This document shows, in pieces, positions 1 to 61,073 of a DNA stretch of 61,073 nt. Both the position numbers and the translations under genes were made by a program. Each line of letters starts with the position of its first letter. Positions within the stretch are counted from its first letter, which is position 1. The notes beneath the pieces were generated by a model. The model had not been told where the DNA came from and made no database searches. It saw nothing but the letters and a program-made list of their open reading frames with translations. The stretch is from the NCBI GenBank assembly GCA_021739645.1, contig JAIPBL010000033.1, forward strand, positions 1 to 61,073, written 5' to 3'. The DNA is from Saprospiraceae bacterium. Its GTDB lineage: Bacteria > Bacteroidota > Bacteroidia > Chitinophagales > Saprospiraceae.

Positions 1-1
1 T

Positions 2-43
2 TTATTGGGCTGGCCGTTTGTTAGATAACGGCCAGCCCAATAA
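2..43 (-). terminator. Terminator-like hairpin after the epimerase-CBS gene
   Basis: Two perfectly complementary 17-nt arms (2-18 and 27-43) enclose an 8-nt loop. The structure lies just beyond the stop codon of the minus-strand gene at 63. The window edge hides any T-run, so it could also be one of the palindromic intergenic elements common in this window. Confidence 0.6.
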
Positions 44-62
44 ATTGGGCGGCCACAAGAGG

Positions 63-1067
63 CTACGTCTCAGCTTTTATCATCTGAGTGAACGTCAATG
101 CCCCCGTTAAATCCCCGTCGGAATTAACAACTGGAATATATTGCAACGGAAACTTTACGCCTCGTATAATCCCCAATAATTCATCAATCGTTTTATTCTC
201 TTCGATAACAATTGGGTTTGAATTAATCAGGTCAAAAGCATTGGTATTATTGAGATTTCCGAAATTTTTTATCAATCCTTTACGCACATCCGCATTACTG
301 ATAATGCCTTTTAATTTGCCATTATCGGTAATTAATACAAATGCCATTTCATATTTTTCAATGGTCAAAAGTGCATTTTTAAAAGTTAAATCTCGCACAT
401 CCAAGATGGGAAGTTCCGGCGTTTCAATCATAAAATCCTTGATTAAATAATGGGAGCTGACCACCTCTCGCTTCAGGTGTAGCAGTGCAGGGCCGACTGA
501 CTTGTTTTGGAACAAAAATGACCCTACGACGGCGCTCTCCACGCCTAAATTGCGGAGGATAAAGCTCACCTCTGCATTCACTCCGCCATCCACCTGGATT
601 TGATGGGTGGGAAACAGCTTGCGGAACTGCCTTATTTTCTGAAAGGTATCTTTGTTAAATATACCGCCGCTATGCCCCGGCGTAGTGGTCATCAGCAGCA
701 CAAAGCTGCACCGCTCGGCATAGGGGACGAAGGCATCCACGGGTGTATCGTTCATCAGCGCAAGGCCAATTTGGCCGGGGAGGTCGGCGGGAAACTGCAC
801 TATTTTCCCAAATGGCTCCAACTGAAAGGAAACCCGACTCACTGGCGTTTTGCGAAGCAGCTCAAAATACTGCGCCGGGGTGGAGGAGATGATGTGCAAG
901 TCCACCGGCGTCGAACTGCGGCGATGAATGGCCTCAATGTCATCGAAAACCCTGGGGTCGTCGTTGCAGTCCAAATGGAAAAAGTCAATGAAATGCTCGT
1001 CCAGTTCTCGGACTGTGTCCGAAAGTGTCTGGTGTTTGTTGCTGTAAATGGAGGCGGAGATTTTCAT
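63..1067 (-). CDS. Ribulose-phosphate 3-epimerase-like protein fused to a CBS-domain pair
   Basis: A 334-aa protein. Residues 1-205 look like a ribulose-phosphate 3-epimerase TIM barrel. The expected metal and catalytic residues are in place: H31 and D33 in FHLD, H58 in VDLHI, and D160 in QVDGGV. The phosphate-loop region is unusual, TTTPGHSGG where the family has the NPGFGGQ type. Residues from about 212 to the end form two CBS motifs (GKLKGIISNADVRKG and DGDLTGALTFTQM), resembling the tail of arabinose-5-phosphate isomerases, which suggests adenylate or sugar-nucleotide sensing. The start at 1067 (MKISASIYSN) is preferred because the upstream codons lie in promoter sequence and have no homologous look. 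The exact sugar phosphate is unknown; a plain pentose-pathway epimerase would not need the CBS tail. Confidence 0.8.
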   Translation of the reverse strand: MKISASIYSNKHQTLSDTVRELDEHFIDFFHLDCNDDPRVFDDIEAIHRRSSTPVDLHIISSTPAQYFELLRKTPVSRVSFQLEPFGKIVQFPADLPGQIGLALMNDTPVDAFVPYAERCSFVLLMTTTPGHSGGIFNKDTFQKIRQFRKLFPTHQIQVDGGVNAEVSFILRNLGVESAVVGSFLFQNKSVGPALLHLKREVVSSHYLIKDFMIETPELPILDVRDLTFKNALLTIEKYEMAFVLITDNGKLKGIISNADVRKGLIKNFGNLNNTNAFDLINSNPIVIEENKTIDELLGIIRGVKFPLQYIPVVNSDGDLTGALTFTQMIKAET

Positions 1068-1074
1068 GCGTGGG

Positions 1075-1082
1075 CAAAAGTA
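1075..1082 (-). promoter_or_regulatory. TAnnTTTG -7 box for the epimerase-CBS gene
   Basis: The minus strand reads TACTTTTG, matching the Bacteroidota housekeeping -7 consensus TAnnTTTG. It ends 7 nt before the ATG, so transcription would start at or next to the start codon and give a nearly leaderless mRNA. No clear -33 TTTG is visible. Confidence 0.4.
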
Positions 1083-1208
1083 AACGGATTTACGATTTGG
1101 GAATGACGATTTTCGATTGGAGTCGCTACCAAATTCGCCCCCAACCGCTTTTCTTTGCACTCCATTTTGGAACAAAGGCAAAAAAATGGCCGTTTACCTT
1201 CCACCCCA

Positions 1209-1240
1209 ACTCGAAACTCAAAACTCAAAACTCGAAACTT
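1209..1240. repeat. Family B intergenic repeat, single arm, abutting the valS start
   Basis: This 32-nt A/C-rich stretch, built from AAACTC/CGAAACT words, matches 6149-6180 at 31 of 32 positions. It ends 3 nt before the valS ATG. Here only one arm of the palindrome seen at 6108-6180 is present. Confidence 0.85.
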
Positions 1241-1243
1241 GTT

Positions 1244-4042
1244 ATGTCCTTATCCACCCGTTACTCCCCCAAAGAAACCGAAGAACGTTGGTACGCCCAT
1301 TGGGAGGCGAAAAACTATTTCCACTCAGAGCCAGACGAGCGGGAGCCGTTCACCATCGTCATTCCACCGCCGAACGTGACGGGCGTGCTGCACATGGGCC
1401 ACATGCTCAACAACACCATCCAGGACGTGCTCATCCGCCGGGCGAGGATGCAGGGCAAGAACGCCTGCTGGGTGCCCGGCACCGACCACGCCAGCATCGC
1501 CACCGAGGCGAAAGTGGTGCAGTTGCTGCGCAAACAGGGCATCAAAAAAGGCGATATCCCACGGGAGGAGTTCCTAAAACACGCCTTCGATTGGAAGGAA
1601 AAATACGGCGGCATCATCCTCGACCAATTGAAAAAACTGGGTGCAAGTTGCGACTGGCAGCGCACCCGTTTCACGATGGAGGATAGCCTGAGCAAGGCCG
1701 TCATTCATGTTTTCGTGGATTTGCACAAAAAAGGCAAACTCTATCGGGGCCTGCGCATGACCAATTGGGACCCAGAGGCGAAGACGGTTTTGAGCAACGA
1801 GGAGGTCATCCACCGGGAGGAAAACTCGCAGCTTTTTCATATCAAATACAACCTCGTCGGTGACGTCAATGATGGTATCATCATCGCTACGCAACGCCCG
1901 GAAACCATCATGGCGGACGTGGCAATCGCCGTACACCCAGAAGAAGAAAAATACAAGCATCTCGTTGGTAAAATGGTGCTTATCCCATTGATTAACAAGG
2001 CAATACCTATCATTGCCGATAGTTACGTGGACCGTGAGTTCGGCTCAGGGGCTTTGAAAATAACGCCTGCACATGACCAAAACGACTTGCAAGTTGGTGA
2101 ACGACACGGGCTCCCCGTGGTGGACATCCTGACCGAGGACGGAAAGCTGAACGCCGAGGCGCAAATCCTTGTGGGTGAGGACCGTTTTGCGGCACGAAAG
2201 AAAATCCGAAAACTGCTGGAAGATGCTGGCAACCTCGTGAAAGTGGAGGATTACCGCACCAGCATCGGCCACTCGGAGCGCACGGACGCTGTGGTCGAGC
2301 CTCGTTTGACCAACCAATGGTTTTTGAAAATGGGTGGCTTCGCCAAAACGGCCCTCGAAGCGGTGAAGAGCGGCGACGTGAAATTTTACCCCGAAAGCAT
2401 GTGGAACATGTACTACCAGTGGTTGCAGGAGGACAACGTACGGGATTGGTGCATCAGCCGCCAATTGTGGTGGGGGCAGCGGATTCCAGCGTGGTACATT
2501 TTGAAGTCGGCAGTTGGCAGTGGGCAGTTGGCAGTCGAGGCACAGCAGTTTTCAGAATCAAGTCGTTGGATGCAAAATGGAGAGGATGTCGTAATTGTTG
2601 CTGAATCGGCTGATGAGGCATTGGCGCAAGCCAAAATGAAAACTGGCAACAACTCGCTGACCCTCAACGATTTGGAACAGGATGAAGACGTAGTGGACAC
2701 CTGGTTCAGCTCGTGGCTTTGGCCGATTGCGGTTTTCGATGGTTTCGAGCATCAGGAGGAACTGAAATATTACTACCCAACCAATGTGCTCGTGACGGGC
2801 TGGGACATCATGTTCTTCTGGGTTGCTCGGATGATTATGGCTGGATACGAGTGGTCGGATGAGCTTTTGGGCAAAGATATCAAGGGCAAAATGCCGTTCC
2901 ATGAAGTGTATTTCACCGGAATGGTTCGGGACAGCAAGCGCCGCAAGATGTCGAAGTCGCTCGGCAACTCGCCGGATGCACTGGAACTCATCGAGAATTA
3001 CGGGGCTGACGGTGTCCGTTTCGGCATGTTGCTCTCCGGTTCTGCGGGCAACGACATCATTTTCGATGCGCCGATTGACCCAGTGACCAAGTCGGTGCTG
3101 AACGAAAGCAAGCTCTGCGAACAGGGCCGAAATTTCTGCAACAAAATGTGGAACGCCTTACGCCTCATCAAGGGCTGGGACAAATCGGATACGGAACAGT
3201 CAGAGGTTAACGCCCTTGCCGTGGCTTGGATAAAGGACAAATTTGACCAGACGCTGGCCGAAGTGGAGGCCAATTTCACAACCTACCGCCTCGGTGATGT
3301 GCTGATGGGATTGTACCAAACTATCTGGGACGACTTCTGCTCGTTTTACCTCGAAATCATCAAACCGACCTTCAACGAGGACGGAACGAGCGAGCCAATT
3401 GACCACCAAACCTATGAGGCGACTGTCAACATTTTTGAAAAAATGATGGCCGCTCTGCATCCGTTCATGCCGTTCGTGACGGAGGAAATTTGGCACCAGC
3501 TGCGTGACCGAAAAGCTGGAAACGACTGTGTGGTGGCTACCTACCCGAAACCGGGGGCGGTGAACAAAAGTATGATTCAGCAAGTGGACAAGGCGAAGGA
3601 TTTGATTTCAAAAATCAGGGAGGCACGCAGTTCCAAGGGCCTTTCGCCGAAGGAAAGCCTGCGCCTTTTTGCCCAAAATTTGCCGAGCACGAAGGCCATG
3701 TTTGCCCTGAACGGCCTCGCTGGATTGGTTCAAAAAATGGGTAATCTCAGCGAGTTGAACTTCACGGACGAGGAGCCAGCGGGCACGGTTTCGCTGCTTT
3801 CCGGCACGGAGAAGTATTTCCTTGAAATGAACATCCAGATTGATGTGGCTGCTGAACGGGAGCGCATCACGAAAGAACTGGACTACTACCGGGGCTTCGT
3901 TGCCAGTGTGGAGAAAAAGCTTTCCAATGAAAAATTCGTGGGCGGGGCACCTGCTGCTGTGATTGACGCCGAGCGGAAGAAGCTGGCGGATGGGCAGGAA
4001 AAGATGCGGATTTTGGAGGAGGGGCTGGCGAAGTTGACGTGA
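1244..4042 (+). CDS. valS: Valyl-tRNA synthetase with a repeat-derived in-frame insertion
   Basis: A 932-aa class I synthetase that charges tRNA-Val in the cytoplasm. The HIGH-type signature is HMGH (about residues 50-53), KMSKS starts at about 568, and an editing/CP1 domain lies between them (ATQRPETIMADVAIAVHP, GTDHASIATEAKV). The C-terminus has the usual coiled-coil tRNA-binding arm (AAERERITKELDYYRGFVAS). The start at MSLSTRYSP fits the family; further upstream the frame runs through repeat DNA. Right after WWGQRIPAWY in the catalytic core (about residues 419-444) there is an extra segment of about 24 aa, part of which is encoded by the GGCAGTTGGCAGT repeat also found between iscX and kdsC. 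The frame is intact and every other motif is present, so the enzyme is probably functional. Confidence 0.97.
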   Translation: MSLSTRYSPKETEERWYAHWEAKNYFHSEPDEREPFTIVIPPPNVTGVLHMGHMLNNTIQDVLIRRARMQGKNACWVPGTDHASIATEAKVVQLLRKQGIKKGDIPREEFLKHAFDWKEKYGGIILDQLKKLGASCDWQRTRFTMEDSLSKAVIHVFVDLHKKGKLYRGLRMTNWDPEAKTVLSNEEVIHREENSQLFHIKYNLVGDVNDGIIIATQRPETIMADVAIAVHPEEEKYKHLVGKMVLIPLINKAIPIIADSYVDREFGSGALKITPAHDQNDLQVGERHGLPVVDILTEDGKLNAEAQILVGEDRFAARKKIRKLLEDAGNLVKVEDYRTSIGHSERTDAVVEPRLTNQWFLKMGGFAKTALEAVKSGDVKFYPESMWNMYYQWLQEDNVRDWCISRQLWWGQRIPAWYILKSAVGSGQLAVEAQQFSESSRWMQNGEDVVIVAESADEALAQAKMKTGNNSLTLNDLEQDEDVVDTWFSSWLWPIAVFDGFEHQEELKYYYPTNVLVTGWDIMFFWVARMIMAGYEWSDELLGKDIKGKMPFHEVYFTGMVRDSKRRKMSKSLGNSPDALELIENYGADGVRFGMLLSGSAGNDIIFDAPIDPVTKSVLNESKLCEQGRNFCNKMWNALRLIKGWDKSDTEQSEVNALAVAWIKDKFDQTLAEVEANFTTYRLGDVLMGLYQTIWDDFCSFYLEIIKPTFNEDGTSEPIDHQTYEATVNIFEKMMAALHPFMPFVTEEIWHQLRDRKAGNDCVVATYPKPGAVNKSMIQQVDKAKDLISKIREARSSKGLSPKESLRLFAQNLPSTKAMFALNGLAGLVQKMGNLSELNFTDEEPAGTVSLLSGTEKYFLEMNIQIDVAAERERITKELDYYRGFVASVEKKLSNEKFVGGAPAAVIDAERKKLADGQEKMRILEEGLAKLT
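2509..2537. repeat. Family C repeat (CAGTTGGCAGT words) inside valS
   Basis: Tandem CAGTTGGCAG words lie within the valS reading frame and encode the core of the extra segment (SAVGSGQLAVE). The 22 nt at 2518-2539 are identical, in reverse complement, to 36701-36722 in the iscX-kdsC intergenic region. Confidence 0.85.
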
Positions 4043-4045
4043 CTT

Positions 4046-4132
4046 GATGGAACGCAGATTGAACTGATTAGATTGATTCACACTGATTTTATCTGTGAAA
4101 TTCAGTTTAATCTGTTCAATCTGTGTGCTATC
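4046..4132 (+). repeat. 87-bp palindromic element, copy 1 (family A)
   Basis: An 87-bp element with imperfect 31-nt terminal inverted repeats (4046-4076 and 4102-4132) around a 25-nt centre. It begins 3 nt after the valS stop codon. The right arm matches, in reverse complement, 5044-5074 at 30 of 31 positions. It carries no coding capacity and has a MITE-like layout. Confidence 0.85.
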
Positions 4133-4166
4133 CTCCATATAATTTGCTCATTCTTCAAAACGTTGA

Positions 4167-5030
4167 ATGAGCATGATGAAAACAACCTTCACTTTCACTA
4201 TCCCCTTCCTGCAAGTCCTCGTCGGCTGCCAGTCTCCTCAAAGCCAGCCGCAGCAGGCGGTTCAGTTTGTCTCACAATCCATTGATAACCAAGAAGGTAA
4301 AACTATCGCCGAGCGTTTCCAGCCACTCGATGGCTATCTCAGGAAAGAAGCTCCTGCCAATTCATTCAGCAATTACCTTCGCAACCTGCCACTAAAACCC
4401 GCCAACGCCCAAGTCCATCTTTACGACGGAAGTCTGAAATCCCGCCAATCCGCCCATGCCGCCGTGGTGGACATGGACACCGGCGACCGTAACCTTCAAC
4501 AATGCGCTGATGCGATCATGCGACTCAGGGCGGAGTACCTTTTTGCCCAAAAACAATACGACCAACTGCATTTCAACTTCACCAATGGGTTCAATGCCGA
4601 ATATGCAAAATGGCGGCAAGGCCAGCGGGTAAAAATTGAAGGCAACCGAACGACATGGTACGCAACCAACTCGCCTTCAACGAGTTACGAGTCTTTTCGA
4701 AAATACCTCGACTTGGTTTTCATGTATGCTGGAACGCTTTCTTTGTCCAAAGAATTGAAGCCTAAACAATTGAAAAACCTTGAAATCGGGGACGTATTCA
4801 TCCAAGGTGGCAGCCCTGGCCATGCGGTCATTGTGGTGGATGTGGCGTTGAAATCGAGTACGGGCGAAAAGGTTTTTATGCTGGCGCAAAGTTATATGCC
4901 AGCACAGGAGATTCATGTTTTGAAAAACCCGAATGATTTGGTCATGAGTCCTTGGTATAGTGCAGATTTTGGAGATGAATTGGTTACGCCGGAGTGGACT
5001 TTTGAGTGGGGTATGTTGAGTAGTTTTTAG
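4167..5030 (+). CDS. DUF4846-family lipoprotein
   Basis: A 287-aa protein. A short signal segment ends in the lipobox LVGC, so it is probably a periplasm-facing lipoprotein. The body matches the DUF4846 pattern: ERFQPLDGYLRK, SFSNYLRNLPLKP, VHLYDGSLK, LQQCADAIMRLRAEYL, FNFTNGFNAEYAKWRQG, YAGTLSLSKEL, GDVFIQGGSPGHAVIVVD and AQSYMPAQEIHVL. The conserved GHAV and AQSYMPAQ motifs recall NlpC/P60-like or papain-like folds, but no enzymatic role is established that I know of. The gene sits alone between two inverted copies of the 87-bp element. The start could be the first, third or fourth codon (MSMMK). Family assignment is firm; function is unknown. Confidence 0.88.
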   Translation: MSMMKTTFTFTIPFLQVLVGCQSPQSQPQQAVQFVSQSIDNQEGKTIAERFQPLDGYLRKEAPANSFSNYLRNLPLKPANAQVHLYDGSLKSRQSAHAAVVDMDTGDRNLQQCADAIMRLRAEYLFAQKQYDQLHFNFTNGFNAEYAKWRQGQRVKIEGNRTTWYATNSPSTSYESFRKYLDLVFMYAGTLSLSKELKPKQLKNLEIGDVFIQGGSPGHAVIVVDVALKSSTGEKVFMLAQSYMPAQEIHVLKNPNDLVMSPWYSADFGDELVTPEWTFEWGMLSSF

Positions 5031-5043
5031 AGTTGTATGACTC

Positions 5044-5130
5044 GATAGCACACGGATTGAACAGATTAAACTGATTTTCGCAGATAATATCAGCGTGTAT
5101 CAGTCAAATCAGTTCAATCTGTGTCCTATC
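5044..5130 (-). repeat. 87-bp palindromic element, copy 2 (family A), inverted
   Basis: Exactly the same length as copy 1, in the opposite orientation. Its 31-nt arms are 5044-5074 and 5100-5130. The interior also aligns with copy 1 (about 20 of 25 positions in reverse complement). It occupies nearly all of the 105-bp gap between the DUF4846 stop codon and the aldo/keto reductase stop codon. Confidence 0.85.
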
Positions 5131-5135
5131 ATGCC

Positions 5136-6107
5136 TCACTGAGACCAACTCGTCGGCACCCTGTCCCACCGGTGTTTTTTCAACTCAAACAAGGTATCGT
5201 ATTTCAACCCAATCCCATCGCTGCAAGCAATGTTCGCCTCCACGTGGCGCAGTTTCCGCATGCCTGGTATCGTGGTGGCCACGTCTTGGTTGCTGAGAAT
5301 GAAACGGATGGCCATTTCTGCCATCGTCATCTTTGGAGGAATGATAGGCCGCAATGCTTCGGCATGGTCCACACTAGCATCCAGGTTTGCTTTTACGAAG
5401 TAAGTCGAACGCCAATCATCGGGGGGGAATATCATGTCTTTGGACAAAAGGCCAGTCAGCGTGCCCTCGTCGAAGGGGACACGGGCGATGACGCCGATGT
5501 TCAACTCCCGGCAAAGCGGGAAGAGGTTGTCCTCTGGGTTTTGGTCAAAGATGTTGTAGATGACCTGTACGGTGTCAATCAGCTCAGTGCGAAGGGTTTG
5601 AAGGCTATTGTCCGGTTCCCAGCGGTTGATGCTGATGCCCCAGCGGGCTACTTTGCCTTCTTTGGTCAGCTTCGCAATGGTCTCCTTCCACTCGTCACGG
5701 TCGTGCCAAGCATCTTCCCAGACGTGGAATTGCATGAGGTCGAGCTGCTCAACGCCGAGGTTCTGCAAGCTGTGCTCCACGTACTCCGTGATGTATTCCG
5801 AAGGAAAAACCTCGTCCATCGTGAACTCCGGCTGCGAGGGCCACTTGCGGTTCTTCGGGGGAATCTTAGAAGCGAGGTAGAGCCGCTTATCGCTGTGCTT
5901 TTTCACCAAATCACCGAGGATTCGCTCACTCAGTCCATCGCCATAGGCCCATGCGGTGTCGAAGAAATTGAGGCCCAGCTCCACCGCCCGGTCGAGGGAG
6001 TGCTGGACTTCCTGCGGGTCGGTGTCCTTCCAACCGGCCAAGCCCCACATGCCGTAGCCAATTTCTGAGATTTTGAAGCCTGTGCGGCCGAGGGTGCGGT
6101 ACTTCAT
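5136..6107 (-). CDS. Aldo/keto reductase
   Basis: A 323-aa cytoplasmic NAD(P)H-dependent oxidoreductase of the AKR superfamily. The catalytic tetrad is visible: D50 and Y55 in FFDTAWAYGDG, K81 in LASKIPP, and H128 in MQFHVWED. The C-terminal cofactor-binding region (TTIPGMRKLRHVEANIAC) is typical of general stress or AKR11/13-type enzymes. It lies downstream of the thioredoxin-like lipoprotein on the same strand, separated only by the palindromic repeat at 6108-6180, so co-transcription is possible. The substrate cannot be read from the sequence. Confidence 0.93.
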   Translation of the reverse strand: MKYRTLGRTGFKISEIGYGMWGLAGWKDTDPQEVQHSLDRAVELGLNFFDTAWAYGDGLSERILGDLVKKHSDKRLYLASKIPPKNRKWPSQPEFTMDEVFPSEYITEYVEHSLQNLGVEQLDLMQFHVWEDAWHDRDEWKETIAKLTKEGKVARWGISINRWEPDNSLQTLRTELIDTVQVIYNIFDQNPEDNLFPLCRELNIGVIARVPFDEGTLTGLLSKDMIFPPDDWRSTYFVKANLDASVDHAEALRPIIPPKMTMAEMAIRFILSNQDVATTIPGMRKLRHVEANIACSDGIGLKYDTLFELKKHRWDRVPTSWSQ

Positions 6108-6180
6108 AGTTTTGAGTTTTGGGTTTCGAGTTTTGAGTTTGGGCCCCTACTCGAAACCCAAAACTCAAAACTCGAAACTT
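6108..6180. repeat. Family B palindromic repeat filling the gap between two genes
   Basis: Perfect 24-nt arms (6108-6131 and 6149-6172) enclose a 17-nt loop, followed by a further CGAAACTT. It starts at the base next to the reductase ATG and runs into the stop codon of the upstream thioredoxin-like gene. The right part matches 1209-1240 at 31 of 32 positions. As RNA it would form a strong stem-loop and could separate expression of the two genes. Confidence 0.9.
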
Positions 6181-6779
6181 TATAAAAGCAGCGGTTCCAG
6201 CATCGCCCCAAGTTCCTCCTTTGTCAGGTCACGGGTGTGGAATTGCTTGATGCCGTCTTTGGTTTTGATGAATAGGGCAGGAAGATTGCCCTTCCAGCCG
6301 CCAGAAATTTCGTTGCGCCACTGGCCGTCGTTGGTTTTTACCTGAACCACGTCGGCTGCGATGCCTGCTTTCCGCAGCACAAGGTTAACGCCGTTGGTCA
6401 TGGATTCATCGTCGAGGTTGACGGAAAGGAGCCGCAGTTTCCTTTCACCGCTCTCGTTCTGCAATACTTGCAATGCTTGTTGCAGCTCGATGCATTTGAG
6501 GCAGTTGATCTTCCAGAAACTCACGACGATAAGGGCACTTGTGTCGGTCTTGATGGTGGACACCAGCGTGGCGGCATCTACCAGTGTGGCTTCCTTGCCC
6601 TTAGCGGCTGCCAGCTCGCTCGATTCGGCTTCGGTCATGTTGCCGGACTGCTCCATGTTGTGGGGCAGAGCGGCCTCGTTGGCAGCGGACTGGGATTGGT
6701 CATTGCCGCAGGCAGCGAGGAAAACAAGCGCAAAAAGCAAGGCTGTTATTTGGCTAAAAATTGCAAAGCGGATTTTCAT
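6180..6779 (-). CDS. Thioredoxin-fold (TlpA-like) lipoprotein
   Basis: A 199-aa protein. The signal peptide ends in the lipobox LAAC, so it is anchored on the periplasmic side. A thioredoxin-like core begins around residue 60 (ALIVVSFWKINCLKCIELQQ) with a CLKC redox motif. The usual cis-Pro region appears as GNLPALFIKTKDG. The predicted role is thiol-disulfide exchange or redox sensing in the envelope. CLKC is not the classical CGPC/CPYC. The start at 6779 gives a normal signal peptide; the longer upstream reading lacks one. It is divergent from the DUF3810 gene with only about 40 bp between them. Confidence 0.85.
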   Translation of the reverse strand: MKIRFAIFSQITALLFALVFLAACGNDQSQSAANEAALPHNMEQSGNMTEAESSELAAAKGKEATLVDAATLVSTIKTDTSALIVVSFWKINCLKCIELQQALQVLQNESGERKLRLLSVNLDDESMTNGVNLVLRKAGIAADVVQVKTNDGQWRNEISGGWKGNLPALFIKTKDGIKQFHTRDLTKEELGAMLEPLLL

Positions 6780-6819
6780 AATGGATTTTTGAACGTGGTG
6801 TCTTTGATTTGGCGCAAAT

Positions 6820-7944
6820 TTGCAAAAGTTTTCATCCACAACCCATCCTAATTTGAACTATCGTAAATTTCTCTCAAGTCCCAAGAACATTGGAATTGCA
6901 CTCGGGCTGCTCACGCTGCTGCTCGGTTGGCTCATGCCTGTTCCCTTCGTGGAGCGTTTTTACAGTCGAGGGCTCTTCCTTGGTGTCCGGTGGCTTTTCC
7001 GGGTATTGGACGGCTGGTTGCCATTTGCTGGCGTTTATGTTTTATTGCTGGTGGTGCTGATTTGGCTGGGCTGGGGCGTGAGGCGGTTGTTCAAAAAAAG
7101 TGAACTAAATCGGCGGCAGCGCCTCGGTGGGGCGCTCCACGGGCTGCTAAGTTTTGTTGGGGTGGTCGTTTTTTTGTTCCAATGGCTGTGGGGTTTCAAC
7201 TATGGACGGGTACCGCTGGAGCGGCAAATGGGCATCGAGCCAAGGCCGCTGACCGTGGACGAACTCCGGGACGAATTGCTGATGACCACCACAGAGGTTG
7301 TCCGCTATCGGCACAGCCTTCAAGAAGGATCGGACACGGTCATTGCGGAGCAAAAAATAGGACCCAATCCCGAAGCACTCATGCGGCAGGAACTCAGGGC
7401 AGTGCTGAAAAAGTACAACTACCCCCGACCTGAGGAGGTGCGAGGTCGAACGTTACTTCCAAAAGGCATCTTGCTCCGATTCAGTACGGCAGGGGTCTAT
7501 TTGCCGTTTACGGGGGAGGGGCATGTTGATGCTGGACTTCACCACCTGCAATTGCCATTCGTACTGGCGCACGAGATGAGCCACGCTTACGGTCATGGCG
7601 ATGAGGGTACCTGCAATTTCTTGGCCTACCTGTCTTGTATTCATTCTGAAGACCCCTATATAAAATACATCGGTTACCTCTACTATTGGCGCTACGTAGC
7701 CAGCGAGTACCGAGCCATGGCCCCCGATGCTTACGAGCAGTTCCGTAAGGCGCTACCTGCCGGTATCCGGGCAGACGTGCGGGCCATTCAAGCAGAAATG
7801 GACAAGTATCCCGATATTTTGCCTGAACTCCGTGATGCTGCCTACAACACCTACCTGCACTCGCAGGGCATTGCCGAAGGCATGAAGAACTACGATCGGG
7901 TGGTGATGCTTGTAGCTGCTTGGCGGAAGAAAAATGGACAGTAG
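6820..7944 (+). CDS. DUF3810 membrane protein, putative zinc metallopeptidase
   Basis: A 374-aa protein. It has three or so hydrophobic segments in the N-terminal 115 residues (IGIALGLLTLLLGWLMP, AGVYVLLLVVLIWLGW, LLSFVGVVVFLFQWLWGF), then a soluble domain with HEMSH (HExxH) followed by GDEGTCNFLAYLSC, where the downstream Glu could be the third zinc ligand. This arrangement is typical of DUF3810. Protease activity is inferred from the motif only. No ATG precedes the first membrane segment, so the TTG at 6820 or a later non-ATG codon must be used. It is divergent from the thioredoxin-like lipoprotein. Confidence 0.85.
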   Translation: MQKFSSTTHPNLNYRKFLSSPKNIGIALGLLTLLLGWLMPVPFVERFYSRGLFLGVRWLFRVLDGWLPFAGVYVLLLVVLIWLGWGVRRLFKKSELNRRQRLGGALHGLLSFVGVVVFLFQWLWGFNYGRVPLERQMGIEPRPLTVDELRDELLMTTTEVVRYRHSLQEGSDTVIAEQKIGPNPEALMRQELRAVLKKYNYPRPEEVRGRTLLPKGILLRFSTAGVYLPFTGEGHVDAGLHHLQLPFVLAHEMSHAYGHGDEGTCNFLAYLSCIHSEDPYIKYIGYLYYWRYVASEYRAMAPDAYEQFRKALPAGIRADVRAIQAEMDKYPDILPELRDAAYNTYLHSQGIAEGMKNYDRVVMLVAAWRKKNGQ

Positions 7945-8082
7945 TTATCTAGTTTGGATACTTAGACCCAATATCGCCATCCCTTAATAAATGCTATTTC
8001 CAGTTGGCTCAATCTAACCAAATTCGTTAAAAAAAGGCTTTACTAGTTCTGTATTCCACCTTTGTCGTCAAACAAATACTCA

Positions 8083-9642
8083 ATGAAAAACGCAATGCCA
8101 CACTTCGCAAGTTTCCTACTCAGTTTCGTATTGAGCATAGGGGTTTGGGCACAGCCAGTAACAGCCCTTCCCCGCAGCGTACCTGAGGCTGAAGGTGTTT
8201 CCTCCACCGACCTTATCAATTTCTTAGATGCTGCCGCAAAATACAGTGGCAAGTTCGAGTTCCACAGCGTCATGGTGCTTCGGCACGGAAAGGTAGTGGC
8301 AGAGGCTTGGTGGGCGCCCTATCGCCCCGATTTGAAACATACCTTGTACTCGTGCAGCAAAAGCTTCACCGCCACAGCGGTCGGTTTTGCGGTGAGCGAG
8401 GGCAAGCTGCATCTCACGGACAAAGTCATCTCGTTTTTTCCAGAATATGCTCCAAAAGAAGTCAGTTCCTACCTCGGTGAATTGACCATCAAAGACCTGC
8501 TAACCATGACCGTCGGCATGGACCCCGACCCCAGTTTCACCCTTGCTGTCACGCACGCCAATTGGATAAAAGGCTTTTTTGAAACACCCATCCCCAACCA
8601 ACCGGGCACCAAATTCCTCTACAATTCACTCGGCAGCTACGTGGCTGGCGCCATCGTGCAAAAAGTGACGAGGCAGACACTGGTGGAATACCTTAAACCA
8701 CGCTTGTTTGACCCGCTTGGTATTGAAGGTATGGACTGGGAAACCGAACTGCTTGGTTACAATACTGGTGGCTGGGGACTGCGCCTCAAGACGGAAGACA
8801 TGGCAAAGTTTGCCCAGCTTTTTTTGCAAAAAGGCAATTGGAACGGCCAACAAGTGCTGCCCGAGGGCTGGGTGGAGGAGGCATCCACCAAAAAGATTTT
8901 GCAAAAACCGGACATCTCAAATGAGGCTCGTGACAAGGACGATTGGGCGCAAGGCTACTGCTATCAGATGTGGCGCAGTCGATACAACAGCTATCGGGGA
9001 GATGGAGCGTATGGGCAGTACATGCTCGTGTTGCCAGAACAGGATGCCGTCATTGCTGTAACTGCGGAGGTAGCTGACATGCAAGCTGAAATTGACCTGA
9101 TTTGGGAATATTTATTACCCGCTTTCAAGGATGCTTCATTGCCGGAAAGCGCAGACAGCAAGGTATTGGCCAACCGTATTCAAAAGTTAGAATTGCGCAA
9201 GGCGAAAGGGAAGGCCAACTCGACAATGGCCAAGCAACTCGGCAAAAAATGCTACAAGTTCCAACCCAATGAACTTCACCTCAAGCGAATGGGTTTTGGT
9301 ATTAAAAACGAAATATACACCGTCACTTTCATGACTGATGAGGGCAAGAAATACCCAATTAAATTTGGGGCAAACCGCTGGGTCGAAGGTACGACCAAGC
9401 GCCTTGGACCTTACCTCGTGGATGGCATCAAAAATCAGTTTGTCGGGCTGCCACCTTCCATGGTGGCAGGTAGCTTCGGCTGGGTGGACGACCATACACT
9501 TCAACTCAAACTCCGTTACGTCGAAAGTCCGCATTCGGAGACTTTTACCTGCCATTTTGATGACGAGAATTTGACGGTGGACTATGAAAAGAGCAATGAT
9601 TTTGGGGGTAAAAAGGTCGTGATAGCGAGAGCGTCGAAATAA
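8083..9642 (+). CDS. Secreted serine hydrolase, class C beta-lactamase family
   Basis: A 519-aa protein with a signal peptide ending at about VWAQ, so periplasmic or exported. The beta-lactamase/esterase/PBP fold is shown by the SxxK motif SCSK (S90, K93) in LYSCSKSFTATAVGFA, by FLYNSLGSYVAGAIV at the place of the YxN motif, and by WGLRLKTEDMAKFAQLFLQKG downstream. The last 150 residues form an extra beta-rich domain with no clear assignment. The start at 8083 is chosen because it gives a clean signal peptide. It is likely an esterase or D-aminopeptidase-like enzyme rather than an antibiotic-resistance determinant. It converges with the PorE-like gene across a shared terminator. Confidence 0.9.
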   Translation: MKNAMPHFASFLLSFVLSIGVWAQPVTALPRSVPEAEGVSSTDLINFLDAAAKYSGKFEFHSVMVLRHGKVVAEAWWAPYRPDLKHTLYSCSKSFTATAVGFAVSEGKLHLTDKVISFFPEYAPKEVSSYLGELTIKDLLTMTVGMDPDPSFTLAVTHANWIKGFFETPIPNQPGTKFLYNSLGSYVAGAIVQKVTRQTLVEYLKPRLFDPLGIEGMDWETELLGYNTGGWGLRLKTEDMAKFAQLFLQKGNWNGQQVLPEGWVEEASTKKILQKPDISNEARDKDDWAQGYCYQMWRSRYNSYRGDGAYGQYMLVLPEQDAVIAVTAEVADMQAEIDLIWEYLLPAFKDASLPESADSKVLANRIQKLELRKAKGKANSTMAKQLGKKCYKFQPNELHLKRMGFGIKNEIYTVTFMTDEGKKYPIKFGANRWVEGTTKRLGPYLVDGIKNQFVGLPPSMVAGSFGWVDDHTLQLKLRYVESPHSETFTCHFDDENLTVDYEKSNDFGGKKVVIARASK

Positions 9643-9684
9643 AAAATCAAAAGGGCCTGACGTGAATCAGGCCCTTTTGATTTT
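9643..9684. terminator. Bidirectional terminator between convergent genes
   Basis: Perfect 18-nt arms (9643-9660, 9667-9684) with a 6-nt loop. A-rich and T-rich flanks make it work in both directions for the hydrolase (plus) and the PorE-like gene (minus). Confidence 0.9.
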
Positions 9685-9710
9685 GGGCAATATTTTTTAT
9701 CCTCGGTTGC

Positions 9711-12170
9711 TCAATTCACCCTTTTCAAATCGCCGCCGTCCATTGTCACCAAGAGCGCACCGGGAAATCCCCGCTTTTGCGCCTTTTCCAACCCGACTTG
9801 TGCAGAAGATTTTGAATCGTATCCACCCAACAGCACGATAGTGAAGTCGCCTTTTTTTACAAAATGCACCAATCCAACGTCTTCAATCGAGCTTTGCTTA
9901 AAGTTGTTCAAATCTCGGTAAGCCGCAATTTTCACCAAATATCCATCCATTTCATTCGAAGCTACGGTTGTGGCAGGCTTGGCCTCCACCGGTGTTGGCT
10001 TGGTCTCCACATTCTTAGGTGCGGGAGTCGATTTTTGTGCAGGGTTGGAGTTGGCAGCCTTGCCCTTTTGCGGAACGATGAAAGCGCCCGTGTACCCTGC
10101 CGCCCTTGCGCTGGCTTGTGCGGAGGCCGCTGATTCATTGGAACTGAAAACACCGAGTCGTACTTTCGTCATTCCACCTTCGTTGACGGTGAAGACATTG
10201 CCCACATCTCCAAGTTTTTCCTGGTAGGGTTTCAAGTTGGGATTGGCCGCCGTACCAGCCGCCAATTGCACCGCAAATCCATCAACCAAATCGGCTGAGG
10301 GTGAAGTAATTGGATTCTCAAAGCTGCTTGGGGGCGTTTCTTTAGAATTTATTTCTTTTGAAACGCTGCTTCCAGATGTGCTTGTGCCAACTGGGTAGAT
10401 GGTCGTGACTTCTAGGTTTTTCTGATTGGAGGTAGTTGCCAAAAAATCAGCAGTCAAATCCTTGAACCCCTGCTTTGAGTACCTTATTTGGTACTTCGTT
10501 TTGGGCTTCATGGCGATGCTGAACGTGCCGCTGGCATCGGTACGGGTGGTCGTTTCCTCGTTGTTTTCAGTATTGGTGGCGATGATTTTGGCATCCTCAA
10601 TTGGCTTGTTGTTCGTCCCGTTCACCACTTTTCCGTTGTAAGAATTGGCGTCGTTGGTCAGGGCAACCTCCACGGTACGGCTTTGGCGCAGGCCGAGGGT
10701 GGTTATTTTGACATTTTTGCCAGAGAATCCTTCTTTGCTTACTGCTGCGGTGCAGTCTAAGTTGTCCGTGAGGGAGAAGGTGAAAAGCCCGTTCACGTTT
10801 GTGTACTGGGTGGGTACTCCGCAATCAGAGAAGTCAATCGTAGCGCCTGCAACAGCGGCTCCTGTCAACGCATCGGTCACTTTGATGACCACGCTCTCCG
10901 ATTCCTTCACAAGGCGGTAAATGTCCTCCGAACCCTTGCCGCCGGGGCGGTTTGATACGAGGTAGCCAATGTTCCTGGCCGAATCAAACACATATCCGTA
11001 GTCGTCGGTTGAGGTATTCAGGGCGGCACCACCATGATAAACGGTCGCCCAACGGCCATTGCTGGCCTCTGCTCGAAACACGTCAAAGCCACCGAACCCC
11101 TTCTGGTAATCGCTGGCAAAAAACAGGGTAGAACCGTCATTGAACGGTGTAATTTCGTTGCCAATGGTGTTGACCGCATTACCCACGTTCTCCGGTGCCG
11201 ACCAGTTGTTGCCCACTCGGTAGGAAACGTAAATATCGAATCCGCCGTAACCACCGGGTCGGTCACTTGAAAAGTAGAGTGCCTTGCCGTCAGGCGAAAA
11301 GCAGGGGTAGCCTGTAGAAAAACCAACGCCATTATGTGGGAAAGCGAGCGGAGTTTCCCAGTCGCCATCGGATTTTGCTTGCGCAATGAAAAGGTTCAGT
11401 TCCATGCCGCTCGATGGCATCATGCGAGTACCGTCAATGAAGTTGTTGCGAGTAAAGGCAACCAATTTGCCATCCGTGGAATAAGCGACTGGCCCTTCGT
11501 TTACCCCAACCCCGAAGCCGGAATGAAGCGAAATTGGCACATCCAAAAAGCCGTTTTTATCACGCTGGGTGATGAAAAGTCGGTTCGTTCCTTCTGCCCC
11601 GCTCGAAGTGGGTGAATTGCGGCTGTCTCTTCCCCGGATGTCGGAGCGACCAGATGAATAAACCACTTGGTCGCCAAAAAAAGTAGGGCCAAAGTCAAAG
11701 GATGCTGTGTTGGCGTATTCGTTGGTGACCTTATAAGATGGTGGGTCAGTTGCGGCTGCGGCAAAGGTACAGGCATCTGAAAATTGCTTGCAGCGCACCT
11801 TGAATTCCGGTGATTTCTCCCCCAAAGAATTGAAGACGGCTTTTGCAAGGTCGTACCTTCCCAGCTCCTGCAAGGTCAGTCCGTATTGAAAAATATAGAT
11901 GTCTTGTACGTCACTGGAAGCCACGGCAGCTTGATAGTGTGGAAGTGCTTTGTCTTGTTGGTTGAGGTGCCGGTAGCAGTCGCCAATCTTCGCATTTGCT
12001 TCCGCATTGTCCGGATTTTTTGCCAAGTAATCTTTGTAAGACTGAGCCGCAAGATTGAAAGTGCCGAGTTCGTATTGTTTGTTCGCCCGTTTTAGGGAGG
12101 CTTGGGCGTTCACTGACGAGTTGGCAAAAAGGAGCACTGCTGCAAGACATGAGATTTTAAGAAGGTTCAT
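9711..12170 (-). CDS. TPR-PD40-carboxypeptidase-regulatory-SPOR envelope protein (PorE-like)
   Basis: An 819-aa protein with a signal peptide (MNLLKISCLAAVLLF...NAQ). Order of parts: TPR repeats at about 25-130; WD40-like PD40 blades at about 190-430 (FSPDGKALYFSSDRPGGYGG, LFFASDYQKGFGGFDVFRAE, YLVSNRPGGKGSEDIY); two carboxypeptidase-regulatory-like beta domains at about 430-600; and two SPOR-type repeats at the C-terminus (DGFAVQLAAGTA..., DGYLVKIAAYRD...). The layout is that of T9SS PorE and related OmpA-family proteins, but the peptidoglycan-binding OmpA domain is absent and SPOR repeats, which bind denuded glycan, stand in its place. The predicted role is an envelope scaffold linking peptidoglycan to outer-membrane machinery. 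The start at 12170 gives the signal peptide. Confidence 0.85.
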   Translation of the reverse strand: MNLLKISCLAAVLLFANSSVNAQASLKRANKQYELGTFNLAAQSYKDYLAKNPDNAEANAKIGDCYRHLNQQDKALPHYQAAVASSDVQDIYIFQYGLTLQELGRYDLAKAVFNSLGEKSPEFKVRCKQFSDACTFAAAATDPPSYKVTNEYANTASFDFGPTFFGDQVVYSSGRSDIRGRDSRNSPTSSGAEGTNRLFITQRDKNGFLDVPISLHSGFGVGVNEGPVAYSTDGKLVAFTRNNFIDGTRMMPSSGMELNLFIAQAKSDGDWETPLAFPHNGVGFSTGYPCFSPDGKALYFSSDRPGGYGGFDIYVSYRVGNNWSAPENVGNAVNTIGNEITPFNDGSTLFFASDYQKGFGGFDVFRAEASNGRWATVYHGGAALNTSTDDYGYVFDSARNIGYLVSNRPGGKGSEDIYRLVKESESVVIKVTDALTGAAVAGATIDFSDCGVPTQYTNVNGLFTFSLTDNLDCTAAVSKEGFSGKNVKITTLGLRQSRTVEVALTNDANSYNGKVVNGTNNKPIEDAKIIATNTENNEETTTRTDASGTFSIAMKPKTKYQIRYSKQGFKDLTADFLATTSNQKNLEVTTIYPVGTSTSGSSVSKEINSKETPPSSFENPITSPSADLVDGFAVQLAAGTAANPNLKPYQEKLGDVGNVFTVNEGGMTKVRLGVFSSNESAASAQASARAAGYTGAFIVPQKGKAANSNPAQKSTPAPKNVETKPTPVEAKPATTVASNEMDGYLVKIAAYRDLNNFKQSSIEDVGLVHFVKKGDFTIVLLGGYDSKSSAQVGLEKAQKRGFPGALLVTMDGGDLKRVN

Positions 12171-12236
12171 TTTGCTAAAAGTTTGCATCAAATCAAATTT
12201 GGTTAGTAGAATCAATAGTTTAGTAGGATGCCATAA

Positions 12237-12244
12237 CGAAGGTA
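12237..12244 (-). promoter_or_regulatory. Near-consensus -7 box for the PorE-like gene
   Basis: The minus strand reads TACCTTCG, one base off TAnnTTTG, 66 nt before the ATG at 12170. The same variant occurs upstream of the UbiD-family gene at 40512-40519. Confidence 0.35.
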
Positions 12245-12360
12245 GGTCGAAAAAACGTATCCTCACCGTGGCTGCCAGTTTTTTCAAACCGTTACGACTT
12301 CATAGAGTTTTAAACACAATGTTTTACCTAATTGATACCGGAATTAGCTAACTGGGTTAC

Positions 12361-13506
12361 TCAAAAGACTATTTTGTATCCTTTGAACCCCTCTCGCCAT
12401 GATTCGATGTCCGAATGGATTTTGCCATTGAAACCAGGGTCGTTGGTAAATACATGAACGAACAGCTCATCGGTTCCTTCTTTGAAGTCAAGTGTGGCAG
12501 CCCAGATTTTGTTTGAAGCATCATAAATGATGATGGCTTCGTTGGTGGTGAAAAGACCAGGTACGGCTCCCCGTACCACGGTTTGGCCTTTTGGATTGGT
12601 CGAACGCTCCTTCACCTCCATGTTAAAAGCAAACTGCTCATAATTTTTGTCCCCAACCAACCGTCGGAATTCATCGTGGGTAGCCTGCGTAAAAAAAGTG
12701 TCACCGTCACTTGTCCCAACGGTCAACGTTGATTTGTGGAGGTATTTTTTTTGTTCAAAACGCCCGGCTGCATAAGCCCGTGCGCCGAAGCCACAGGCAA
12801 GGTTGCTACTGGGTTGTTCTACCAAAATATAGTCGTCGAAGCGTTCAAATCGGAGTTCGCAAGGTTTTTCTTCATAGGTTTTTTGCATAAAGAGCGCCTT
12901 TGAACCTTGATGGCTCGCATGGCCTTCGAGCGTTCCGACGTGGCTGCTCCGGACGATGGATAAAGCGAAATCAAAGGAGTCTTTAGTCACGTTGCCAATA
13001 AGCAAGTAGCCATTGTCCCAAACTTGGTTCAGGTGCCAGTTCCCCTTCCAACCGCTCACCGACTCCGCTGGTGGCGAATAAATCAGTGAAAATGGCAGGT
13101 TGCGCTTGCCGTCCTTTGACGTCCAAGTGCCAGTGAGGGTGTCATTATTGGCCAGGCTCCCAACGAATTTTGCACCTTCCTTCCCATTTGAAAATTCGAC
13201 GATTTCGTAACTGTTGTCTTCGGCTTTCAATTCACCACTCAATTCGATTGGTTTGTTCTTGGAGGTGTACCAATAGCGCCCACTCAGAAATCCGTCACCC
13301 CAGTTCACGAGAACCATTTCGACAGTGTAGTTGTCAATCTTGCCGCTGTATTTTTTCAAAAAATAGGGGTCGGGGGTGGTAATTTCCACCACAGAATCAA
13401 GCGGAGGCAGTTCAGTGGGCATGGGTTCGGTAGCAGCGGGCGGGTCGTTTTTGCATGCTACTAGCCAAAGGGTACTGAGGGCTAGAAGAAAAATAGTTCG
13501 GCGCAT
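12361..13506 (-). CDS. Hypothetical lipoprotein
   Basis: A 381-aa protein. MRRTIFLLALSTLWLVAC is a clear lipoprotein signal with lipobox LVAC, followed by a Pro/Thr/Glu-rich linker (PPAATEPMPTELPPLD). The rest is predicted to be beta-rich, with phrases such as GDGFLSGRYWYTSKNKPIELSGEL and NDTLTGTWTSKDGKRNLPFSLIY that recur in Bacteroidota envelope proteins measuring small beta-barrel or lipocalin-like folds. I do not recognise a characterised family. It is a single-gene unit with its own -7 box. The start at 13506 gives the lipoprotein signal. Confidence 0.85.
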   Translation of the reverse strand: MRRTIFLLALSTLWLVACKNDPPAATEPMPTELPPLDSVVEITTPDPYFLKKYSGKIDNYTVEMVLVNWGDGFLSGRYWYTSKNKPIELSGELKAEDNSYEIVEFSNGKEGAKFVGSLANNDTLTGTWTSKDGKRNLPFSLIYSPPAESVSGWKGNWHLNQVWDNGYLLIGNVTKDSFDFALSIVRSSHVGTLEGHASHQGSKALFMQKTYEEKPCELRFERFDDYILVEQPSSNLACGFGARAYAAGRFEQKKYLHKSTLTVGTSDGDTFFTQATHDEFRRLVGDKNYEQFAFNMEVKERSTNPKGQTVVRGAVPGLFTTNEAIIIYDASNKIWAATLDFKEGTDELFVHVFTNDPGFNGKIHSDIESWREGFKGYKIVF

Positions 13507-13549
13507 GGTGTTTAAAAATAGAAAGGACAAGATAATGGATGGTTCCCGA

Positions 13550-13557
13550 CAAATTTA
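13550..13557 (-). promoter_or_regulatory. TAnnTTTG -7 box for the lipoprotein gene
   Basis: The minus strand reads TAAATTTG, an exact match to the consensus, about 43 nt upstream of the ATG at 13506. Confidence 0.5.
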
Positions 13558-13633
13558 AAATGGAATTTTGTTTGCATCCATTAAAAATTGGTCGCAAAGT
13601 TCGCTATTCGCTCCGATACGCAAAACATTGTTT

Positions 13634-13641
13634 TACTTTTG
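13634..13641 (+). promoter_or_regulatory. TAnnTTTG -7 box touching the ATG of the Clp-like ATPase gene
   Basis: TACTTTTG lies 3 nt before the ATG at 13645. If used, it would give a leaderless transcript. No convincing -33 box is present, so a chance match is possible. Confidence 0.3.
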
Positions 13642-13644
13642 GGC

Positions 13645-15918
13645 ATGGAAAAGCTCACCTTCCCGCTGCTTTGTTTTAAGCTCAATGAAAATGCCGTTCT
13701 CGGTATTTTGGTAGGCACTTCCCATCAAATTGTGGAGGCCACGCAGGCTAAGGTGAAATCGGTTTTGACCGACCATCTCACCAAAGTTTACAAAAAAGAG
13801 GGCGACTACCCACTGCTCGAACTGGAAGGGCCAACTTTGCGAATGTTGGAGACCAGCTTGCGGCCTACCTATCGCTTTGGTCACAGCGCATTCCCCCTTT
13901 CCAGCAAAGTGAAAATCGCTATGCCACTCGTATATGGCGAAGCAGAACCCGGCGTTTACGAGTGTTTCCTGCCCTTGCTCGACGAAAGTTTTTACTGTTA
14001 TGAATTTGGGCAAATGGACAGCTTGGCTCGACATTTTATCAGCAACACCCTCGACGAAAAAAGCCCGGAGGAAGTTTATCGCTTGGCCAACTACCCTCAG
14101 CCCTCGCTGGAGATTGTCACCCTTAAAATTAAAGAGGACGACTATTTTACTTACACTTGGAACGAGACCAAATCGCCCAAGGTACTGGAGCGGTTGGCCG
14201 AGCTTTACCCGTACCCGAAGGCCGTGCAAAGGAATCTTGCCGCTGCTCCCGATGCCGCTTGGGAACTGGATGAATACGTGGCGCAGGTGGTTGAAAAACT
14301 GATGCACCAACGAGCCAGCGTGTTGGTGGTGGGCGACCACGGAGTAGGTAAAAGTGCAGTGCTGAGGCAGGCTTTCAGAAAGCTCGGCAGTTTTTCAAAG
14401 AAAAACGAAACTGCACAAACCTTTTGGCGAATGCAGGCGCAGCGGTTCACTTCCACGAGCAAATACCTTGGTGAATGGCAGGAAACAGCCGAGGAACTGG
14501 TCTGGGAGCTCCGGGTGATGAACGGTATCCTCTGGGTGGAGAACATTGCACGACTGCTTCGAGAAGGTGGCAAGGGCGTCGAAGATAGTGTAGCGGCTTA
14601 CTTGCTGCCGTTCATGCAGCAAGGCAAGTTGCACATTACCGGGGAAGTCACCCCGCAGGAACTCGAAAGCATGAGGCGGCTACTGCCTGGATTTGTGGAG
14701 AGCCTTCAAATCGTGGAACTGCCGGAGTTGCCAGAGCGAAGCCTTTCTGTGGTGCTCGACAAGTTCAATGGGCACGTGCTGCAAGCCCATAAAATCAATA
14801 TCAGCAGCGATGCGTTGGCCACCTCCACGAGGTTGCTTCGACGTTTTTACCCATACGAAAGCTTCCCAGGAAAGAGCATCCGATTCCTGGGCGAGTGTGT
14901 CAGCGAAGCCATTTTTCAGAAAAAAACGGATGTCAGCAAGGCCGATGTGCTGGCGCAATTTATCAGAAGAACGGGCCTGCCTGAGTTGTTCCTTCGAGAT
15001 GACATGCTACTCGACCAAGTGGCACTCCGCAAATTTTTCAACGAAAAAATCATTGGGCAATCTGCTGCCAACGAGAAGTTGACGGATGTCATCAAGGTTT
15101 TCAAGGCGGGGTTGAACAACCCGCACAAACCAATAACCACGTTGGTTTTTGCTGGCCCTACCGGGGTAGGCAAGACGGCTGCCGCTCAGGCACTTGCACA
15201 ATATTTTTTCGGACTTGGGCAAAAAACCTCGCCGCTCATCCGCATTGACATGAGCGAGTACCAACACCCGTCGCAGATTACCAGGTTCCTTGGCACGGGC
15301 AAAGAACCCGGAAAATTGATACAGCAAGTGCGGGAGCGCCCTTTTGCTGTCCTCCTCCTCGATGAAGCAGAGAAGGCCACACCAGCTATTTTCGATGCCT
15401 TCCTCACCGTTTTGGACGAGGGCATGCTGGTGGATGCCTTTGGGCGCATCACGAACTTCCGCAACTGCATCATCATTTTGACCACCAATCTCGGTGCCAG
15501 CAACCGTGCCTCCATCGGTTACGGCAATCGTATGCCTGATGACGAGACTTACCGCTCGGCCATTGGGGCTTTTTTCCGGCCTGAGTTTGTAAATCGGATA
15601 GACCACGTGGTGGTATTTCAGCCGCTGGGACAGGAAAGTATTCGCCTCATTGCCCAAAAGGAACTGGAGGAGGTGAAGTCGAGGGAGGGTTTTGCAAAGC
15701 GAAACCTAAAAATCACCTTCACTGAGCGGGTTGTTGAGCATATTGCGCAAGTCGGTTTTCATGAAAAATATGGGGCCAGGCCGTTGCAACGGGCTGTGGA
15801 AGATGTGCTCGTGAAAAGCATTGCGAAGTGGCTGTTGGAAAATCCGACGGTGGAAAATAAAGCCTTGGAGGTAGATGTGGATGAGCACAAAGCGGTGACG
15901 GTGGTTGTCTTGGATTGA
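13645..15918 (+). CDS. Divergent Clp/Hsp100-type double AAA+ ATPase, paralogue 1
   Basis: A 757-aa protein with two AAA+ modules. D1 has Walker A GDHGVGKS (from about 228), but the Walker B position reads LWVEN, lacking the catalytic Glu. D2 is complete: GPTGVGKT (about 503), LLLDEAEK (about 570), sensor LTTNLGAS, Arg-finger region FRPEFVNRID and sensor-2 GARPL. The distance from P-loop to P-loop is about 275 residues, as in ClpA, so there is no ClpB/ClpC middle coiled coil. The first 220 residues are not a Clp N-domain; they resemble the N-terminus of the protein at 32555. I624-G625-Y626 occupies the place of the ClpP-docking loop. It probably remodels or unfolds protein substrates; the partner is unknown. 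Start chosen at MEKLTFPLL. Neighbours are unrelated. Confidence 0.88.
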   Translation: MEKLTFPLLCFKLNENAVLGILVGTSHQIVEATQAKVKSVLTDHLTKVYKKEGDYPLLELEGPTLRMLETSLRPTYRFGHSAFPLSSKVKIAMPLVYGEAEPGVYECFLPLLDESFYCYEFGQMDSLARHFISNTLDEKSPEEVYRLANYPQPSLEIVTLKIKEDDYFTYTWNETKSPKVLERLAELYPYPKAVQRNLAAAPDAAWELDEYVAQVVEKLMHQRASVLVVGDHGVGKSAVLRQAFRKLGSFSKKNETAQTFWRMQAQRFTSTSKYLGEWQETAEELVWELRVMNGILWVENIARLLREGGKGVEDSVAAYLLPFMQQGKLHITGEVTPQELESMRRLLPGFVESLQIVELPELPERSLSVVLDKFNGHVLQAHKINISSDALATSTRLLRRFYPYESFPGKSIRFLGECVSEAIFQKKTDVSKADVLAQFIRRTGLPELFLRDDMLLDQVALRKFFNEKIIGQSAANEKLTDVIKVFKAGLNNPHKPITTLVFAGPTGVGKTAAAQALAQYFFGLGQKTSPLIRIDMSEYQHPSQITRFLGTGKEPGKLIQQVRERPFAVLLLDEAEKATPAIFDAFLTVLDEGMLVDAFGRITNFRNCIIILTTNLGASNRASIGYGNRMPDDETYRSAIGAFFRPEFVNRIDHVVVFQPLGQESIRLIAQKELEEVKSREGFAKRNLKITFTERVVEHIAQVGFHEKYGARPLQRAVEDVLVKSIAKWLLENPTVENKALEVDVDEHKAVTVVVLD

Positions 15919-15944
15919 CGCTTTAGGCATTCTTTTTGGGAAAT

Positions 15945-16628
15945 CTAATTCGCCCACCCCAAAATCTTTTTCACCCGCAAGAACTCCCCCTGCAGCCCCG
16001 CCTCGATTTCAATTTTTTCCTTCGTAAATGGGTGCTCAAACCTTAGCGATTCAGCATGGAGCAGCATCGAGTTCATCTGCCATTTTTCCAGCCAAAGCTT
16101 GTTTTGCTTGTTGCAACCGTGCGGCCTATCACCGATGATGGGATGGAAAATATGTGCCATGTGCTTGCGCAATTGGTGTTGGCGACCTGTCTCCGGCAGC
16201 AGTTTCACGAGGGAATAGCGGGAAGTTGGATGTTTACCGAAGGCAACGGGCAGCTCTGACGTGGCGAGTCGCTCGTAGTGGGTGACGGCATCTTGGGTGA
16301 GGCCGTTTTCATTCGTGAGCGGGTAGTTGATTTCATCAATTTCGGGTAGGTATCCACGAACGATAGCAAGGTAAGATTTGCCTACTTGTCGATTTTCGAA
16401 TTTAGATTGCATGAGACTATTCATCTCAGGACTAAGGGCAAATAAAAGTACCCCGCCTGTTTTCCGGTCTAACCGATGTGCTGGATAGACCCGTTGGCCC
16501 AGTTGGTCACGAAGTATTTGAACCGCAAACTCCGAGGCATCGGCGGCAATGGGGGATCGGTGCACCAACAATCCGTGCGGCTTGTTGATGGCCACCAAGT
16601 GTTCATCATGAAAGATGATTTCAAGCAT
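15945..16628 (-). CDS. truC: tRNA pseudouridine(65) synthase TruC-like
   Basis: A 227-aa RluA-family pseudouridine synthase. The catalytic Asp lies in AHRLDRKTGGVLLFAL. The match to TruC is strong along the whole length: NKPHGLLVHRS near the N-terminus, AVTHYERLATSELPVA, TSRYSLVKLLPETGRQHQLRKHMAH, HPIIGDRPHG and MLLHAESLRFEHPFT. It modifies U65 in the acceptor stem of tRNAs such as tRNA-Ile. The start at MLEIIFHDEH coincides with the TruC N-terminus. It converges on the Clp-like ATPase with a 26-bp gap. Other RluC/RluD subfamilies are less likely because of the LLVHRS motif. Confidence 0.92.
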   Translation of the reverse strand: MLEIIFHDEHLVAINKPHGLLVHRSPIAADASEFAVQILRDQLGQRVYPAHRLDRKTGGVLLFALSPEMNSLMQSKFENRQVGKSYLAIVRGYLPEIDEINYPLTNENGLTQDAVTHYERLATSELPVAFGKHPTSRYSLVKLLPETGRQHQLRKHMAHIFHPIIGDRPHGCNKQNKLWLEKWQMNSMLLHAESLRFEHPFTKEKIEIEAGLQGEFLRVKKILGWAN

Positions 16629-16643
16629 AGCAGGGTAGGGGCA

Positions 16644-16689
16644 TTGCAAAAAAAAAACAGGTTTTACCCAATTGAGCAGAACCTGTTTT
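16644..16689 (-). terminator. Rho-independent terminator after the small acidic protein gene
   Basis: Ten-nt perfect arms (16654-16663, 16680-16689) are followed on the minus strand by about ten T residues. It separates the DUF2795-like gene from truC. Confidence 0.85.
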
Positions 16690-16726
16690 ATTGCCTATCC
16701 TAAGCAATTAACTGATTGTCAACGAA

Positions 16727-16948
16727 TTAGTATTCGTCTTCGTTAAACAAGAAGTCGTCTTTCCGAGGATAGTCCGGCCAAATATCTTCAATACTGTCGA
16801 AGAGCTCACCTTCCTCCTCCATTTCCTGTAAGTTTTCGATAACTTCCAAGGGCGCTCCAGAGCGAATTGCATAATCAATTAATTCATCGCGGGTAGCAGG
16901 AAAAGGAGCGTCTTCCAAATGCATAGCGAGTTCAAGGGTCCAGTACAT
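16727..16948 (-). CDS. Small acidic DUF2795-family protein
   Basis: A 73-aa protein, strongly acidic, beginning MYWTLELAMHLEDAPFPATR and ending in an acidic aromatic tail (DFLFNEDEY). This is the short DUF2795-type protein found near-identically across Bacteroidota, usually as a single gene. It is cytoplasmic and of unknown function; the conservation suggests an essential or regulatory role. It has its own terminator on the downstream side and 185 bp of AT-rich upstream DNA. Confidence 0.92.
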   Translation of the reverse strand: MYWTLELAMHLEDAPFPATRDELIDYAIRSGAPLEVIENLQEMEEEGELFDSIEDIWPDYPRKDDFLFNEDEY

Positions 16949-17133
16949 TTTGTGAACAAGTTTAGTTTAATAAAAAGTGCTTTTGCGCACTAATAAGATG
17001 TAGAAATTCAAAAAATTCACTTTCATTAATATTTTTTGAATTTGGCGCAAAAGTAACAAACCAAAACTTTAAACGCAAGGACAGTTTAAAACTGGCGTCA
17101 TTTTTACTAAAAAAAACGATAACTTATTGATAA

Positions 17134-17649
17134 TCAAAAGAATAGAGTTTCGCCAAAATTTTCAAACCTACTGCCTGCACGCTGAATCAAGCCTTTTTTC
17201 ATTGGTTGGTCGAAGGCAATGGAGCCTGCGTTGTGTATCAACCCATTGTTGCGCACATTGGAGTAGTTGGTCCTGTTGATTGTTAACTCACCCTTTACTA
17301 TCAATTCGCCGAAATTCAGAATACCAATTCCTTTTTTTGAAAGGCCATCAATTGTCAGTTTTCCGTGTTGACTAATTACCAGCCGTGCATCTGGTTCGAT
17401 GACCAATTGAGCTATATCGTTCACGAAAAAATCAATAATCGGGTAAAAACACCGGCCTTCGGGGTCGCTTGGTATCACCACTTTGTCAAACCACTCTGGT
17501 ACGTGCCTATTGAACCAGTTCATCGGTTCCATCCAGTCATGCTCTAATCCACTTGCGCCACCTTCCCAAAAATGCGGAACGGTGATTTTCTTCTGGCTGC
17601 AGCCGCCTTCTTGTGGCATGGGCCGCACCATCCTCATGTCTTTCTTCAT
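17134..17649 (-). CDS. Hypothetical beta-solenoid-like protein
   Basis: A 171-aa protein. The central region carries the pattern DWMEPMNWFNRHVPEWFDKVVIP followed by short strand repeats (LVIEPDARLVISQHGKLTI, GILNFGELIVKGELTI, GLIHNAGSIAF), as in the W..NPxNW/G8-like parallel-beta modules found in large Bacteroidota surface proteins. No signal peptide is visible, and the N-terminus (MKKDMRMVRPMPQEGGCSQ) has a lone Cys. It may be a free-standing or truncated module of a larger adhesin. The start could also lie at one of the internal Met codons. Function is unknown. Confidence 0.7.
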   Translation of the reverse strand: MKKDMRMVRPMPQEGGCSQKKITVPHFWEGGASGLEHDWMEPMNWFNRHVPEWFDKVVIPSDPEGRCFYPIIDFFVNDIAQLVIEPDARLVISQHGKLTIDGLSKKGIGILNFGELIVKGELTINRTNYSNVRNNGLIHNAGSIAFDQPMKKGLIQRAGSRFENFGETLFF

Positions 17650-17808
17650 GTGTTAGTTTTTGCTGGGAGGCCAAAATGAAAGTGAAATAAAATATGGGAG
17701 GAATTTTACAAGGGAGGAATGCACTGGGAAAAACAAATACTAAGCCAATCCGCTTTAACAGCGAACGATTTTTGGCATGGCAATTTTTTGAAAAATATTA
17801 AATACAGC

Positions 17809-18840
17809 TTAAAATATTGGGCAAGCCTTGAATTCCTTTGGCGGATGCACCTTCCACAAAATGTACTGCAGAAAAAATTCAGGCCCACCTCTTCGGTAGG
17901 TAGCGATGTTGAAAGGAGAGAAGTTTTGGTCGTAGCTAAAACCTGCAGTCCAATTCCTGTATTGAACTTCAACAGAAGGCACCAAAGCATCGCCAAATCG
18001 CATGGCTATGCCAGCTTGTACGTTCAATTCGGCATCTTTTACCGTACTGAAATGATAGCGGATGGCTGCTCCTGCTACTGCCTCTTGATAGCTGAGTTGT
18101 TTTGAAAAAAGCCCATTTGCACGTAGGTCAAGCGTTTGGGTGAGTTGAATAGTTGTCATCAAATAAGGTGAGAATTTGATGGGCAAATTGGTTTTTTCGT
18201 CATTATCAAAACTGGTATTGGGCTGGTTAAGGTGAAAAATTCCACTGCCAAGGTCAACTTTGGTGCGAGTCCCATCCACTTGATAGTGCAGGTTCAGTCC
18301 GGTCGAGATGCTGCCGATGCCCTTGCTGGTACCACTGAACGACTCACCGTTCGATAGGTTTGGGTCATAAATGTCGCCGTTCCACTGCTCTTCGTAACTC
18401 AATTTTTCTGGACTGACCGAACGCTGCCCAACGGCAATCTGGGTGCCAATACTGGCAAATAACGCGTCGCTTAATTGCCGGGTAAAAGATAAATTTGCCC
18501 CAACTTGGGAAATGCCGATTTGGGCATCGCCAGCCACATCGTTGTTGAAAACAAGGCCATAGCCGAGGTAGCCATTTTTAGCAAATGCCTTGTGGTAAAG
18601 CTTGGAATCAAATGCTCCCGAAAGGGTGCGATAGTCCACAGGCACGGAACTCCATTGGCTGCGATAGTTGGCAACAAAGCGAAGGTCGCCACCGAAAACC
18701 CCCGTCAATGCTGGGTTCAGGTTGGCTGGCGAATTGTTGAATTGGGAAAAATGGATGTCCTGAGCATTTGCCGTCAGGGTGCTAATCAAAAGGACAATGG
18801 CCACTGAAAACTGAAAAGAGCTTGTGTAAACGAGTTTCAT
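17809..18840 (-). CDS. PorP/SprF family type IX secretion membrane protein, copy 1
   Basis: A 343-aa protein with a signal peptide (MKLVYTSSFQFSVAIVLLISTLTANAQ). It begins with the family hallmark DIHFSQFNNSPANLNPALTGVFGGDLRFVANYRSQWSSVP and continues as an outer-membrane beta-barrel ending in EFFLQYILW. PorP/SprF proteins work with the T9SS, often for one large type B substrate encoded next to them. This copy has no type B substrate beside it; the nearest exported giant is the divergently oriented SprB-repeat protein 1 kb away, across coaE. The start at 18840 gives the signal peptide. Confidence 0.92.
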   Translation of the reverse strand: MKLVYTSSFQFSVAIVLLISTLTANAQDIHFSQFNNSPANLNPALTGVFGGDLRFVANYRSQWSSVPVDYRTLSGAFDSKLYHKAFAKNGYLGYGLVFNNDVAGDAQIGISQVGANLSFTRQLSDALFASIGTQIAVGQRSVSPEKLSYEEQWNGDIYDPNLSNGESFSGTSKGIGSISTGLNLHYQVDGTRTKVDLGSGIFHLNQPNTSFDNDEKTNLPIKFSPYLMTTIQLTQTLDLRANGLFSKQLSYQEAVAGAAIRYHFSTVKDAELNVQAGIAMRFGDALVPSVEVQYRNWTAGFSYDQNFSPFNIATYRRGGPEFFLQYILWKVHPPKEFKACPIF

Positions 18841-18913
18841 AAAAAGGTTTTTTCGTCGAAATTGCACCCAAGTTAGGGTGGCTTCCCGGGTTTTGAAAAT
18901 ATTGATAAAAATT

Positions 18914-19555
18914 ATGTCGCAAATCAGCCAAACATTACCGAAGGCAAAGATACCATTACAAGTGGGTGTCACCGGTGGGATTGGAAGCGGGAAGACCACC
19001 GTTTGCAAGATATTTGAGCAGTTGGGCATCCCCGTTTACTATGCCGACGAGCGGGCAAAAGCACTCATGGTCGCAAACCGAGGCTTGATTGCCAAGGTGA
19101 AAAAGTTGTTTGGTGAAGCGGCATACCTACCGCAGGGTGGCCTCAACCGAAAGTGGATTGGCAGCATCGTTTTTCAAGATGCAAAAAAATTGGAACAACT
19201 GAATGCAATTGTCCACCCCGCCGTGTTCAGTGATGGTGAAAAATGGCACGCCAAACAACGAAACACGCCTTACACCATCAAGGAGTCCGCTTTACTTTTC
19301 GAAATCGGCAGCCAGATTTTTTACGATAAAACAATAGTTGTGTTTGCCCCAAAGGAAATCCGTTTGAAAAGAACGATACTGCGGGATGGTTCAACGAGAG
19401 ATGCAGTCATCGCTCGAATGGATAAGCAGATGGATGACGAAAAAAAGGTGCAACTTGCTGATTTTGTGATAATTAACGATGGCAAAAAAATGTTAATTCC
19501 ACAGGTTTTACTCATACATAAACAACTGGTGGAGGCATACTTGGCGAGTTCATAA
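18914..19555 (+). CDS. coaE: Dephospho-CoA kinase
   Basis: A 213-aa protein catalysing the last step of CoA synthesis (phosphorylation of the 3'-OH of dephospho-CoA). The P-loop GVTGGIGSGKTTVCKIF is followed by YYADERAKALM (the family DADxxA region, here with YADERA), HPAVF, and LLFEIGSQIFYD. The length is normal. It is divergent from the PorP/SprF gene, with 73 bp between starts. The start at MSQISQTL is chosen; the upstream in-frame sequence overlaps the promoter region. Confidence 0.95.
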   Translation: MSQISQTLPKAKIPLQVGVTGGIGSGKTTVCKIFEQLGIPVYYADERAKALMVANRGLIAKVKKLFGEAAYLPQGGLNRKWIGSIVFQDAKKLEQLNAIVHPAVFSDGEKWHAKQRNTPYTIKESALLFEIGSQIFYDKTIVVFAPKEIRLKRTILRDGSTRDAVIARMDKQMDDEKKVQLADFVIINDGKKMLIPQVLLIHKQLVEAYLASS

Positions 19556-19755
19556 GCTTTCAACTAAATATTTTTTTAGAAAACACATAATCATTTTTCT
19601 TAAATGGTACAGTTTTTGACCAAAGCCTAAATACCAGCCAATATCTTAAGGCTGGCAAAACAAATACAATACGCCGGTTCAGCCATTTCCTATAGTTTCC
19701 CACCGGAAAACAAGCACTTAAGATTGAATTTTCCCCTCCTGCTTTCCTGATTAAA

Positions 19756-19773
19756 ATCATTCTTATGAATGAT
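19756..19773. promoter_or_regulatory. Operator-like palindrome upstream of the SprB-repeat gene
   Basis: Seven-nt arms ATCATTC and GAATGAT are separated by TTAT. The palindrome lies 10 nt upstream of the -7 box, where the -33 element should be. It would suit a dimeric repressor or activator. No regulator gene is adjacent. Confidence 0.35.
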
Positions 19774-19783
19774 GGTCTCGACG

Positions 19784-19791
19784 TATATTTG
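19784..19791 (+). promoter_or_regulatory. TAnnTTTG -7 box for the SprB-repeat adhesin gene
   Basis: TATATTTG matches the consensus exactly and lies 33 nt before the ATG at 19825. No clear -33 TTTG is visible; the palindrome at 19756-19773 sits there. Confidence 0.55.
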
Positions 19792-19824
19792 CCGTGATTA
19801 TCATTGTTTTATGTATTGAAAAAG

Positions 19825-22800
19825 ATGACTATGAAAGTGCTTCACTTCCAATCGTGGTGTGATTTAGTATGCTACACCTGTTTTTCATTCTTTGAATCCA
19901 AAAGAGCGAAATCCATTTCCATCAAATCTTTGCTGCTGGCAATCCTGATGTTGCCGCTAGTGAACTCCAATGCTACCAATCCAACGGACAAGACCTGTCT
20001 TGCTTGTGACAACGTTGTAAACGGTGGTACCATTCAATCGGATGAATTCGGTTGCCCAAATCCAACATGGGACCCTTCGCTTATTACCAGCGTAACACTG
20101 CCCACCGGCGGTTCTGGCAATTTGGAGTTCCTTTGGATTTTCACTACCAATGACCCCACCTTGCCGCTGAGTCAATGGACGCCAATTCCGGGTACCAACA
20201 GCCCGAACTACGACCCTGGCCCGATTTCCATAACAACTCACTATCGCCGATGTGCAAGGAGGTCTGGCTGTTCGGATTACGTCGGTGAAACTAATATCGT
20301 CACGAAAGAGGCCCTTTGCTGCGACAATGTAACGGACGGAGGTACTATCGGAATAAGCCAAGTTGCATGTCTCGCACCTTATGACCCAGCACTTCTGACC
20401 AGTATCACCTCGCCATCTGGAGGCTCAAATGTCCTTGAATATCAGTGGGTTATCAGCTCAACGGGCACACCATACACCCCAACCAATCCGGATTGGGTTT
20501 TTATTGCTGGCGCAAACAGCGAGACATTTGACCCTGCCATCATTTCACAGACGACCTATTATATCCGTCTGGCTCGAAGGCATGGTTGTTTAGTTTACGA
20601 CGGCGTATCCAATATGATAACCGTTGCTATTTCTGATAACCTCGCCGCCACAGCAGTCGCTGACAGCGTGACTTGTTTCGGGGGAAATGACGGCTCAATC
20701 GACCTAACTCCTACGGGTGGTACGACGCCATACACGTATGCTTGGTCTGGTGGCCTCGGTTCTTCTGCGGACCCGCAGAACGTCATCCCAGGCAACTACT
20801 CGGTCACGGTGACGGATGCCAACGGCTGTGCAACCACGACTTCTGCAACGGTAGGAGATGGCGACCAAATCACATTGACAGCTAGTGCTACCCATGAAAT
20901 TTGTGATGGTGCCGAAAATGGAACGGCAACATTGACCAGTACAACTGGCGGACAGGCGCCTTATTCAATGGTTTGGAGCACGACACCTGCACAGACAGCC
21001 TCGCAGATTATTGACCTTGCGCCAGCAACCTACACGGTCACGGTCACGGATGCGCAGGGATGCACGGCCACGGCATCGGCCACGGTGAATGCTGGGCCAG
21101 CACTTGCAATTACACTTTTTTCCACCAATGTTATTTGTTTTGGAAAAAATCAAGGCTCCGCAATGGTTGATGCCGTTGCAAATGGTTCTGGGTCATATAC
21201 TTATCTATGGAATGACGCTGCTTCGCAAACCAGCCAATCCATTGCGAACCTGTTTGCTGGAAACTATACAGTAACAGTGACCGACGACCAGGGTTGCGCA
21301 GGTTCTGCCACAGCAATTATTGCCGACGGCCCGCAAATCTTCGTGAACCCATCCCACACCAATGCTACCTGCAATTACACCACGGACGGTTCGGCGACGG
21401 TAACGGTTTCTGGCGGCGTTTCACCTTATTCTTATTTATGGGATGATGTTGCTGCGCAAACAACAGCAACTGCTGATGCACTCGCAGCGGGCATTTACCA
21501 TGTAACCATTACCGATGCGAGTGGATGCACAACATCTTCCACAGCGACAGTGGAAGCACCCATCTCTGCCGAAATTACCACAAGTGGCAGCAACGTAAGT
21601 TGCTTCAATGGATTGGATGGTGTTGTTTCAGTTTCGGTGACAAATGGTAGTCCTGCCAATTACAATTACACTTGGAATGACCCCAATTCCTCAAATACGG
21701 CCTCGGTTTCTGGGCTTTCAGCAGGCACTTATGGGGTGACAGTAACGGACAACAACGGTTGTCTTGTGACAGCATCCGTTTCGATAACCCAGCCAACCCA
21801 ATTGGTCATTTCAATGGCCTCAACTGACGCCACTTGCGGCAACGGCAGCGATGGTTCGGCAACGGTGACCGCTGGTGGAGGAACACCTGGGTATGATTAC
21901 GCTTGGAGCTTACCGGCTAGCCCAAATGCGCCAGTGTTGAACAATGCGCCCGCTGGCACGTACTCGGTGACGGTGACCGATGACAACGGTTGTTCAGCAA
22001 TTGGGACATCGACTATTGGCGCACCGCCAGTGCTCACAGCAAATTTGATAGTAGCAAATGTCACTTGCAACGGCTTGAACGATGGCCAAATGAGCGTTGT
22101 GGCTGGCGGCGGAGTTGGCCCCTACACTTTCGCATGGAACAGCCCCGGTGCCCCATCGGGTACATCCATCAGTGGCCTTTCCCCTGGGAATTACGGGGTT
22201 ACTGTGACGGACGCAGTTGGATGCACAGCCACAGCATCTGGCACTGTCACCGAGCCAGCAACCCTGACGGTTTCTTTCCAAAAAAATGATGTGATTTGCG
22301 TGGATGCAACAAACGGCTCTGCGATTGCGATTCCAGCTGGTGGCACAGCGCCATACGCCTACCTCTGGGCGGGTGGACAAACCACCGCAAATATTTCAAA
22401 CCTTGCCACTGGTTTTTACCAAGTAACGGTCATTGACAACCATTTCTGCCAAGTGGCTGGAACCGTTCAAATCATTTCCACAACTACTTTGAACCTGTCC
22501 ACCACAACAGTTCCAGCCAACTGCTTTAACAGCAATGACGGCACAGCAACCGCTATCGCGACAGGCGGCACAGCGCCTATCACCTATTTGTGGAGCAATG
22601 GTGCGACTACTGCCTCGAACGCTGGTATTTATGCTGGAAATTATTCAGTGACCGTCTCAGATGCAGATGGCTGCGTTCTCAGCAAGGATGCCATCGTGGC
22701 TTCACCACCTCAATTAACTGGGCCTGCCAGTTTGGTTTCGGCTGTAACTACCTACGGAGGCAGCAACGGTTCGATAAAAGTAACGCCGGGTGGCGGCACA

Positions 22801-24795
22801 GCTCCGTACACCGTGCTTTGGAACAATGCTAGCTCGGCTACGACGGTCACGGGCCTTACCGCAGGTACCTACTCCGTGACCACAACGGATGCCCACAACT
22901 GCACGGTTTCATCAACGATTACACTGGTCAACCCCTCGAAAGTAGGCGACTATGTTTGGCACGACCTGAATCAAAACGGCATCCAAGAAACGGGCGAGCC
23001 AGGTTTGGACAGCGTGAAGTTGCACTTGATAGGTGCAACCAGTACGGGCGTTCAAATCCATTTGACCACCTACTCCGACTCGACTGGTTTCTATGCTTTT
23101 GATGGCCTTGCCGCTGGCGTTTACCAAGTAAAAGTGGACTTGCCAGCTATCCATGTTTTCTCGCCGATGAACGTTGGTAGCGATTTCACGGACAGCGATA
23201 TCAACCAGGCTGACAGTTCAACGGCGGTGTTCAACCTCGCTGTAAACCACTATGACAATTTTTGGGATGTCGGACTGATTGAACTCGATGAGAAAATAAA
23301 CATCGGAGACTTTGTTTGGCAAGATGCCGACCACGATGGTATTCAGGATATTCAAGAGCAGGGTATTGCAAACTACACCGTTCGCTTGTACAGTATGCCC
23401 TCCAACACGTTGTTGGCGACCAGAACAACCAATGCGATTGGCAAATACCTCTTCACGGATGTTTACCCCGGTTTGTACCAAATAGAGTTCGTATTGGGCA
23501 ATTTGCCGAACGGCAGCGTTTATTCGCCACCGAACCAAGGCTCTAACGACAATATTGACAGTGACCCTGACCCTGCAACGGGCCGGACGGCTACTTTCCA
23601 GGTTTTTCCATATACGGTGGACAACCTAACCATTGATGCCGGGGTGTTCAAAGAATGTGACAACATAACCGATGGCGGCTTGGTTGGATACAACGAAAAC
23701 CTCTGTGGCAATGGCGCAGACCCAGCCGAAATCGTCAATTTGACCTCTCCATCTGGCGGCTTCGGCGTGTTGGAATACTTGTGGTTGAAGAGTACCATGC
23801 CTGTTTACAACGGCCCTGGTGATCCGAACTGGATGATGATTCAAAACTCAAACAGCGCAAATTATAACCCAGGCCCAATTTTCCAGACAACTTATTACAT
23901 CCGGTGCGCTCGCCGGGCAGGTTGCCCCGATTACCCTGGAGAGAGTAACATTGTTTCTAAAACCATCACACCAAATCCGCTTGCGCAAATCATCGACCAT
24001 CCGAATGTCATTTGCAAGGATGTTGGGGGGCGTTTCGAAGCTGCAATTGCAGGTGGAGGTGCTACTTATGCTTGGGATTTTGGTGCTGACGCAACGCCTG
24101 CCACCGCCGCTTCGAGGGTTGTTAATCCGGTGTCCTGGTCAACGGAAGGTATCAAGACCGTTTCACTCACGGTGACCCGTTTCGGCTGTTCTGTTACCGT
24201 GACTGTTACCGTTGCCGTAAACACCTGCGGCAGTCCGATAATAATTATTTTTGACGATGTTTTTGCTGAATTGAATGGCGCAGCGGTAAACCTGCGCTGG
24301 CATGCAACAGGTTTTGAACCAAACAACACTGTTTTCAGGGTGCAGCGCTCAGAGAATGGGAATGATTATGAAAACCTGAATGCCATGGCTGGTACAGACT
24401 GCGACGCAGACGGCATTTTCCACTTCATAGATAGCAGGCCGAAATTGGGTGAAAATTTTTACCGCATCGAATATCGCCAGTCTGGCGAGAACGCAAGCCA
24501 AGGCTTGTCCAATACCACAAATATTTTCAACAAGCCAGCTGGAGTACTTCCTATCCAACTTTATCCTAACCCAACCTCAGGCTTGGTGACGGTGGAGTTC
24601 GTCAAACTGTCCTCCAATTCCTCGACCATCCAGGTGAACGATGCCTTCGGGCGAGTGATATTTGAGTCGCAAGTGCCGGAAATGACCGAGAAAACCGAAC
24701 TTGATTTGAGCCAACTTCCGCTTGGTTTGTACTGGGTTCGTATCACCTCGGAGAACGTTCGGGAGCAGGTGGTAAAAGTTGTAAAATCAGAATAA
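19825..24795 (+). CDS. SprB-repeat surface adhesin with SdrD-B domains and T9SS type A sorting domain
   Basis: A 1656-aa exported protein with a long signal region ending at about residue 50. Order of parts: two copies of a roughly 100-aa CDNVxxGGTI module (60 and 166) with paired Cys and the phrase YRRCARRSGC; ten SprB repeats at about 278-1035 (VTCFGGNDGS ... YSVTVTDANGC); two SdrD/Cna-B-like domains from about 1039 and 1157 (VGDYVWHDLNQNGIQ, IGDFVWQDADHDGIQ); a third CDN module at about 1277; a PKD-like domain at about 1390 (YAWDFGADATPA); a fibronectin-like domain; and a C-terminal type A tail (LYPNPTSGLVTVEF ... GLYWVRI). SprB in Flavobacterium is a mobile gliding adhesin but uses a type B tail. 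The start at 19825 or 19831 is equally possible. Confidence 0.93.
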   Translation: MTMKVLHFQSWCDLVCYTCFSFFESKRAKSISIKSLLLAILMLPLVNSNATNPTDKTCLACDNVVNGGTIQSDEFGCPNPTWDPSLITSVTLPTGGSGNLEFLWIFTTNDPTLPLSQWTPIPGTNSPNYDPGPISITTHYRRCARRSGCSDYVGETNIVTKEALCCDNVTDGGTIGISQVACLAPYDPALLTSITSPSGGSNVLEYQWVISSTGTPYTPTNPDWVFIAGANSETFDPAIISQTTYYIRLARRHGCLVYDGVSNMITVAISDNLAATAVADSVTCFGGNDGSIDLTPTGGTTPYTYAWSGGLGSSADPQNVIPGNYSVTVTDANGCATTTSATVGDGDQITLTASATHEICDGAENGTATLTSTTGGQAPYSMVWSTTPAQTASQIIDLAPATYTVTVTDAQGCTATASATVNAGPALAITLFSTNVICFGKNQGSAMVDAVANGSGSYTYLWNDAASQTSQSIANLFAGNYTVTVTDDQGCAGSATAIIADGPQIFVNPSHTNATCNYTTDGSATVTVSGGVSPYSYLWDDVAAQTTATADALAAGIYHVTITDASGCTTSSTATVEAPISAEITTSGSNVSCFNGLDGVVSVSVTNGSPANYNYTWNDPNSSNTASVSGLSAGTYGVTVTDNNGCLVTASVSITQPTQLVISMASTDATCGNGSDGSATVTAGGGTPGYDYAWSLPASPNAPVLNNAPAGTYSVTVTDDNGCSAIGTSTIGAPPVLTANLIVANVTCNGLNDGQMSVVAGGGVGPYTFAWNSPGAPSGTSISGLSPGNYGVTVTDAVGCTATASGTVTEPATLTVSFQKNDVICVDATNGSAIAIPAGGTAPYAYLWAGGQTTANISNLATGFYQVTVIDNHFCQVAGTVQIISTTTLNLSTTTVPANCFNSNDGTATAIATGGTAPITYLWSNGATTASNAGIYAGNYSVTVSDADGCVLSKDAIVASPPQLTGPASLVSAVTTYGGSNGSIKVTPGGGTAPYTVLWNNASSATTVTGLTAGTYSVTTTDAHNCTVSSTITLVNPSKVGDYVWHDLNQNGIQETGEPGLDSVKLHLIGATSTGVQIHLTTYSDSTGFYAFDGLAAGVYQVKVDLPAIHVFSPMNVGSDFTDSDINQADSSTAVFNLAVNHYDNFWDVGLIELDEKINIGDFVWQDADHDGIQDIQEQGIANYTVRLYSMPSNTLLATRTTNAIGKYLFTDVYPGLYQIEFVLGNLPNGSVYSPPNQGSNDNIDSDPDPATGRTATFQVFPYTVDNLTIDAGVFKECDNITDGGLVGYNENLCGNGADPAEIVNLTSPSGGFGVLEYLWLKSTMPVYNGPGDPNWMMIQNSNSANYNPGPIFQTTYYIRCARRAGCPDYPGESNIVSKTITPNPLAQIIDHPNVICKDVGGRFEAAIAGGGATYAWDFGADATPATAASRVVNPVSWSTEGIKTVSLTVTRFGCSVTVTVTVAVNTCGSPIIIIFDDVFAELNGAAVNLRWHATGFEPNNTVFRVQRSENGNDYENLNAMAGTDCDADGIFHFIDSRPKLGENFYRIEYRQSGENASQGLSNTTNIFNKPAGVLPIQLYPNPTSGLVTVEFVKLSSNSSTIQVNDAFGRVIFESQVPEMTEKTELDLSQLPLGLYWVRITSENVREQVVKVVKSE

Positions 24796-24802
24796 AAAAA
24801 GG

Positions 24803-24830
24803 ATTGTTGGATTGCTAAATTGTTGGATTG
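24803..24830. repeat. Short direct repeat after the SprB-repeat gene
   Basis: The 12-nt word ATTGTTGGATTG occurs at 24803-24814 and again at 24819-24830, right after the adhesin stop codon. It is similar in style to the other word-like intergenic repeats in this window. Confidence 0.7.
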
Positions 24831-24924
24831 TTTTTTACCTTAACAGAGATACAGCTTTTTAACCATTCGGCGATAGACCAACAATCTCCATAGTTTTTTC
24901 AATACATAGTTATCAATAATTGGC

Positions 24925-24954
24925 GGGCCGCCATTTTTGGCGGCCCTCTTTTTG
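24925..24954 (+). terminator. Terminator downstream of the SprB-repeat adhesin gene
   Basis: Nine-nt perfect arms (24925-24933, 24938-24946) are followed by TCTTTTT. It lies 130 nt after the adhesin stop codon and before the next promoter. Confidence 0.85.
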
Positions 24955-24960
24955 TAAAAA

Positions 24961-24991
24961 TTTCGATTTTTGTAAAAAGGGAGTAACTTTG
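24961..24991 (+). promoter_or_regulatory. Promoter for the nucleotide-sugar gene pair
   Basis: The -7 box TAACTTTG (24984-24991) is an exact TAnnTTTG match, with a TTTCG -33-like element at 24961-24965, 18 nt upstream. It leaves a leader of about 100 nt before the TTG start at 25095. Confidence 0.5.
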
Positions 24992-25094
24992 CGGCGCTTA
25001 TTTCCTTTCCCTTTTTTGACAAATTATTGACCCAAAGGTGCGTGGAGCTGTCCCTTTTGCCAACTTCCCGCCCAATCCATTAAAACTTAAGATT

Positions 25095-26036
25095 TTGAAA
25101 AAAAGAGTTCTCATTACCGGCGCAGCCGGGTTCATTGGCTCGCATCTCTGCGACCGAATGTTGGCGGAAGGCCACCACGTCATCGGCATGGACAACCTGC
25201 TCACGGGCAGTTTGAAAAACATCGAACACCTGTTCCCACGGGAGGATTTCGAGTTTTACCACCACGACATCACCAAGTTCGTGCATGTGCCCGGTGAGGT
25301 TGACTACATCCTGCACTTCGCCAGTCCCGCTAGTCCGATTGATTACCTCCAAATGCCCATCCAGACACTAAAGGTTGGTGCGCTTGGTACGCACAACATG
25401 CTCGGCGTTGCGAAGGCAAAAGGTGCTCGAATCCTCGTTGCTTCCACATCGGAAGTGTACGGCGACCCACTCGTCCACCCTCAGGTGGAAGAATATTGGG
25501 GCAATGTGAACCCAGTCGGCCCACGTGGGGTATATGACGAGGCGAAGCGCTTCCTGGAGGCTATCACGATGGGCTATCACACTTTTCATAAAGTAGAAAC
25601 CCGCATCGTCCGCATTTTCAACACCTACGGCCCACGTATGCGAGTCGAAGATGGGCGGGTGCTCCCGGCGTTTTTCTCCCAAGCCATTCGTGGTGAGGGT
25701 TTGACGGTATTTGGGGATGGGTTGCAAACACGCAGTTTCTGTTATGTGGACGACCTTGTGGACGGCATCTACCGACTACTCCTCAGCGACTACGACCAGC
25801 CAATGAACATTGGCAATCCACAAGAAATAACGATGATGCAGTTTGCGCATGAGATTCTCGACTTGGTCAAGAATCCAAAAGCACATATCATCCACAAACC
25901 GCTGCCAACGGACGACCCAAAGCAGCGCAAACCGGACATCACAAAGGCCACCAACATACTCGGTTGGGCACCAAAGTTCAACCGGGAGGAAGGGCTGAAG
26001 ATTACTTATGAGTATTTCAAAAAAGCGGTAAAATAG
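25095..26036 (+). CDS. UDP-glucuronate decarboxylase (UDP-xylose synthase)
   Basis: A 313-aa short-chain dehydrogenase-type enzyme that converts UDP-glucuronate to UDP-xylose with internal NAD+ recycling. The NAD motif is GAAGFIGSH, the catalytic Ser/Thr region is [10 protein letters not shown], and YDEAKR gives the YxxxK pair. [21 protein letters not shown] and [19 protein letters not shown] are characteristic of UXS. The start is a TTG at 25095 ([12 protein letters not shown]), which fits the family; a GTG 19 codons upstream would add an unlikely tail. It is followed by rfbB in the same direction, so the pair may feed exopolysaccharide or glycoprotein synthesis. Confidence 0.92.
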
Positions 26037-26050
26037 ATATGGGATATAGA

Positions 26051-26108
26051 GGCATGAGGTGTTATATGTTACGTAATAAATGTACGAATGTGCTGCATAC
26101 CTCATGCC
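26051..26108. repeat. Inverted repeat between the two nucleotide-sugar genes
   Basis: Ten-nt perfect arms GGCATGAGGT (26051-26060) and its complement at 26099-26108 lie within the 107-bp gap. ACCTCAT recurs shortly after. This is another of the gap-filling palindromes (called family E here). Confidence 0.65.
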
Positions 26109-26143
26109 ACAATACCTCATACCTTATAAAGCAGTTATAAGCA

Positions 26144-27193
26144 ATGAAAAGCATATTAATCACCGGCGGCGCTGGATTTATTGGCTCTCACGTCGTTCGT
26201 TTATTCGTCAATAAATATCCTGATTACCAAATAGTCAACCTCGATAAATTGACTTATGCAGGTAATCTGGAAAACCTGAAAGACGTCGAATCGAAACCCA
26301 ATTATACCTTTGTTAAAGGCGATATAACGGACGTACCTGCCATGCTGGATTTGTTCCAAAAATATGATTTCGATGGCGTCATTCACCTCGCTGCCGAGTC
26401 GCATGTGGACCGTTCCATCACCAACCCATTGGAGTTCATCGAGACCAACGTCATGGGCACGATGAACCTGTTGAATGCTGCAAAAACGGCCTGGAAGGGC
26501 AGGGAAGAAGGCCGGGTTTTTTACCATGTTTCCACCGACGAAGTGTATGGTTCGCTTGGCGATGAGGGCTTTTTTGTAGAAACAACGCCCTACGACCCCC
26601 GCTCACCTTACTCTGCTTCCAAAGCAAGTAGCGACCACTTGGTGCGAGCATATCACCATACCTACGGACTGCCTGTGCTGATTTCCAATTGCTCCAACAA
26701 CTACGGCCCAAACCACTTTCCGGAGAAGCTGATTCCACTGGTCATCAACAATATCAAGCAAAGCAAGCCGCTGCCGATTTACGGCGACGGAAAATACACC
26801 CGTGACTGGCTCTGGGTGATTGACCATGCCGAAGCGATTGACGTGATTTTTCACAAAGGAAAAAATGGCGAAACTTATAATATCGGAGGCAACAACGAGC
26901 GGAAAAATATCGAGTTGGTGACCACACTTTGTGATATCATGGACGAGTTATTGGGACGTGTGCCTGGCACCAGCCGTGGCCTCATTACCTACGTGAAAGA
27001 CCGCCCCGGCCACGACCGTCGGTACGCCATTGATGCCACCAAACTCAAAGACGAACTCGGCTGGCAGCCCACTATTCAACCAGAAGAAGGCCTCCGCCTA
27101 ACGGCAAAATGGTACCTCGAAAATGAGGACTGGTTGGAACATGTAACTTCAGGGGCATATCAAGGTTATTATGAAATGCAGTATGAATCGTAA
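26144..27193 (+). CDS. rfbB: dTDP-glucose 4,6-dehydratase
   Basis: A 349-aa enzyme that makes dTDP-4-keto-6-deoxyglucose, the precursor of rhamnose and other deoxysugars. The NAD-binding motif is GGAGFIGSHVVR, followed by AAESHVDRS, STDEVYGSLG (catalytic Thr/Asp/Glu region), YSASKASSDHLVRAYHHTYG (YxxxK), NCSNNYGPNHFPEKLIPL and DRPGHDRRYAID. The rfbA, rfbC and rfbD partners are not in the window. It forms a unit with the UDP-xylose synthase gene and ends at a strong terminator. Confidence 0.96.
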   Translation: MKSILITGGAGFIGSHVVRLFVNKYPDYQIVNLDKLTYAGNLENLKDVESKPNYTFVKGDITDVPAMLDLFQKYDFDGVIHLAAESHVDRSITNPLEFIETNVMGTMNLLNAAKTAWKGREEGRVFYHVSTDEVYGSLGDEGFFVETTPYDPRSPYSASKASSDHLVRAYHHTYGLPVLISNCSNNYGPNHFPEKLIPLVINNIKQSKPLPIYGDGKYTRDWLWVIDHAEAIDVIFHKGKNGETYNIGGNNERKNIELVTTLCDIMDELLGRVPGTSRGLITYVKDRPGHDRRYAIDATKLKDELGWQPTIQPEEGLRLTAKWYLENEDWLEHVTSGAYQGYYEMQYES

Positions 27194-27207
27194 GATAGGT
27201 TTCTGCT

Positions 27208-27254
27208 AAAAAAAACAGGGCTGTGCGGTATTTCTGCACAGCCCTGTTTTTTTT
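27208..27254. terminator. Strong terminator after rfbB
   Basis: Perfect 19-nt arms (27208-27226, 27236-27254) have a 9-nt loop, with A8 before and T8 after, so it can act in both directions. Confidence 0.92.
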
Positions 27255-27315
27255 ACTGCTCTCTCAAGTCTTGAGGCAAAATCAAAGCATGAATGATTGG
27301 TTTTGCAAAGTGACA

Positions 27316-27420
27316 CTAAAACCTCGACGACTTTAATTCCACATCCGCCTCGTCCCAAACCTCCCGGTATTTTGCCAAGGCAGCGTTTGCCTCAGTCTCC
27401 CGTGTAGCTGGCAAAAGTCA
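27316..27420 (-). pseudogene. Degenerate C-terminal fragment of a TPR-type protein
   Basis: On the minus strand, between an upstream TGA (27418-27420) and a TAG (27316-27318), 33 codons read LLPATRETEANAALAKYREV followed by WDEADVELKSSRF. This closely resembles the last helix and tail of TPR proteins. There is no start codon and nothing upstream, so it looks like a gene remnant. It lies in the 300-bp gap between rfbB and the HPF-like gene; the rest of that gap shows only the terminator. Confidence 0.45.
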
Positions 27421-27497
27421 TGAGGCTGATTTGAACAATCGGCCAGTAAATCGTTTACTATGGTACACTAAATAATTCAGTTTAAAACTTGGTAAAA

Positions 27498-27812
27498 ATG
27501 ACAATTCAATTCAACACAGACCGGAATGTGAACGGAAATGAGGCTGTAACCGCACCTTTTATTGCCCTGATTTCTGAAGAACTTAGCCGGTTCAGTCACC
27601 AGATTACAAGGATAGAGGTGCATCTTTCGGATGAAAACGGCAAAAAAGAAGGTGAGAAAGACAAACGCTGCATGCTGGAAGCTCGGCTCGAAGGATTGGC
27701 CCCAATCGTCGTTACGAACCTTGCTAATACTCGTGACCAAGCGGTAGAGGGTGCAATTGAAAAATTGAAATCGTTACTTGATAAAACGCTGAGTCGGTTG
27801 AGTAACTATTAA
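27498..27812 (+). CDS. HPF/RaiA-like ribosome-associated protein
   Basis: A 104-aa protein with the HPF/sigma-54-modulation layout: an N-terminal strand ([15 protein letters not shown]), a helix ([27 protein letters not shown]), central strands ([18 protein letters not shown]) and a C-terminal helix ([20 protein letters not shown]). HPF proteins bind the 30S decoding centre in resting cells. It has no long C-terminal dimerisation domain, so it is a short-type HPF. It sits 100 bp upstream of cbpA-cbpM, which suggests a stress or stationary-phase group. The start at 27498 is the first ATG. Confidence 0.75.
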
Positions 27813-27839
27813 AAAAAAGCCAGCTTGCTTTTGCACATC

Positions 27840-27874
27840 GTGTCGGCGTCACTACAAGTGAAGCCGATACTTTT
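27840..27874 (+). terminator. Hairpin between the HPF-like gene and cbpA
   Basis: Arms 27840-27852 and 27858-27870 pair at 12 of 13 positions, counting one G-U pair, and are followed by TTTT. It may be a weak terminator for the HPF-like gene or a structured leader of cbpA. Confidence 0.5.
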
Positions 27875-27916
27875 AACATTTCTGGAGAAATTCAAAGCAA
27901 AAAGTATCAAATCAAC

Positions 27917-28810
27917 ATGGCATTTATTGACTATTATAAAATACTGGGGGTTGAAAAAAACGCTTCTGAGGGTGAAATAAAAAAGGCCTACCGGAAAATG
28001 GCCCGGAAATATCACCCAGATTTAAACCCAAATGACAAAGCTGCGGAACAAAAATTCAAGGAAGCAAACGAGGCAAACGAGGTGTTATCCAATGCCGAAA
28101 ACCGCAAGAAATACGACAAGTATGGCAAGGACTGGCAACATGCTGAGGCATTTGAGCAGGCCAACCAACAACGAGGCCAGCGGCAACAAAGCCAATACTC
28201 TTCTGAGGGTTTTTCGGGTGGTGAGGATTTTTCCGATTTCTTTCAGTCCATGTTTGGTGGCGGTGCTTCCAGGGGACGTGGAAGAAGTGTGAAATTCCGA
28301 GGCCAGGACTATAATGCTGAATTACGCCTTGATATAAAAGAAGCATTTACCACACATAAACGTACCCTGAATGTGGATGGAAAGAACATCCGAATCACGA
28401 TACCTGCGGGCATTCAGGATGGCAAGATTATCCGTATAAAAGGCCAAGGTGGTGCTGGTATAAATGGTGGGCCGAACGGTGATTTACTCATAAGTTTCAT
28501 TATTGAAAACAACACGAATTTTAAGTTGGACAATAACAATTTATATGCTACGGTCGATTTGGATTTATATACCGCCATATTAGGCGGAGAAATAACAGTG
28601 GATACTTTCGATGGCATGGTGAAATTCAAAGTAAGGCCCGAAACACAGAATGGCACCAAGTTAAAACTCAAAGGAAAGGGCTTCCCCGTTTATAAAAAAG
28701 AGGGCGAATTCGGTGATTTATACATCACTTTTCAGCTAAAAATACCCACCGACCTCACCGAAAAAGAAAAAGAACTATTTACTGAACTTTCAAATTTAAG
28801 GTCATTATGA
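27917..28810 (+). CDS. cbpA: CbpA-type DnaJ homologue (Hsp40)
   Basis: A 297-aa co-chaperone. The N-terminal J-domain ([23 protein letters not shown]) carries the HPD motif in [12 protein letters not shown]-rich linker follows ([20 protein letters not shown]), then two C-terminal beta-barrel substrate-binding domains ([40 protein letters not shown]). The Cys4 zinc-finger region of DnaJ is absent, which marks it as type II/CbpA. It stimulates DnaK ATPase activity. It overlaps cbpM by 4 bp (ATGA), so the two are translationally coupled. Confidence 0.94.
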
Positions 28811-29112
28811 GCGCAGCGGAAAACTATATCGAAATCAGTCAATTGTGCCTACATTATGAAATCGAAACGTCATTTATCGACGACTTATGCGAATATGGTT
28901 TAATTGAAATCAGTACCATTGAGCAAGCTCGTTTCATTCACCATGACAGGATTTGTGACCTTGAAAAGATCCTTCGATTGCAGCGGGATTTGGATATCAA
29001 TATGGAAGGAATCGCTTCGGTGCTGCACTTGTTGCAAAAGATAGATAGACTTCAAGCAGAGTTGAATGCAGTTCACAACAAGTTGCAGATTTATGAGGGG
29101 AAGGAAGATTGA
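28807..29112 (+). CDS. cbpM: CbpM-like modulator of CbpA (MerR-type fold)
   Basis: A 101-aa protein. The N-terminal part ([20 protein letters not shown] followed by LCEYGLIEI) and the central helix ([21 protein letters not shown]) match the CbpM/MerR-like chaperone-modulator family. The C-terminus is a coiled coil ([20 protein letters not shown]). It overlaps the cbpA stop codon, as in the known cbpAM operons, where CbpM binds the J-domain and inhibits it. Confidence 0.88.
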
Positions 29113-29365
29113 GGTTGTTCAATTTTGCCATCCACTGTTCCAAGTACATTAGAATCAAAAAAGCAACTGCTCTTTCGAGTCCAGTATCAGCGTTACATGG
29201 AAGCATACGTCAGGCGGTTAGCCCCATAGGGATTGCTCAGACTGGTTAGGAGGCGTTTTTCAAATGACAGGTGGTTTTGAAGTACGTAAATGTAGCCCCA
29301 CTGACAAATCGTTCAAGTCTAGGGTTTAGCGTTTATCTTGCGGCCTTTTCACCTAAATTATTAAA

Positions 29366-30433
29366 ATGAGATTCCAGCTTTTCGCCCTGCTATTCGCGCT
29401 CCCCAGTCTTGCCTTTTCCCAAAACTACAGTGGACCCGAAAGCGTGGAAGGTGACACCTTGACGGGCAATTACTATGTAGGCAACACAGGTTCAGAACAA
29501 ATTCTGCGCCGCTTGCCCAGTGGTGATTTGGAAACATTTGCAACTGGGATTTCAAACGGCCCGTACGGCCTCGAACTCGTGGATGGGGTGCTTTATGCCT
29601 GCAACGGCGGAGAAGTGCGTGGTTTTTCTTTGGCAGATGGCTCGCAGGTTTTCTCGGTGCAAACTGACGCCAGCTTCCTAAACGGCATCACGCATGTTGG
29701 CAGTGACTTCCTTTATGCCACCGATTTTTCAGGCAAGAAAATTTACAAAATTGACATTGCCATGCAGGCGTCTGAGGTCTTCGTCGCACAGACCATCAGT
29801 ACGCCCAATGGTATTGTTTATGATTTGGCCAACGACCGATTGGTATTCGTAAGCTGGGGCAGCAGTGCCAAAATTGTGGCGGTTTCTTTGACGGATGCTT
29901 CATTGACGACGCTCGTCACTACCAACCTGAGCAATATCGACGGGGTAGCAATGGACGGGGCTGGCAATTATTACGTTGCCTCCTGGGGTGCGAATGCTGT
30001 CCACCGCTTCGAGCTGACTTTCACGGAAGCACCCGAAATGGTCATGTCAGGGTTAAACAAGCCCGCTGATATTTACTACAACCTGAAAACAGACACCCTT
30101 GCTGTGCCCAATAGTGGCGACAATACGGTGAGTTTTGCCTTTTTCGGAGAGGAACCGCCTAGCTTTGTAGGGGCGGAATTGGTAGATTTTCAGTTGAAGG
30201 TTTTCCCCAATCCCACTTCTCAGACTTTGACTGTAACAACTGGGCAGATTGATGGATTTCAAACGGCCAGTTTTCAAATCTGCACCATGGACGGGGTTTT
30301 GATGCCGGCTATTCAATCAAAATTAAACAACCAGCAAGTTGAATTTGAAATGGCACAGTTTCCAAAAGGTAGTTATCTGCTTAAAGTTAGCCGCAATGAC
30401 AATTTTGATGTCGTGCAATTTATGAAAAATTGA
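29366..30433 (+). CDS. Secreted SMP-30/NHL-like beta-propeller protein with T9SS type A tail
   Basis: A 355-aa protein with signal peptide MRFQLFALLFALPSLAFSQ. Residues 20-265 form propeller-like repeats of the SMP-30/gluconolactonase type (GPYGLELVDGVLYACNGGEV, NGITHVGSDFLYATDFSGKK, NIDGVAMDGAGNYYVASWGA, KPADIYYNLKTDTLAVPNSGDN). The last 80 residues are a T9SS type A sorting domain (VFPNPTSQTLTVTT ... PKGSYLLKVSR). It is probably exported to the cell surface or medium. The substrate or ligand is unknown. It is a single gene, with a TTATCTTG -7-like box 24 nt before the ATG. Confidence 0.88.
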   Translation: MRFQLFALLFALPSLAFSQNYSGPESVEGDTLTGNYYVGNTGSEQILRRLPSGDLETFATGISNGPYGLELVDGVLYACNGGEVRGFSLADGSQVFSVQTDASFLNGITHVGSDFLYATDFSGKKIYKIDIAMQASEVFVAQTISTPNGIVYDLANDRLVFVSWGSSAKIVAVSLTDASLTTLVTTNLSNIDGVAMDGAGNYYVASWGANAVHRFELTFTEAPEMVMSGLNKPADIYYNLKTDTLAVPNSGDNTVSFAFFGEEPPSFVGAELVDFQLKVFPNPTSQTLTVTTGQIDGFQTASFQICTMDGVLMPAIQSKLNNQQVEFEMAQFPKGSYLLKVSRNDNFDVVQFMKN

Positions 30434-30884
30434 CCAAACTCGTGTTTATCGCTACCGATGAGAAATAGTCAGTTCCGTGGCACTTTTCGCCGTCGCAATG
30501 GCAAAGAATGGGTACTAGGCCACCGTTTGAAACCCAGTAGTCGCACAAGTATTCCACAGCCCGATAGGAAAAACACAACTACCATTTCTTAAAATACAGT
30601 GGTAGTTTGAGCAAGTGTTCAGCGAGGCGGCACTTGCTGCGTTTTGCCTGCCCCTTCTTTTTCGAATGACCGCTTTGGTTGTGAGGTGTAGGCTTAGCTC
30701 AAAAGACTTTCAATTGAACGTTATTATTAGAAACACGAAATAAACTTCAGAAAATTTGGTGTGTAAGAAAAATGTGTCAAATTAGCAGGCAGGCGCTTAA
30801 AAAATAGTTTCAGAGTTTGTAATTAACGTAGTTTTATAGTGAGTTTCGCAGAATGATTGACAACTTCTTTAAAAATTGAAGGCC
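30434..30884. other. 450-bp gap without a convincing gene
   Basis: No gene is supported here. A minus-strand frame of about 52 codons (30423-30578) lacks a start codon but contains a Cys-rich phrase (ILCHCDGEKCHGTDYF) that could be debris of a metal-binding protein. The 3' half is AT-rich and may hold the promoter of the next gene. Confidence 0.4.
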
Positions 30885-32282
30885 ATGAATAGAACACTTA
30901 CCCTCCTCGTTTTTCTTTTTCTTTCAGATTTCTGTTTTTGCCAGCATTTTTTCTGTCCCAACCCCTCCGTATCGGTAACCGAGGAACGAATAAATGTATT
31001 TCTAACAGAATTTCCTGAAATCGAAGCTAAAGTATCCTTGTACAATTTAAGCAAACCGGTTTTTCAGACAATACTTATTGTTCAATCGAATGCAGGGTAT
31101 TCCATAGCAGACAGGCGGTTCAACTATGGAAGGGTCATTCCGAACGAACGGTTAAAGAATTTTTCCGCTTTTGCCGCCTCCAGAAATGGAGTTGTTGCTT
31201 GTAGCCAGCGTTCATCGGGGTTAGAAGCAGTTGCTTTGAGCCTTCACTTTTTGCGATCAAATAAAAAGAAAGCCTTGTCAGATGCCAAATGGCTTACACT
31301 TGTTTTTGGCCCAGATGGTGACCTATCAAGCCTGGCAAAAGAAGCGGATATGATATATAGCATCATAAATAAGAAAAATTTTAAAGACTTGGGTTTAGGA
31401 TTTGGAGTTATGTCCAATGACATCCCTACGGATGAATTCGCTGCCTCATTGCCCCAAAAAGAAAATTCAGCAATTGAAGAACCCAACATGACCCCTGTGA
31501 ATGTCAAACCAAGCCATCCAAATGAACCAATGACTACGCTAATTAGATCAGAATTAGGTACAACCAATAAGGCCAAGCATGAAAATGTGCCTATAATTAA
31601 ACAGCCTAAACAAAACACACCAATCGTTGAGCAGGCTGCAATAATGCATAATAAAGCTGATATTATAAGCGATTCAGCCGAGACAGAAAACGCAAAGATA
31701 TTTGCCAGTGAAAATATTTTAAAGAACGCTGAAAAAACAAAGTTAGAGCCGGAACCTGAAGCTGTAACAGCGGAAAAAGGGACGGCAACAGGTGACAAAA
31801 CGGAGCGACGTGATATTTCTGGGACATACAGTTTTTATGGATTTGAAAACTGCAATTACCAAAAAAGTGCTAATGAGATTTTCAATTCCAAAACAGGGCA
31901 TAATTCCAAAAAGATTACCATTGCTGGTTCTAACATGTTTGCGGAACAAATTAACACTCCTTATGAAATTACCAAAGTAAATGATCATTTTCACTTAAAA
32001 CATACTAATATCTTAAAGGTTACAAGAGTTGATAACGGCACTATAAATGTCACTAAAGTAGAGGGTGCCGGTGACATTAAGATACAGGACAATAAGTACG
32101 TTTTATTTGAAAACAGAGTCTATACTAATTCTGTAGCTGATTTAAAACACCTTAACGAACTCGTTGCCTTTGAATTAATACCACTTCCAAACAATAGAAT
32201 ATTACTTAGACCTATTTCTACTGATATGCCTAAACCAATCCCACAAGACTCTAATTGTAGTTTAATCATGGAAAAACAGTGA
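30885..32282 (+). CDS. AT-rich orphan secreted protein
   Basis: A 465-aa protein with a clear signal peptide (MNRTLTLLVFLFLSDFCFCQ). Residues 20-170 look globular (FPEIEAKVSLYNLSKPVFQT, GLEAVALSLHFLRSNKKKAL). Residues 190-305 are a low-complexity, charged Glu/Lys/Asn/Thr linker, and residues 310-465 form a second, beta-rich domain (DISGTYSFYGFENCNYQKSA). I recognise no family. The base composition is visibly more AT-rich than the flanking genes and codon use shifts to A/T endings, which suggests recent acquisition. The start at ATG 30885 is preferred over the TTG at 30876. Confidence 0.75.
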   Translation: MNRTLTLLVFLFLSDFCFCQHFFCPNPSVSVTEERINVFLTEFPEIEAKVSLYNLSKPVFQTILIVQSNAGYSIADRRFNYGRVIPNERLKNFSAFAASRNGVVACSQRSSGLEAVALSLHFLRSNKKKALSDAKWLTLVFGPDGDLSSLAKEADMIYSIINKKNFKDLGLGFGVMSNDIPTDEFAASLPQKENSAIEEPNMTPVNVKPSHPNEPMTTLIRSELGTTNKAKHENVPIIKQPKQNTPIVEQAAIMHNKADIISDSAETENAKIFASENILKNAEKTKLEPEPEAVTAEKGTATGDKTERRDISGTYSFYGFENCNYQKSANEIFNSKTGHNSKKITIAGSNMFAEQINTPYEITKVNDHFHLKHTNILKVTRVDNGTINVTKVEGAGDIKIQDNKYVLFENRVYTNSVADLKHLNELVAFELIPLPNNRILLRPISTDMPKPIPQDSNCSLIMEKQ

Positions 32283-32484
32283 GTTAAAATAAGTCAAATA
32301 ATCTTATAGGCGCAAAGCTTTCTAATTCAAATGCCCTTCATTTTCTGATATCCGGCTTGTAACCTAGCCTGTTGTGGCCTCCTTGCCGTTGTATGTAAAC
32401 AATTTCTGCCTATGCCATTAAATCCTCTAATTACCTACAATCTCCAATTGCAATTCCCTTTCTTTGCCCCATAAAATAGTGTGT

Positions 32485-32541
32485 GCGAGTGAGCAGGGTG
32501 AGCGGGAGTGAATTGCTCACCCGCTCACCTCTCTCACTCGC
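32485..32541. repeat. Family D palindromic repeat just upstream of the second Clp-like ATPase
   Basis: Arms 32485-32505 and 32521-32541 (21 nt each, 3 mismatches) are built from CGAGTGAG/GGTGAGCGG words. The palindrome ends 13 nt before the ATG at 32555 and would place a strong stem-loop over the ribosome-binding region if transcribed. Confidence 0.8.
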
Positions 32542-32554
32542 TCGACCGATAAAA

Positions 32555-35500
32555 ATGCCAACCACCACCCTCAACATACCCATCTTAGTATTGCCGACCA
32601 AACTCGATGGCCAGGCGGCCTTTCAGGTGCGGCCTGTGTTCTTCTCTGCACCGGTGGGGGTACATCGCAGGTACAGCGAGGCATTGTCCCTTTTCAAAAA
32701 GCAAGTAAAACGCCGTTACACGGGCTACACCTTCACTCGACCTGGAGCAGAACAATTGCTTTGGTACAAGTTTGGGCCAGAGGTGAAGCTGAGCCAGTAC
32801 ATGCTGGAATTCAGCATTGGCAGCCACTTTATCAAAGGGCGTTTTAGTGTAGCCAGCTTTGAGTGGCAAGGATTGACTTATGCCAGTCTTCCGAACTTTG
32901 ACTCATTTATGTTTATCGTAAAACACAATGAAAAAGGCAAAGCAGACCTGAAAGTGGAGACGGAACGAGTGGTGCGTGAACTTTTGCGCAGCAGAAAACA
33001 AATAGATGGCAGCGAGTTTGATGCCGAAGCCTATTACGCTGAAAAAAAGGAGTTCGTGACGACGGTGCAGGTGGAGGCAAAATTCCTTGAGACAAATTTC
33101 AGTTTTGAAAAGAGCGGGATGGATGGCATCATGGCTGCTTTTAGGTTGCAGGAACAATTTGATGGAGGTGAGGAAATCGAGAAAGTGGCCACTGACCTAG
33201 GCGCCCATTATCCAGAGGAACTGAACCGGGCTTGGCAGCAAGAGCCGCTTGTGGAACAGTTGTACCAGCTGATTTTTAGCAATAAATGGCTAGGGGAAAG
33301 TGACCGGGTGACTCAAAGCCACCCGGCCACTGGTAGGATGGGGGCCAATAATCCGTTGGTTCTCGTTGGGCCGGAAGGTGTGGGCAAGCACACGGTAATC
33401 CATGAAGTGGTTTATCGCTACATGGCCAGTGTCACAAAAAACACGGACGACGATTGGCAGCGGCAATATTTTTGGCACCTGAACCCCAGTCGGGTTATTG
33501 CTGGAATGAGCATTGTGGGGCATTGGGAAAAGCGCTTCGAGGCCATTTTGCAGTACGTGCAGTCGCCGCCCCGACGAGAATATTTCCCAGACAAACTGCT
33601 GGTGGACAATCCCGTGGCGTTGTTGCGCATCGGAAAATCCAAAGGGAGCGACTTGTGCCTTGCCACGGTGCTAAAACCGTTTTTGGAAAAAAGAAAAATC
33701 CAACTTGTGCTATTGGCCACGCCAGAGGAGTGGAAAATCGTGCAGGAGGGCGACCGCAGCTTTGCCGACCTGTTTCAGGTCCTTCGGATGCCTGAGCCGG
33801 ACGTGCCTACTGCTATTAAAATTGTATTGCAAAACCGCAGCCTGCTGGAACTTCAAACCGCTAGCTCCATCACAGTGCCTGCCATCACGCAGTTGTTTTC
33901 AATTCAACGCAACTACCTGAAAAACAAGGCATTGCCCGGTTCGGTGATGCGGTTGCTGACGCAATTAACCACAAAATACAGCCACACGGTAATTGATGCG
34001 CCGCAGGTACGGGAGGAGTTCAAGTCGTTCAGCGGGATGCAGGAGCAGATTTTCGAAGAGCAATCGCCCATCGAAAAAGATGAACTGCGGCGAATGCTGC
34101 AACAGGAATTGGTGGGTCAATCAAGTGCCGTGGATGCGTTGTCTGGGGTTGTTCACCTTATAAAAGCCCGCCTCACCGACCGTAACCGGCCGCTGGCCTC
34201 TTTCCTTTTCATTGGCCCGACGGGCGTCGGAAAAACCCATGCTGCCAAGCTCCTCAGCAAGACCATTCTCGGCAGCGATACGAAGCTGATGCGCTTCGAT
34301 ATGAACGAGTACATCGACGGTGGGGCGCTGCACCGGCTCATTGGCGACAGCCAAAACCCCGAAGGGCAACTGACTGGCAAGGTCCGCTACCAGCCTTTCG
34401 GAGTGCTGCTGCTGGATGAAATCGAAAAGGCGCACCCCAGCATCCACGACCTGTTGCTCCAGGTGCTCGACGATGCCCGACTGACGGATAGCTTGGGTCG
34501 GACGGTAGATTTTTCCAATACCATCATCGTTATGACCTCCAACCTTGGCGCACGGGAGGCTGATTCGCAAATTGGCTATGCGAGCAAGAGCAAGGACGCA
34601 AGTGCTGTTTACCGCAAGGCCGTCGAGCAGGCTTTCCGGCCAGAATTGGTCAACCGCATTGAGCAGATTGTCGTGTTCAACCCCTTGGAATTCAAGGAGA
34701 TACAAAAAATTGCGCAGCTACAAATTCGGGAACTGTTGCAACGAGATGGTTTTGTGCGCCGCACCACCATTGTCAATGTTTCGGAGGAGGCACTGGATTG
34801 GGTGGCCCGGCGTGGCTTCGATGCCAAAATGGGCGGGCGGGCGCTCAAGCGGCAAATCGAGCGAGACCTGACGTTGCTTTCTGCCGAGCAGCTTATCAAG
34901 TCAACGTCAGAAACGCCCGTCATCCTGGATATTTTGTTTGAAAATGAGCAGCTAGTACCTCAAATAACGCCCATCGATTTGGCTGCTCCACTTACTGGCC
35001 CGTGGCTACCTGAAATACCCGAGGAGCACACCGCCGTTCGTTTTTTCAACAAACTGCTGCACCGCTTGGAAAAAGTGGAAAAAGAAGTGGCCAGTTTCGA
35101 GCGGCGGCAGGAGCGGCAGGGCCGGCTTTATAATGTGGCTGGACAGGACGCCGACTGGAAGCACTACGATTTTAAGAACAAGGTAGCCAGCCTTAAAGAG
35201 AGCCTTCAGTTTAAGGCGTTGCGGCTGCGGGAGCGCCGATTGACCATGACCCCTGCTGTGCCTCTGCGCCTCAAACGGGTTTATCTCAATGAATTTGATG
35301 AGACGGGAAAGGCCCGAAAAGAGGCACTTCGTGACAAGCATTTTCAAGAAGAAGCCATGAAAACGCTTCGGGAGGAATACCGCCACCAAAGCCCGGAGTT
35401 CGACAGTTTTGAGACGGAATATTTGGTCAGCTACTTTGACCTCACGTTTCTGGAAAGCATGTTGAAAGGGTTTTTGAATCAGAAGACAGAGAAGGTCGTC

Positions 35501-35896
35501 CTGCGCCTGTCTTCCGCTGTGACAAATGCTGGGGTGGCTGAAATGGAGTTTCTATTGAATCAATACAGCCTGCTGCTTTCTGCGATGGACATTGCCCACG
35601 ATATTCTAACTGACCTACGAAGCATCGAAGCGGAGGAGCACAGTCTTGGAACACTGCTGGCTGGAGAAGCTGGCTTGCACTTGTTTTATATCAATAACGG
35701 TACGCCGGTGCCGATTCGGCTTTCACTGGAAAAAGATGGGATACAGTTGCCATCGCCACCGCTCGTTATCCGGATTTACGATGGGAAAGACACCCAAGTT
35801 GACCTTCGGACGGGCTACACCAACACCTTTGCTATGACGCCTGACGAGATGAAGTTGCTGTTGTTTGGGGGCATGTATAATCAACCACCAGTTTGA
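32555..35896 (+). CDS. Divergent Clp/Hsp100-type double AAA+ ATPase, paralogue 2, with C-terminal extension
   Basis: A 1113-aa protein. The N-terminal 250 residues are not a Clp N-domain and resemble those of the ATPase at 13645. D1 has P-loop GPEGVGKH (272-279; the Thr/Ser after Lys is His), and the Walker B position reads LLVDN (N352), lacking the catalytic Glu. D2 is complete: GPTGVGKT (554-561), LLLDEIEKAH (D621, E622), MTSNLGAR, FRPELVNRIE and sensor-2 GGRALKRQI. The P-loops are 276 residues apart, ClpA-like, with no middle coiled coil. I673-G674-Y675 sits at the ClpP-loop position. Residues from about 800 to 1113 are an extra domain starting with a coiled coil (HRLEKVEKEVASFERRQERQ). 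It is probably a protein unfoldase or remodeller; substrate and partner are unknown. Confidence 0.88.
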   Translation: MPTTTLNIPILVLPTKLDGQAAFQVRPVFFSAPVGVHRRYSEALSLFKKQVKRRYTGYTFTRPGAEQLLWYKFGPEVKLSQYMLEFSIGSHFIKGRFSVASFEWQGLTYASLPNFDSFMFIVKHNEKGKADLKVETERVVRELLRSRKQIDGSEFDAEAYYAEKKEFVTTVQVEAKFLETNFSFEKSGMDGIMAAFRLQEQFDGGEEIEKVATDLGAHYPEELNRAWQQEPLVEQLYQLIFSNKWLGESDRVTQSHPATGRMGANNPLVLVGPEGVGKHTVIHEVVYRYMASVTKNTDDDWQRQYFWHLNPSRVIAGMSIVGHWEKRFEAILQYVQSPPRREYFPDKLLVDNPVALLRIGKSKGSDLCLATVLKPFLEKRKIQLVLLATPEEWKIVQEGDRSFADLFQVLRMPEPDVPTAIKIVLQNRSLLELQTASSITVPAITQLFSIQRNYLKNKALPGSVMRLLTQLTTKYSHTVIDAPQVREEFKSFSGMQEQIFEEQSPIEKDELRRMLQQELVGQSSAVDALSGVVHLIKARLTDRNRPLASFLFIGPTGVGKTHAAKLLSKTILGSDTKLMRFDMNEYIDGGALHRLIGDSQNPEGQLTGKVRYQPFGVLLLDEIEKAHPSIHDLLLQVLDDARLTDSLGRTVDFSNTIIVMTSNLGAREADSQIGYASKSKDASAVYRKAVEQAFRPELVNRIEQIVVFNPLEFKEIQKIAQLQIRELLQRDGFVRRTTIVNVSEEALDWVARRGFDAKMGGRALKRQIERDLTLLSAEQLIKSTSETPVILDILFENEQLVPQITPIDLAAPLTGPWLPEIPEEHTAVRFFNKLLHRLEKVEKEVASFERRQERQGRLYNVAGQDADWKHYDFKNKVASLKESLQFKALRLRERRLTMTPAVPLRLKRVYLNEFDETGKARKEALRDKHFQEEAMKTLREEYRHQSPEFDSFETEYLVSYFDLTFLESMLKGFLNQKTEKVVLRLSSAVTNAGVAEMEFLLNQYSLLLSAMDIAHDILTDLRSIEAEEHSLGTLLAGEAGLHLFYINNGTPVPIRLSLEKDGIQLPSPPLVIRIYDGKDTQVDLRTGYTNTFAMTPDEMKLLLFGGMYNQPPV

Positions 35897-35929
35897 ATGA
35901 GCTTTGAAAAAAACTTATTTAAATCCGCC

Positions 35930-35956
35930 TTGTTGTTTAGACAAAATCTACATTTG
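35930..35956 (+). promoter_or_regulatory. Promoter for the ferredoxin gene
   Basis: TTG (35930-35932) is followed after 16 nt by TACATTTG (35949-35956), an exact -7 consensus. The ATG at 35973 is 16 nt further on, so the leader is very short. Confidence 0.55.
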
Positions 35957-35972
35957 CGGACTTTTTGAAATT

Positions 35973-36314
35973 ATGGCTACCATCAAATTTACATTCGAAG
36001 ATAAAACCATTGCGCCTGTCACGGTCAATGACGTCCCGACTGACATGTCCATTCTGGAAGTCACGGAAGAGCACGATATTCACCTGAACCATAATTGCGG
36101 TGGGGTTTGCGCCTGCAGCACTTGTCATGTTTACGTGAACAGCGGTGACGACTTTCTGGAAGAAATCACCGACAAAGAAGAGGACTTTGTGGATAGGGCC
36201 ATCAACCCCCGTTTGGAGTCTAGGCTTGGCTGTCAGTGCGTTATTTTGGATAAAAATGCCGTGATTGAAGTCGAAATACCAGACCAGAAACGCATCATCG
36301 GGCACGAGCACTGA
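35973..36314 (+). CDS. fdx: 2Fe-2S ferredoxin (adrenodoxin/Isc type)
   Basis: A 113-aa electron carrier. The cluster ligands follow the C-x5-C-x2-C...C pattern in NCGGVCACSTCHVYV and LGCQCV, with an additional Cys between the first two ligands. The acidic stretch FLEEITDKEEDFVD matches the ISC-type interaction surface. It probably delivers electrons to Fe-S cluster assembly or a P450-like partner. It is followed 55 bp later by iscX, the same pairing as at the end of the proteobacterial isc operon, but the other isc genes are not here. The start at MATIKFTFED is preferred over upstream in-frame codons that overlap the promoter. Confidence 0.95.
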   Translation: MATIKFTFEDKTIAPVTVNDVPTDMSILEVTEEHDIHLNHNCGGVCACSTCHVYVNSGDDFLEEITDKEEDFVDRAINPRLESRLGCQCVILDKNAVIEVEIPDQKRIIGHEH

Positions 36315-36369
36315 GTCAGTTTGCAGTCCAAAGTGCAATGGACGCTCTAACCACTTATCATTAATAATT

Positions 36370-36618
36370 ATGGCATTCAAAGACATAGAAGACCTCCCAA
36401 TTTACTGGAATGACCACGAGGACGTGGCCATGCGGTTGTATGAAAAATTTGGAGAAGAATTCAGCGAAGGTAAAATATACCGCATTCGTTTCACGGAGCT
36501 GATTGAATGGGTGCTGGAAATCCCTAACTTCGCCGGGACACGAGAAGATTGTAGCGAAGGCCACCTCGAACAGATCCAGGCAAAATGGGTGTACGAGTGG
36601 CGGGACAATAATAAATAG
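36370..36618 (+). CDS. iscX: IscX-like Fe-S assembly protein
   Basis: An 82-aa acidic protein. It matches IscX along its length: YWNDHEDVAMRLYEKFGEEF, then IRFTELIEWVLEIPNF and a C-terminal EGHLEQIQAKWVYEW. IscX is a small regulator or iron-binding partner of IscS. Its position immediately after a ferredoxin gene supports the call. It is slightly longer than the proteobacterial form (about 66 aa) because of an insertion (AGTREDCSEGH). Confidence 0.88.
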   Translation: MAFKDIEDLPIYWNDHEDVAMRLYEKFGEEFSEGKIYRIRFTELIEWVLEIPNFAGTREDCSEGHLEQIQAKWVYEWRDNNK

Positions 36619-36637
36619 TAGTTCGTCAGTTCGTCAG

Positions 36638-36722
36638 TTGGCAGTTTGCAGTCAGGGGCTGCAATCTTGGACTAGCTGAGAATTGGCTTTAAACTAGGGA
36701 CTCGACTGCCAACTGCCCACTG
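36638..36722. repeat. Family C inverted repeat between iscX and kdsC
   Basis: CAGTTGGCAGTTTGCAGTC at 36638-36656 is imperfectly complementary to 36703-36722. The segment 36701-36722 is identical, in reverse complement, to 2518-2539 inside valS. The 120-bp gap holds little else. Confidence 0.85.
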
Positions 36723-36738
36723 ACAAACTGCCCACTAA

Positions 36739-37278
36739 ATGAATACTCCTGACAGCAACGAACGATTCCACCTTGCCGGCAACGTCCTGAGCCGGTTCAA
36801 AGACATCCATACCTTTATTTTTGACGTGGACGGGGTGCTCACCAACGGCAATGTGCTGGTGACTGAAAGTGGCGAACTGCTGCGTTCCATGTCCGTTCGG
36901 GATGGCCAAGCACTTCGCATGGCGGTGGACGAGGGTTTTCGGATTTTAATCTTGACGAAGGGCAAATCAGCGGGCGTCACCAGTCGCCTTCGGGAGTTGG
37001 GTATTCAGGACATTATTACCAATTTGCCTAAAAAACTGAAAGCTTACGAGGAATTTCTCGATGCCTACGACCTGGACGAAGAGGGCATCCTTTATATGGG
37101 CGATGACCTCCCAGACTATGAGGTGATGCGCCGAGTGGGACTTCCTACCTGCCCCAACGATGCCGTCCCGGAAATCCGGGAAATTTGCCATTATATTTCC
37201 CCGCTCAAAGGCGGCGAAGGCTGTGTTCGTGACGTGATTGAAAAGGTGATGAAGCTGAATGGCGTGTGGAAGGTCTAA
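36739..37278 (+). CDS. kdsC: KdsC-type HAD phosphatase
   Basis: A 179-aa HAD-superfamily C0 phosphatase, typically acting on 3-deoxy-D-manno-octulosonate 8-phosphate in lipopolysaccharide core synthesis. Motif I is FIFDVDGVLTNG. Motif II reads ILTKGKSAGV, where most KdsC proteins have TGRxS. Motif III Lys is in LPKKLKAYEEF, and motif IV is YMGDDLPDYEVM. The length is normal. The motif II change (TKGKS) may alter specificity. The next gene starts 40 bp downstream, so co-transcription with the UbiA-family gene is possible. Confidence 0.9.
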   Translation: MNTPDSNERFHLAGNVLSRFKDIHTFIFDVDGVLTNGNVLVTESGELLRSMSVRDGQALRMAVDEGFRILILTKGKSAGVTSRLRELGIQDIITNLPKKLKAYEEFLDAYDLDEEGILYMGDDLPDYEVMRRVGLPTCPNDAVPEIREICHYISPLKGGEGCVRDVIEKVMKLNGVWKV

Positions 37279-37318
37279 TGTAAGATGGGGCATTTACTGC
37301 TGTAATTTCGGCGTTTTG

Positions 37319-38242
37319 ATGAAGATACTTTCCTTTTTCAAGTTGGTGCGTTTTCCTAATCTAGTCATTGTTGCGCTCACGCAATATTTGTTGCAATACC
37401 TCGTGCTCGTGCCCGCCCTTCGGGAGGCTGGCCTGACGCCGATTTTGGATGCTTTTCATTTCTTTTTGTTGGTGCTCACCACTGTTTTGATTGCCGCAGG
37501 TGGCTATCTCATCAACGACTTGTTGGATTACGAAAGTGACCTGATTAACAAGCCAGATAGTGTGTTCGTGAACCGGGTTTTTCCTAAAAAAATGGTGGAA
37601 GCTTTTTATTACACCATCTTTTTGGTAGGCTTCGCAATCGCTTGGCATTTAGCGGTTTATGTTAAAAAATTGGTGCTTGTCCAACTTTATCCTGCTGCTT
37701 TCTTGCTACTTTACTTTTATTCTAAAAAGCTGAAAAAAATACCGCTTTGGGGCAATGTCACAGTAGCACTTTTCTGTGCCTTCGTAGCGGGAGTGGTACT
37801 GTTTGCAGAGCGTCAAAACTTTGCCCAAATGGCCGACGAGGGTGGGGTAGTGACAGTGCTTTTTGGTGGGTATTTGTGGTTCGCTTTTCTCTCCACACTT
37901 TTGCGGGAAATCGTCAAGGACATCGAAGATATGGAAGGCGATGCTCGGCTTGGGCTTCAAACCTTACCACTACGATTTGGCGAAAACATGGCAAAAAAAA
38001 TGGGCATCCTCGTAGGGGTAGGACTGCTGCTATCGCTTCTTGTGTTTGTGTTCTGGCTTTGGCAACGGCAGGAGTTTTTGAGTGCGATTTTCAGCTTGCT
38101 TGTCGTTACTTCGCTGATTTGCTACACCTTGATTATTTTGAAAAAAGCCACCACCAAGGCAGATTTTTCTAGGGTTAGTTTTTTATCAAAAATGGTGATG
38201 CTTAGCGGGTTGGTTTTGCTCTTGGTTTGTAAATTCGCCTAA
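37319..38242 (+). CDS. UbiA-family prenyltransferase
   Basis: A 307-aa integral membrane protein with about eight hydrophobic segments. Both Asp-rich prenyl-diphosphate motifs are present: NDLLDYESDLINKPD and REIVKDIEDMEGDA. It transfers a polyprenyl chain to an aromatic or glycerol acceptor. In a menaquinone-using Bacteroidota, candidates are the futalosine-pathway MqnP, or geranylgeranylglycerol-phosphate/heme-type homologues. A UbiD-family decarboxylase, the usual partner step, is encoded 2.3 kb away at 40542. The start at MKILSFFKLVRFPN is chosen. Confidence 0.9.
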   Translation: MKILSFFKLVRFPNLVIVALTQYLLQYLVLVPALREAGLTPILDAFHFFLLVLTTVLIAAGGYLINDLLDYESDLINKPDSVFVNRVFPKKMVEAFYYTIFLVGFAIAWHLAVYVKKLVLVQLYPAAFLLLYFYSKKLKKIPLWGNVTVALFCAFVAGVVLFAERQNFAQMADEGGVVTVLFGGYLWFAFLSTLLREIVKDIEDMEGDARLGLQTLPLRFGENMAKKMGILVGVGLLLSLLVFVFWLWQRQEFLSAIFSLLVVTSLICYTLIILKKATTKADFSRVSFLSKMVMLSGLVLLLVCKFA

Positions 38243-38252
38243 AACGCAAACA

Positions 38253-38726
38253 ATGTCAAAAATCATTGAATTTACTGGGGTGATGGATGCGGTGGAAGGT
38301 CTTCCAAATAATGGGACGGTGGTTTTTCCTTTTGACCTCAAGGAGACTTTTGGCAAAAAATCGGTCAAAGTTAAAATCACCTATGACGGTATCGAATACC
38401 GTGGATTACTGAAAAGTATGGGCGGAGATTGTGTTTGGTGCCTGGTTCGGAAGGACATTCGGGAGCAATTGGGGAAGAAACCAGGCGACTCCATCCACAT
38501 CACCGTTCAAGAAGACACCGAAGAACGGGTAGTAATCGTCCCTCCTGATTTTCAGCAGGTTATGGAAGAGAACCCTTTGATGAAACCCATTTTTGAGAAT
38601 TTTTCTTACACCTGCCGAAAGGAATACGTCAATTGGATTACCGGTGCAAAGCGGCCAGAAACCCGACAAAATCGGCTCCAAAAATCTGTGGAGCTGATTC
38701 TTTCAGGCAAAAAAGAACCGAGATAA
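38253..38726 (+). CDS. DUF1905 / YdeI-OmdA family protein
   Basis: A 157-aa protein. Residues 1-90 match DUF1905 (FTGVMDAVEGLPNNGTVVFP, KVKITYDGIEYRGLLKSMGG, GDSIHITVQEDTEERVV). Residues 105-157 match the OmdA/YdeI bacteriocin-protection helical domain (FENFSYTCRKEYVNWITGAK, RPETRQNRLQKSVELILSGK). It is cytoplasmic; the family is linked in some bacteria to protection from antimicrobial peptides, but the mechanism is unclear. It lies 10 bp downstream of the UbiA gene and is probably in the same transcript. Confidence 0.88.
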   Translation: MSKIIEFTGVMDAVEGLPNNGTVVFPFDLKETFGKKSVKVKITYDGIEYRGLLKSMGGDCVWCLVRKDIREQLGKKPGDSIHITVQEDTEERVVIVPPDFQQVMEENPLMKPIFENFSYTCRKEYVNWITGAKRPETRQNRLQKSVELILSGKKEPR

Positions 38727-38959
38727 TTTTTCAAAGCAACCAACCAAACTATCCAAGACTGCGTCTATTGGACTGAGTTTTTACCTAACTAATTGATAAA
38801 GAAGGAATTTTTGGCACGTTTTTTTAAAAAGGATGAGTCAGAATCAAACATTACAAAACGAGTAAGCGTTAACCAAAAGAACCTAAGAATTAAGTTTCAT
38901 ACAATTAGTGAGAGTAAATGACGTCGCGGCTATTTCATCGAAGTAGCCGCCTTTTTTTT
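38727..38959 (+). ncRNA. Possible 3' UTR-derived or independent small RNA
   Basis: About 200 nt of non-coding plus-strand sequence lie between the DUF1905/OmdA stop codon and a strong plus-strand terminator at 38926-38959. The distance is unusually long for a simple 3' end, so either a long 3' UTR or a separate small RNA ends here. I found no exact -7 box inside it. Confidence 0.25.
38926..38959 (+). terminator. Terminator on the plus strand before rtcB
   Basis: Eleven-nt arms (38926-38936, 38940-38950) pair with one G-U mismatch and are followed by T8. The T-run is on the plus strand only, so it ends transcripts from the UbiA-DUF1905 side rather than rtcB. Confidence 0.85.
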
Positions 38960-38980
38960 GCCTAATTTCCTGAAAACCGC

Positions 38981-40381
38981 TTACGCATCCATCCGCACTA
39001 TTTTCGGCGTAAAAGTCCCAATCACCTCCACCAAGTCCTTTTGAAAATCCATCACTTTTTTTATGTCTTTGTAAGCCATTGGCGCTTCGTCCAAGCCACC
39101 CCCGTACAGTTCTACGCCGTTAGCTTTTAGCACTTTTTTCAATTCGTGAACAGTAAATGAGTTTTTTGCTTTCGTCCGGGAAAATAACCGACCAGCGCCG
39201 TGCGAGGCCGAGTTAATGGAAAGTGGGCTGCCTTTGCCTCGTACAATATAACCCGGATGCACCATCGAGCCGGGGATGATGCCCAGTACCCCCTTGCCTG
39301 CTGGAGTTGCACCCTTCCGGTGAACGATGACCTCCCGCCCGTCTGCAAGCTTCTCTTTCCAAGCAAAATTGTGGTGGTTTTCGACCATAAAAAGCGGCTG
39401 CTCACCGAGCGCCTTGGCCATCCGTGCGTGTATGTGGTGGTGGCAAACCGAGGCGTAATCGCCAGCAAGCGTCATGGCTAGCCAATATTCCTGACCTGCC
39501 TCCGAGTCGAGGTCAAGCCATGCGAGGTGTTTGGCTTCCTTCGGCAATGGCGTGGTTTTCATGGCGAGGTCCGTGTAGTGCTTCGCAATGGTGGCGCCCA
39601 GGCCCCTCGAACCGGAATGCGAAAGCACGGCGAGGTATTGCCCAGTATTTACACCAAACTCGTTCTGCTCGTCTGTGATTTCCACGATGCCAAATTCCAC
39701 GAAGTGGTTGCCCGAGCCTGATGAGCCGACCTGCCTGAAAGCCTTGTCCTTCAAGGGTTTTACGATGGAGATTGCATGAAATTCTGGTCGCTCGAAGATG
39801 GCATCGTCCATCGGCTTTTTCAATTCTTGGTAGCCGAAGGCTGTGTTTTCGTTCAAGATTAGGCCGAGCTTTGAACGGTTTTTTTCCAAAAATTCTGGCC
39901 GGAGGTCGTAAAAAGTCAAGCACATCCGGCAACCGATATCCATTCCTACACCGTAGGGGATAACGGTATTTTCCGTCGCCAAAACCCCGCCGATGGGCAG
40001 GCCGTAGCCTTGGTGCGCATCCGGCATCAGTGCTGCTTCAACCGTGATGGGAAGCCGCACAGCCACGTCCATTTGGTCAACAGCCCCTTTTTCAATCCCT
40101 TCGAGGCCGTAGGTTTTGTAGTTTTTAGGGCTGGTGTTCAAGGGGATTTCGGCGATTTGAGTCGAGGTTTGCTCAACGAGTTCAAACACGATTCGCCCCA
40201 GCACCTCATCGTCGGCATAGCCTTCAGGGTTCTCCAACACGGCCAGAAGCATGGCCATTACCTTCTCCTTTTTTTCTTTTTTGAAATGCTGGTGCACAAC
40301 ATTGATGGCCATGCCGATGGCTCGCCCCTCTGGGTAGCCGAGTTTGATGAGTTCTTTTCCTGAAATTTTGATTTTTGCCAT
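38981..40381 (-). CDS. rtcB: RNA-splicing ligase RtcB
   Basis: A 466-aa GTP/Mn-dependent RNA ligase that joins 2',3'-cyclic phosphate or 3'-phosphate ends to 5'-OH ends. The metal and guanylate-site motifs are present: MPDAHQGYGLPIGG, GVGMDIGCRM (Cys ligand), SSGSGNHFVEFG, LSHSGSRGLG, VENHHNFAW, HRKGATPA, and the C-terminal SHGAGR. GGGLDEAPMAYKD closes the active site. The start at MAKIKISGKEL is preferred. It is divergent from the UbiD-family gene (160 bp between starts). No archease or RtcR gene is adjacent. Confidence 0.96.
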   Translation of the reverse strand: MAKIKISGKELIKLGYPEGRAIGMAINVVHQHFKKEKKEKVMAMLLAVLENPEGYADDEVLGRIVFELVEQTSTQIAEIPLNTSPKNYKTYGLEGIEKGAVDQMDVAVRLPITVEAALMPDAHQGYGLPIGGVLATENTVIPYGVGMDIGCRMCLTFYDLRPEFLEKNRSKLGLILNENTAFGYQELKKPMDDAIFERPEFHAISIVKPLKDKAFRQVGSSGSGNHFVEFGIVEITDEQNEFGVNTGQYLAVLSHSGSRGLGATIAKHYTDLAMKTTPLPKEAKHLAWLDLDSEAGQEYWLAMTLAGDYASVCHHHIHARMAKALGEQPLFMVENHHNFAWKEKLADGREVIVHRKGATPAGKGVLGIIPGSMVHPGYIVRGKGSPLSINSASHGAGRLFSRTKAKNSFTVHELKKVLKANGVELYGGGLDEAPMAYKDIKKVMDFQKDLVEVIGTFTPKIVRMDA

Positions 40382-40511
40382 GATGAAATTCGGAATTTTT
40401 TTCCGAGAAGAATTTACTGCGGATAGAATTTCCGTGATATATTCTGCCAAACTGCCTTGCCCGAAAATTAGTTCAACTGAACCGAAACTCGTTAGTTCTG
40501 TTTTCGATTTC

Positions 40512-40519
40512 TACCTTCG
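40512..40519 (+). promoter_or_regulatory. Near-consensus -7 box for the UbiD-family gene
   Basis: TACCTTCG, one base from TAnnTTTG, lies 22 nt before the ATG at 40542, at a normal distance for a short leader. Confidence 0.35.
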
Positions 40520-40541
40520 CAACAATTAAACTGCCTTCCAA

Positions 40542-42374
40542 ATGTCATACAAAAGCTTACGAGAATGCGTCAACGACCTTGAAAAACACGGTCACTTGCT
40601 CCGAATCAAATTTGAAACAGACCCGAATCTCGAAATGGCCGAAATCCACCGCCGGGTGTACGATGCCCAGGGGCCGGCCATTTTGTTTGAAAAAGTGAAA
40701 GGAAGCCCTTTTCAGGCGGTCTCCAATTTGTACGGAACAACGGAACGCACCGCCTTCATTTTTCGAAAAACACTCGATAAAGTGCGTCGGGTGATGGAAC
40801 TAAAGGCTGACCCGATGAGGGCGTTGAAACAGCCAATGCGATACCTCGGTGCGCCGTTCACCGCATTGACTGCCTTGCCGAAAATCCCGATAGCTATCGG
40901 GAGGTCGGCGCCAGTGATGTTCGGTAAAACGACCATTGACCAGCTGCCCCAAATTAAGTCCTGGCCAATGGACGGAGGAGCATTTATCACCTTGCCGCAG
41001 GTACTCACCTTGCCGCCCAACGATACGAATATCATGCATACTAATATTGGGATGTATCGTATCCAACTGTCTGGGAATGAGTATATTACCAACAAAGAAA
41101 TCGGCCTGCACTACCAGCTGCACCGTGGTATTGGCATTCACCACACCCAGTACAACCAAAGCGATGAGCCGTTTCGCTGCGCAATTTTTGTGGGGGGGCC
41201 ACCATCGCATGCATTTGCCGCTATCATGCCGATGCCAGAGGGTTTGAGTGAGTTGACTTTTGCAGGATTACTCGGAGGGAGACGCTTTCGTTACAAATGG
41301 GCGAATGGGCATGTGATTTCAGCCGACGCAGATTTTGTCATTACTGGCACAATTCGCAAAGATTTGAAAAAGCCGGAAGGCCCTTTTGGTGATCACCTTG
41401 GGTATTACTCGCTGACCCATGATTTTCCGGTGATGGAAGTCGAAAACGTTTACCACCGGAAGGATGCAATCTGGCATTTTACAGTTGTCGGAAGGCCGCC
41501 GCAGGAGGATTCGTCCTTTGGCTGGCTGATCCACCAAATCGTGGAGCCGCTTACTGCTGGCGAGTTTCCAGGTATCCGGGAGGTGCATGCGGTGGATGCT
41601 TCGGGTGTTCATCCGCTGTTGTTGGCTATCGGTAGCGAGCGATACATGCCCTTCCGAGAACCAAAGCCGGAGGAGATATTGACGCAAGCAAACCACCTGT
41701 TAGGCAAAGGACAAACTACGCTGGCTAAATTTCTCATCATAGCAAATGGCGACGATGACCCAAAGTTGGACACGCATGATATTCCCCATTTTTTCCAGCA
41801 TGTACTGGAGCGGATTGACTTAGGGCGTGATCTTCATTTTCAGACTAAAACGACCATTGACACACTTGACTATTCTGGTTCTGGGTGGAACGAAGGCAGC
41901 AAGCTGGTTATCGCTTGTTGCGGAGCAAAAAGAAGGGAGCTGCGTTCAGAACTGCCTCCCGATTTCATTTTGCCAACTGGGTTTTCAAATCCTGTTTTCG
42001 TGCAGGCTGGTATTTTGGCGGTGCAATCCCCAAAGTTTGAAGCAGATTCGGGGGAGACTGATATTCAGCTATTTACAAAAGAGATGGCGTGTTTTGGGGA
42101 CTATTTCGAACAGCATATCCCACTGATTTTGTTGGTAGATGATGCTAAGTTCACGGCTGCCACACTCAATAATTTCCTTTGGGTGGCTTTTACGAGGGCG
42201 AACCCATCGCATGACGTGCACGGCATTGATTCCTTTGTTGAAAAAAAGCACTGGGGCTGCCGTGGCGGATTGGCCTTGGATGCTCGAAAGAAACCACACC
42301 ATGCCCCGGAACTGGTGCCGGACGAAGTGGTGACCAAGCGGGTAGATGAAATTATGAAAGACCTAAAATGGTGA
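40542..42374 (+). CDS. UbiD-family decarboxylase, large (menaquinone-type)
   Basis: A 610-aa protein. It shows the prenylated-FMN enzyme signatures: NIGMYRIQL, RCAIFVGGPPSHAFAAI, KPEGPFGDHLGYYSLTHDFPVMEV, WHFTVVGRPPQEDSSFGW and RANPSHDVHG. Its length of about 600 aa fits the longer subfamily annotated as menaquinone biosynthesis decarboxylase rather than the shorter E. coli UbiD. It would act on an aromatic acid after prenylation, consistent with the UbiA-type gene nearby. The codons for PIAIGR at 40885-40902 form a perfect 18-nt palindrome, discussed separately. It ends 8 bp before the terminator of the convergent M23 gene. Confidence 0.92.
   Translation: MSYKSLRECVNDLEKHGHLLRIKFETDPNLEMAEIHRRVYDAQGPAILFEKVKGSPFQAVSNLYGTTERTAFIFRKTLDKVRRVMELKADPMRALKQPMRYLGAPFTALTALPKIPIAIGRSAPVMFGKTTIDQLPQIKSWPMDGGAFITLPQVLTLPPNDTNIMHTNIGMYRIQLSGNEYITNKEIGLHYQLHRGIGIHHTQYNQSDEPFRCAIFVGGPPSHAFAAIMPMPEGLSELTFAGLLGGRRFRYKWANGHVISADADFVITGTIRKDLKKPEGPFGDHLGYYSLTHDFPVMEVENVYHRKDAIWHFTVVGRPPQEDSSFGWLIHQIVEPLTAGEFPGIREVHAVDASGVHPLLLAIGSERYMPFREPKPEEILTQANHLLGKGQTTLAKFLIIANGDDDPKLDTHDIPHFFQHVLERIDLGRDLHFQTKTTIDTLDYSGSGWNEGSKLVIACCGAKRRELRSELPPDFILPTGFSNPVFVQAGILAVQSPKFEADSGETDIQLFTKEMACFGDYFEQHIPLILLVDDAKFTAATLNNFLWVAFTRANPSHDVHGIDSFVEKKHWGCRGGLALDARKKPHHAPELVPDEVVTKRVDEIMKDLKW
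40885..40902. repeat. Perfect 18-nt palindrome inside the UbiD-family gene
   Basis: TCCCGATAGCTATCGGGA reads the same on both strands and lies in frame within coding sequence. It could be a protein-binding site, an inserted short repeat or chance codon use. Confidence 0.7.
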
Positions 42375-42375
42375 C

Positions 42376-42404
42376 AAAAAAAGGCCGCAGGGTTACTGCG
42401 GCCT
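42376..42404 (-). terminator. Terminator of the M23 peptidase gene
   Basis: Nine-nt perfect arms (42382-42390, 42396-42404) are followed on the minus strand by seven T residues. Confidence 0.85.
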
Positions 42405-42447
42405 AGGTGCATTAAAAGTAGTCTTTCGCTTGCTAGATTGAATTATC

Positions 42448-43809
42448 TTATGGCGCAGCGCCGCCTATTTCTTCATTTGAATTCAAAGGATTGTGTTGGA
42501 ACTTGTTATCGTTAATCACACCTTCCTTTTCCATCATCATCAGGTAATTGTCCCGTTGTTTATAAAACCCTTCAAGTTTGTCCTGCGGCATCTTTTTTGA
42601 CTGCGGCAATTTTTCACGCAAGTGGTTGACCTGTTTTCCATTTTTCCAAAAGCGAAAACAAACGTGCGGACCGGTAGCCAGACCGGTGCTACCTACATAA
42701 CCAATCACTTGCCCTTGGGCCACTTTCGTGCCACGACGGATACCCTTGGCGTAACGTGACATGTGCAGATACTGGGTTTGGTACTTTTTATCATGCCTGA
42801 TTTTGACGTACTTCCCATTTCCTTTTGTATAGGCTACTTCTTCCACAACACCTTCACCAACAGAATAAATTGGTGTGCCTGTCGGAGCGGCATAATCAGT
42901 TCCAAGGTGCGGCCTGACAGTCTTTAATATTGGGTGAAAACGCCTTGGATTGAACTTGGAGGAAATTCGAGAATACTTTAGCGGTGACTTAAGAAAGCCT
43001 TTTTTGGCAGAAGTACCTTCCACATCGAAGAATCCCTTGGTTGCGCCATCGTCAAACCAAAAGGCATAGTAATCCTTGCCTTCTCTTTGATAATTTACTG
43101 CGTAAAGCTGTCCCGAACCAACCGATTTGCCATTGATTTTCCGCTCTTCGAAAAGCAATTTGAATTTATCGCCTTCTTTGGTATGACTGAAATCAACATA
43201 GCACTCAAGGGCATCCTCCATATTAGCGGCGGCTTCTGAATCCACATTGCTGTCAGACAGTGCGGCCCAAAGTGTACTGGCTATTTCGCCTTTTACCGCT
43301 TTCAATTGGGTGTCCACTTCCCGCTCAACCTTTTGCACATTGAGTTCGCCATGAAGGTTGAACACAATATACTCAAACACGCTGGGTTCAAGGATTAGGT
43401 GCAAGGGCTGACCCGTATTGCGGTCGAGAAGAATCGTATAATCTTTTCCAGTGCGGAAGTTGCGGTTGATGTTGAAGACATCCTTTGAGTTTTTGACCAA
43501 GGATTCAATGGAATGCATATCCATGCCCATGCCAGAGAGCAAAGTGCCCAAAGTCTGGTTTTTCTGGATTTTACCTTCTTCTATTTGAAAAGTGTCAACG
43601 GCAAAGCCGTATTTAATGGTGGGAACGATAATTGGAAATGAGCCAATTTCTCCCTCCATCCGAACATCCAAAGGAACCATTGAGGCACCTATTGAATTGT
43701 TGTTGTCGTTTACTGTTGGGTAAAATATGGCGGCAGCTAGGCCGATTGCTGTTCCGAGTTTTACTAGACTTTTTTTCTTATTTCGCAAACCCAAAATACC
43801 ATACTTCAT
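42448..43809 (-). CDS. M23/LytM-family peptidoglycan endopeptidase-like protein
   Basis: A 453-aa protein with an N-terminal membrane anchor (LVKLGTAIGLAAAIFYP). The middle region resembles the OapA/LysM-like adaptor of cell-wall M23 proteins (GKIQKNQTLGTLLSGMGMD). The C-terminal LytM domain has HLGTDYAAPTGTPIYS (H and D zinc ligands, about 299-303), YLHMSRYAKGIRRGTKV and GPHVCFRFWKNGKQVNH. The usual HxH is HVC: the second His, normally a zinc ligand, is replaced by Cys, which could still bind zinc. It probably trims peptide cross-links during growth. The start at ATG 43809 is chosen over a GTG at 43836. Confidence 0.92.
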   Translation of the reverse strand: MKYGILGLRNKKKSLVKLGTAIGLAAAIFYPTVNDNNNSIGASMVPLDVRMEGEIGSFPIIVPTIKYGFAVDTFQIEEGKIQKNQTLGTLLSGMGMDMHSIESLVKNSKDVFNINRNFRTGKDYTILLDRNTGQPLHLILEPSVFEYIVFNLHGELNVQKVEREVDTQLKAVKGEIASTLWAALSDSNVDSEAAANMEDALECYVDFSHTKEGDKFKLLFEERKINGKSVGSGQLYAVNYQREGKDYYAFWFDDGATKGFFDVEGTSAKKGFLKSPLKYSRISSKFNPRRFHPILKTVRPHLGTDYAAPTGTPIYSVGEGVVEEVAYTKGNGKYVKIRHDKKYQTQYLHMSRYAKGIRRGTKVAQGQVIGYVGSTGLATGPHVCFRFWKNGKQVNHLREKLPQSKKMPQDKLEGFYKQRDNYLMMMEKEGVINDNKFQHNPLNSNEEIGGAAP

Positions 43810-44150
43810 CTTACTACCCGATTTCTTGTACTCCACTTTGAACTTTTTTAGTTTAAAAAAATGATGCTACGATGATTGAAAATAAGTCCCTAGATTTTTC
43901 ACTTGCATGAAAAATAAGGTTTGTTTCGTAGCTTCCAGTAAGCAGGGAATTTTAAAAAAAATGAGCCTCTCAAATAATAGTTGGGGTATAAATTTGTTGG
44001 ATACGGTGGGTCGGTAGTTTTCTTTCTCGCTTTTCTCCTAATATCTAAGCGGGGGCAAATATAGAGTTACATTCCTTTCTGGTATAATTTGAAGTATGAA
44101 AAGATTGCACTAACTCAAAATTCAATACTAATGATTAGTTTGGGCGAAAA
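43810..44150. other. 340-bp intergenic region upstream of the M23 gene
   Basis: No gene is visible. It contains the exact -7 box at 44056-44063 (minus) and would give the M23 mRNA a leader of about 240 nt. No strong hairpin was found by eye in that leader. Confidence 0.5.
44056..44063 (-). promoter_or_regulatory. TAnnTTTG -7 box, likely for the M23 gene
   Basis: The minus strand reads TATATTTG, an exact match, about 250 nt upstream of the ATG at 43809 and downstream of the methyltransferase stop codon. Confidence 0.4.
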
Positions 44151-44738
44151 TTACTTTTTGAATAATTGGAAAAACAACTCATTTTGACTCCTTGGCAGAA
44201 TAGAATTTTTTGCCATCTCCAAACAAAAAACCTCAAAAGTGGGGGTGAAAAGCTTTCGGTACTCATTTTCAGTGCCACCAAAAGGTGGCCCTTCTGTTTC
44301 GAAGGGGTTGGCAAACAGTAATCCTGCCAAACTACCTCCCTGTCGGAGTAAACTTGCAGCTTTCGATACATACTGCCCTCGCAATGAAGGGCTTATGGCG
44401 CAAAAAAAAGTTTGCTCCAAGATTAGGTCAAACACGCCGTTTAGTTCAAAAAAATCTCTACAGATAAGGTTTTGTTCAGGAAAATCAGGTGCTTCAACCC
44501 TCAGAAAGTCAAATGCTTTGTCCGCCCAATCACAAACAAATACTTGCTGAAACCCCTTTCGGTGAAGGTAAATAGCCTCGTATGCACGGCCTGCTCCCGG
44601 GACCAAAATTTGCATATTTTGGTCTTTCAAGGTGTCAATGAAATCTTTTAGCGGCGGGGAGGCATAACCAATATCCCAAGGGGTATTCGATTCGAGGTAT
44701 CGGTGCTGCCAGTAGGTTTGGTCGAGTTCCATTGTCAT
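44151..44738 (-). CDS. TPMT-family SAM-dependent methyltransferase
   Basis: A 195-aa thiopurine-methyltransferase-like enzyme. It starts with the family signature YWQHRYLESNTPWDIGYASPP; SAM motif I is QILVPGAGRAYEAIYLHRKG, then VCDWADKAFDFLRVEAP, and DLILEQTFFCAISPSLRGQY downstream. Such enzymes methylate small S, Se or halide acceptors. The substrate is not predictable. Start at ATG 44738 or 44732 (MELDQTYW); both are plausible. It lies downstream of the LysM gene but is separated from it by a terminator. Confidence 0.88.
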   Translation of the reverse strand: MTMELDQTYWQHRYLESNTPWDIGYASPPLKDFIDTLKDQNMQILVPGAGRAYEAIYLHRKGFQQVFVCDWADKAFDFLRVEAPDFPEQNLICRDFFELNGVFDLILEQTFFCAISPSLRGQYVSKAASLLRQGGSLAGLLFANPFETEGPPFGGTENEYRKLFTPTFEVFCLEMAKNSILPRSQNELFFQLFKK

Positions 44739-44756
44739 TGATTGGTGTTTGTTACC

Positions 44757-44791
44757 AAAAAAAAATTCCGGCTGGAAGGCCGGAATTTTTT
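44757..44791 (-). terminator. Terminator after the LysM-protein gene
   Basis: Thirteen-nt arms (44760-44772, 44779-44791) enclose a 6-nt loop, with a T-run on the minus strand at the far side. It lies between the LysM gene and the methyltransferase gene. Confidence 0.88.
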
Positions 44792-44827
44792 GGGATGCTG
44801 GTCAAGGCCAGATTGTTTCTGCTGTTT

Positions 44828-46342
44828 TTATTGCACATAAATGCGCTGGTCTGTCGTCAATTTGTCGTCCTTGGTCATGCCGTTCAGCTCCAAAATCCGC
44901 TCTATCGTTGTATTGTACTGTTTTGCAATGCTGTAAACGGTATCGCTGCCTTTCACTACGTGGACACTAATTGGACGGTAATACACATCTTGATTGTTTA
45001 CGACTTTTGAATCGGCAGTGCCATCTTTGTTGGTCACTACATCGGTTTCTTTGTCATAAGGAAGCGGTGTGCCGCTGGTGGATGTTTCCAAAGTGGGGCA
45101 GTTGCAATCGTTGGTACGTAGCCGCTGGCCAGGTAGCACATTCTCCGTTGCCGATAAGCCATTCATCTTCCGAAAGCGCTCTTCGGTGAAACCATACATT
45201 TTGGCAAGGCTAGCAACTGATTCACCATACCTCACCTGGTGGTCGCCTTCCGACTTTGTCCAATAACCTGATGAAGCGGTAGTTGTACTTCCTGCTTTCT
45301 CCGTGGTTTGTGTACCCGTGTTGGTAGTTGAAGTGCTGTTAGGCAGCTTCACCCAAAGCCGCTGGCAAATGCTGATAATGTTGGAGTTGGCCAAGTTGTT
45401 CCAATTTTGCAATTGGTCAACTTGTACGCCATATCTTTTTGAAAGACTGTACAGGGTCTCACCTTTTTGGACGATATGGACACCTGGCTCAGTGGTAGGT
45501 GCGCATGGGTCTGTGTTGCCGTAGCCTGTAGGTGTGTCACTTCCACCTTTAGAAGTTACCACATCATTGCCGCCTGTTTGTGTAGGATTGGTGCCAGCAA
45601 CACCATCATAGAAAATGGACTGCACATGGTCGCATACGATTGATACAACTGAACTGAAAGGCACTTCGTCCACCTTGGTCAGTTTGAACTCATTGTCACG
45701 TAGTAGGTCATTTACAAATCCAGTTTTGGCGACCGAGGCACGTTCAACAATTCCAATGTCTGGTATGATAACGTACTCTTTGAAAGAACGGCTATCACTA
45801 GATTCCTTTTTTTGAAGGATATAACCCTTCAAACACTGGTAGTTAATGATGCCATCTAAGTAAAAAGCAGTTTTCGAACCCGGCAGCGCTAGGTTTACTC
45901 CAGATAGCGGGCTGTTTAAGTTGAGTGAAAATGCACCGTCAGCAGTAGAAAACTCCATATTGCCGCCCTTGGTTTCCAGTAGGGATGCCTTATCTACATC
46001 TGCAATATGGTAACTGCTGGGCGTTTCACGGACGATGTAAAGTCTTGTCGTTCCATCATTCACCTTGTTCACGAAGTCCTTGTCAATTTTGAGGGTATTG
46101 CAATAAGTTACCTTACCTGGAAGGTCTTTCACCCAATTTGAAGACTCTAGTCCTACATCGAAAGATGCGAATTGCATGCTCCCAATTTTAAACGAGTAGG
46201 ATACATACGGATTGGTGGAGTTGCTTGAATTGTATTCAAAACGATCCATGCAGCTTACGTCCATTTTGAGGTAAATGGGTTGAGCGGCGAGACTAGTGGC
46301 AACGCACAGGCTGAAAATCAACGGAAAAATATTTCGTAACAT
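44828..46342 (-). CDS. Secreted protein with three LysM domains
   Basis: A 504-aa protein with signal peptide MLRNIFPLIFSLCVATSLAAQ. Residues 20-240 form a beta-rich domain I do not recognise. Three LysM-type segments follow, separated by Thr/Ser/Gly-rich linkers: VHIVQKGETLYSLSKRYGVQ (about 288), HQVRYGESVASLAKMYGFTE (about 370) and VHVVKGSDTVYSIAKQYNTT (about 460). LysM domains bind peptidoglycan, so this protein is probably wall-attached in the periplasm. The N-terminal domain may be an enzyme or receptor. It stands alone, with a terminator downstream. Confidence 0.9.
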   Translation of the reverse strand: MLRNIFPLIFSLCVATSLAAQPIYLKMDVSCMDRFEYNSSNSTNPYVSYSFKIGSMQFASFDVGLESSNWVKDLPGKVTYCNTLKIDKDFVNKVNDGTTRLYIVRETPSSYHIADVDKASLLETKGGNMEFSTADGAFSLNLNSPLSGVNLALPGSKTAFYLDGIINYQCLKGYILQKKESSDSRSFKEYVIIPDIGIVERASVAKTGFVNDLLRDNEFKLTKVDEVPFSSVVSIVCDHVQSIFYDGVAGTNPTQTGGNDVVTSKGGSDTPTGYGNTDPCAPTTEPGVHIVQKGETLYSLSKRYGVQVDQLQNWNNLANSNIISICQRLWVKLPNSTSTTNTGTQTTEKAGSTTTASSGYWTKSEGDHQVRYGESVASLAKMYGFTEERFRKMNGLSATENVLPGQRLRTNDCNCPTLETSTSGTPLPYDKETDVVTNKDGTADSKVVNNQDVYYRPISVHVVKGSDTVYSIAKQYNTTIERILELNGMTKDDKLTTDQRIYVQ

Positions 46343-46621
46343 CGTTAGCTTGTTTTTTAAAGTGTTGATTTAGAAAGGATTAGCAAAGGAATAAAATAAA
46401 GCTGTTATTTTCAAGAAAGTCGGAATTTCGTTGAATGTTCACCTCAGGTAGCAAAAATTCTTCCATTTGTTTATTGCACCCAAATGAATGTCACTTAGAC
46501 TTTACAGTGTGCGTCATTTTCTTAACAGATTATTAAGCCGTGTTTTACAACACTTACCAACCCGCTTGAGTTTTAGAAGTGTCTCTAAGGCAAAGAAACC
46601 GAACTAAAAATACCGAAAATT

Positions 46622-46909
46622 ATGAACATCCGGGAATTGAAATTAGCCCTCACTGTTGATTTGATGAACATGCCAAGGTCATTCACCTCCATCGATTCTG
46701 TCCAAGATTCTATGAGCCAGTTTCTGGACGAGACTGGTTCGTTTAAAGGTTGTGAAGAAACGGTAAGCACTAAAATTGGTGCAGGGATTGAACGCAAAAC
46801 ATTGGCACTGCAATTCGAAAAAGTGACCCTTGACCTCGAACTCTTCACCAACGAATATTCTAGGGAGCAATACATCAAAGGTTTTGACCTAAAGGAAAAT
46901 TTCGCCTAA
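46622..46909 (+). CDS. Small hypothetical protein
   Basis: A 95-aa protein without a signal peptide or membrane segment: MNIRELKLALTVDLMNMPRS ... FKGCEETVSTKIGAGIERKT ... LELFTNEYSREQYIKGFDLK. No family is recognised. It has the features of a real gene: an ATG start, no overlap with another coding gene and a terminator 33 nt after the stop codon. It sits between the LysM protein gene (divergent) and the giant adhesin gene (convergent). Confidence 0.6.
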   Translation: MNIRELKLALTVDLMNMPRSFTSIDSVQDSMSQFLDETGSFKGCEETVSTKIGAGIERKTLALQFEKVTLDLELFTNEYSREQYIKGFDLKENFA

Positions 46910-46941
46910 TAGGCGTTTATATACTTTTTAGTGTTTAGAGA

Positions 46942-46977
46942 AGTCGAACCAGTCCCCTCCAGGTTCGGCTTTTTTTA
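46942..46977 (+). terminator. Terminator of the small hypothetical gene
   Basis: Nine-nt arms (46942-46950, 46962-46970), with one G-U-type pair, are followed by a run of T residues on the plus strand. Confidence 0.85.
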
Positions 46978-46981
46978 TTGA

Positions 46982-47020
46982 AAAACCCAACCTTCCAGTT
47001 AAGTCGGAAGGTTGGGTTTT
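46982..47020. terminator. Second, bidirectional hairpin before the giant adhesin stop codon
   Basis: Perfect 15-nt arms (46982-46996, 47006-47020) end in AAAA/TTTT, suitable for terminating the adhesin transcript on the minus strand as well as residual plus-strand readthrough. Confidence 0.88.
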
Positions 47021-47051
47021 GTATTTTTGAATCTACCGAATCAAGCATCAA

Positions 47052-50000
47052 TTATTTTAAAATAGTCACATCACCTCGCAAAATTTGACCATTCGCAATA
47101 TTCAGGCGAAGAATATAATAGTACGTGGCATGAGGCAATTCATCTCCGCCCTTGTTGGTGCCGCCCCAATTGTTCAAATAGGGTTTGGCTTGGAAAACCA
47201 CGTCACCCCAACGGTTGAAAATGACAATTTCATTGTCAGGGTAAACCTCTGAAGTGTTCAATAATTCATCAAACACCAATTCATCGTTGATGCCATCGCC
47301 ATTGGGCGTTATGCCGTTGGGGGTTTCACCGCAAGCTTCATTGGGGTCGGGAATCACGTCAATCAACAGCGTTGCCTGGTCACAGAGGTCAGGGCAGGAC
47401 TGGTCGCAAATCTGATATGGGATTTCCACCTTCCCCGCTACACATTTTTCTTTTGTGTAAACAATGATGCCGGAGTCATTAGCCACCACATTGCCAAATA
47501 CGGAGTTTGGTAACAGCGTGAAGTTGACACCACCAAAAATTTCATCGTTTTCAAGCACATTGAAGCTGATTTGACCGCCCGTTCCAGGCAGCAGCGTCGT
47601 GTTGTCGTTGACGGCATTAGGTGTAGCTTGATTCACGGTGAATGAAACAGTATCGGAATCATAATTCAGACAATCACCCAAGGACAAAGTCCAAATGAAG
47701 ATATTTCCACCAGCAATAAAGTCGGAAGAAGTGGTGGTTGCAGCCGATGGGTTTTCAATGACAGCACCTGTTGGAGAAGTCCAAACCCCTGTCGTTCCGG
47801 CTGGAAGGTTACCCATCAGCATCGCATCTGGTTCACAATCGCCATGGTCAGTCTGCGCAGCCGCCATTTCAAGATTTGGATTGCTAGTCATTAACTGAGT
47901 GGACGTTGTAGCTGAACAGCCGTTGTCGCCATTTGTGACTGTCAAGGTGTAAGTGCCTGTATCAGACACTGGGATGGTCTGCCCACTGCCGACAATCATG
48001 CCTGATTCATTTGTCCAAACATAATTAAGTGTGGTGCCGGAAGACGTGCTACTGCCATTCAAGTCCACCGTTGTAATATCACAGGATAAGTCGCTGCTTG
48101 ACGTGGCTGTGGCAGTGAATGTCTCCGAATTGTTATTCACGACGGCTGTGTCTCTTGCCTCGCAACCAGCAGAAGTGCTAATAATCAATTCATAAATGCC
48201 AGCAGGCATGTTGGGAACCATGATTTGGTCAGAAACGAAAGTGCCATCCAGCAATTGCCAAGTCACCATGTTGCCATTATGGGTGGAGTTGCTTCCATTT
48301 AAAGTAACCGTTGTGTCTTGGCAATTGGTGGCCGAGTAAGTGCCAGCATCTGCCACCAAATTTGGATTGCCAAGTGTGACAATGACCAAATCAGCGGAAG
48401 AAGTACAGCCGTTGTCAGTCGATTGAACGGTTAGCGAATAGGTCCCTGGCTGCGTTACAGTCGGGTTAAGCGTCGTTGGGTCAACAATTGGGAGGCCATT
48501 TGGCACAGAACCCCAGTTCACTGTGAAGTTGGAAATATTCGTGCTTCCCTCCAGAACCACACTGCTGCCGGGGCAGGGGAGTATCATATTCGGACCAGCG
48601 TTAACGGTGGGTGCGGTATTGTTGCTGTTCACTAAAACAGTGTCAAGTCCAACACAACCTGTCAGGTTGTTGTAAACCTGCATGACGTATGTTCCGGGGC
48701 AGCTGATGGTTGGGGTAGCGGTGTTGCCATTTTGAAGACAACCTTGTGTTGGATGCGTCCATTGGATTTGAAGATTTGGATTTGACACATCGTAGTTACC
48801 TTGCAAAACGACAAGTCCACCGTTAAAGCAAGTAATGGAAGTATCTGCTCCAGCATTAGCGGCGGGAAGTGGTGTGGTTAGGTCGCCCACATCTACCGTA
48901 CCAGTACTTGTACAATGGTTGGTGGCGTTTGTGACTACCAAATCATAGATTCCTGGTGTGCTTATGGTAACCACCATGCCAGTGCCAGCTGAAATACCCG
49001 AGCCATCAAACCATTCGTAGCTAATATTTGGGCCAGTGGCAGAACCAAGTGCACTGAGTGTATCCGTGGTTATCAGACACGAAATATCATTGGTGTGGCT
49101 GGCCATCGCCGCTGGCGGAATCCTTTGGTCGATTACTTCAACCTCCGATACTGCGCTGCAATTATTGTCATTGTCAATTACTACTAGTTCATAAATGCCT
49201 GGGGCAGAAACATTTATCGTCAGGTTACCTTGTGAAATAGCACTTCCCAGCAAAGTCCAAGAATAGCTGTAATTGCCGATGGTGGAGGACGCCGAGCCAT
49301 CCAGGGTGACACTGTCGATGGAACAATCCAAGATTTTATCTGCTCCTGAATTAGAGATGGGCTTCAGCGTGTCCGCTGTTACGACTATTTCATCCATTGC
49401 GGAGCAACCGTTTAAAGTGTCCAAAACGGTAAGCTGGAAGATGCCAGGCGAGCAAGCGTTCAAAGTGGCAGCTTGTGGGTTGCCACATAATTGGCTATTG
49501 CCGACAGGCACCCAATCGTACATGATGCTTGGGCCGGTGCTCGATGAACCACCAATTGGCACAAATGGCGTACTACAGCCTAGCACGGTGTCAAGACCAG
49601 CATCGGCGAAAGGCGGTACCATGTCATCAAAAACTTCGATACTGTCGATACCGGGGCAAGTGGTGCCAGGATTACCCAAGGTCAAGAAATACCAACCAGG
49701 TGCAGTGACTTTAGCGGTTAAACTTGTTTCAGTGCTTGCCACCACAGCCGGGCCAGTCCACAATGCTTGGTAACCAAACGGGGACATCGTGCCATTTAGC
49801 ACCACGGTATCTTGTTTACAAGAAATCATTTCAGCGGTATCAATATGCGGGACAGGAGTTACCGTTCCCCCAACCATTACCGTGTCCTTGTCAATGCAAC
49901 CAGGTCCGGTCACTGTCAGGATAAATGAGCCAGTTCCAACGACGGTTGGCGTTAGGGAATTTGCATTGGCAGTGACCAAGCCAAAGCCGAGCGTTTGCCA

Positions 50001-52637
50001 AGCGTAGGTAGTGTTTGGCCCTGAAGATGAAGCCGTGCCGTTGAGGATGAGGTCAGGTGCGTTGCAGGCACGTGTCGTGTCTTGGCCGGCATTTGCGAAG
50101 GTGGCATCCATTGCGTAAGCAACAGTGAAAGGTTGGATGATTTGCAGCAGCGGGTTCTGTGCATCCGTGATGGTCACCGTGTAGTAGCCGATATTCAAAT
50201 TGATTTGATTCGCAGCAGTCGGATTCACGCCAGAACCAGTCCATTGATAATTGTATTGGCCAGAACCTCCGTTGACGGTCAATGCAATTGCACCGTCAGG
50301 GTTTGCTCCGCAAGTAACTTCCGTTACATTGTAGTTCACGAGGTTGATGGTGCCTCGTACGCAAACACTTCCTGAAGTTGTAGCCAAGTTAAGGTTGGCA
50401 CTACCAGTCGTGGCACTTTTGATGACTGGGGAGGATGCTGGAAACGCACCTATCGTCAAGTTAGAACAGCTATCTGGGGGTGAAAGTGTTTTGAAACAAA
50501 TCTTGAAAAGGCTGCTGCCATCAGCTACCGATGTGCCCAAAATTTGGTTACTAGCTGTCCAATTTATGTTCAAATAGCCATTGTTTGTATTGCTCAAATC
50601 ATAACTGCTTGGGCCAAAATTCCCAAGTGTTCCAGCAGAAATAATCGTGTCGAATTGAAGCATGTTTGGCTTCCAAAAAATGGTGTATTGCGTCTTGGTG
50701 AGTTGGTTGAAGTTCTCGGCGGTCAAGTCAACGCAAACAACGGAGAAAGGCGCCGCAAAAACATCGGGCAGGGAAAGGTGAAGGATGAACGGGTCCAATG
50801 CGCAAATGGTCCCGGGCTGCCCGTTCAGGCCAACGTTACCGGCATCAGGGTTGTTGTTTTCAACAACAATTGGGCCCAGCGTATTGTCAAACTCAATGGT
50901 TGAGCATTCTCCTGGGTCTCCCAATATTTTGAAGCAAAGGGTAAAAATCGAGGTGCCATCTGGTAATGTGACAGCGGTCGGTGCTGACCAATCTAAACCT
51001 AAGAGGCCAAAATTTGCTGGGGTTTGGTCAAAATTTGACATCGTCAAATTGTTCAGGTTGAGTCCCTGTATCCCGGTTAATTGGAGAATGCTTTCATTCC
51101 ACGACAAAGCAAAATCCATGCTGGTGATATTGTTGAAATCTTGAACATTGAGGTCAACACAAACCGTTTCGCCGGGTGTGCCATTGATAGATTCGACGAC
51201 AATCGTGGGTTTATTCGTATCGCAAAGGGTCACCAGACTATTGTTGACGTTGATGCCGACATTATCCGGAAGGCCCCCAAATTTGTCCACAAAGATTGGG
51301 TTGACTACAGAAATAGTTGAATTGGAGCCTCCAGGCCCAACTGCCTTGAATTCTAACCGCATCACAATGTAACCGTTGGGCTTGTTGCATCCTTGGCCTT
51401 GGGTTTCCCAGTCCATGTGCAGACGGCCTGTGGTCACATCCGCCGTGCCTACGCCTGTTGAAAAGGGCAAACAGGCAGGGCCGCCTGATTGTGTGGGATA
51501 AGTAACTCCCTGAAATTGAATCACCGCAGGATTCCATTTCAAATCGAACATCATTTTCACGATTTGGCTGAAATCCTCAATTTTCACATCCACGGTAAAA
51601 GTTTCGCCGGGGCACACATTTTTATCATCCAAGTTGATGCCGATGCCGTTCGGGTTGTTGTTGCAATTCACGGTGACGGTGCCTTCCGTTTGCAACAAGC
51701 CGATATTTACGCCGCTTGGGCTAATTGCCGTCACCGCATCAATGATTTCGATGGGTTCTGGCGGGGAGCTGTTGAAGTTTTGGCTGATATAAATCGGGGA
51801 ACTTTGACCGCAGTTGCCTTTTATTTTAAAGCACATTTGCAGTATCTGGGTACCATCGGCTAGGGTGACACCTGAATTCACACTGTTGTTGTACCAAACA
51901 GAAGCCAACATCCCATAAGCAGGCGAATAGTTTATTTGGTAAACGTCTCCAGTATTCCCCAGTGTCTGCGTCATAGCGCTGTAGTATTCTAATATGCTGG
52001 TGTCCCAGAAAATAAAATACTGCGCAGAAATCAGGTCGTTGAAATCCTCAACTTTGAAATCAATGCAAACCACGTCGCCAATTTGACCATCGGCGGATGA
52101 GATATTGATTTTCAGAGGGCTAGTGCCGATGGATACAAAACTGTTGCAAATAAGCTCACCAATATCAAAACAGGCTGCTGTTGCCCTTCGGGTAATCCGG
52201 TCTATCGGCGAATCCGTGATTTGTACTGGTGTGTGAAAACCATAATCACCTATCGCTGTGAAGCGGATTCGGAAAAGCACTTGCCCGTCGGCAATAGTGA
52301 CACCATTTGTTGCTGCCTGACAAGGTTGGCCATCGTCCCAAATAAAGGTTATGTAGCCAAGGCCACCGGTTGCTGTTCCAAAATCAAGCATATCCAACCC
52401 GGTCACCTGAGCGTTGAGGTTGGTTATGCTTTGAAATTGCAAGACATTGGGGTCAAATGTGATGGTAAACTGCGAACTGATGATGTCCGTAAAATTCTTC
52501 ACGGTCAAGTCAAGGTTTACGATATCGTTTTGATTAACCTCTACTTGTTGTGGTGAAAAACAGTAGGTTGGTTGGGCAAATGCTTTTTGCGAGAGCAAAA
52601 ACGAAAAGAAAGCTAGTAGGCAAATTATTTTTTTCAT
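47052..52637 (-). CDS. Giant cohesin-like/Ig-like adhesin with T9SS type B (gliding) sorting domain
   Basis: An 1861-aa exported protein; signal peptide MKKIICLLAFFSFLLSQKAFA. Five cohesin-like domains at about 25-765 repeat the pattern VNLDLTVKNFTDIISSQFTI; one SprB-like repeat follows at about 765-845 (VTEVTCGANPDGAIALTVNG). Ten PKD/Ig-like modules at about 850-1640 share AGxDxxxxCxxxxxxLxGS. A cadherin/VCBS-like segment (AVNDNTTLLPGTGG) precedes the C-terminal gliding-motility type B domain (GITPNGDGINDELVF ... EIVIFNRWGDVVF). The protein is predicted to be displayed on the surface for adhesion or gliding. The gene starts 54 bp after a PorP/SprF gene, as in sprB-sprF pairs where SprF is needed to export SprB. 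Cohesin-dockerin binding is not implied by fold alone. Confidence 0.93.
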   Translation of the reverse strand: MKKIICLLAFFSFLLSQKAFAQPTYCFSPQQVEVNQNDIVNLDLTVKNFTDIISSQFTITFDPNVLQFQSITNLNAQVTGLDMLDFGTATGGLGYITFIWDDGQPCQAATNGVTIADGQVLFRIRFTAIGDYGFHTPVQITDSPIDRITRRATAACFDIGELICNSFVSIGTSPLKINISSADGQIGDVVCIDFKVEDFNDLISAQYFIFWDTSILEYYSAMTQTLGNTGDVYQINYSPAYGMLASVWYNNSVNSGVTLADGTQILQMCFKIKGNCGQSSPIYISQNFNSSPPEPIEIIDAVTAISPSGVNIGLLQTEGTVTVNCNNNPNGIGINLDDKNVCPGETFTVDVKIEDFSQIVKMMFDLKWNPAVIQFQGVTYPTQSGGPACLPFSTGVGTADVTTGRLHMDWETQGQGCNKPNGYIVMRLEFKAVGPGGSNSTISVVNPIFVDKFGGLPDNVGINVNNSLVTLCDTNKPTIVVESINGTPGETVCVDLNVQDFNNITSMDFALSWNESILQLTGIQGLNLNNLTMSNFDQTPANFGLLGLDWSAPTAVTLPDGTSIFTLCFKILGDPGECSTIEFDNTLGPIVVENNNPDAGNVGLNGQPGTICALDPFILHLSLPDVFAAPFSVVCVDLTAENFNQLTKTQYTIFWKPNMLQFDTIISAGTLGNFGPSSYDLSNTNNGYLNINWTASNQILGTSVADGSSLFKICFKTLSPPDSCSNLTIGAFPASSPVIKSATTGSANLNLATTSGSVCVRGTINLVNYNVTEVTCGANPDGAIALTVNGGSGQYNYQWTGSGVNPTAANQINLNIGYYTVTITDAQNPLLQIIQPFTVAYAMDATFANAGQDTTRACNAPDLILNGTASSSGPNTTYAWQTLGFGLVTANANSLTPTVVGTGSFILTVTGPGCIDKDTVMVGGTVTPVPHIDTAEMISCKQDTVVLNGTMSPFGYQALWTGPAVVASTETSLTAKVTAPGWYFLTLGNPGTTCPGIDSIEVFDDMVPPFADAGLDTVLGCSTPFVPIGGSSSTGPSIMYDWVPVGNSQLCGNPQAATLNACSPGIFQLTVLDTLNGCSAMDEIVVTADTLKPISNSGADKILDCSIDSVTLDGSASSTIGNYSYSWTLLGSAISQGNLTINVSAPGIYELVVIDNDNNCSAVSEVEVIDQRIPPAAMASHTNDISCLITTDTLSALGSATGPNISYEWFDGSGISAGTGMVVTISTPGIYDLVVTNATNHCTSTGTVDVGDLTTPLPAANAGADTSITCFNGGLVVLQGNYDVSNPNLQIQWTHPTQGCLQNGNTATPTISCPGTYVMQVYNNLTGCVGLDTVLVNSNNTAPTVNAGPNMILPCPGSSVVLEGSTNISNFTVNWGSVPNGLPIVDPTTLNPTVTQPGTYSLTVQSTDNGCTSSADLVIVTLGNPNLVADAGTYSATNCQDTTVTLNGSNSTHNGNMVTWQLLDGTFVSDQIMVPNMPAGIYELIISTSAGCEARDTAVVNNNSETFTATATSSSDLSCDITTVDLNGSSTSSGTTLNYVWTNESGMIVGSGQTIPVSDTGTYTLTVTNGDNGCSATTSTQLMTSNPNLEMAAAQTDHGDCEPDAMLMGNLPAGTTGVWTSPTGAVIENPSAATTTSSDFIAGGNIFIWTLSLGDCLNYDSDTVSFTVNQATPNAVNDNTTLLPGTGGQISFNVLENDEIFGGVNFTLLPNSVFGNVVANDSGIIVYTKEKCVAGKVEIPYQICDQSCPDLCDQATLLIDVIPDPNEACGETPNGITPNGDGINDELVFDELLNTSEVYPDNEIVIFNRWGDVVFQAKPYLNNWGGTNKGGDELPHATYYYILRLNIANGQILRGDVTILK

Positions 52638-52691
52638 GAGTAACTCGAATTTGGGAAAATAATTGGATGTGTAAATGAGCGCGAAAAGGCC

Positions 52692-53654
52692 TTACCGTTC
52701 CAAGGCATAAGAGATGTTGATTTCATGAGAGCCGCCCGTGTAGGGGCCGAAACTGCTGAACGAATAATCAAAGCCGTAACCGATGCGGATGGTGTTGTCA
52801 AATCCGAGGTTTTCACCCAGCAGGAACCCAGCCTCAATGTGTGCAGCCTTAGAGGTTGCGCCCCCAGCCCCAATCCAAAAGTTCTGCGCCATCTGATAGC
52901 GAAGGTTGAAGTCAATGTTCATTGGCACATGAGGGGCTGATTTTACCCAAATGGAAGGCTCCAAAAAGCCATCGTTGCGTAGGAACTTGATAAATCCCAG
53001 CATCCCATAAATATGCTGCACACGGGTCGTGTGGAATTTGCCCTCAGAATCTTCGAACTGGAGGTCGAGGCCCATGACCTGTGGCACTGAGACGCCGCCG
53101 TAAACGTAGTCGTCTTCGAAAGCGCCGCCGTCCATTTTTTTATAGGCGAAAACGCCGAGTCCAACATCGGGGAAGATTTTGTTCTGGTCATCCCCTGAGA
53201 GGATGTCGTTCGATTGTCGGAGCCGTATTTCCGAGGAATTGACTCGGTACTGCACCATCCCAAAGGACAGGCCAGCGCATAAACCACTATAGTAGGGGTC
53301 ATCTGAAAGTACCCCGCCGATTCGGCCATAGAGACCCGTGAATCCAGTGGGGCCAGTCTGGTCGTTGATGAGGTAGCCGCCGCCCATAATGCTCACCGGG
53401 CTACCCTCCGTGTAGAGGAAGTCGCCTCGGAGGTTGGCAGTGGTGGGTGCACCTTCAAATCCTTGCCATTGCACCCGGTACGATGCACCGAACGTCATGT
53501 TCTGACCGTAGGCTAAAAAGCTACTGCCAGGTGCTGCCGGATTGATGATGGTTTGATTCTCCCGATATTGGGAAAAAAGGGAAAGTTGTTGAGAAAAGGA
53601 TTGTCCGGCAATGCCCACAAATAGGCATACCAGATACGTTTGTAATCTGCTCAT
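52692..53654 (-). CDS. PorP/SprF family type IX secretion membrane protein, copy 2
   Basis: A 320-aa outer-membrane beta-barrel with signal peptide MSRLQTYLVCLFVGIAGQSFS. It begins with the family pattern LSLFSQYRENQTIINPAAPG and FGASYRVQWQGFEGAPTTANL and ends GYGFDYSFSSFGPYTGGSHEINISYALE. It is the upstream gene of a two-gene operon with the type B adhesin and is most likely its dedicated export or anchoring partner. It differs considerably from copy 1 at 17809. Confidence 0.93.
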   Translation of the reverse strand: MSRLQTYLVCLFVGIAGQSFSQQLSLFSQYRENQTIINPAAPGSSFLAYGQNMTFGASYRVQWQGFEGAPTTANLRGDFLYTEGSPVSIMGGGYLINDQTGPTGFTGLYGRIGGVLSDDPYYSGLCAGLSFGMVQYRVNSSEIRLRQSNDILSGDDQNKIFPDVGLGVFAYKKMDGGAFEDDYVYGGVSVPQVMGLDLQFEDSEGKFHTTRVQHIYGMLGFIKFLRNDGFLEPSIWVKSAPHVPMNIDFNLRYQMAQNFWIGAGGATSKAAHIEAGFLLGENLGFDNTIRIGYGFDYSFSSFGPYTGGSHEINISYALER

Positions 53655-53677
53655 GGGAAATGTAAATTTTGGTGGCT

Positions 53678-53685
53678 CAAAGGTA
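53678..53685 (-). promoter_or_regulatory. TAnnTTTG -7 box for the PorP/SprF-adhesin operon
   Basis: The minus strand reads TACCTTTG, an exact match, 23 nt before the ATG at 53654. No canonical -33 TTTG at the right distance. Confidence 0.5.
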
Positions 53686-53924
53686 GGGAAAAAACCTTTA
53701 GCTCACCGTTTCACAGCAAAATTTTAATAATTTATGCAAGAAAGTTATCAAACTACCCAAAAACAGTTACAGGGTAATCTGAAAACTTAAATAGGGTAGG
53801 ATAGCTTGTTCGACTAATTAGCATTTTATTTCATACTATCTTCATGCCAATTTTGCTTTTTGTGGGTAGCCGGTGACAGTTAGCCATCTTTTAACATTTG
53901 CCAACGGCTTTCAATATTTTCATG

Positions 53925-55505
53925 TCAAAACCATCCCGTTCGCTTGGCAGAGCGGCGAGAAGTACTGGTCTTTATGCCAAAAGCGCCCAACAAACCACGG
54001 GTGAGTTCCCGTGCGATGGTCGTACCAATTTGGCGGGTAGTGGGGCTGGACACCATTTTTTCAATCATGGACTTTTCAGGTCGGCGTGAACTTGTTTTTT
54101 TCGCAGCTTCCCGTTGTTTTTGGAGTTCTGCCTGGTGTTCCTCCGTTTGCGCCTCTTCAATTTTGCCATTCAAAATCTCGTAGGCGCTCTCCCGGTCGAT
54201 GACTTCATTGTATTTTTTGATGATGGTGGACTTGCGCAAAATGCCCTCAATTTCGTCAGGTGTGAGCACGTCCATCCTCGATTGAGGTGCCCGCAGCAAG
54301 GTGTGAACCAGTGGGGTGGGGATGCCCTTTTCGTTCAGGGTGGTGACGAACGCTTCACCGATACCTAGTTCAGTAAGCAGATTTTCCACATCGTAGTAGT
54401 CCGTAAGCGGGTAGTTCTGAGCAGCCAATTTGATGGCTTGGCGGTCTTTGGCGGTGAAGGCACGGAGCGCATGTTGCACTTTTAGGCCCAATTGTCCGAG
54501 CACATCGTTCGGGATGTCCGCTGGGTTTTGTGTTACGAAGAACAAGCCCACGCCTTTTGAACGGATGAGTTTCACTATGGCCTCAATTTGGTCCAGCAAA
54601 GCGGAAGAAGCCTCCTCAAAAACCAAGTGCGCTTCGTCAATGAATATCACCAACTTAGGTTGGTCGAGGTCACCTTCCTCTGGGAAAGTAGCGTAAATCT
54701 CCGCCAGCATTTGCAGCATAAAAGTGGAGAAAAGCTTCGGCCTGTCCTGAATATCCGTCAAACGGACGATGGAAATCATTCCCTTGCCATTTTCATCCAA
54801 ACGGCAAAGGTCGCCTACATCGAACGAGCGCTCCCCGAAAAACACGTCGGCACCTTGCTGCTCCAACTCCACGATTTTTCGCATGATGGAGCCAACGGTG
54901 GAAGTAGAAACCATGCCGTATTGTTTTTGGAAATCTTCTTTTCCTTCGTCACCGACGTATTGAAGGGCTTTTTTCAAATCCTTCAGGTCAAGCAAGGCCA
55001 GGCCATTGTCGTCGCAATATTTATAAACAACCGCTACTACGCCACCTTGCGTGTCGTTCAAGCCAAGGATTTTGGAGAAAAGCACCGGGCCGAATTCCGT
55101 CACGGTGGCCCGCAACCTTGCGCCTTTCTCATTGGACAGGGTCAAAAACTCGACCGGACTGCCGGATGATTGAAACGGTACGCCAATTTTTTGGTGGCGG
55201 TCTTCAATTTTTGGGTTGTTTTGCCCTGGCACGGCAACCCCGCTCAGGTCGCCTTTGATGTCCATCAGCAGCGAGGGAACACCGTTTGAAGAGAGTTGCT
55301 CCGCAATAATTTGCAGCGTTTTCGTCTTCCCAGCGCCAGTCGCTCCAGCGATGAGGCCGTGGCGGTTCATCATGCGCAGCGGTATTTTCACCTGTAAGCC
55401 CGGGATGGCTTCTTTGTCAATCATGGCGCCCCCCAATACAATGGACTCGCCTTTAAATGTGTAACCTGCCGTAATGTCGGCGATGAATTTTTCTTTATTG
55501 GACAT
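53925..55505 (-). CDS. HerA-like (DUF853) P-loop ATPase
   Basis: A 526-aa FtsK/HerA-superfamily ATPase. Walker A is GATGAGKTKTLQII, Walker B is LVIFIDEAHLVFEEASSALL, then GVGLFFVTQNPADIPNDVLGQ (sensor region) and a C-terminal Arg/Lys-rich helix region (REAAKKTSSRRPEKS). The family is annotated as DUF853/HerA-C; DNA translocation or helicase activity is inferred. No NurA nuclease is adjacent, although a DNA/RNA non-specific endonuclease gene lies directly upstream in the same direction. The start at MSNKEKF is the first Met after the intergenic repeat region. Confidence 0.9.
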   Translation of the reverse strand: MSNKEKFIADITAGYTFKGESIVLGGAMIDKEAIPGLQVKIPLRMMNRHGLIAGATGAGKTKTLQIIAEQLSSNGVPSLLMDIKGDLSGVAVPGQNNPKIEDRHQKIGVPFQSSGSPVEFLTLSNEKGARLRATVTEFGPVLFSKILGLNDTQGGVVAVVYKYCDDNGLALLDLKDLKKALQYVGDEGKEDFQKQYGMVSTSTVGSIMRKIVELEQQGADVFFGERSFDVGDLCRLDENGKGMISIVRLTDIQDRPKLFSTFMLQMLAEIYATFPEEGDLDQPKLVIFIDEAHLVFEEASSALLDQIEAIVKLIRSKGVGLFFVTQNPADIPNDVLGQLGLKVQHALRAFTAKDRQAIKLAAQNYPLTDYYDVENLLTELGIGEAFVTTLNEKGIPTPLVHTLLRAPQSRMDVLTPDEIEGILRKSTIIKKYNEVIDRESAYEILNGKIEEAQTEEHQAELQKQREAAKKTSSRRPEKSMIEKMVSSPTTRQIGTTIARELTRGLLGAFGIKTSTSRRSAKRTGWF

Positions 55506-55581
55506 TTGAATATGATATTGAGTTATTGAGTTATTGACATTGCTTCGACTACCATCAAACAATTCAACCATCAAACAATTT
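55506..55581. repeat. Word-like tandem repeats filling the gap between the nuclease and HerA-like genes
   Basis: The entire 76-bp gap is made of short tandem words: TTGAGTTA repeated at 55517-55538, and the 14-nt word ACCATCAAACAATT at 55551-55564 and 55567-55580. It ends exactly at the stop codon of the nuclease gene. Called family F here. Confidence 0.8.
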
Positions 55582-56508
55582 TTATTGAAAATTCCACTCC
55601 TGCACCCGCCGCTGGAACTTCTTCTCATTGGTGGGCCACAGTTTTACGTCAAAATTTGCTTCCAGTTTTTTTTCGAGATTTGGTTCCATGAGGTTTTGGA
55701 AAAAATCGATGCCAGTAAGCGCCTCCACCTCGTCCACCGAAACAGCGTAACCACTAAGCGGTTCAGTGCTAGTCTGATTTGGAATGATGAATCCAATGGC
55801 TTTTAGCTCCGGCTCGCTGAGGTCGAGTAGCACCTTATAATAGGAGGGAGCGACGGCCACTTGGCTTTCACCAATCCAAAATTTGATTGGCTGAGAAAGC
55901 ACCGGACCAGTTACGACGTACAAATGCTTGAAACGTTTCGCCCAGTCACGGGTCAATTCTTCCAATTCCCGCCAAACCCCCTTGTTGAACCCGGATTCTT
56001 GGGGCGAAATATTGCTCATAAAAAAGGTTTCCGACATCGCCTCCTCCGAGAAAGCCATGTCTGCTGCCGGAACGATGTGACCACGGTCGTAGCGGCTGCG
56101 GCGATAGTCGTCGAGGGTAGCGCTTCCAGTTTCTACTTTGGGGTCTGGCCGGAAATCGTTGGTCCGTTGCACCCATTTTTTGTTCAAACGGTCAGCAGTC
56201 AACTCGTAAGCGCACCATTCTGGCAGCTCATATTTTTCCACGTAGGAAAGTGCGTAGTATTTATGCTGAACAATGGCGCCGGTCGGGTTGGTTGGCAGGT
56301 AAAAAATGCTGTCCTTGCTGGTTTCCTCCAAGTTTTCAACATCCGCTTTTAAAGCTTCGCCCTGTTGTTGGTTGGCGTCGCCTCCCATGAATTTTTGGAA
56401 TCCCCAAAAAATAATCCCCATCAACACGGCAAACATGCCAACCTTGGTGATAAGACCGCTGCTTTCGGCTTTGCTTGACTTCGTATGGTTCTTGCGAAAA
56501 TTTGCCAT
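55582..56508 (-). CDS. Membrane-anchored DNA/RNA non-specific endonuclease
   Basis: A 308-aa protein with one N-terminal membrane segment ([18 protein letters not shown]). The catalytic domain has the beta-beta-alpha-metal signature [13 protein letters not shown] (DRGH) and a downstream [15 protein letters not shown] with the metal-binding Asn. The C-terminal region ([20 protein letters not shown]) is also typical. It is probably exposed to the periplasm, for nutrient scavenging or degrading incoming DNA. The start at 56508 is the first Met before the anchor. The gene is divergent from miaB with 155 bp between starts. Confidence 0.93.
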
Positions 56509-56604
56509 TAAATTTATTGAAAACAACCAAAGTGGCAAATGTAGGAATTGGATTTGGAATGTTGTCATAAAGACAAGGCAGCTTAGTCCAACTATCCCTG
56601 ACAT

Positions 56605-56638
56605 TTTGTCACACTTCCCCACTTTCTTTTTATCTTTG
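56605..56638 (+). promoter_or_regulatory. Promoter for miaB
   Basis: TTTG at 56605-56608 and TATCTTTG at 56631-56638, 22 nt apart, form the best complete Bacteroidota -33/-7 pair in this window. The ATG at 56663 is 24 nt downstream. Confidence 0.65.
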
Positions 56639-56662
56639 TCACCTCAAAATAAAAAGGGGCTT

Positions 56663-58111
56663 ATGTACGACAACAATCCAACCCTCACGGGCATCAAAAA
56701 AGAAATAGACGAGGCAAAGCAGGGTCAGGTTTTTTATGATGAAAAACCTATTGCCGAAGGCAATCAACCCAGCAACGGCAAGCATTTTTACATTGAGAGC
56801 TACGGCTGTGCGATGAACTTCAGCGATTCAGAAATCGTGGCGAGCATCCTTTACGAGGTGGGTTTCCGGCCTACCCGTCAGTTGGAAGAGGCTGACCTGA
56901 TTTTGGTGAACACGTGCTCTATTCGGGAGAAGGCGGAGGAGACCGTGCGTCAACGTCTGAACGTTTTTGCCAAAATGAAGCGGAAGCGCCCAGGGACGTT
57001 AGTTGGGGTACTCGGCTGTATGGCCGAGCGGTTGAAAAGCAAGTTCCTTGAGGAAGAAAAACTGGTGGACATGGTCATCGGCCCGGATGCCTACCGTGAC
57101 CTGCCCAACCTGGTAGCTGGAGCGGAAGAAGGCGAGCGGGGTGTCAATGTCCTGCTTTCAAGAGAAGAAACCTACGCTGACATCAGTCCCATGCGCTTGG
57201 ACAGCAACGGGGTAGCTGGCTTCATCTCCATCATGCGGGGCTGCGACAATATGTGCTCGTTCTGCGTCGTGCCATTTACTCGTGGGCGGGAGCGCAGCCG
57301 GGACTGTTTCAGCATCGTGTCAGAGGCGAAAGACCTCTACGACCGGGGCTACCGGGAGGTAACACTCCTTGGCCAAAACGTGGACAGCTACAAATGGCAA
57401 AACCCTGAGAATGAGCAGGTTGTAAACTTTGCGCAGCTACTTGAAATGGTGGCGCAAGTGCATCCCAACCTTCGGGTGCGCTTCTCCACTTCGCACCCAA
57501 AGGATATCACCGACGAGGTGCTTCACACAATCGCCAGCTACGAAAACATCTGCAAATACATCCACTTGCCCGTTCAGAGCGGTAATTCGACCGTTTTGGA
57601 GCGCATGAACCGAACCTACGACCGGGAGTGGTACATGGAGCGTGTGCAGGCCATTTACCGAATCATCCCAGAGTGCGCCATTAGCTCAGACATCATCGCT
57701 GGTTTCTGTGGCGAGCAGGAGCACGAGCACCAAGAGACTGTGAGCATGGTTGAATGGGCGAATTACAGCATGAGCTACATGTTTTTTTACTCAGAAAGGC
57801 CCGGCACCTTGGCTGCCAGAAAATACCCAGACGACGTGCCACATGAGGTGAAAAAACGGCGCTTGCAGGAAATTGTAGATAAGCAGAGCGAGGTCTCACT
57901 TCGCCACAACAAGGCGGACGTTGGAAAGACTTACAAGGTGCTCATTGAGGGTGATTCAAAGAAATCCGACCAAGATTTCAAAGGCCGTAACTCGCAGAAC
58001 AAGATGATTGTCTTCCCCAAAATAGACAGCTTGAAACCGGGCGATTATGCTTGGGTGAAAGTGACGGAGGCCACGAGTGCTACGCTGATGGGAGAGGTTA
58101 GCTTTCCGTAG
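56663..58111 (+). CDS. miaB: tRNA-2-methylthio-N6-dimethylallyladenosine synthase MiaB
   Basis: A 482-aa radical-SAM methylthiotransferase acting on i6A37 of tRNAs. The N-terminal MTTase domain has three cluster cysteines ([35 protein letters not shown]). The radical-SAM motif [20 protein letters not shown] carries CxxxCxxC, and a C-terminal TRAM domain binds tRNA ([13 protein letters not shown]). The length is usual. The start MYDNNP is downstream of a good promoter. In related genomes miaB is followed by the sigma-54 activator gene; here an AT-rich gene separates them. Confidence 0.97.
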
Positions 58112-58154
58112 AGAAAGTGCAAGTGGATTTATTAAAGTCTTAATTTTGAATAAA

Positions 58155-59708
58155 ATGGAAGATCTACTCAGGCTAAAGGAGCGTATTGAGATAGCAGTTG
58201 AATTAGGAGAAAGCCATTATAGGGAATTCAAGAGTGCTCTACAAGGCCCTCCTAATAATAAGACAATTAGAGATACGAAGGAAATATGTGCAGACATTGC
58301 AAAAACTTTAGTTGCCTTTGCTAACGCTGATGGGGGGGAGTTATTTGTTGGAATCGAGGATGATAATAGTATAACAGGAATACCAGCATCCCAAGAGAAA
58401 CTTGATTTGATATTCAATGCCCCAGAAACTCACGTACTCAAGCAAACACCTCTACCATTAAAAAAATCTACAATCATTGAGTATAACGGAAGTAAAGTAG
58501 CTTATTATTCTGTAGATAAAGGTTCAAAATTTGTTCACTTAACCTCGAAGGGAGAGTGTTTTCAAAGAAAAGATAAATACAGTGTTCCAACCGCAGCAGA
58601 AAGCATTCAATTTGAAAGAGAAGAAAGAATTTCAAGAGAGTACGATAGGCAATTTATAGATAATGCAGAGGTGTTAGACTTGGATATTGCATTAGTATCT
58701 ATTGTCGCAGGTAATATCTCCAAATCAATGTCACCTGAGAAGTTTCTCCAATTTTTAGATTTAGCTGAATTTGATGGTACCCGGCTTAAACTGCGAAGAG
58801 CAGCATTATTACTTTTTGCAAAGAATCCCATAAAATGGCATCCTAGGATGCAAGTGAGAGTGCTAAGAGTTCGGGGAGTTGAAGAAAAAACCGGAGTAGA
58901 GTTCAATGTTGACGAACTAGGAACTGCAACAGGCAACATTTTTAAACTAATTGAATCAAGCTGGGAGGAATTGAGACCTAATTTAACAGAAACTCGTTTC
59001 TCAAAGGATGGACTTTTTAAAACACAGATAGTATACCCAGAATTTGCTTGTCGAGAAGCCTTGATTAATGCAATTACTCATAGAGACTATAGTAATGAAG
59101 GGCGTGGTATCGAAGTAAGAATATTTACTGACAGATTAGAGGTTCTAAGTCCGGGGAAACTTCTTTCATCAATAGCAATTAAAGACCTTGAAGAACTTCG
59201 AGGGGTGCATCAATCTCGTAACGCATATATTGCTCGGGCATTAAGGGAGTTTGGTTACGTTAGAGAACTTGGAGAAGGAATTAGAAAAATTTTTGAACTC
59301 ATGGAACAGAATGATTTAGTAAAACCCAAAATTGAATCACCAAATAAATCCTTTATTGTTACACTTTTTCACAAATTCATATACACTAAAGAAGAAAAAC
59401 TTTGGCTTGAAAATTTTCAAAATATTGAATTAAGTAAGGAACAGAAAACAGTAATACGACTAGGTGTAAATGGTAGGTTGGTTTCGGCCAAAGAAATTTG
59501 GGAACAAGTAGGTATAGTGAGTGAGGACTATTATCGTCAACTAATTGAATCTCTTAGAGATTTGAAAATTTTAGAAACAAAGGTTTCGGGGAATCAAGTT
59601 TCACAACTTGCAAGAAAACATAGCAATTCTCGAAAGGCCGTGCCTAGGTATGAAATAAAAATACCCCAAGAACTAAGAAGGAACCGAGCCATACCTAAAT
59701 TTTCTTGA
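58155..59708 (+). CDS. AlbA_2/Schlafen-like and HATPase-like protein, AT-rich
   Basis: A 517-aa protein. Residues 10-140 match the AlbA_2 domain (ESHYREFKSALQGPP, AKTLVAFANADGGELFVGIE). The central region (DGLFKTQIVYPEFACREALI, then NAITHRDYSNEGRGIEVRIF) matches the HATPase_c_4 ATP-binding fold. The last 130 residues hold a predicted winged-helix region. Such proteins are called ATP-dependent DNA helicase RecG-like or transcriptional regulators; some relatives occur in defence islands. Composition is markedly AT-rich compared with miaB before and the sigma-54 activator after it, which suggests horizontal transfer. No toxin, restriction or mobile gene is adjacent. Start at ATG 58155 is preferred over TTG 58146. 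Confidence 0.85.
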   Translation: MEDLLRLKERIEIAVELGESHYREFKSALQGPPNNKTIRDTKEICADIAKTLVAFANADGGELFVGIEDDNSITGIPASQEKLDLIFNAPETHVLKQTPLPLKKSTIIEYNGSKVAYYSVDKGSKFVHLTSKGECFQRKDKYSVPTAAESIQFEREERISREYDRQFIDNAEVLDLDIALVSIVAGNISKSMSPEKFLQFLDLAEFDGTRLKLRRAALLLFAKNPIKWHPRMQVRVLRVRGVEEKTGVEFNVDELGTATGNIFKLIESSWEELRPNLTETRFSKDGLFKTQIVYPEFACREALINAITHRDYSNEGRGIEVRIFTDRLEVLSPGKLLSSIAIKDLEELRGVHQSRNAYIARALREFGYVRELGEGIRKIFELMEQNDLVKPKIESPNKSFIVTLFHKFIYTKEEKLWLENFQNIELSKEQKTVIRLGVNGRLVSAKEIWEQVGIVSEDYYRQLIESLRDLKILETKVSGNQVSQLARKHSNSRKAVPRYEIKIPQELRRNRAIPKFS

Positions 59709-59740
59709 GATCAATCCGCTCCACAGCCACCACAACAACT

Positions 59741-61018
59741 ATGTCCACAACACAATCCATAAAACAACGCTTCGGCATCATTGGTACCTCGCAGCTACTA
59801 GACCGGGCGCTGGACACGGCGATTAGGGTCGCCAACTCCGAACTTACCGTCCTCATCACGGGAGAAAGTGGGGTAGGGAAAGAGAATTTTTCCAAAATCA
59901 TCCACACCCTCAGCGCCCGAAAGCACAACCAGTTCATCGCCGTCAACTGCGGGGCAATACCTGCTGGCACTATCAATTCCGAGCTTTTTGGCCATGAAAA
60001 AGGCGCCTTCACCGGGGCGGTGAACGAGCGCAAGGGATATTTTGAAACTGCTGACAAAGGCACTATTTTTTTGGATGAAGTTTCTGAATTACCGCAGGAT
60101 ACGCAGGCATACCTGCTGCGGGTGCTGGAATCGGGTGAGTTCATCCGGGTGGGTTCTTCCAAAGTGGAAAGAACGGATGTTCGGGTGGTCGCTGCCACCA
60201 ATGTTGACCTCGAAGATAGGGTACGCAAGGGCAAGTTTCGGGAAGACCTCTACTACCGCCTCAACACCGTGCCCATCCGCATTCCAGCACTGAAAGACCG
60301 TCGGGAGGACATCAACCTGCTCTTCCGAAAATTTGCCATGGACATGGCCGAACGCTACCACACGGACCCCGTCCGCTTAGACGAACAAGCCCGGCAACTG
60401 CTCGAAGCTTACCGCTGGCCAGGCAATATCCGGGAACTGAAAAACGTGGCGGAGCAAATCTCCGTCCTCTCCGAAAATAAGTTGCTGACACCAGAGGACT
60501 TGATTCAGTTTGTCCCCAATATTGCGAAGCGAAACCTACCCGTGCCTGCTGAATTCGGTAGCCAAACCGGCGAAGGATTTCATGAACGGGAGATTCTTTA
60601 CAAGTTCCTTTTCGAAATGAAAAGCGACCTGAACGACCTTAAAAATCTCGTTTTTGAGTTGGTAAGCCAGAACGACCTGACCATGCCTGACTCCAGTACC
60701 TATCGTGGTTTGCAAACACAAAATTTCCCCAACAAAAATAATCCCCAACGTCGTGATTTCGAAAACCACGACTCCGTTTTTTCTTCGCACGATGACGACT
60801 CCGAAGACGCCTATCGCCCCATCATCATCGACAAAAAGGACAAAGACTTTCATAAAGCCGAAGTCGTGGAGGCCAGCCTGAACCTGTTCGACATGGAGAA
60901 GGAACTTATCCAAAAAGCCCTGAAAAAGCACCAAAACCGGCGCAAAGAAGCGGCAACTGATTTGGGTATTTCGGAACGTACCTTGTACCGAAAAATCAAA
61001 GAATACGAGTTGGGTTGA
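59741..61018 (+). CDS. Sigma-54-dependent Fis-family transcriptional activator
   Basis: A 425-aa NtrC-type activator without a receiver domain. The AAA+ domain starts almost at the N-terminus: GESGVGKE (41-48), the sigma-54 contact loop GAFTGA (88-93), TIFLDEVSELP (Walker B), VVAATNVDLEDRVRKGKFRE and RWPGNIRELKNVAEQISVL. A long acidic, Ser/Asp-rich linker (SSHDDDSEDAYRP) precedes a Fis-type HTH (RRKEAATDLGISERTLYRKI). Without a sensor domain, it is probably controlled by level or partner proteins. Binding targets unknown. In Bacteroidota this gene commonly follows miaB. Confidence 0.94.
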   Translation: MSTTQSIKQRFGIIGTSQLLDRALDTAIRVANSELTVLITGESGVGKENFSKIIHTLSARKHNQFIAVNCGAIPAGTINSELFGHEKGAFTGAVNERKGYFETADKGTIFLDEVSELPQDTQAYLLRVLESGEFIRVGSSKVERTDVRVVAATNVDLEDRVRKGKFREDLYYRLNTVPIRIPALKDRREDINLLFRKFAMDMAERYHTDPVRLDEQARQLLEAYRWPGNIRELKNVAEQISVLSENKLLTPEDLIQFVPNIAKRNLPVPAEFGSQTGEGFHEREILYKFLFEMKSDLNDLKNLVFELVSQNDLTMPDSSTYRGLQTQNFPNKNNPQRRDFENHDSVFSSHDDDSEDAYRPIIIDKKDKDFHKAEVVEASLNLFDMEKELIQKALKKHQNRRKEAATDLGISERTLYRKIKEYELG

Positions 61019-61030
61019 TAGCCGTGTCGC

Positions 61031-61073
61031 CGAACTCCAGCGCGGCGGTGTGACCCCGCCGAATTGGAGTTCG
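61031..61073. repeat. Palindrome at the end of the window
   Basis: Arms 61031-61048 and 61056-61073 are complementary except for a 3-nt internal mismatch and one base near the loop; it begins 12 nt after the activator stop codon. No T-run is visible because the window ends, so it may be a terminator or another gap-filling palindrome. Confidence 0.65.

What the first reader, a model, noticed from the sequence alone, without database searches (positions are those of the whole stretch)
13645..35896. Two Clp-like AAA+ paralogues sharing an unusual N-terminal domain
The proteins at 13645-15918 (757 aa) and 32555-35896 (1113 aa) are both double-AAA+ and both lack the Clp N-domain repeats and the ClpB/ClpC middle coiled coil; their two P-loops are about 275 residues apart, as in ClpA. 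Instead each carries about 220-260 N-terminal residues of unfamiliar type that look alike: an opening hydrophobic strand (KLTFPLL / LNIPILV), a helical block, and a strand phrase near the end (LEIVTLKIK / FVTTVQVEAKF). The shared, non-Clp N-terminus in two genes 17 kb apart suggests an uncharacterised Hsp100 branch with its own substrate adaptor. This is the best candidate for an undescribed system in the window. The homology of the N-domains is by eye only.
Basis: partly seen in the sequence, partly recalled or inferred. Interest (0 to 1): 0.75.

Follow-up and report, generated by a model that had tools for sequence, protein, structure and literature searches.

The report
Three-part Clp-like unfoldase in Saprospiraceae
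One bacterial family carries three related but unlinked ATP-driven protein-unfolding subunits, two of them in this window, that are almost always kept or lost together and look like parts of one machine, two of whose subunits end in a domain resembling translation release factors.

Summary
The two genes are real double-AAA+ Clp-like proteins without Clp_N or M-domain. The finding is larger than stated: a third paralogue (P3) lies elsewhere in the genome. P1 (757 aa), P2 (1113 aa) and P3 (1109 aa) form one branch apart from ClpA/B/C (100/100). In 199 genomes of the family their N-domains occur in 71, 74 and 76; all three occur in 69. P1N was found only in the own genome among 395 of the phylum. 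The N-domains match no Pfam family; P2N-P3N and P1N-P3N align end to end above shuffled profiles, P1N-P2N only weakly. P1N folds well, loosely HicB-like. In all three, D1 has lost catalytic residues while D2 is intact. Pore aromatics are complementary: D1 in P1, D2 mostly in P2 and P3. ClpP-docking-like loops are common in P1 and P2. C-terminal domains of P2 and P3 resemble the PCRF part of release factors, without GGQ. Best reading: a three-subunit, D2-driven Clp-type unfoldase. Hetero-assembly, ClpP docking and any ribosome role are inferred. Nine searches of a PMC library found no description.

The parts
13645..15918 (+). P1 gene: 757-aa double-AAA+ Clp-like protein
13645..14139 (+). P1 N-terminal domain (about residues 1-165), roughly two tandem b-b-b-a-b units
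   Evidence: AlphaFold2 with 29-row alignment, block means of pLDDT 84-92 over 1-160 except 69 at 51-60; antitoxin entries, three titled HicB, rank first in the second look
14278..14979 (+). P1 D1 module (approximate ends): P-loop kept, Walker B and Arg finger degenerate, pore aromatic kept
15007..15915 (+). P1 D2 module (approximate ends): ATPase motifs intact, shortened pore loop without aromatic
15514..15522 (+). P1 IGY tripeptide at the ClpP-docking (IGF) loop position
32555..35896 (+). P2 gene: 1113-aa double-AAA+ Clp-like protein
32555..33289 (+). P2 N-terminal domain, colinear with the P3 N-domain
33317..34054 (+). P2 D1 module (approximate ends): Walker A Ser/Thr is His here, catalytic Glu replaced by Asn
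34082..34924 (+). P2 D2 module (approximate ends): intact ATPase motifs, shortened pore loop
34571..34579 (+). P2 IGY tripeptide at the ClpP-docking loop position
34997..35893 (+). P2 C-terminal domain, release-factor (PCRF)-like without GGQ
   Evidence: single-sequence fold failed
35522..35689 (+). PCRF-like core segment of P2 (ends in GEAGLHLFY)
35768..35827 (+). IRIYD...DLRTG segment of P2 that resembles the RF2 end by eye; not significant on its own

Best explanation
P1, P2 and a third gene outside the window (P3) are three subunits of one lineage-specific Clp/Hsp100-type unfoldase. Shown: they form one branch apart from the ClpA/B/C rows tested, are nearly always present or absent together, share a catalytically degenerate D1 and an intact D2, and P2 and P3 carry related C-terminal domains that resemble release factors by profile. 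Inferred: they assemble into mixed two-ring hexamers in which D1 is a scaffold, D2 is the motor, P1 supplies the D1 pore aromatic and P2/P3 the D2 pore aromatics, the three N-domains recruit clients, and P1/P2 loops can dock ClpP. The release-factor-like domains may anchor the machine to a partner such as the ribosome; this last step is speculative.
For: 28 trio rows lie on one side of a 100/100 branch against 12 ClpA/B/C rows. Of 199 family genomes P1N is in 71, P2N in 74, P3N in 76, all three in 69 (Fisher 1e-44 to 2e-48, not tree-corrected); in a sample of 61 the same 24 hold all three by my reading of the tables. On a ClpC-type tree of 55 genomes the trio label needs 8 changes, at least 5 forced by starred branches. 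D1 catalytic Glu kept in 2 of 63 P1, 0 of 75 P2, 0 of 75 P3; D2 Walker B Asp-Glu in 63 of 63, 75 of 75, 75 of 75. D1 pore aromatic: P1 63 of 63, P2 7 of 75, P3 0 of 75 in the column taken as equivalent. D2 pore segment: aromatic in 2 of 53 P1, 62 of 74 P2, 51 of 69 P3; 5 residues in 52 of 53 P1, 6 in 74 of 74 P2 and 63 of 69 P3, against 11 in 55 of 55 ClpC. Docking-like tripeptide [LIVM]G[FYWLI] in 51 of 59 P1 and 51 of 64 P2; strict [LIVM]G[FL] in 43 of 59 and 40 of 64. C-domain profiles against release-factor PCRF: scores 32.4 and 35.0, shuffled maxima 19.0 and 20.1, 40 shuffles each.
Against: No physical evidence of assembly. The genes lie apart; neighbours recur only in part: a membrane-protein family follows P1 in 10 of 29 loci, a subtilase-like gene follows P3 in 7 of 20, neither in the own genome. 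P3 has a docking-like tripeptide in 34 of 68, mostly IGW, and the strict form in 2 of 68. The own genome has one ClpP; two trio-positive genomes (G005, G022) showed no full ClpP match. P3 lacks a D2 aromatic in 18 of 69 and P2 in 12 of 74, so complementarity is a tendency. Four or five genomes hold only two of the three genes. HH-suite's own probabilities for the release-factor match are low locally (28% P2C, 46% P3C; global 22% and 85%), hmmsearch against PDB sequences did not find it, and the P2 C-domain could not be modelled.
Confidence: 0.5

Rival explanations
1. Three separate homohexameric Clp-like machines that act in the same physiological programme and are therefore kept together, without forming one complex.
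For: The genes lie apart and each has an intact D2 with Walker B, Arg finger and sensor 2 in nearly all rows, so each could work alone.
Against: P1 has no D2 pore aromatic in 51 of 53 and P2/P3 mostly lack the D1 aromatic, so each alone would grip substrate in one ring only; co-presence is very tight.
Confidence: 0.25
2. Regulatory or inhibitory paralogues of the house-keeping ClpC/ClpP system that mix with ClpC rather than with each other.
For: Degenerate D1 and docking-like loops; ClpC-type genes are present beside the trio in the 22 trio-positive genomes of the tree, which were chosen because a ClpC-type hit was listed.
Against: 33 trio-negative genomes of that tree keep a ClpC-type gene without the trio; the three go together; no Clp_N; D2 pore loops 5-6 residues shorter than in ClpC.
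Confidence: 0.1
3. Part of a dedicated assembly or recycling apparatus (for example for a contractile injection system or a surface structure), in the way ClpV serves type VI secretion.
For: Aureispira sp. CCB-QB1 and other Aureispira carry P1; trio-positive genomes tend to be large.
Against: ClpV model scores of P1 and P2 are far below the curated cut-off; I recognised no injection-system gene among the recurrent P1 neighbours printed. Co-occurrence with injection systems was not tested.
Confidence: 0.08
4. Ordinary lineage-specific duplicates of ClpB/ClpC with drifting ends and no special joint function.
For: Long branches; weak N-domain similarity between P1 and P2.
Against: D2 Walker B invariant in 63 of 63, 75 of 75 and 75 of 75, conserved unique terminal domains, and joint presence or absence with same-genus contrasts.
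Confidence: 0.07

Closest known systems
ClpA / ClpC (class I Clp unfoldases)
   Same: Two AAA+ modules about 275-280 residues apart, D2 motifs, docking-loop position
   Different: No Clp_N domain, degenerate D1, D2 pore loop 5-6 residues shorter, separate branch (100/100), extra C-terminal domain in P2 and P3
ClpI of Actinomycetota (PMC10149685; abstract and found passages seen)
   Same: A lineage-specific double-ring Clp class with a variable N-domain, with or without LGF motifs
   Different: ClpI is described with intact ATPase modules and an M-domain; the trio has a degenerate D1, three co-occurring members and new terminal domains
Bacterial release factors RF1/RF2 (PCRF part)
   Same: C-domains of P2 and P3 align to the PCRF region in register above shuffles
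   Different: No conserved GGQ motif (incidental in 1 of 46 P2 and 3 of 44 P3); fused behind an unfoldase
HicB antitoxin N-terminal domain
   Different: No sequence-profile similarity; duplicated unit; no Foldseek match at E<=0.001

Membership tests
Class I Clp/Hsp100 AAA+ | Two AAA+ modules with ClpB_D2-small domain | tested here: met
Class I Clp/Hsp100 AAA+ | Both ATPase modules carry catalytic residues | tested here: not met
   By sequence: D1 catalytic Glu in 2 of 63, 0 of 75, 0 of 75; activity not tested
ClpA/ClpC | Clp_N repeats | tested here: not met
   No Pfam match of the N-terminal regions of P1 and P2 up to E=10; one weak unrelated match for P3
ClpA/ClpC | ClpP-docking loop [LIVM]-G-[FL] | tested here: inconclusive
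   Strict motif in 43 of 59 P1, 40 of 64 P2, 2 of 68 P3; with Y, W or I allowed 51, 51 and 34 (rows where the loop could be located); docking itself untested
ClpA/ClpB/ClpC | Falls inside one of these clades | tested here: not met
   All 28 trio rows on one side of a 100/100 branch against 12 rows; ClpV, ClpE, ClpL and ClpI rows not included
ClpB | Middle coiled-coil domain | tested here: not met
   P-loops 274 and 282 residues apart
ClpV (TssH) | Reaches the curated model cut-off | tested here: not met
   215.3 and 236.2 bits against 884.95
Bacterial release factor | PCRF domain | tested here: inconclusive
   Profile scores above all shuffles but HH-suite probability only 28-46% locally; Pfam PCRF in 1 of 23 and 2 of 20 members, no better than unrelated families in the same lists; no hit among PDB sequences
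Bacterial release factor | GGQ motif | tested here: not met
   1 of 46 P2 and 3 of 44 P3 have the letters anywhere in the last 350 residues
HicB antitoxin | HicB fold or sequence | tested here: inconclusive

The most novel reading that the evidence does not exclude
A bacterial ribosome-linked quality-control motor: an obligate three-subunit Hsp100 ring whose release-factor-derived C-terminal domains, stripped of the GGQ hydrolase, place it at stalled or damaged ribosomes and whose D2 motor pulls nascent chains or factors out for ClpP, in rough analogy to Cdc48 in eukaryotic ribosome quality control.
Probability: 0.13. Interest if true: 0.92.

Novelty: new variant of a known kind. Interest (0 to 1): 0.68.

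Why it matters
A bacterial Hsp100 built from three different subunits would be, as far as I recall, without precedent and would give a natural test of how rings divide labour between a scaffold layer and a motor layer. The release-factor-like tails raise the possibility of a bacterial unfoldase coupled to translation. P1 is present in a record titled Aureispira sp. CCB-QB1, which is not labelled MAG, and in 27 MAG records, so the idea can be tested in a cultured relative.

Tried and rejected
Operon logic: P1 and P3 neighbourhoods give no constant partner. A membrane-protein family follows P1 in 10 of 29 loci and no other family is near it in more than 5; a subtilase-like gene follows P3 in 7 of 20 loci. 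Neither is beside the own-genome copy. P2 neighbourhoods were not clustered. P2 and P3 N-domain matches lie 7 kb apart in G483 and about 12 kb in G542 and G489; the genes between look ordinary by eye.

Defence: PADLOC hits are matches of the AAA+ region to ATPase models. Pfam gives no convincing family for either end of the proteins.

N-domain controls against my reading: one control pair, P1N with the P2 C-domain, scored 27.4 locally, as high as P1N-P3N locally (27.1); and the local P1N-P3N alignment joins the first half of P1N to the second half of P3N, which fits an internal repeat but not the end-to-end register. Only the global score (27.4, shuffled maximum 12.7) carries the P1N-P3N claim.

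No fold search was run on it. P2N and P3N were not modelled.

RtcB beside P2 (release-factor H is linked to RtcB in PMC6514570, found passages seen): not followed across genomes, no claim made.

Literature: nine searches of the PMC library listed no paper that, from title and start of abstract, describes the trio or a Clp-release-factor fusion; this covers only that library and those terms. PMC6514570 and PMC10149685 were seen as found passages; the others as listings.
Full report
CHECK OF THE OBSERVATION. The two ORFs are as described. Both proteins carry two AAA+ modules (Pfam AAA_2 and ClpB_D2-small), match ClpA and ClpB models far below their curated cut-offs, and have P-loops 274 and 282 residues apart. 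Their N-terminal regions match nothing in Pfam up to E=10. BLAST of P1 against P2 aligns residues 226-735 to 268-785 at 32% identity and nothing convincing before.

A THIRD PARALOGUE. The own genome gives 8 matches to P1, some of them two pieces of one gene. Besides P1, P2 and the ordinary ClpB/ClpC-type genes there is a third unusual gene, P3 (contig C45, L069:3847-7176, 1109 aa), with its own N-terminal and C-terminal extensions.

DISTRIBUTION. In 61 sampled genomes of the family, P1, P2 and P3 matches lie in the same 24, by my reading of the tables. With N-domain profiles over 199 family genomes: P1N in 71, P2N in 74, P3N in 76, all three in 69, any in 78 (overlaps computed from the listed handles). 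Exceptions, nine genomes: G504 and G518 lack P2N; G550 and G569 lack P1N; G546 shows P2N, no P1, and a match cut by a contig end (38% identical to P1) that may be P3; G486 shows only a weak P2N and G570 weak P2N and P3N; G459 and G573 show a P3N fragment only. A full-length P1 search of these nine and G453 found divergent P1-like and P3-like genes in both G570 and G486 and a P2-like gene in G570, so that genus probably has the set, although P2 in G486 lies in an open frame of only 474 aa. Four exceptions are 88-90% complete and one 64%; G504 (98%) and G459 (100%) are not explained that way, and G459 looks like a relic. Within one genus the set can be present or absent as a whole: g1 (G000, G544 with; G453 without), g22 (G517 with; G021 without), g32 (G524 with; G031 without). 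Outside the family: P1N in 1 of 395 phylum genomes (own), P3C in 1 of 296 (own), P2C in 2 of 296 (own, and one weak partial match, E=0.001, in another family). Of 28 named P1 records 25 are titled Saprospiraceae, Phaeodactylibacter or Aureispira, one Saprospirales, and two only by phylum. On a tree of ClpC-type proteins of 55 family genomes (22 with the trio) the label needs 8 changes (5 forced by starred branches; shuffled mean 17.5), so joint presence is not one clade's inheritance, with the caution that this is a single-gene tree with many weak forks, and that the rows were taken as ClpC by size and by the starts of four of them.

ANCESTRY. On the AAA+ region (40 rows) P1 (9), P2 (9) and P3 (10) are each one group, and the 28 trio rows lie on one side of a 100/100 branch against 6 ClpC-type and 4 ClpB-type rows of the family and E. 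coli ClpA and ClpB. The very divergent P1 and P2 of G570/G486 were not among the rows, and ClpV, ClpE, ClpL and ClpI were not included.

ATPase MOTIFS. The D1 catalytic Glu remains in 2 of 63 P1, 0 of 75 P2, 0 of 75 P3; 49 of 63 P1 have Asp there. The D1 Arg-finger pair is replaced. P2's Walker A Ser/Thr is His in 50 of 75. The D2 Walker B Asp-Glu pair is intact in 63 of 63, 75 of 75, 75 of 75. The D1 pore aromatic is kept in P1 (63 of 63) and lost in most P2 (7 of 75 Tyr) and in P3 (0 of 75, in the column taken as equivalent by the neighbouring Gly). The D2 pore segment is 5 residues in 52 of 53 P1, 6 in 74 of 74 P2 and in 63 of 69 P3, against 11 in 55 of 55 ClpC, and holds an aromatic in 2 of 53 P1, 62 of 74 P2, 51 of 69 P3 (rows that the pattern did not fit are left out: 10 of 63 P1, 1 of 75 P2, 6 of 75 P3). 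A ClpP-docking-like tripeptide [LIVM]G[FYWLI] is found in 51 of 59 P1, 51 of 64 P2 and 34 of 68 P3 in which the loop could be located; the strict form [LIVM]G[FL] in 43, 40 and 2. The ClpC control of that pattern gave 0 of 55, because the pattern did not fit its flanking residues; the one ClpC row printed shows VGF in the loop. Related sequences count several times in all these counts.

C-DOMAINS. P2C and P3C align to each other (local 39.3, shuffled max 27.3 of 60) and to the PCRF part of release factors (12 sequences, 10 of them from the family: P2C 32.4, shuffled max 19.0; P3C 35.0, max 20.1; 40 shuffles each). HH-suite's probabilities are 28% and 46% locally, 22% and 85% globally. The matches fall on the part of PCRF that ends in E.G.H. 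GGQ is not conserved. hmmsearch against PDB sequences shows no release factor and Pfam PCRF appears in only 1 of 23 and 2 of 20 members at E no better than unrelated families. The tail segment of P2 that looks like the RF2 end is not significant alone.

PARTNERS. A second ClpP match at E<1e-40 occurs in 11 of 23 trio-positive genomes (one of them cut by a contig end) and in 0 of 26 trio-negative ones, but not in the own genome; two trio-positive genomes showed no full ClpP at all (one trio-positive genome, G008, was not given). Genome size is a confounder.

MECHANISM. I judge it most likely that the three proteins form a mixed two-ring unfoldase with a silent D1 and a working D2 (0.5). Steps shown: shared ancestry, joint presence, motif states, related terminal domains. 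Steps inferred: mixing, threading, client recruitment by N-domains, ClpP docking. The ribosome idea is speculation from domain ancestry.

Noticed in passing
38981-40450 (-): An RtcB-type RNA ligase gene (by eye) 3 kb from P2; of interest because release-factor H is linked to RtcB in the literature.
   Followed up: no
27489-29112 (+): A small HPF/RaiA-like ORF next to a DnaJ-type gene and a CbpM/MerR-like gene (by eye).
   Followed up: no
35904-36618 (+): Ferredoxin-like and IscX-like ORFs directly downstream of P2 (by eye).
   Followed up: no
15945-16649 (-): RluA-type pseudouridine synthase (by eye) after P1; its sequence cluster is also near P1 in L125 and L135-L137.
   Followed up: partly
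L110, L111, L112, L113, L115, L118, L120, L123, L124, L127: A membrane-protein family of about 378 aa follows P1 directly in these 10 of 29 loci, not in the window.
   Followed up: no
G459 contig C125:6270-6782: A lone P3 fragment in a 222-aa open frame in a genome rated 100% complete, probably a relic of the lost set.
   Followed up: partly
family genomes: A second ClpP (E<1e-40) only in trio-positive genomes (11 of 23 against 0 of 26).
   Followed up: partly
19804-24795 (+): A 1663-aa repetitive, probably secreted surface protein (by eye).
   Followed up: no
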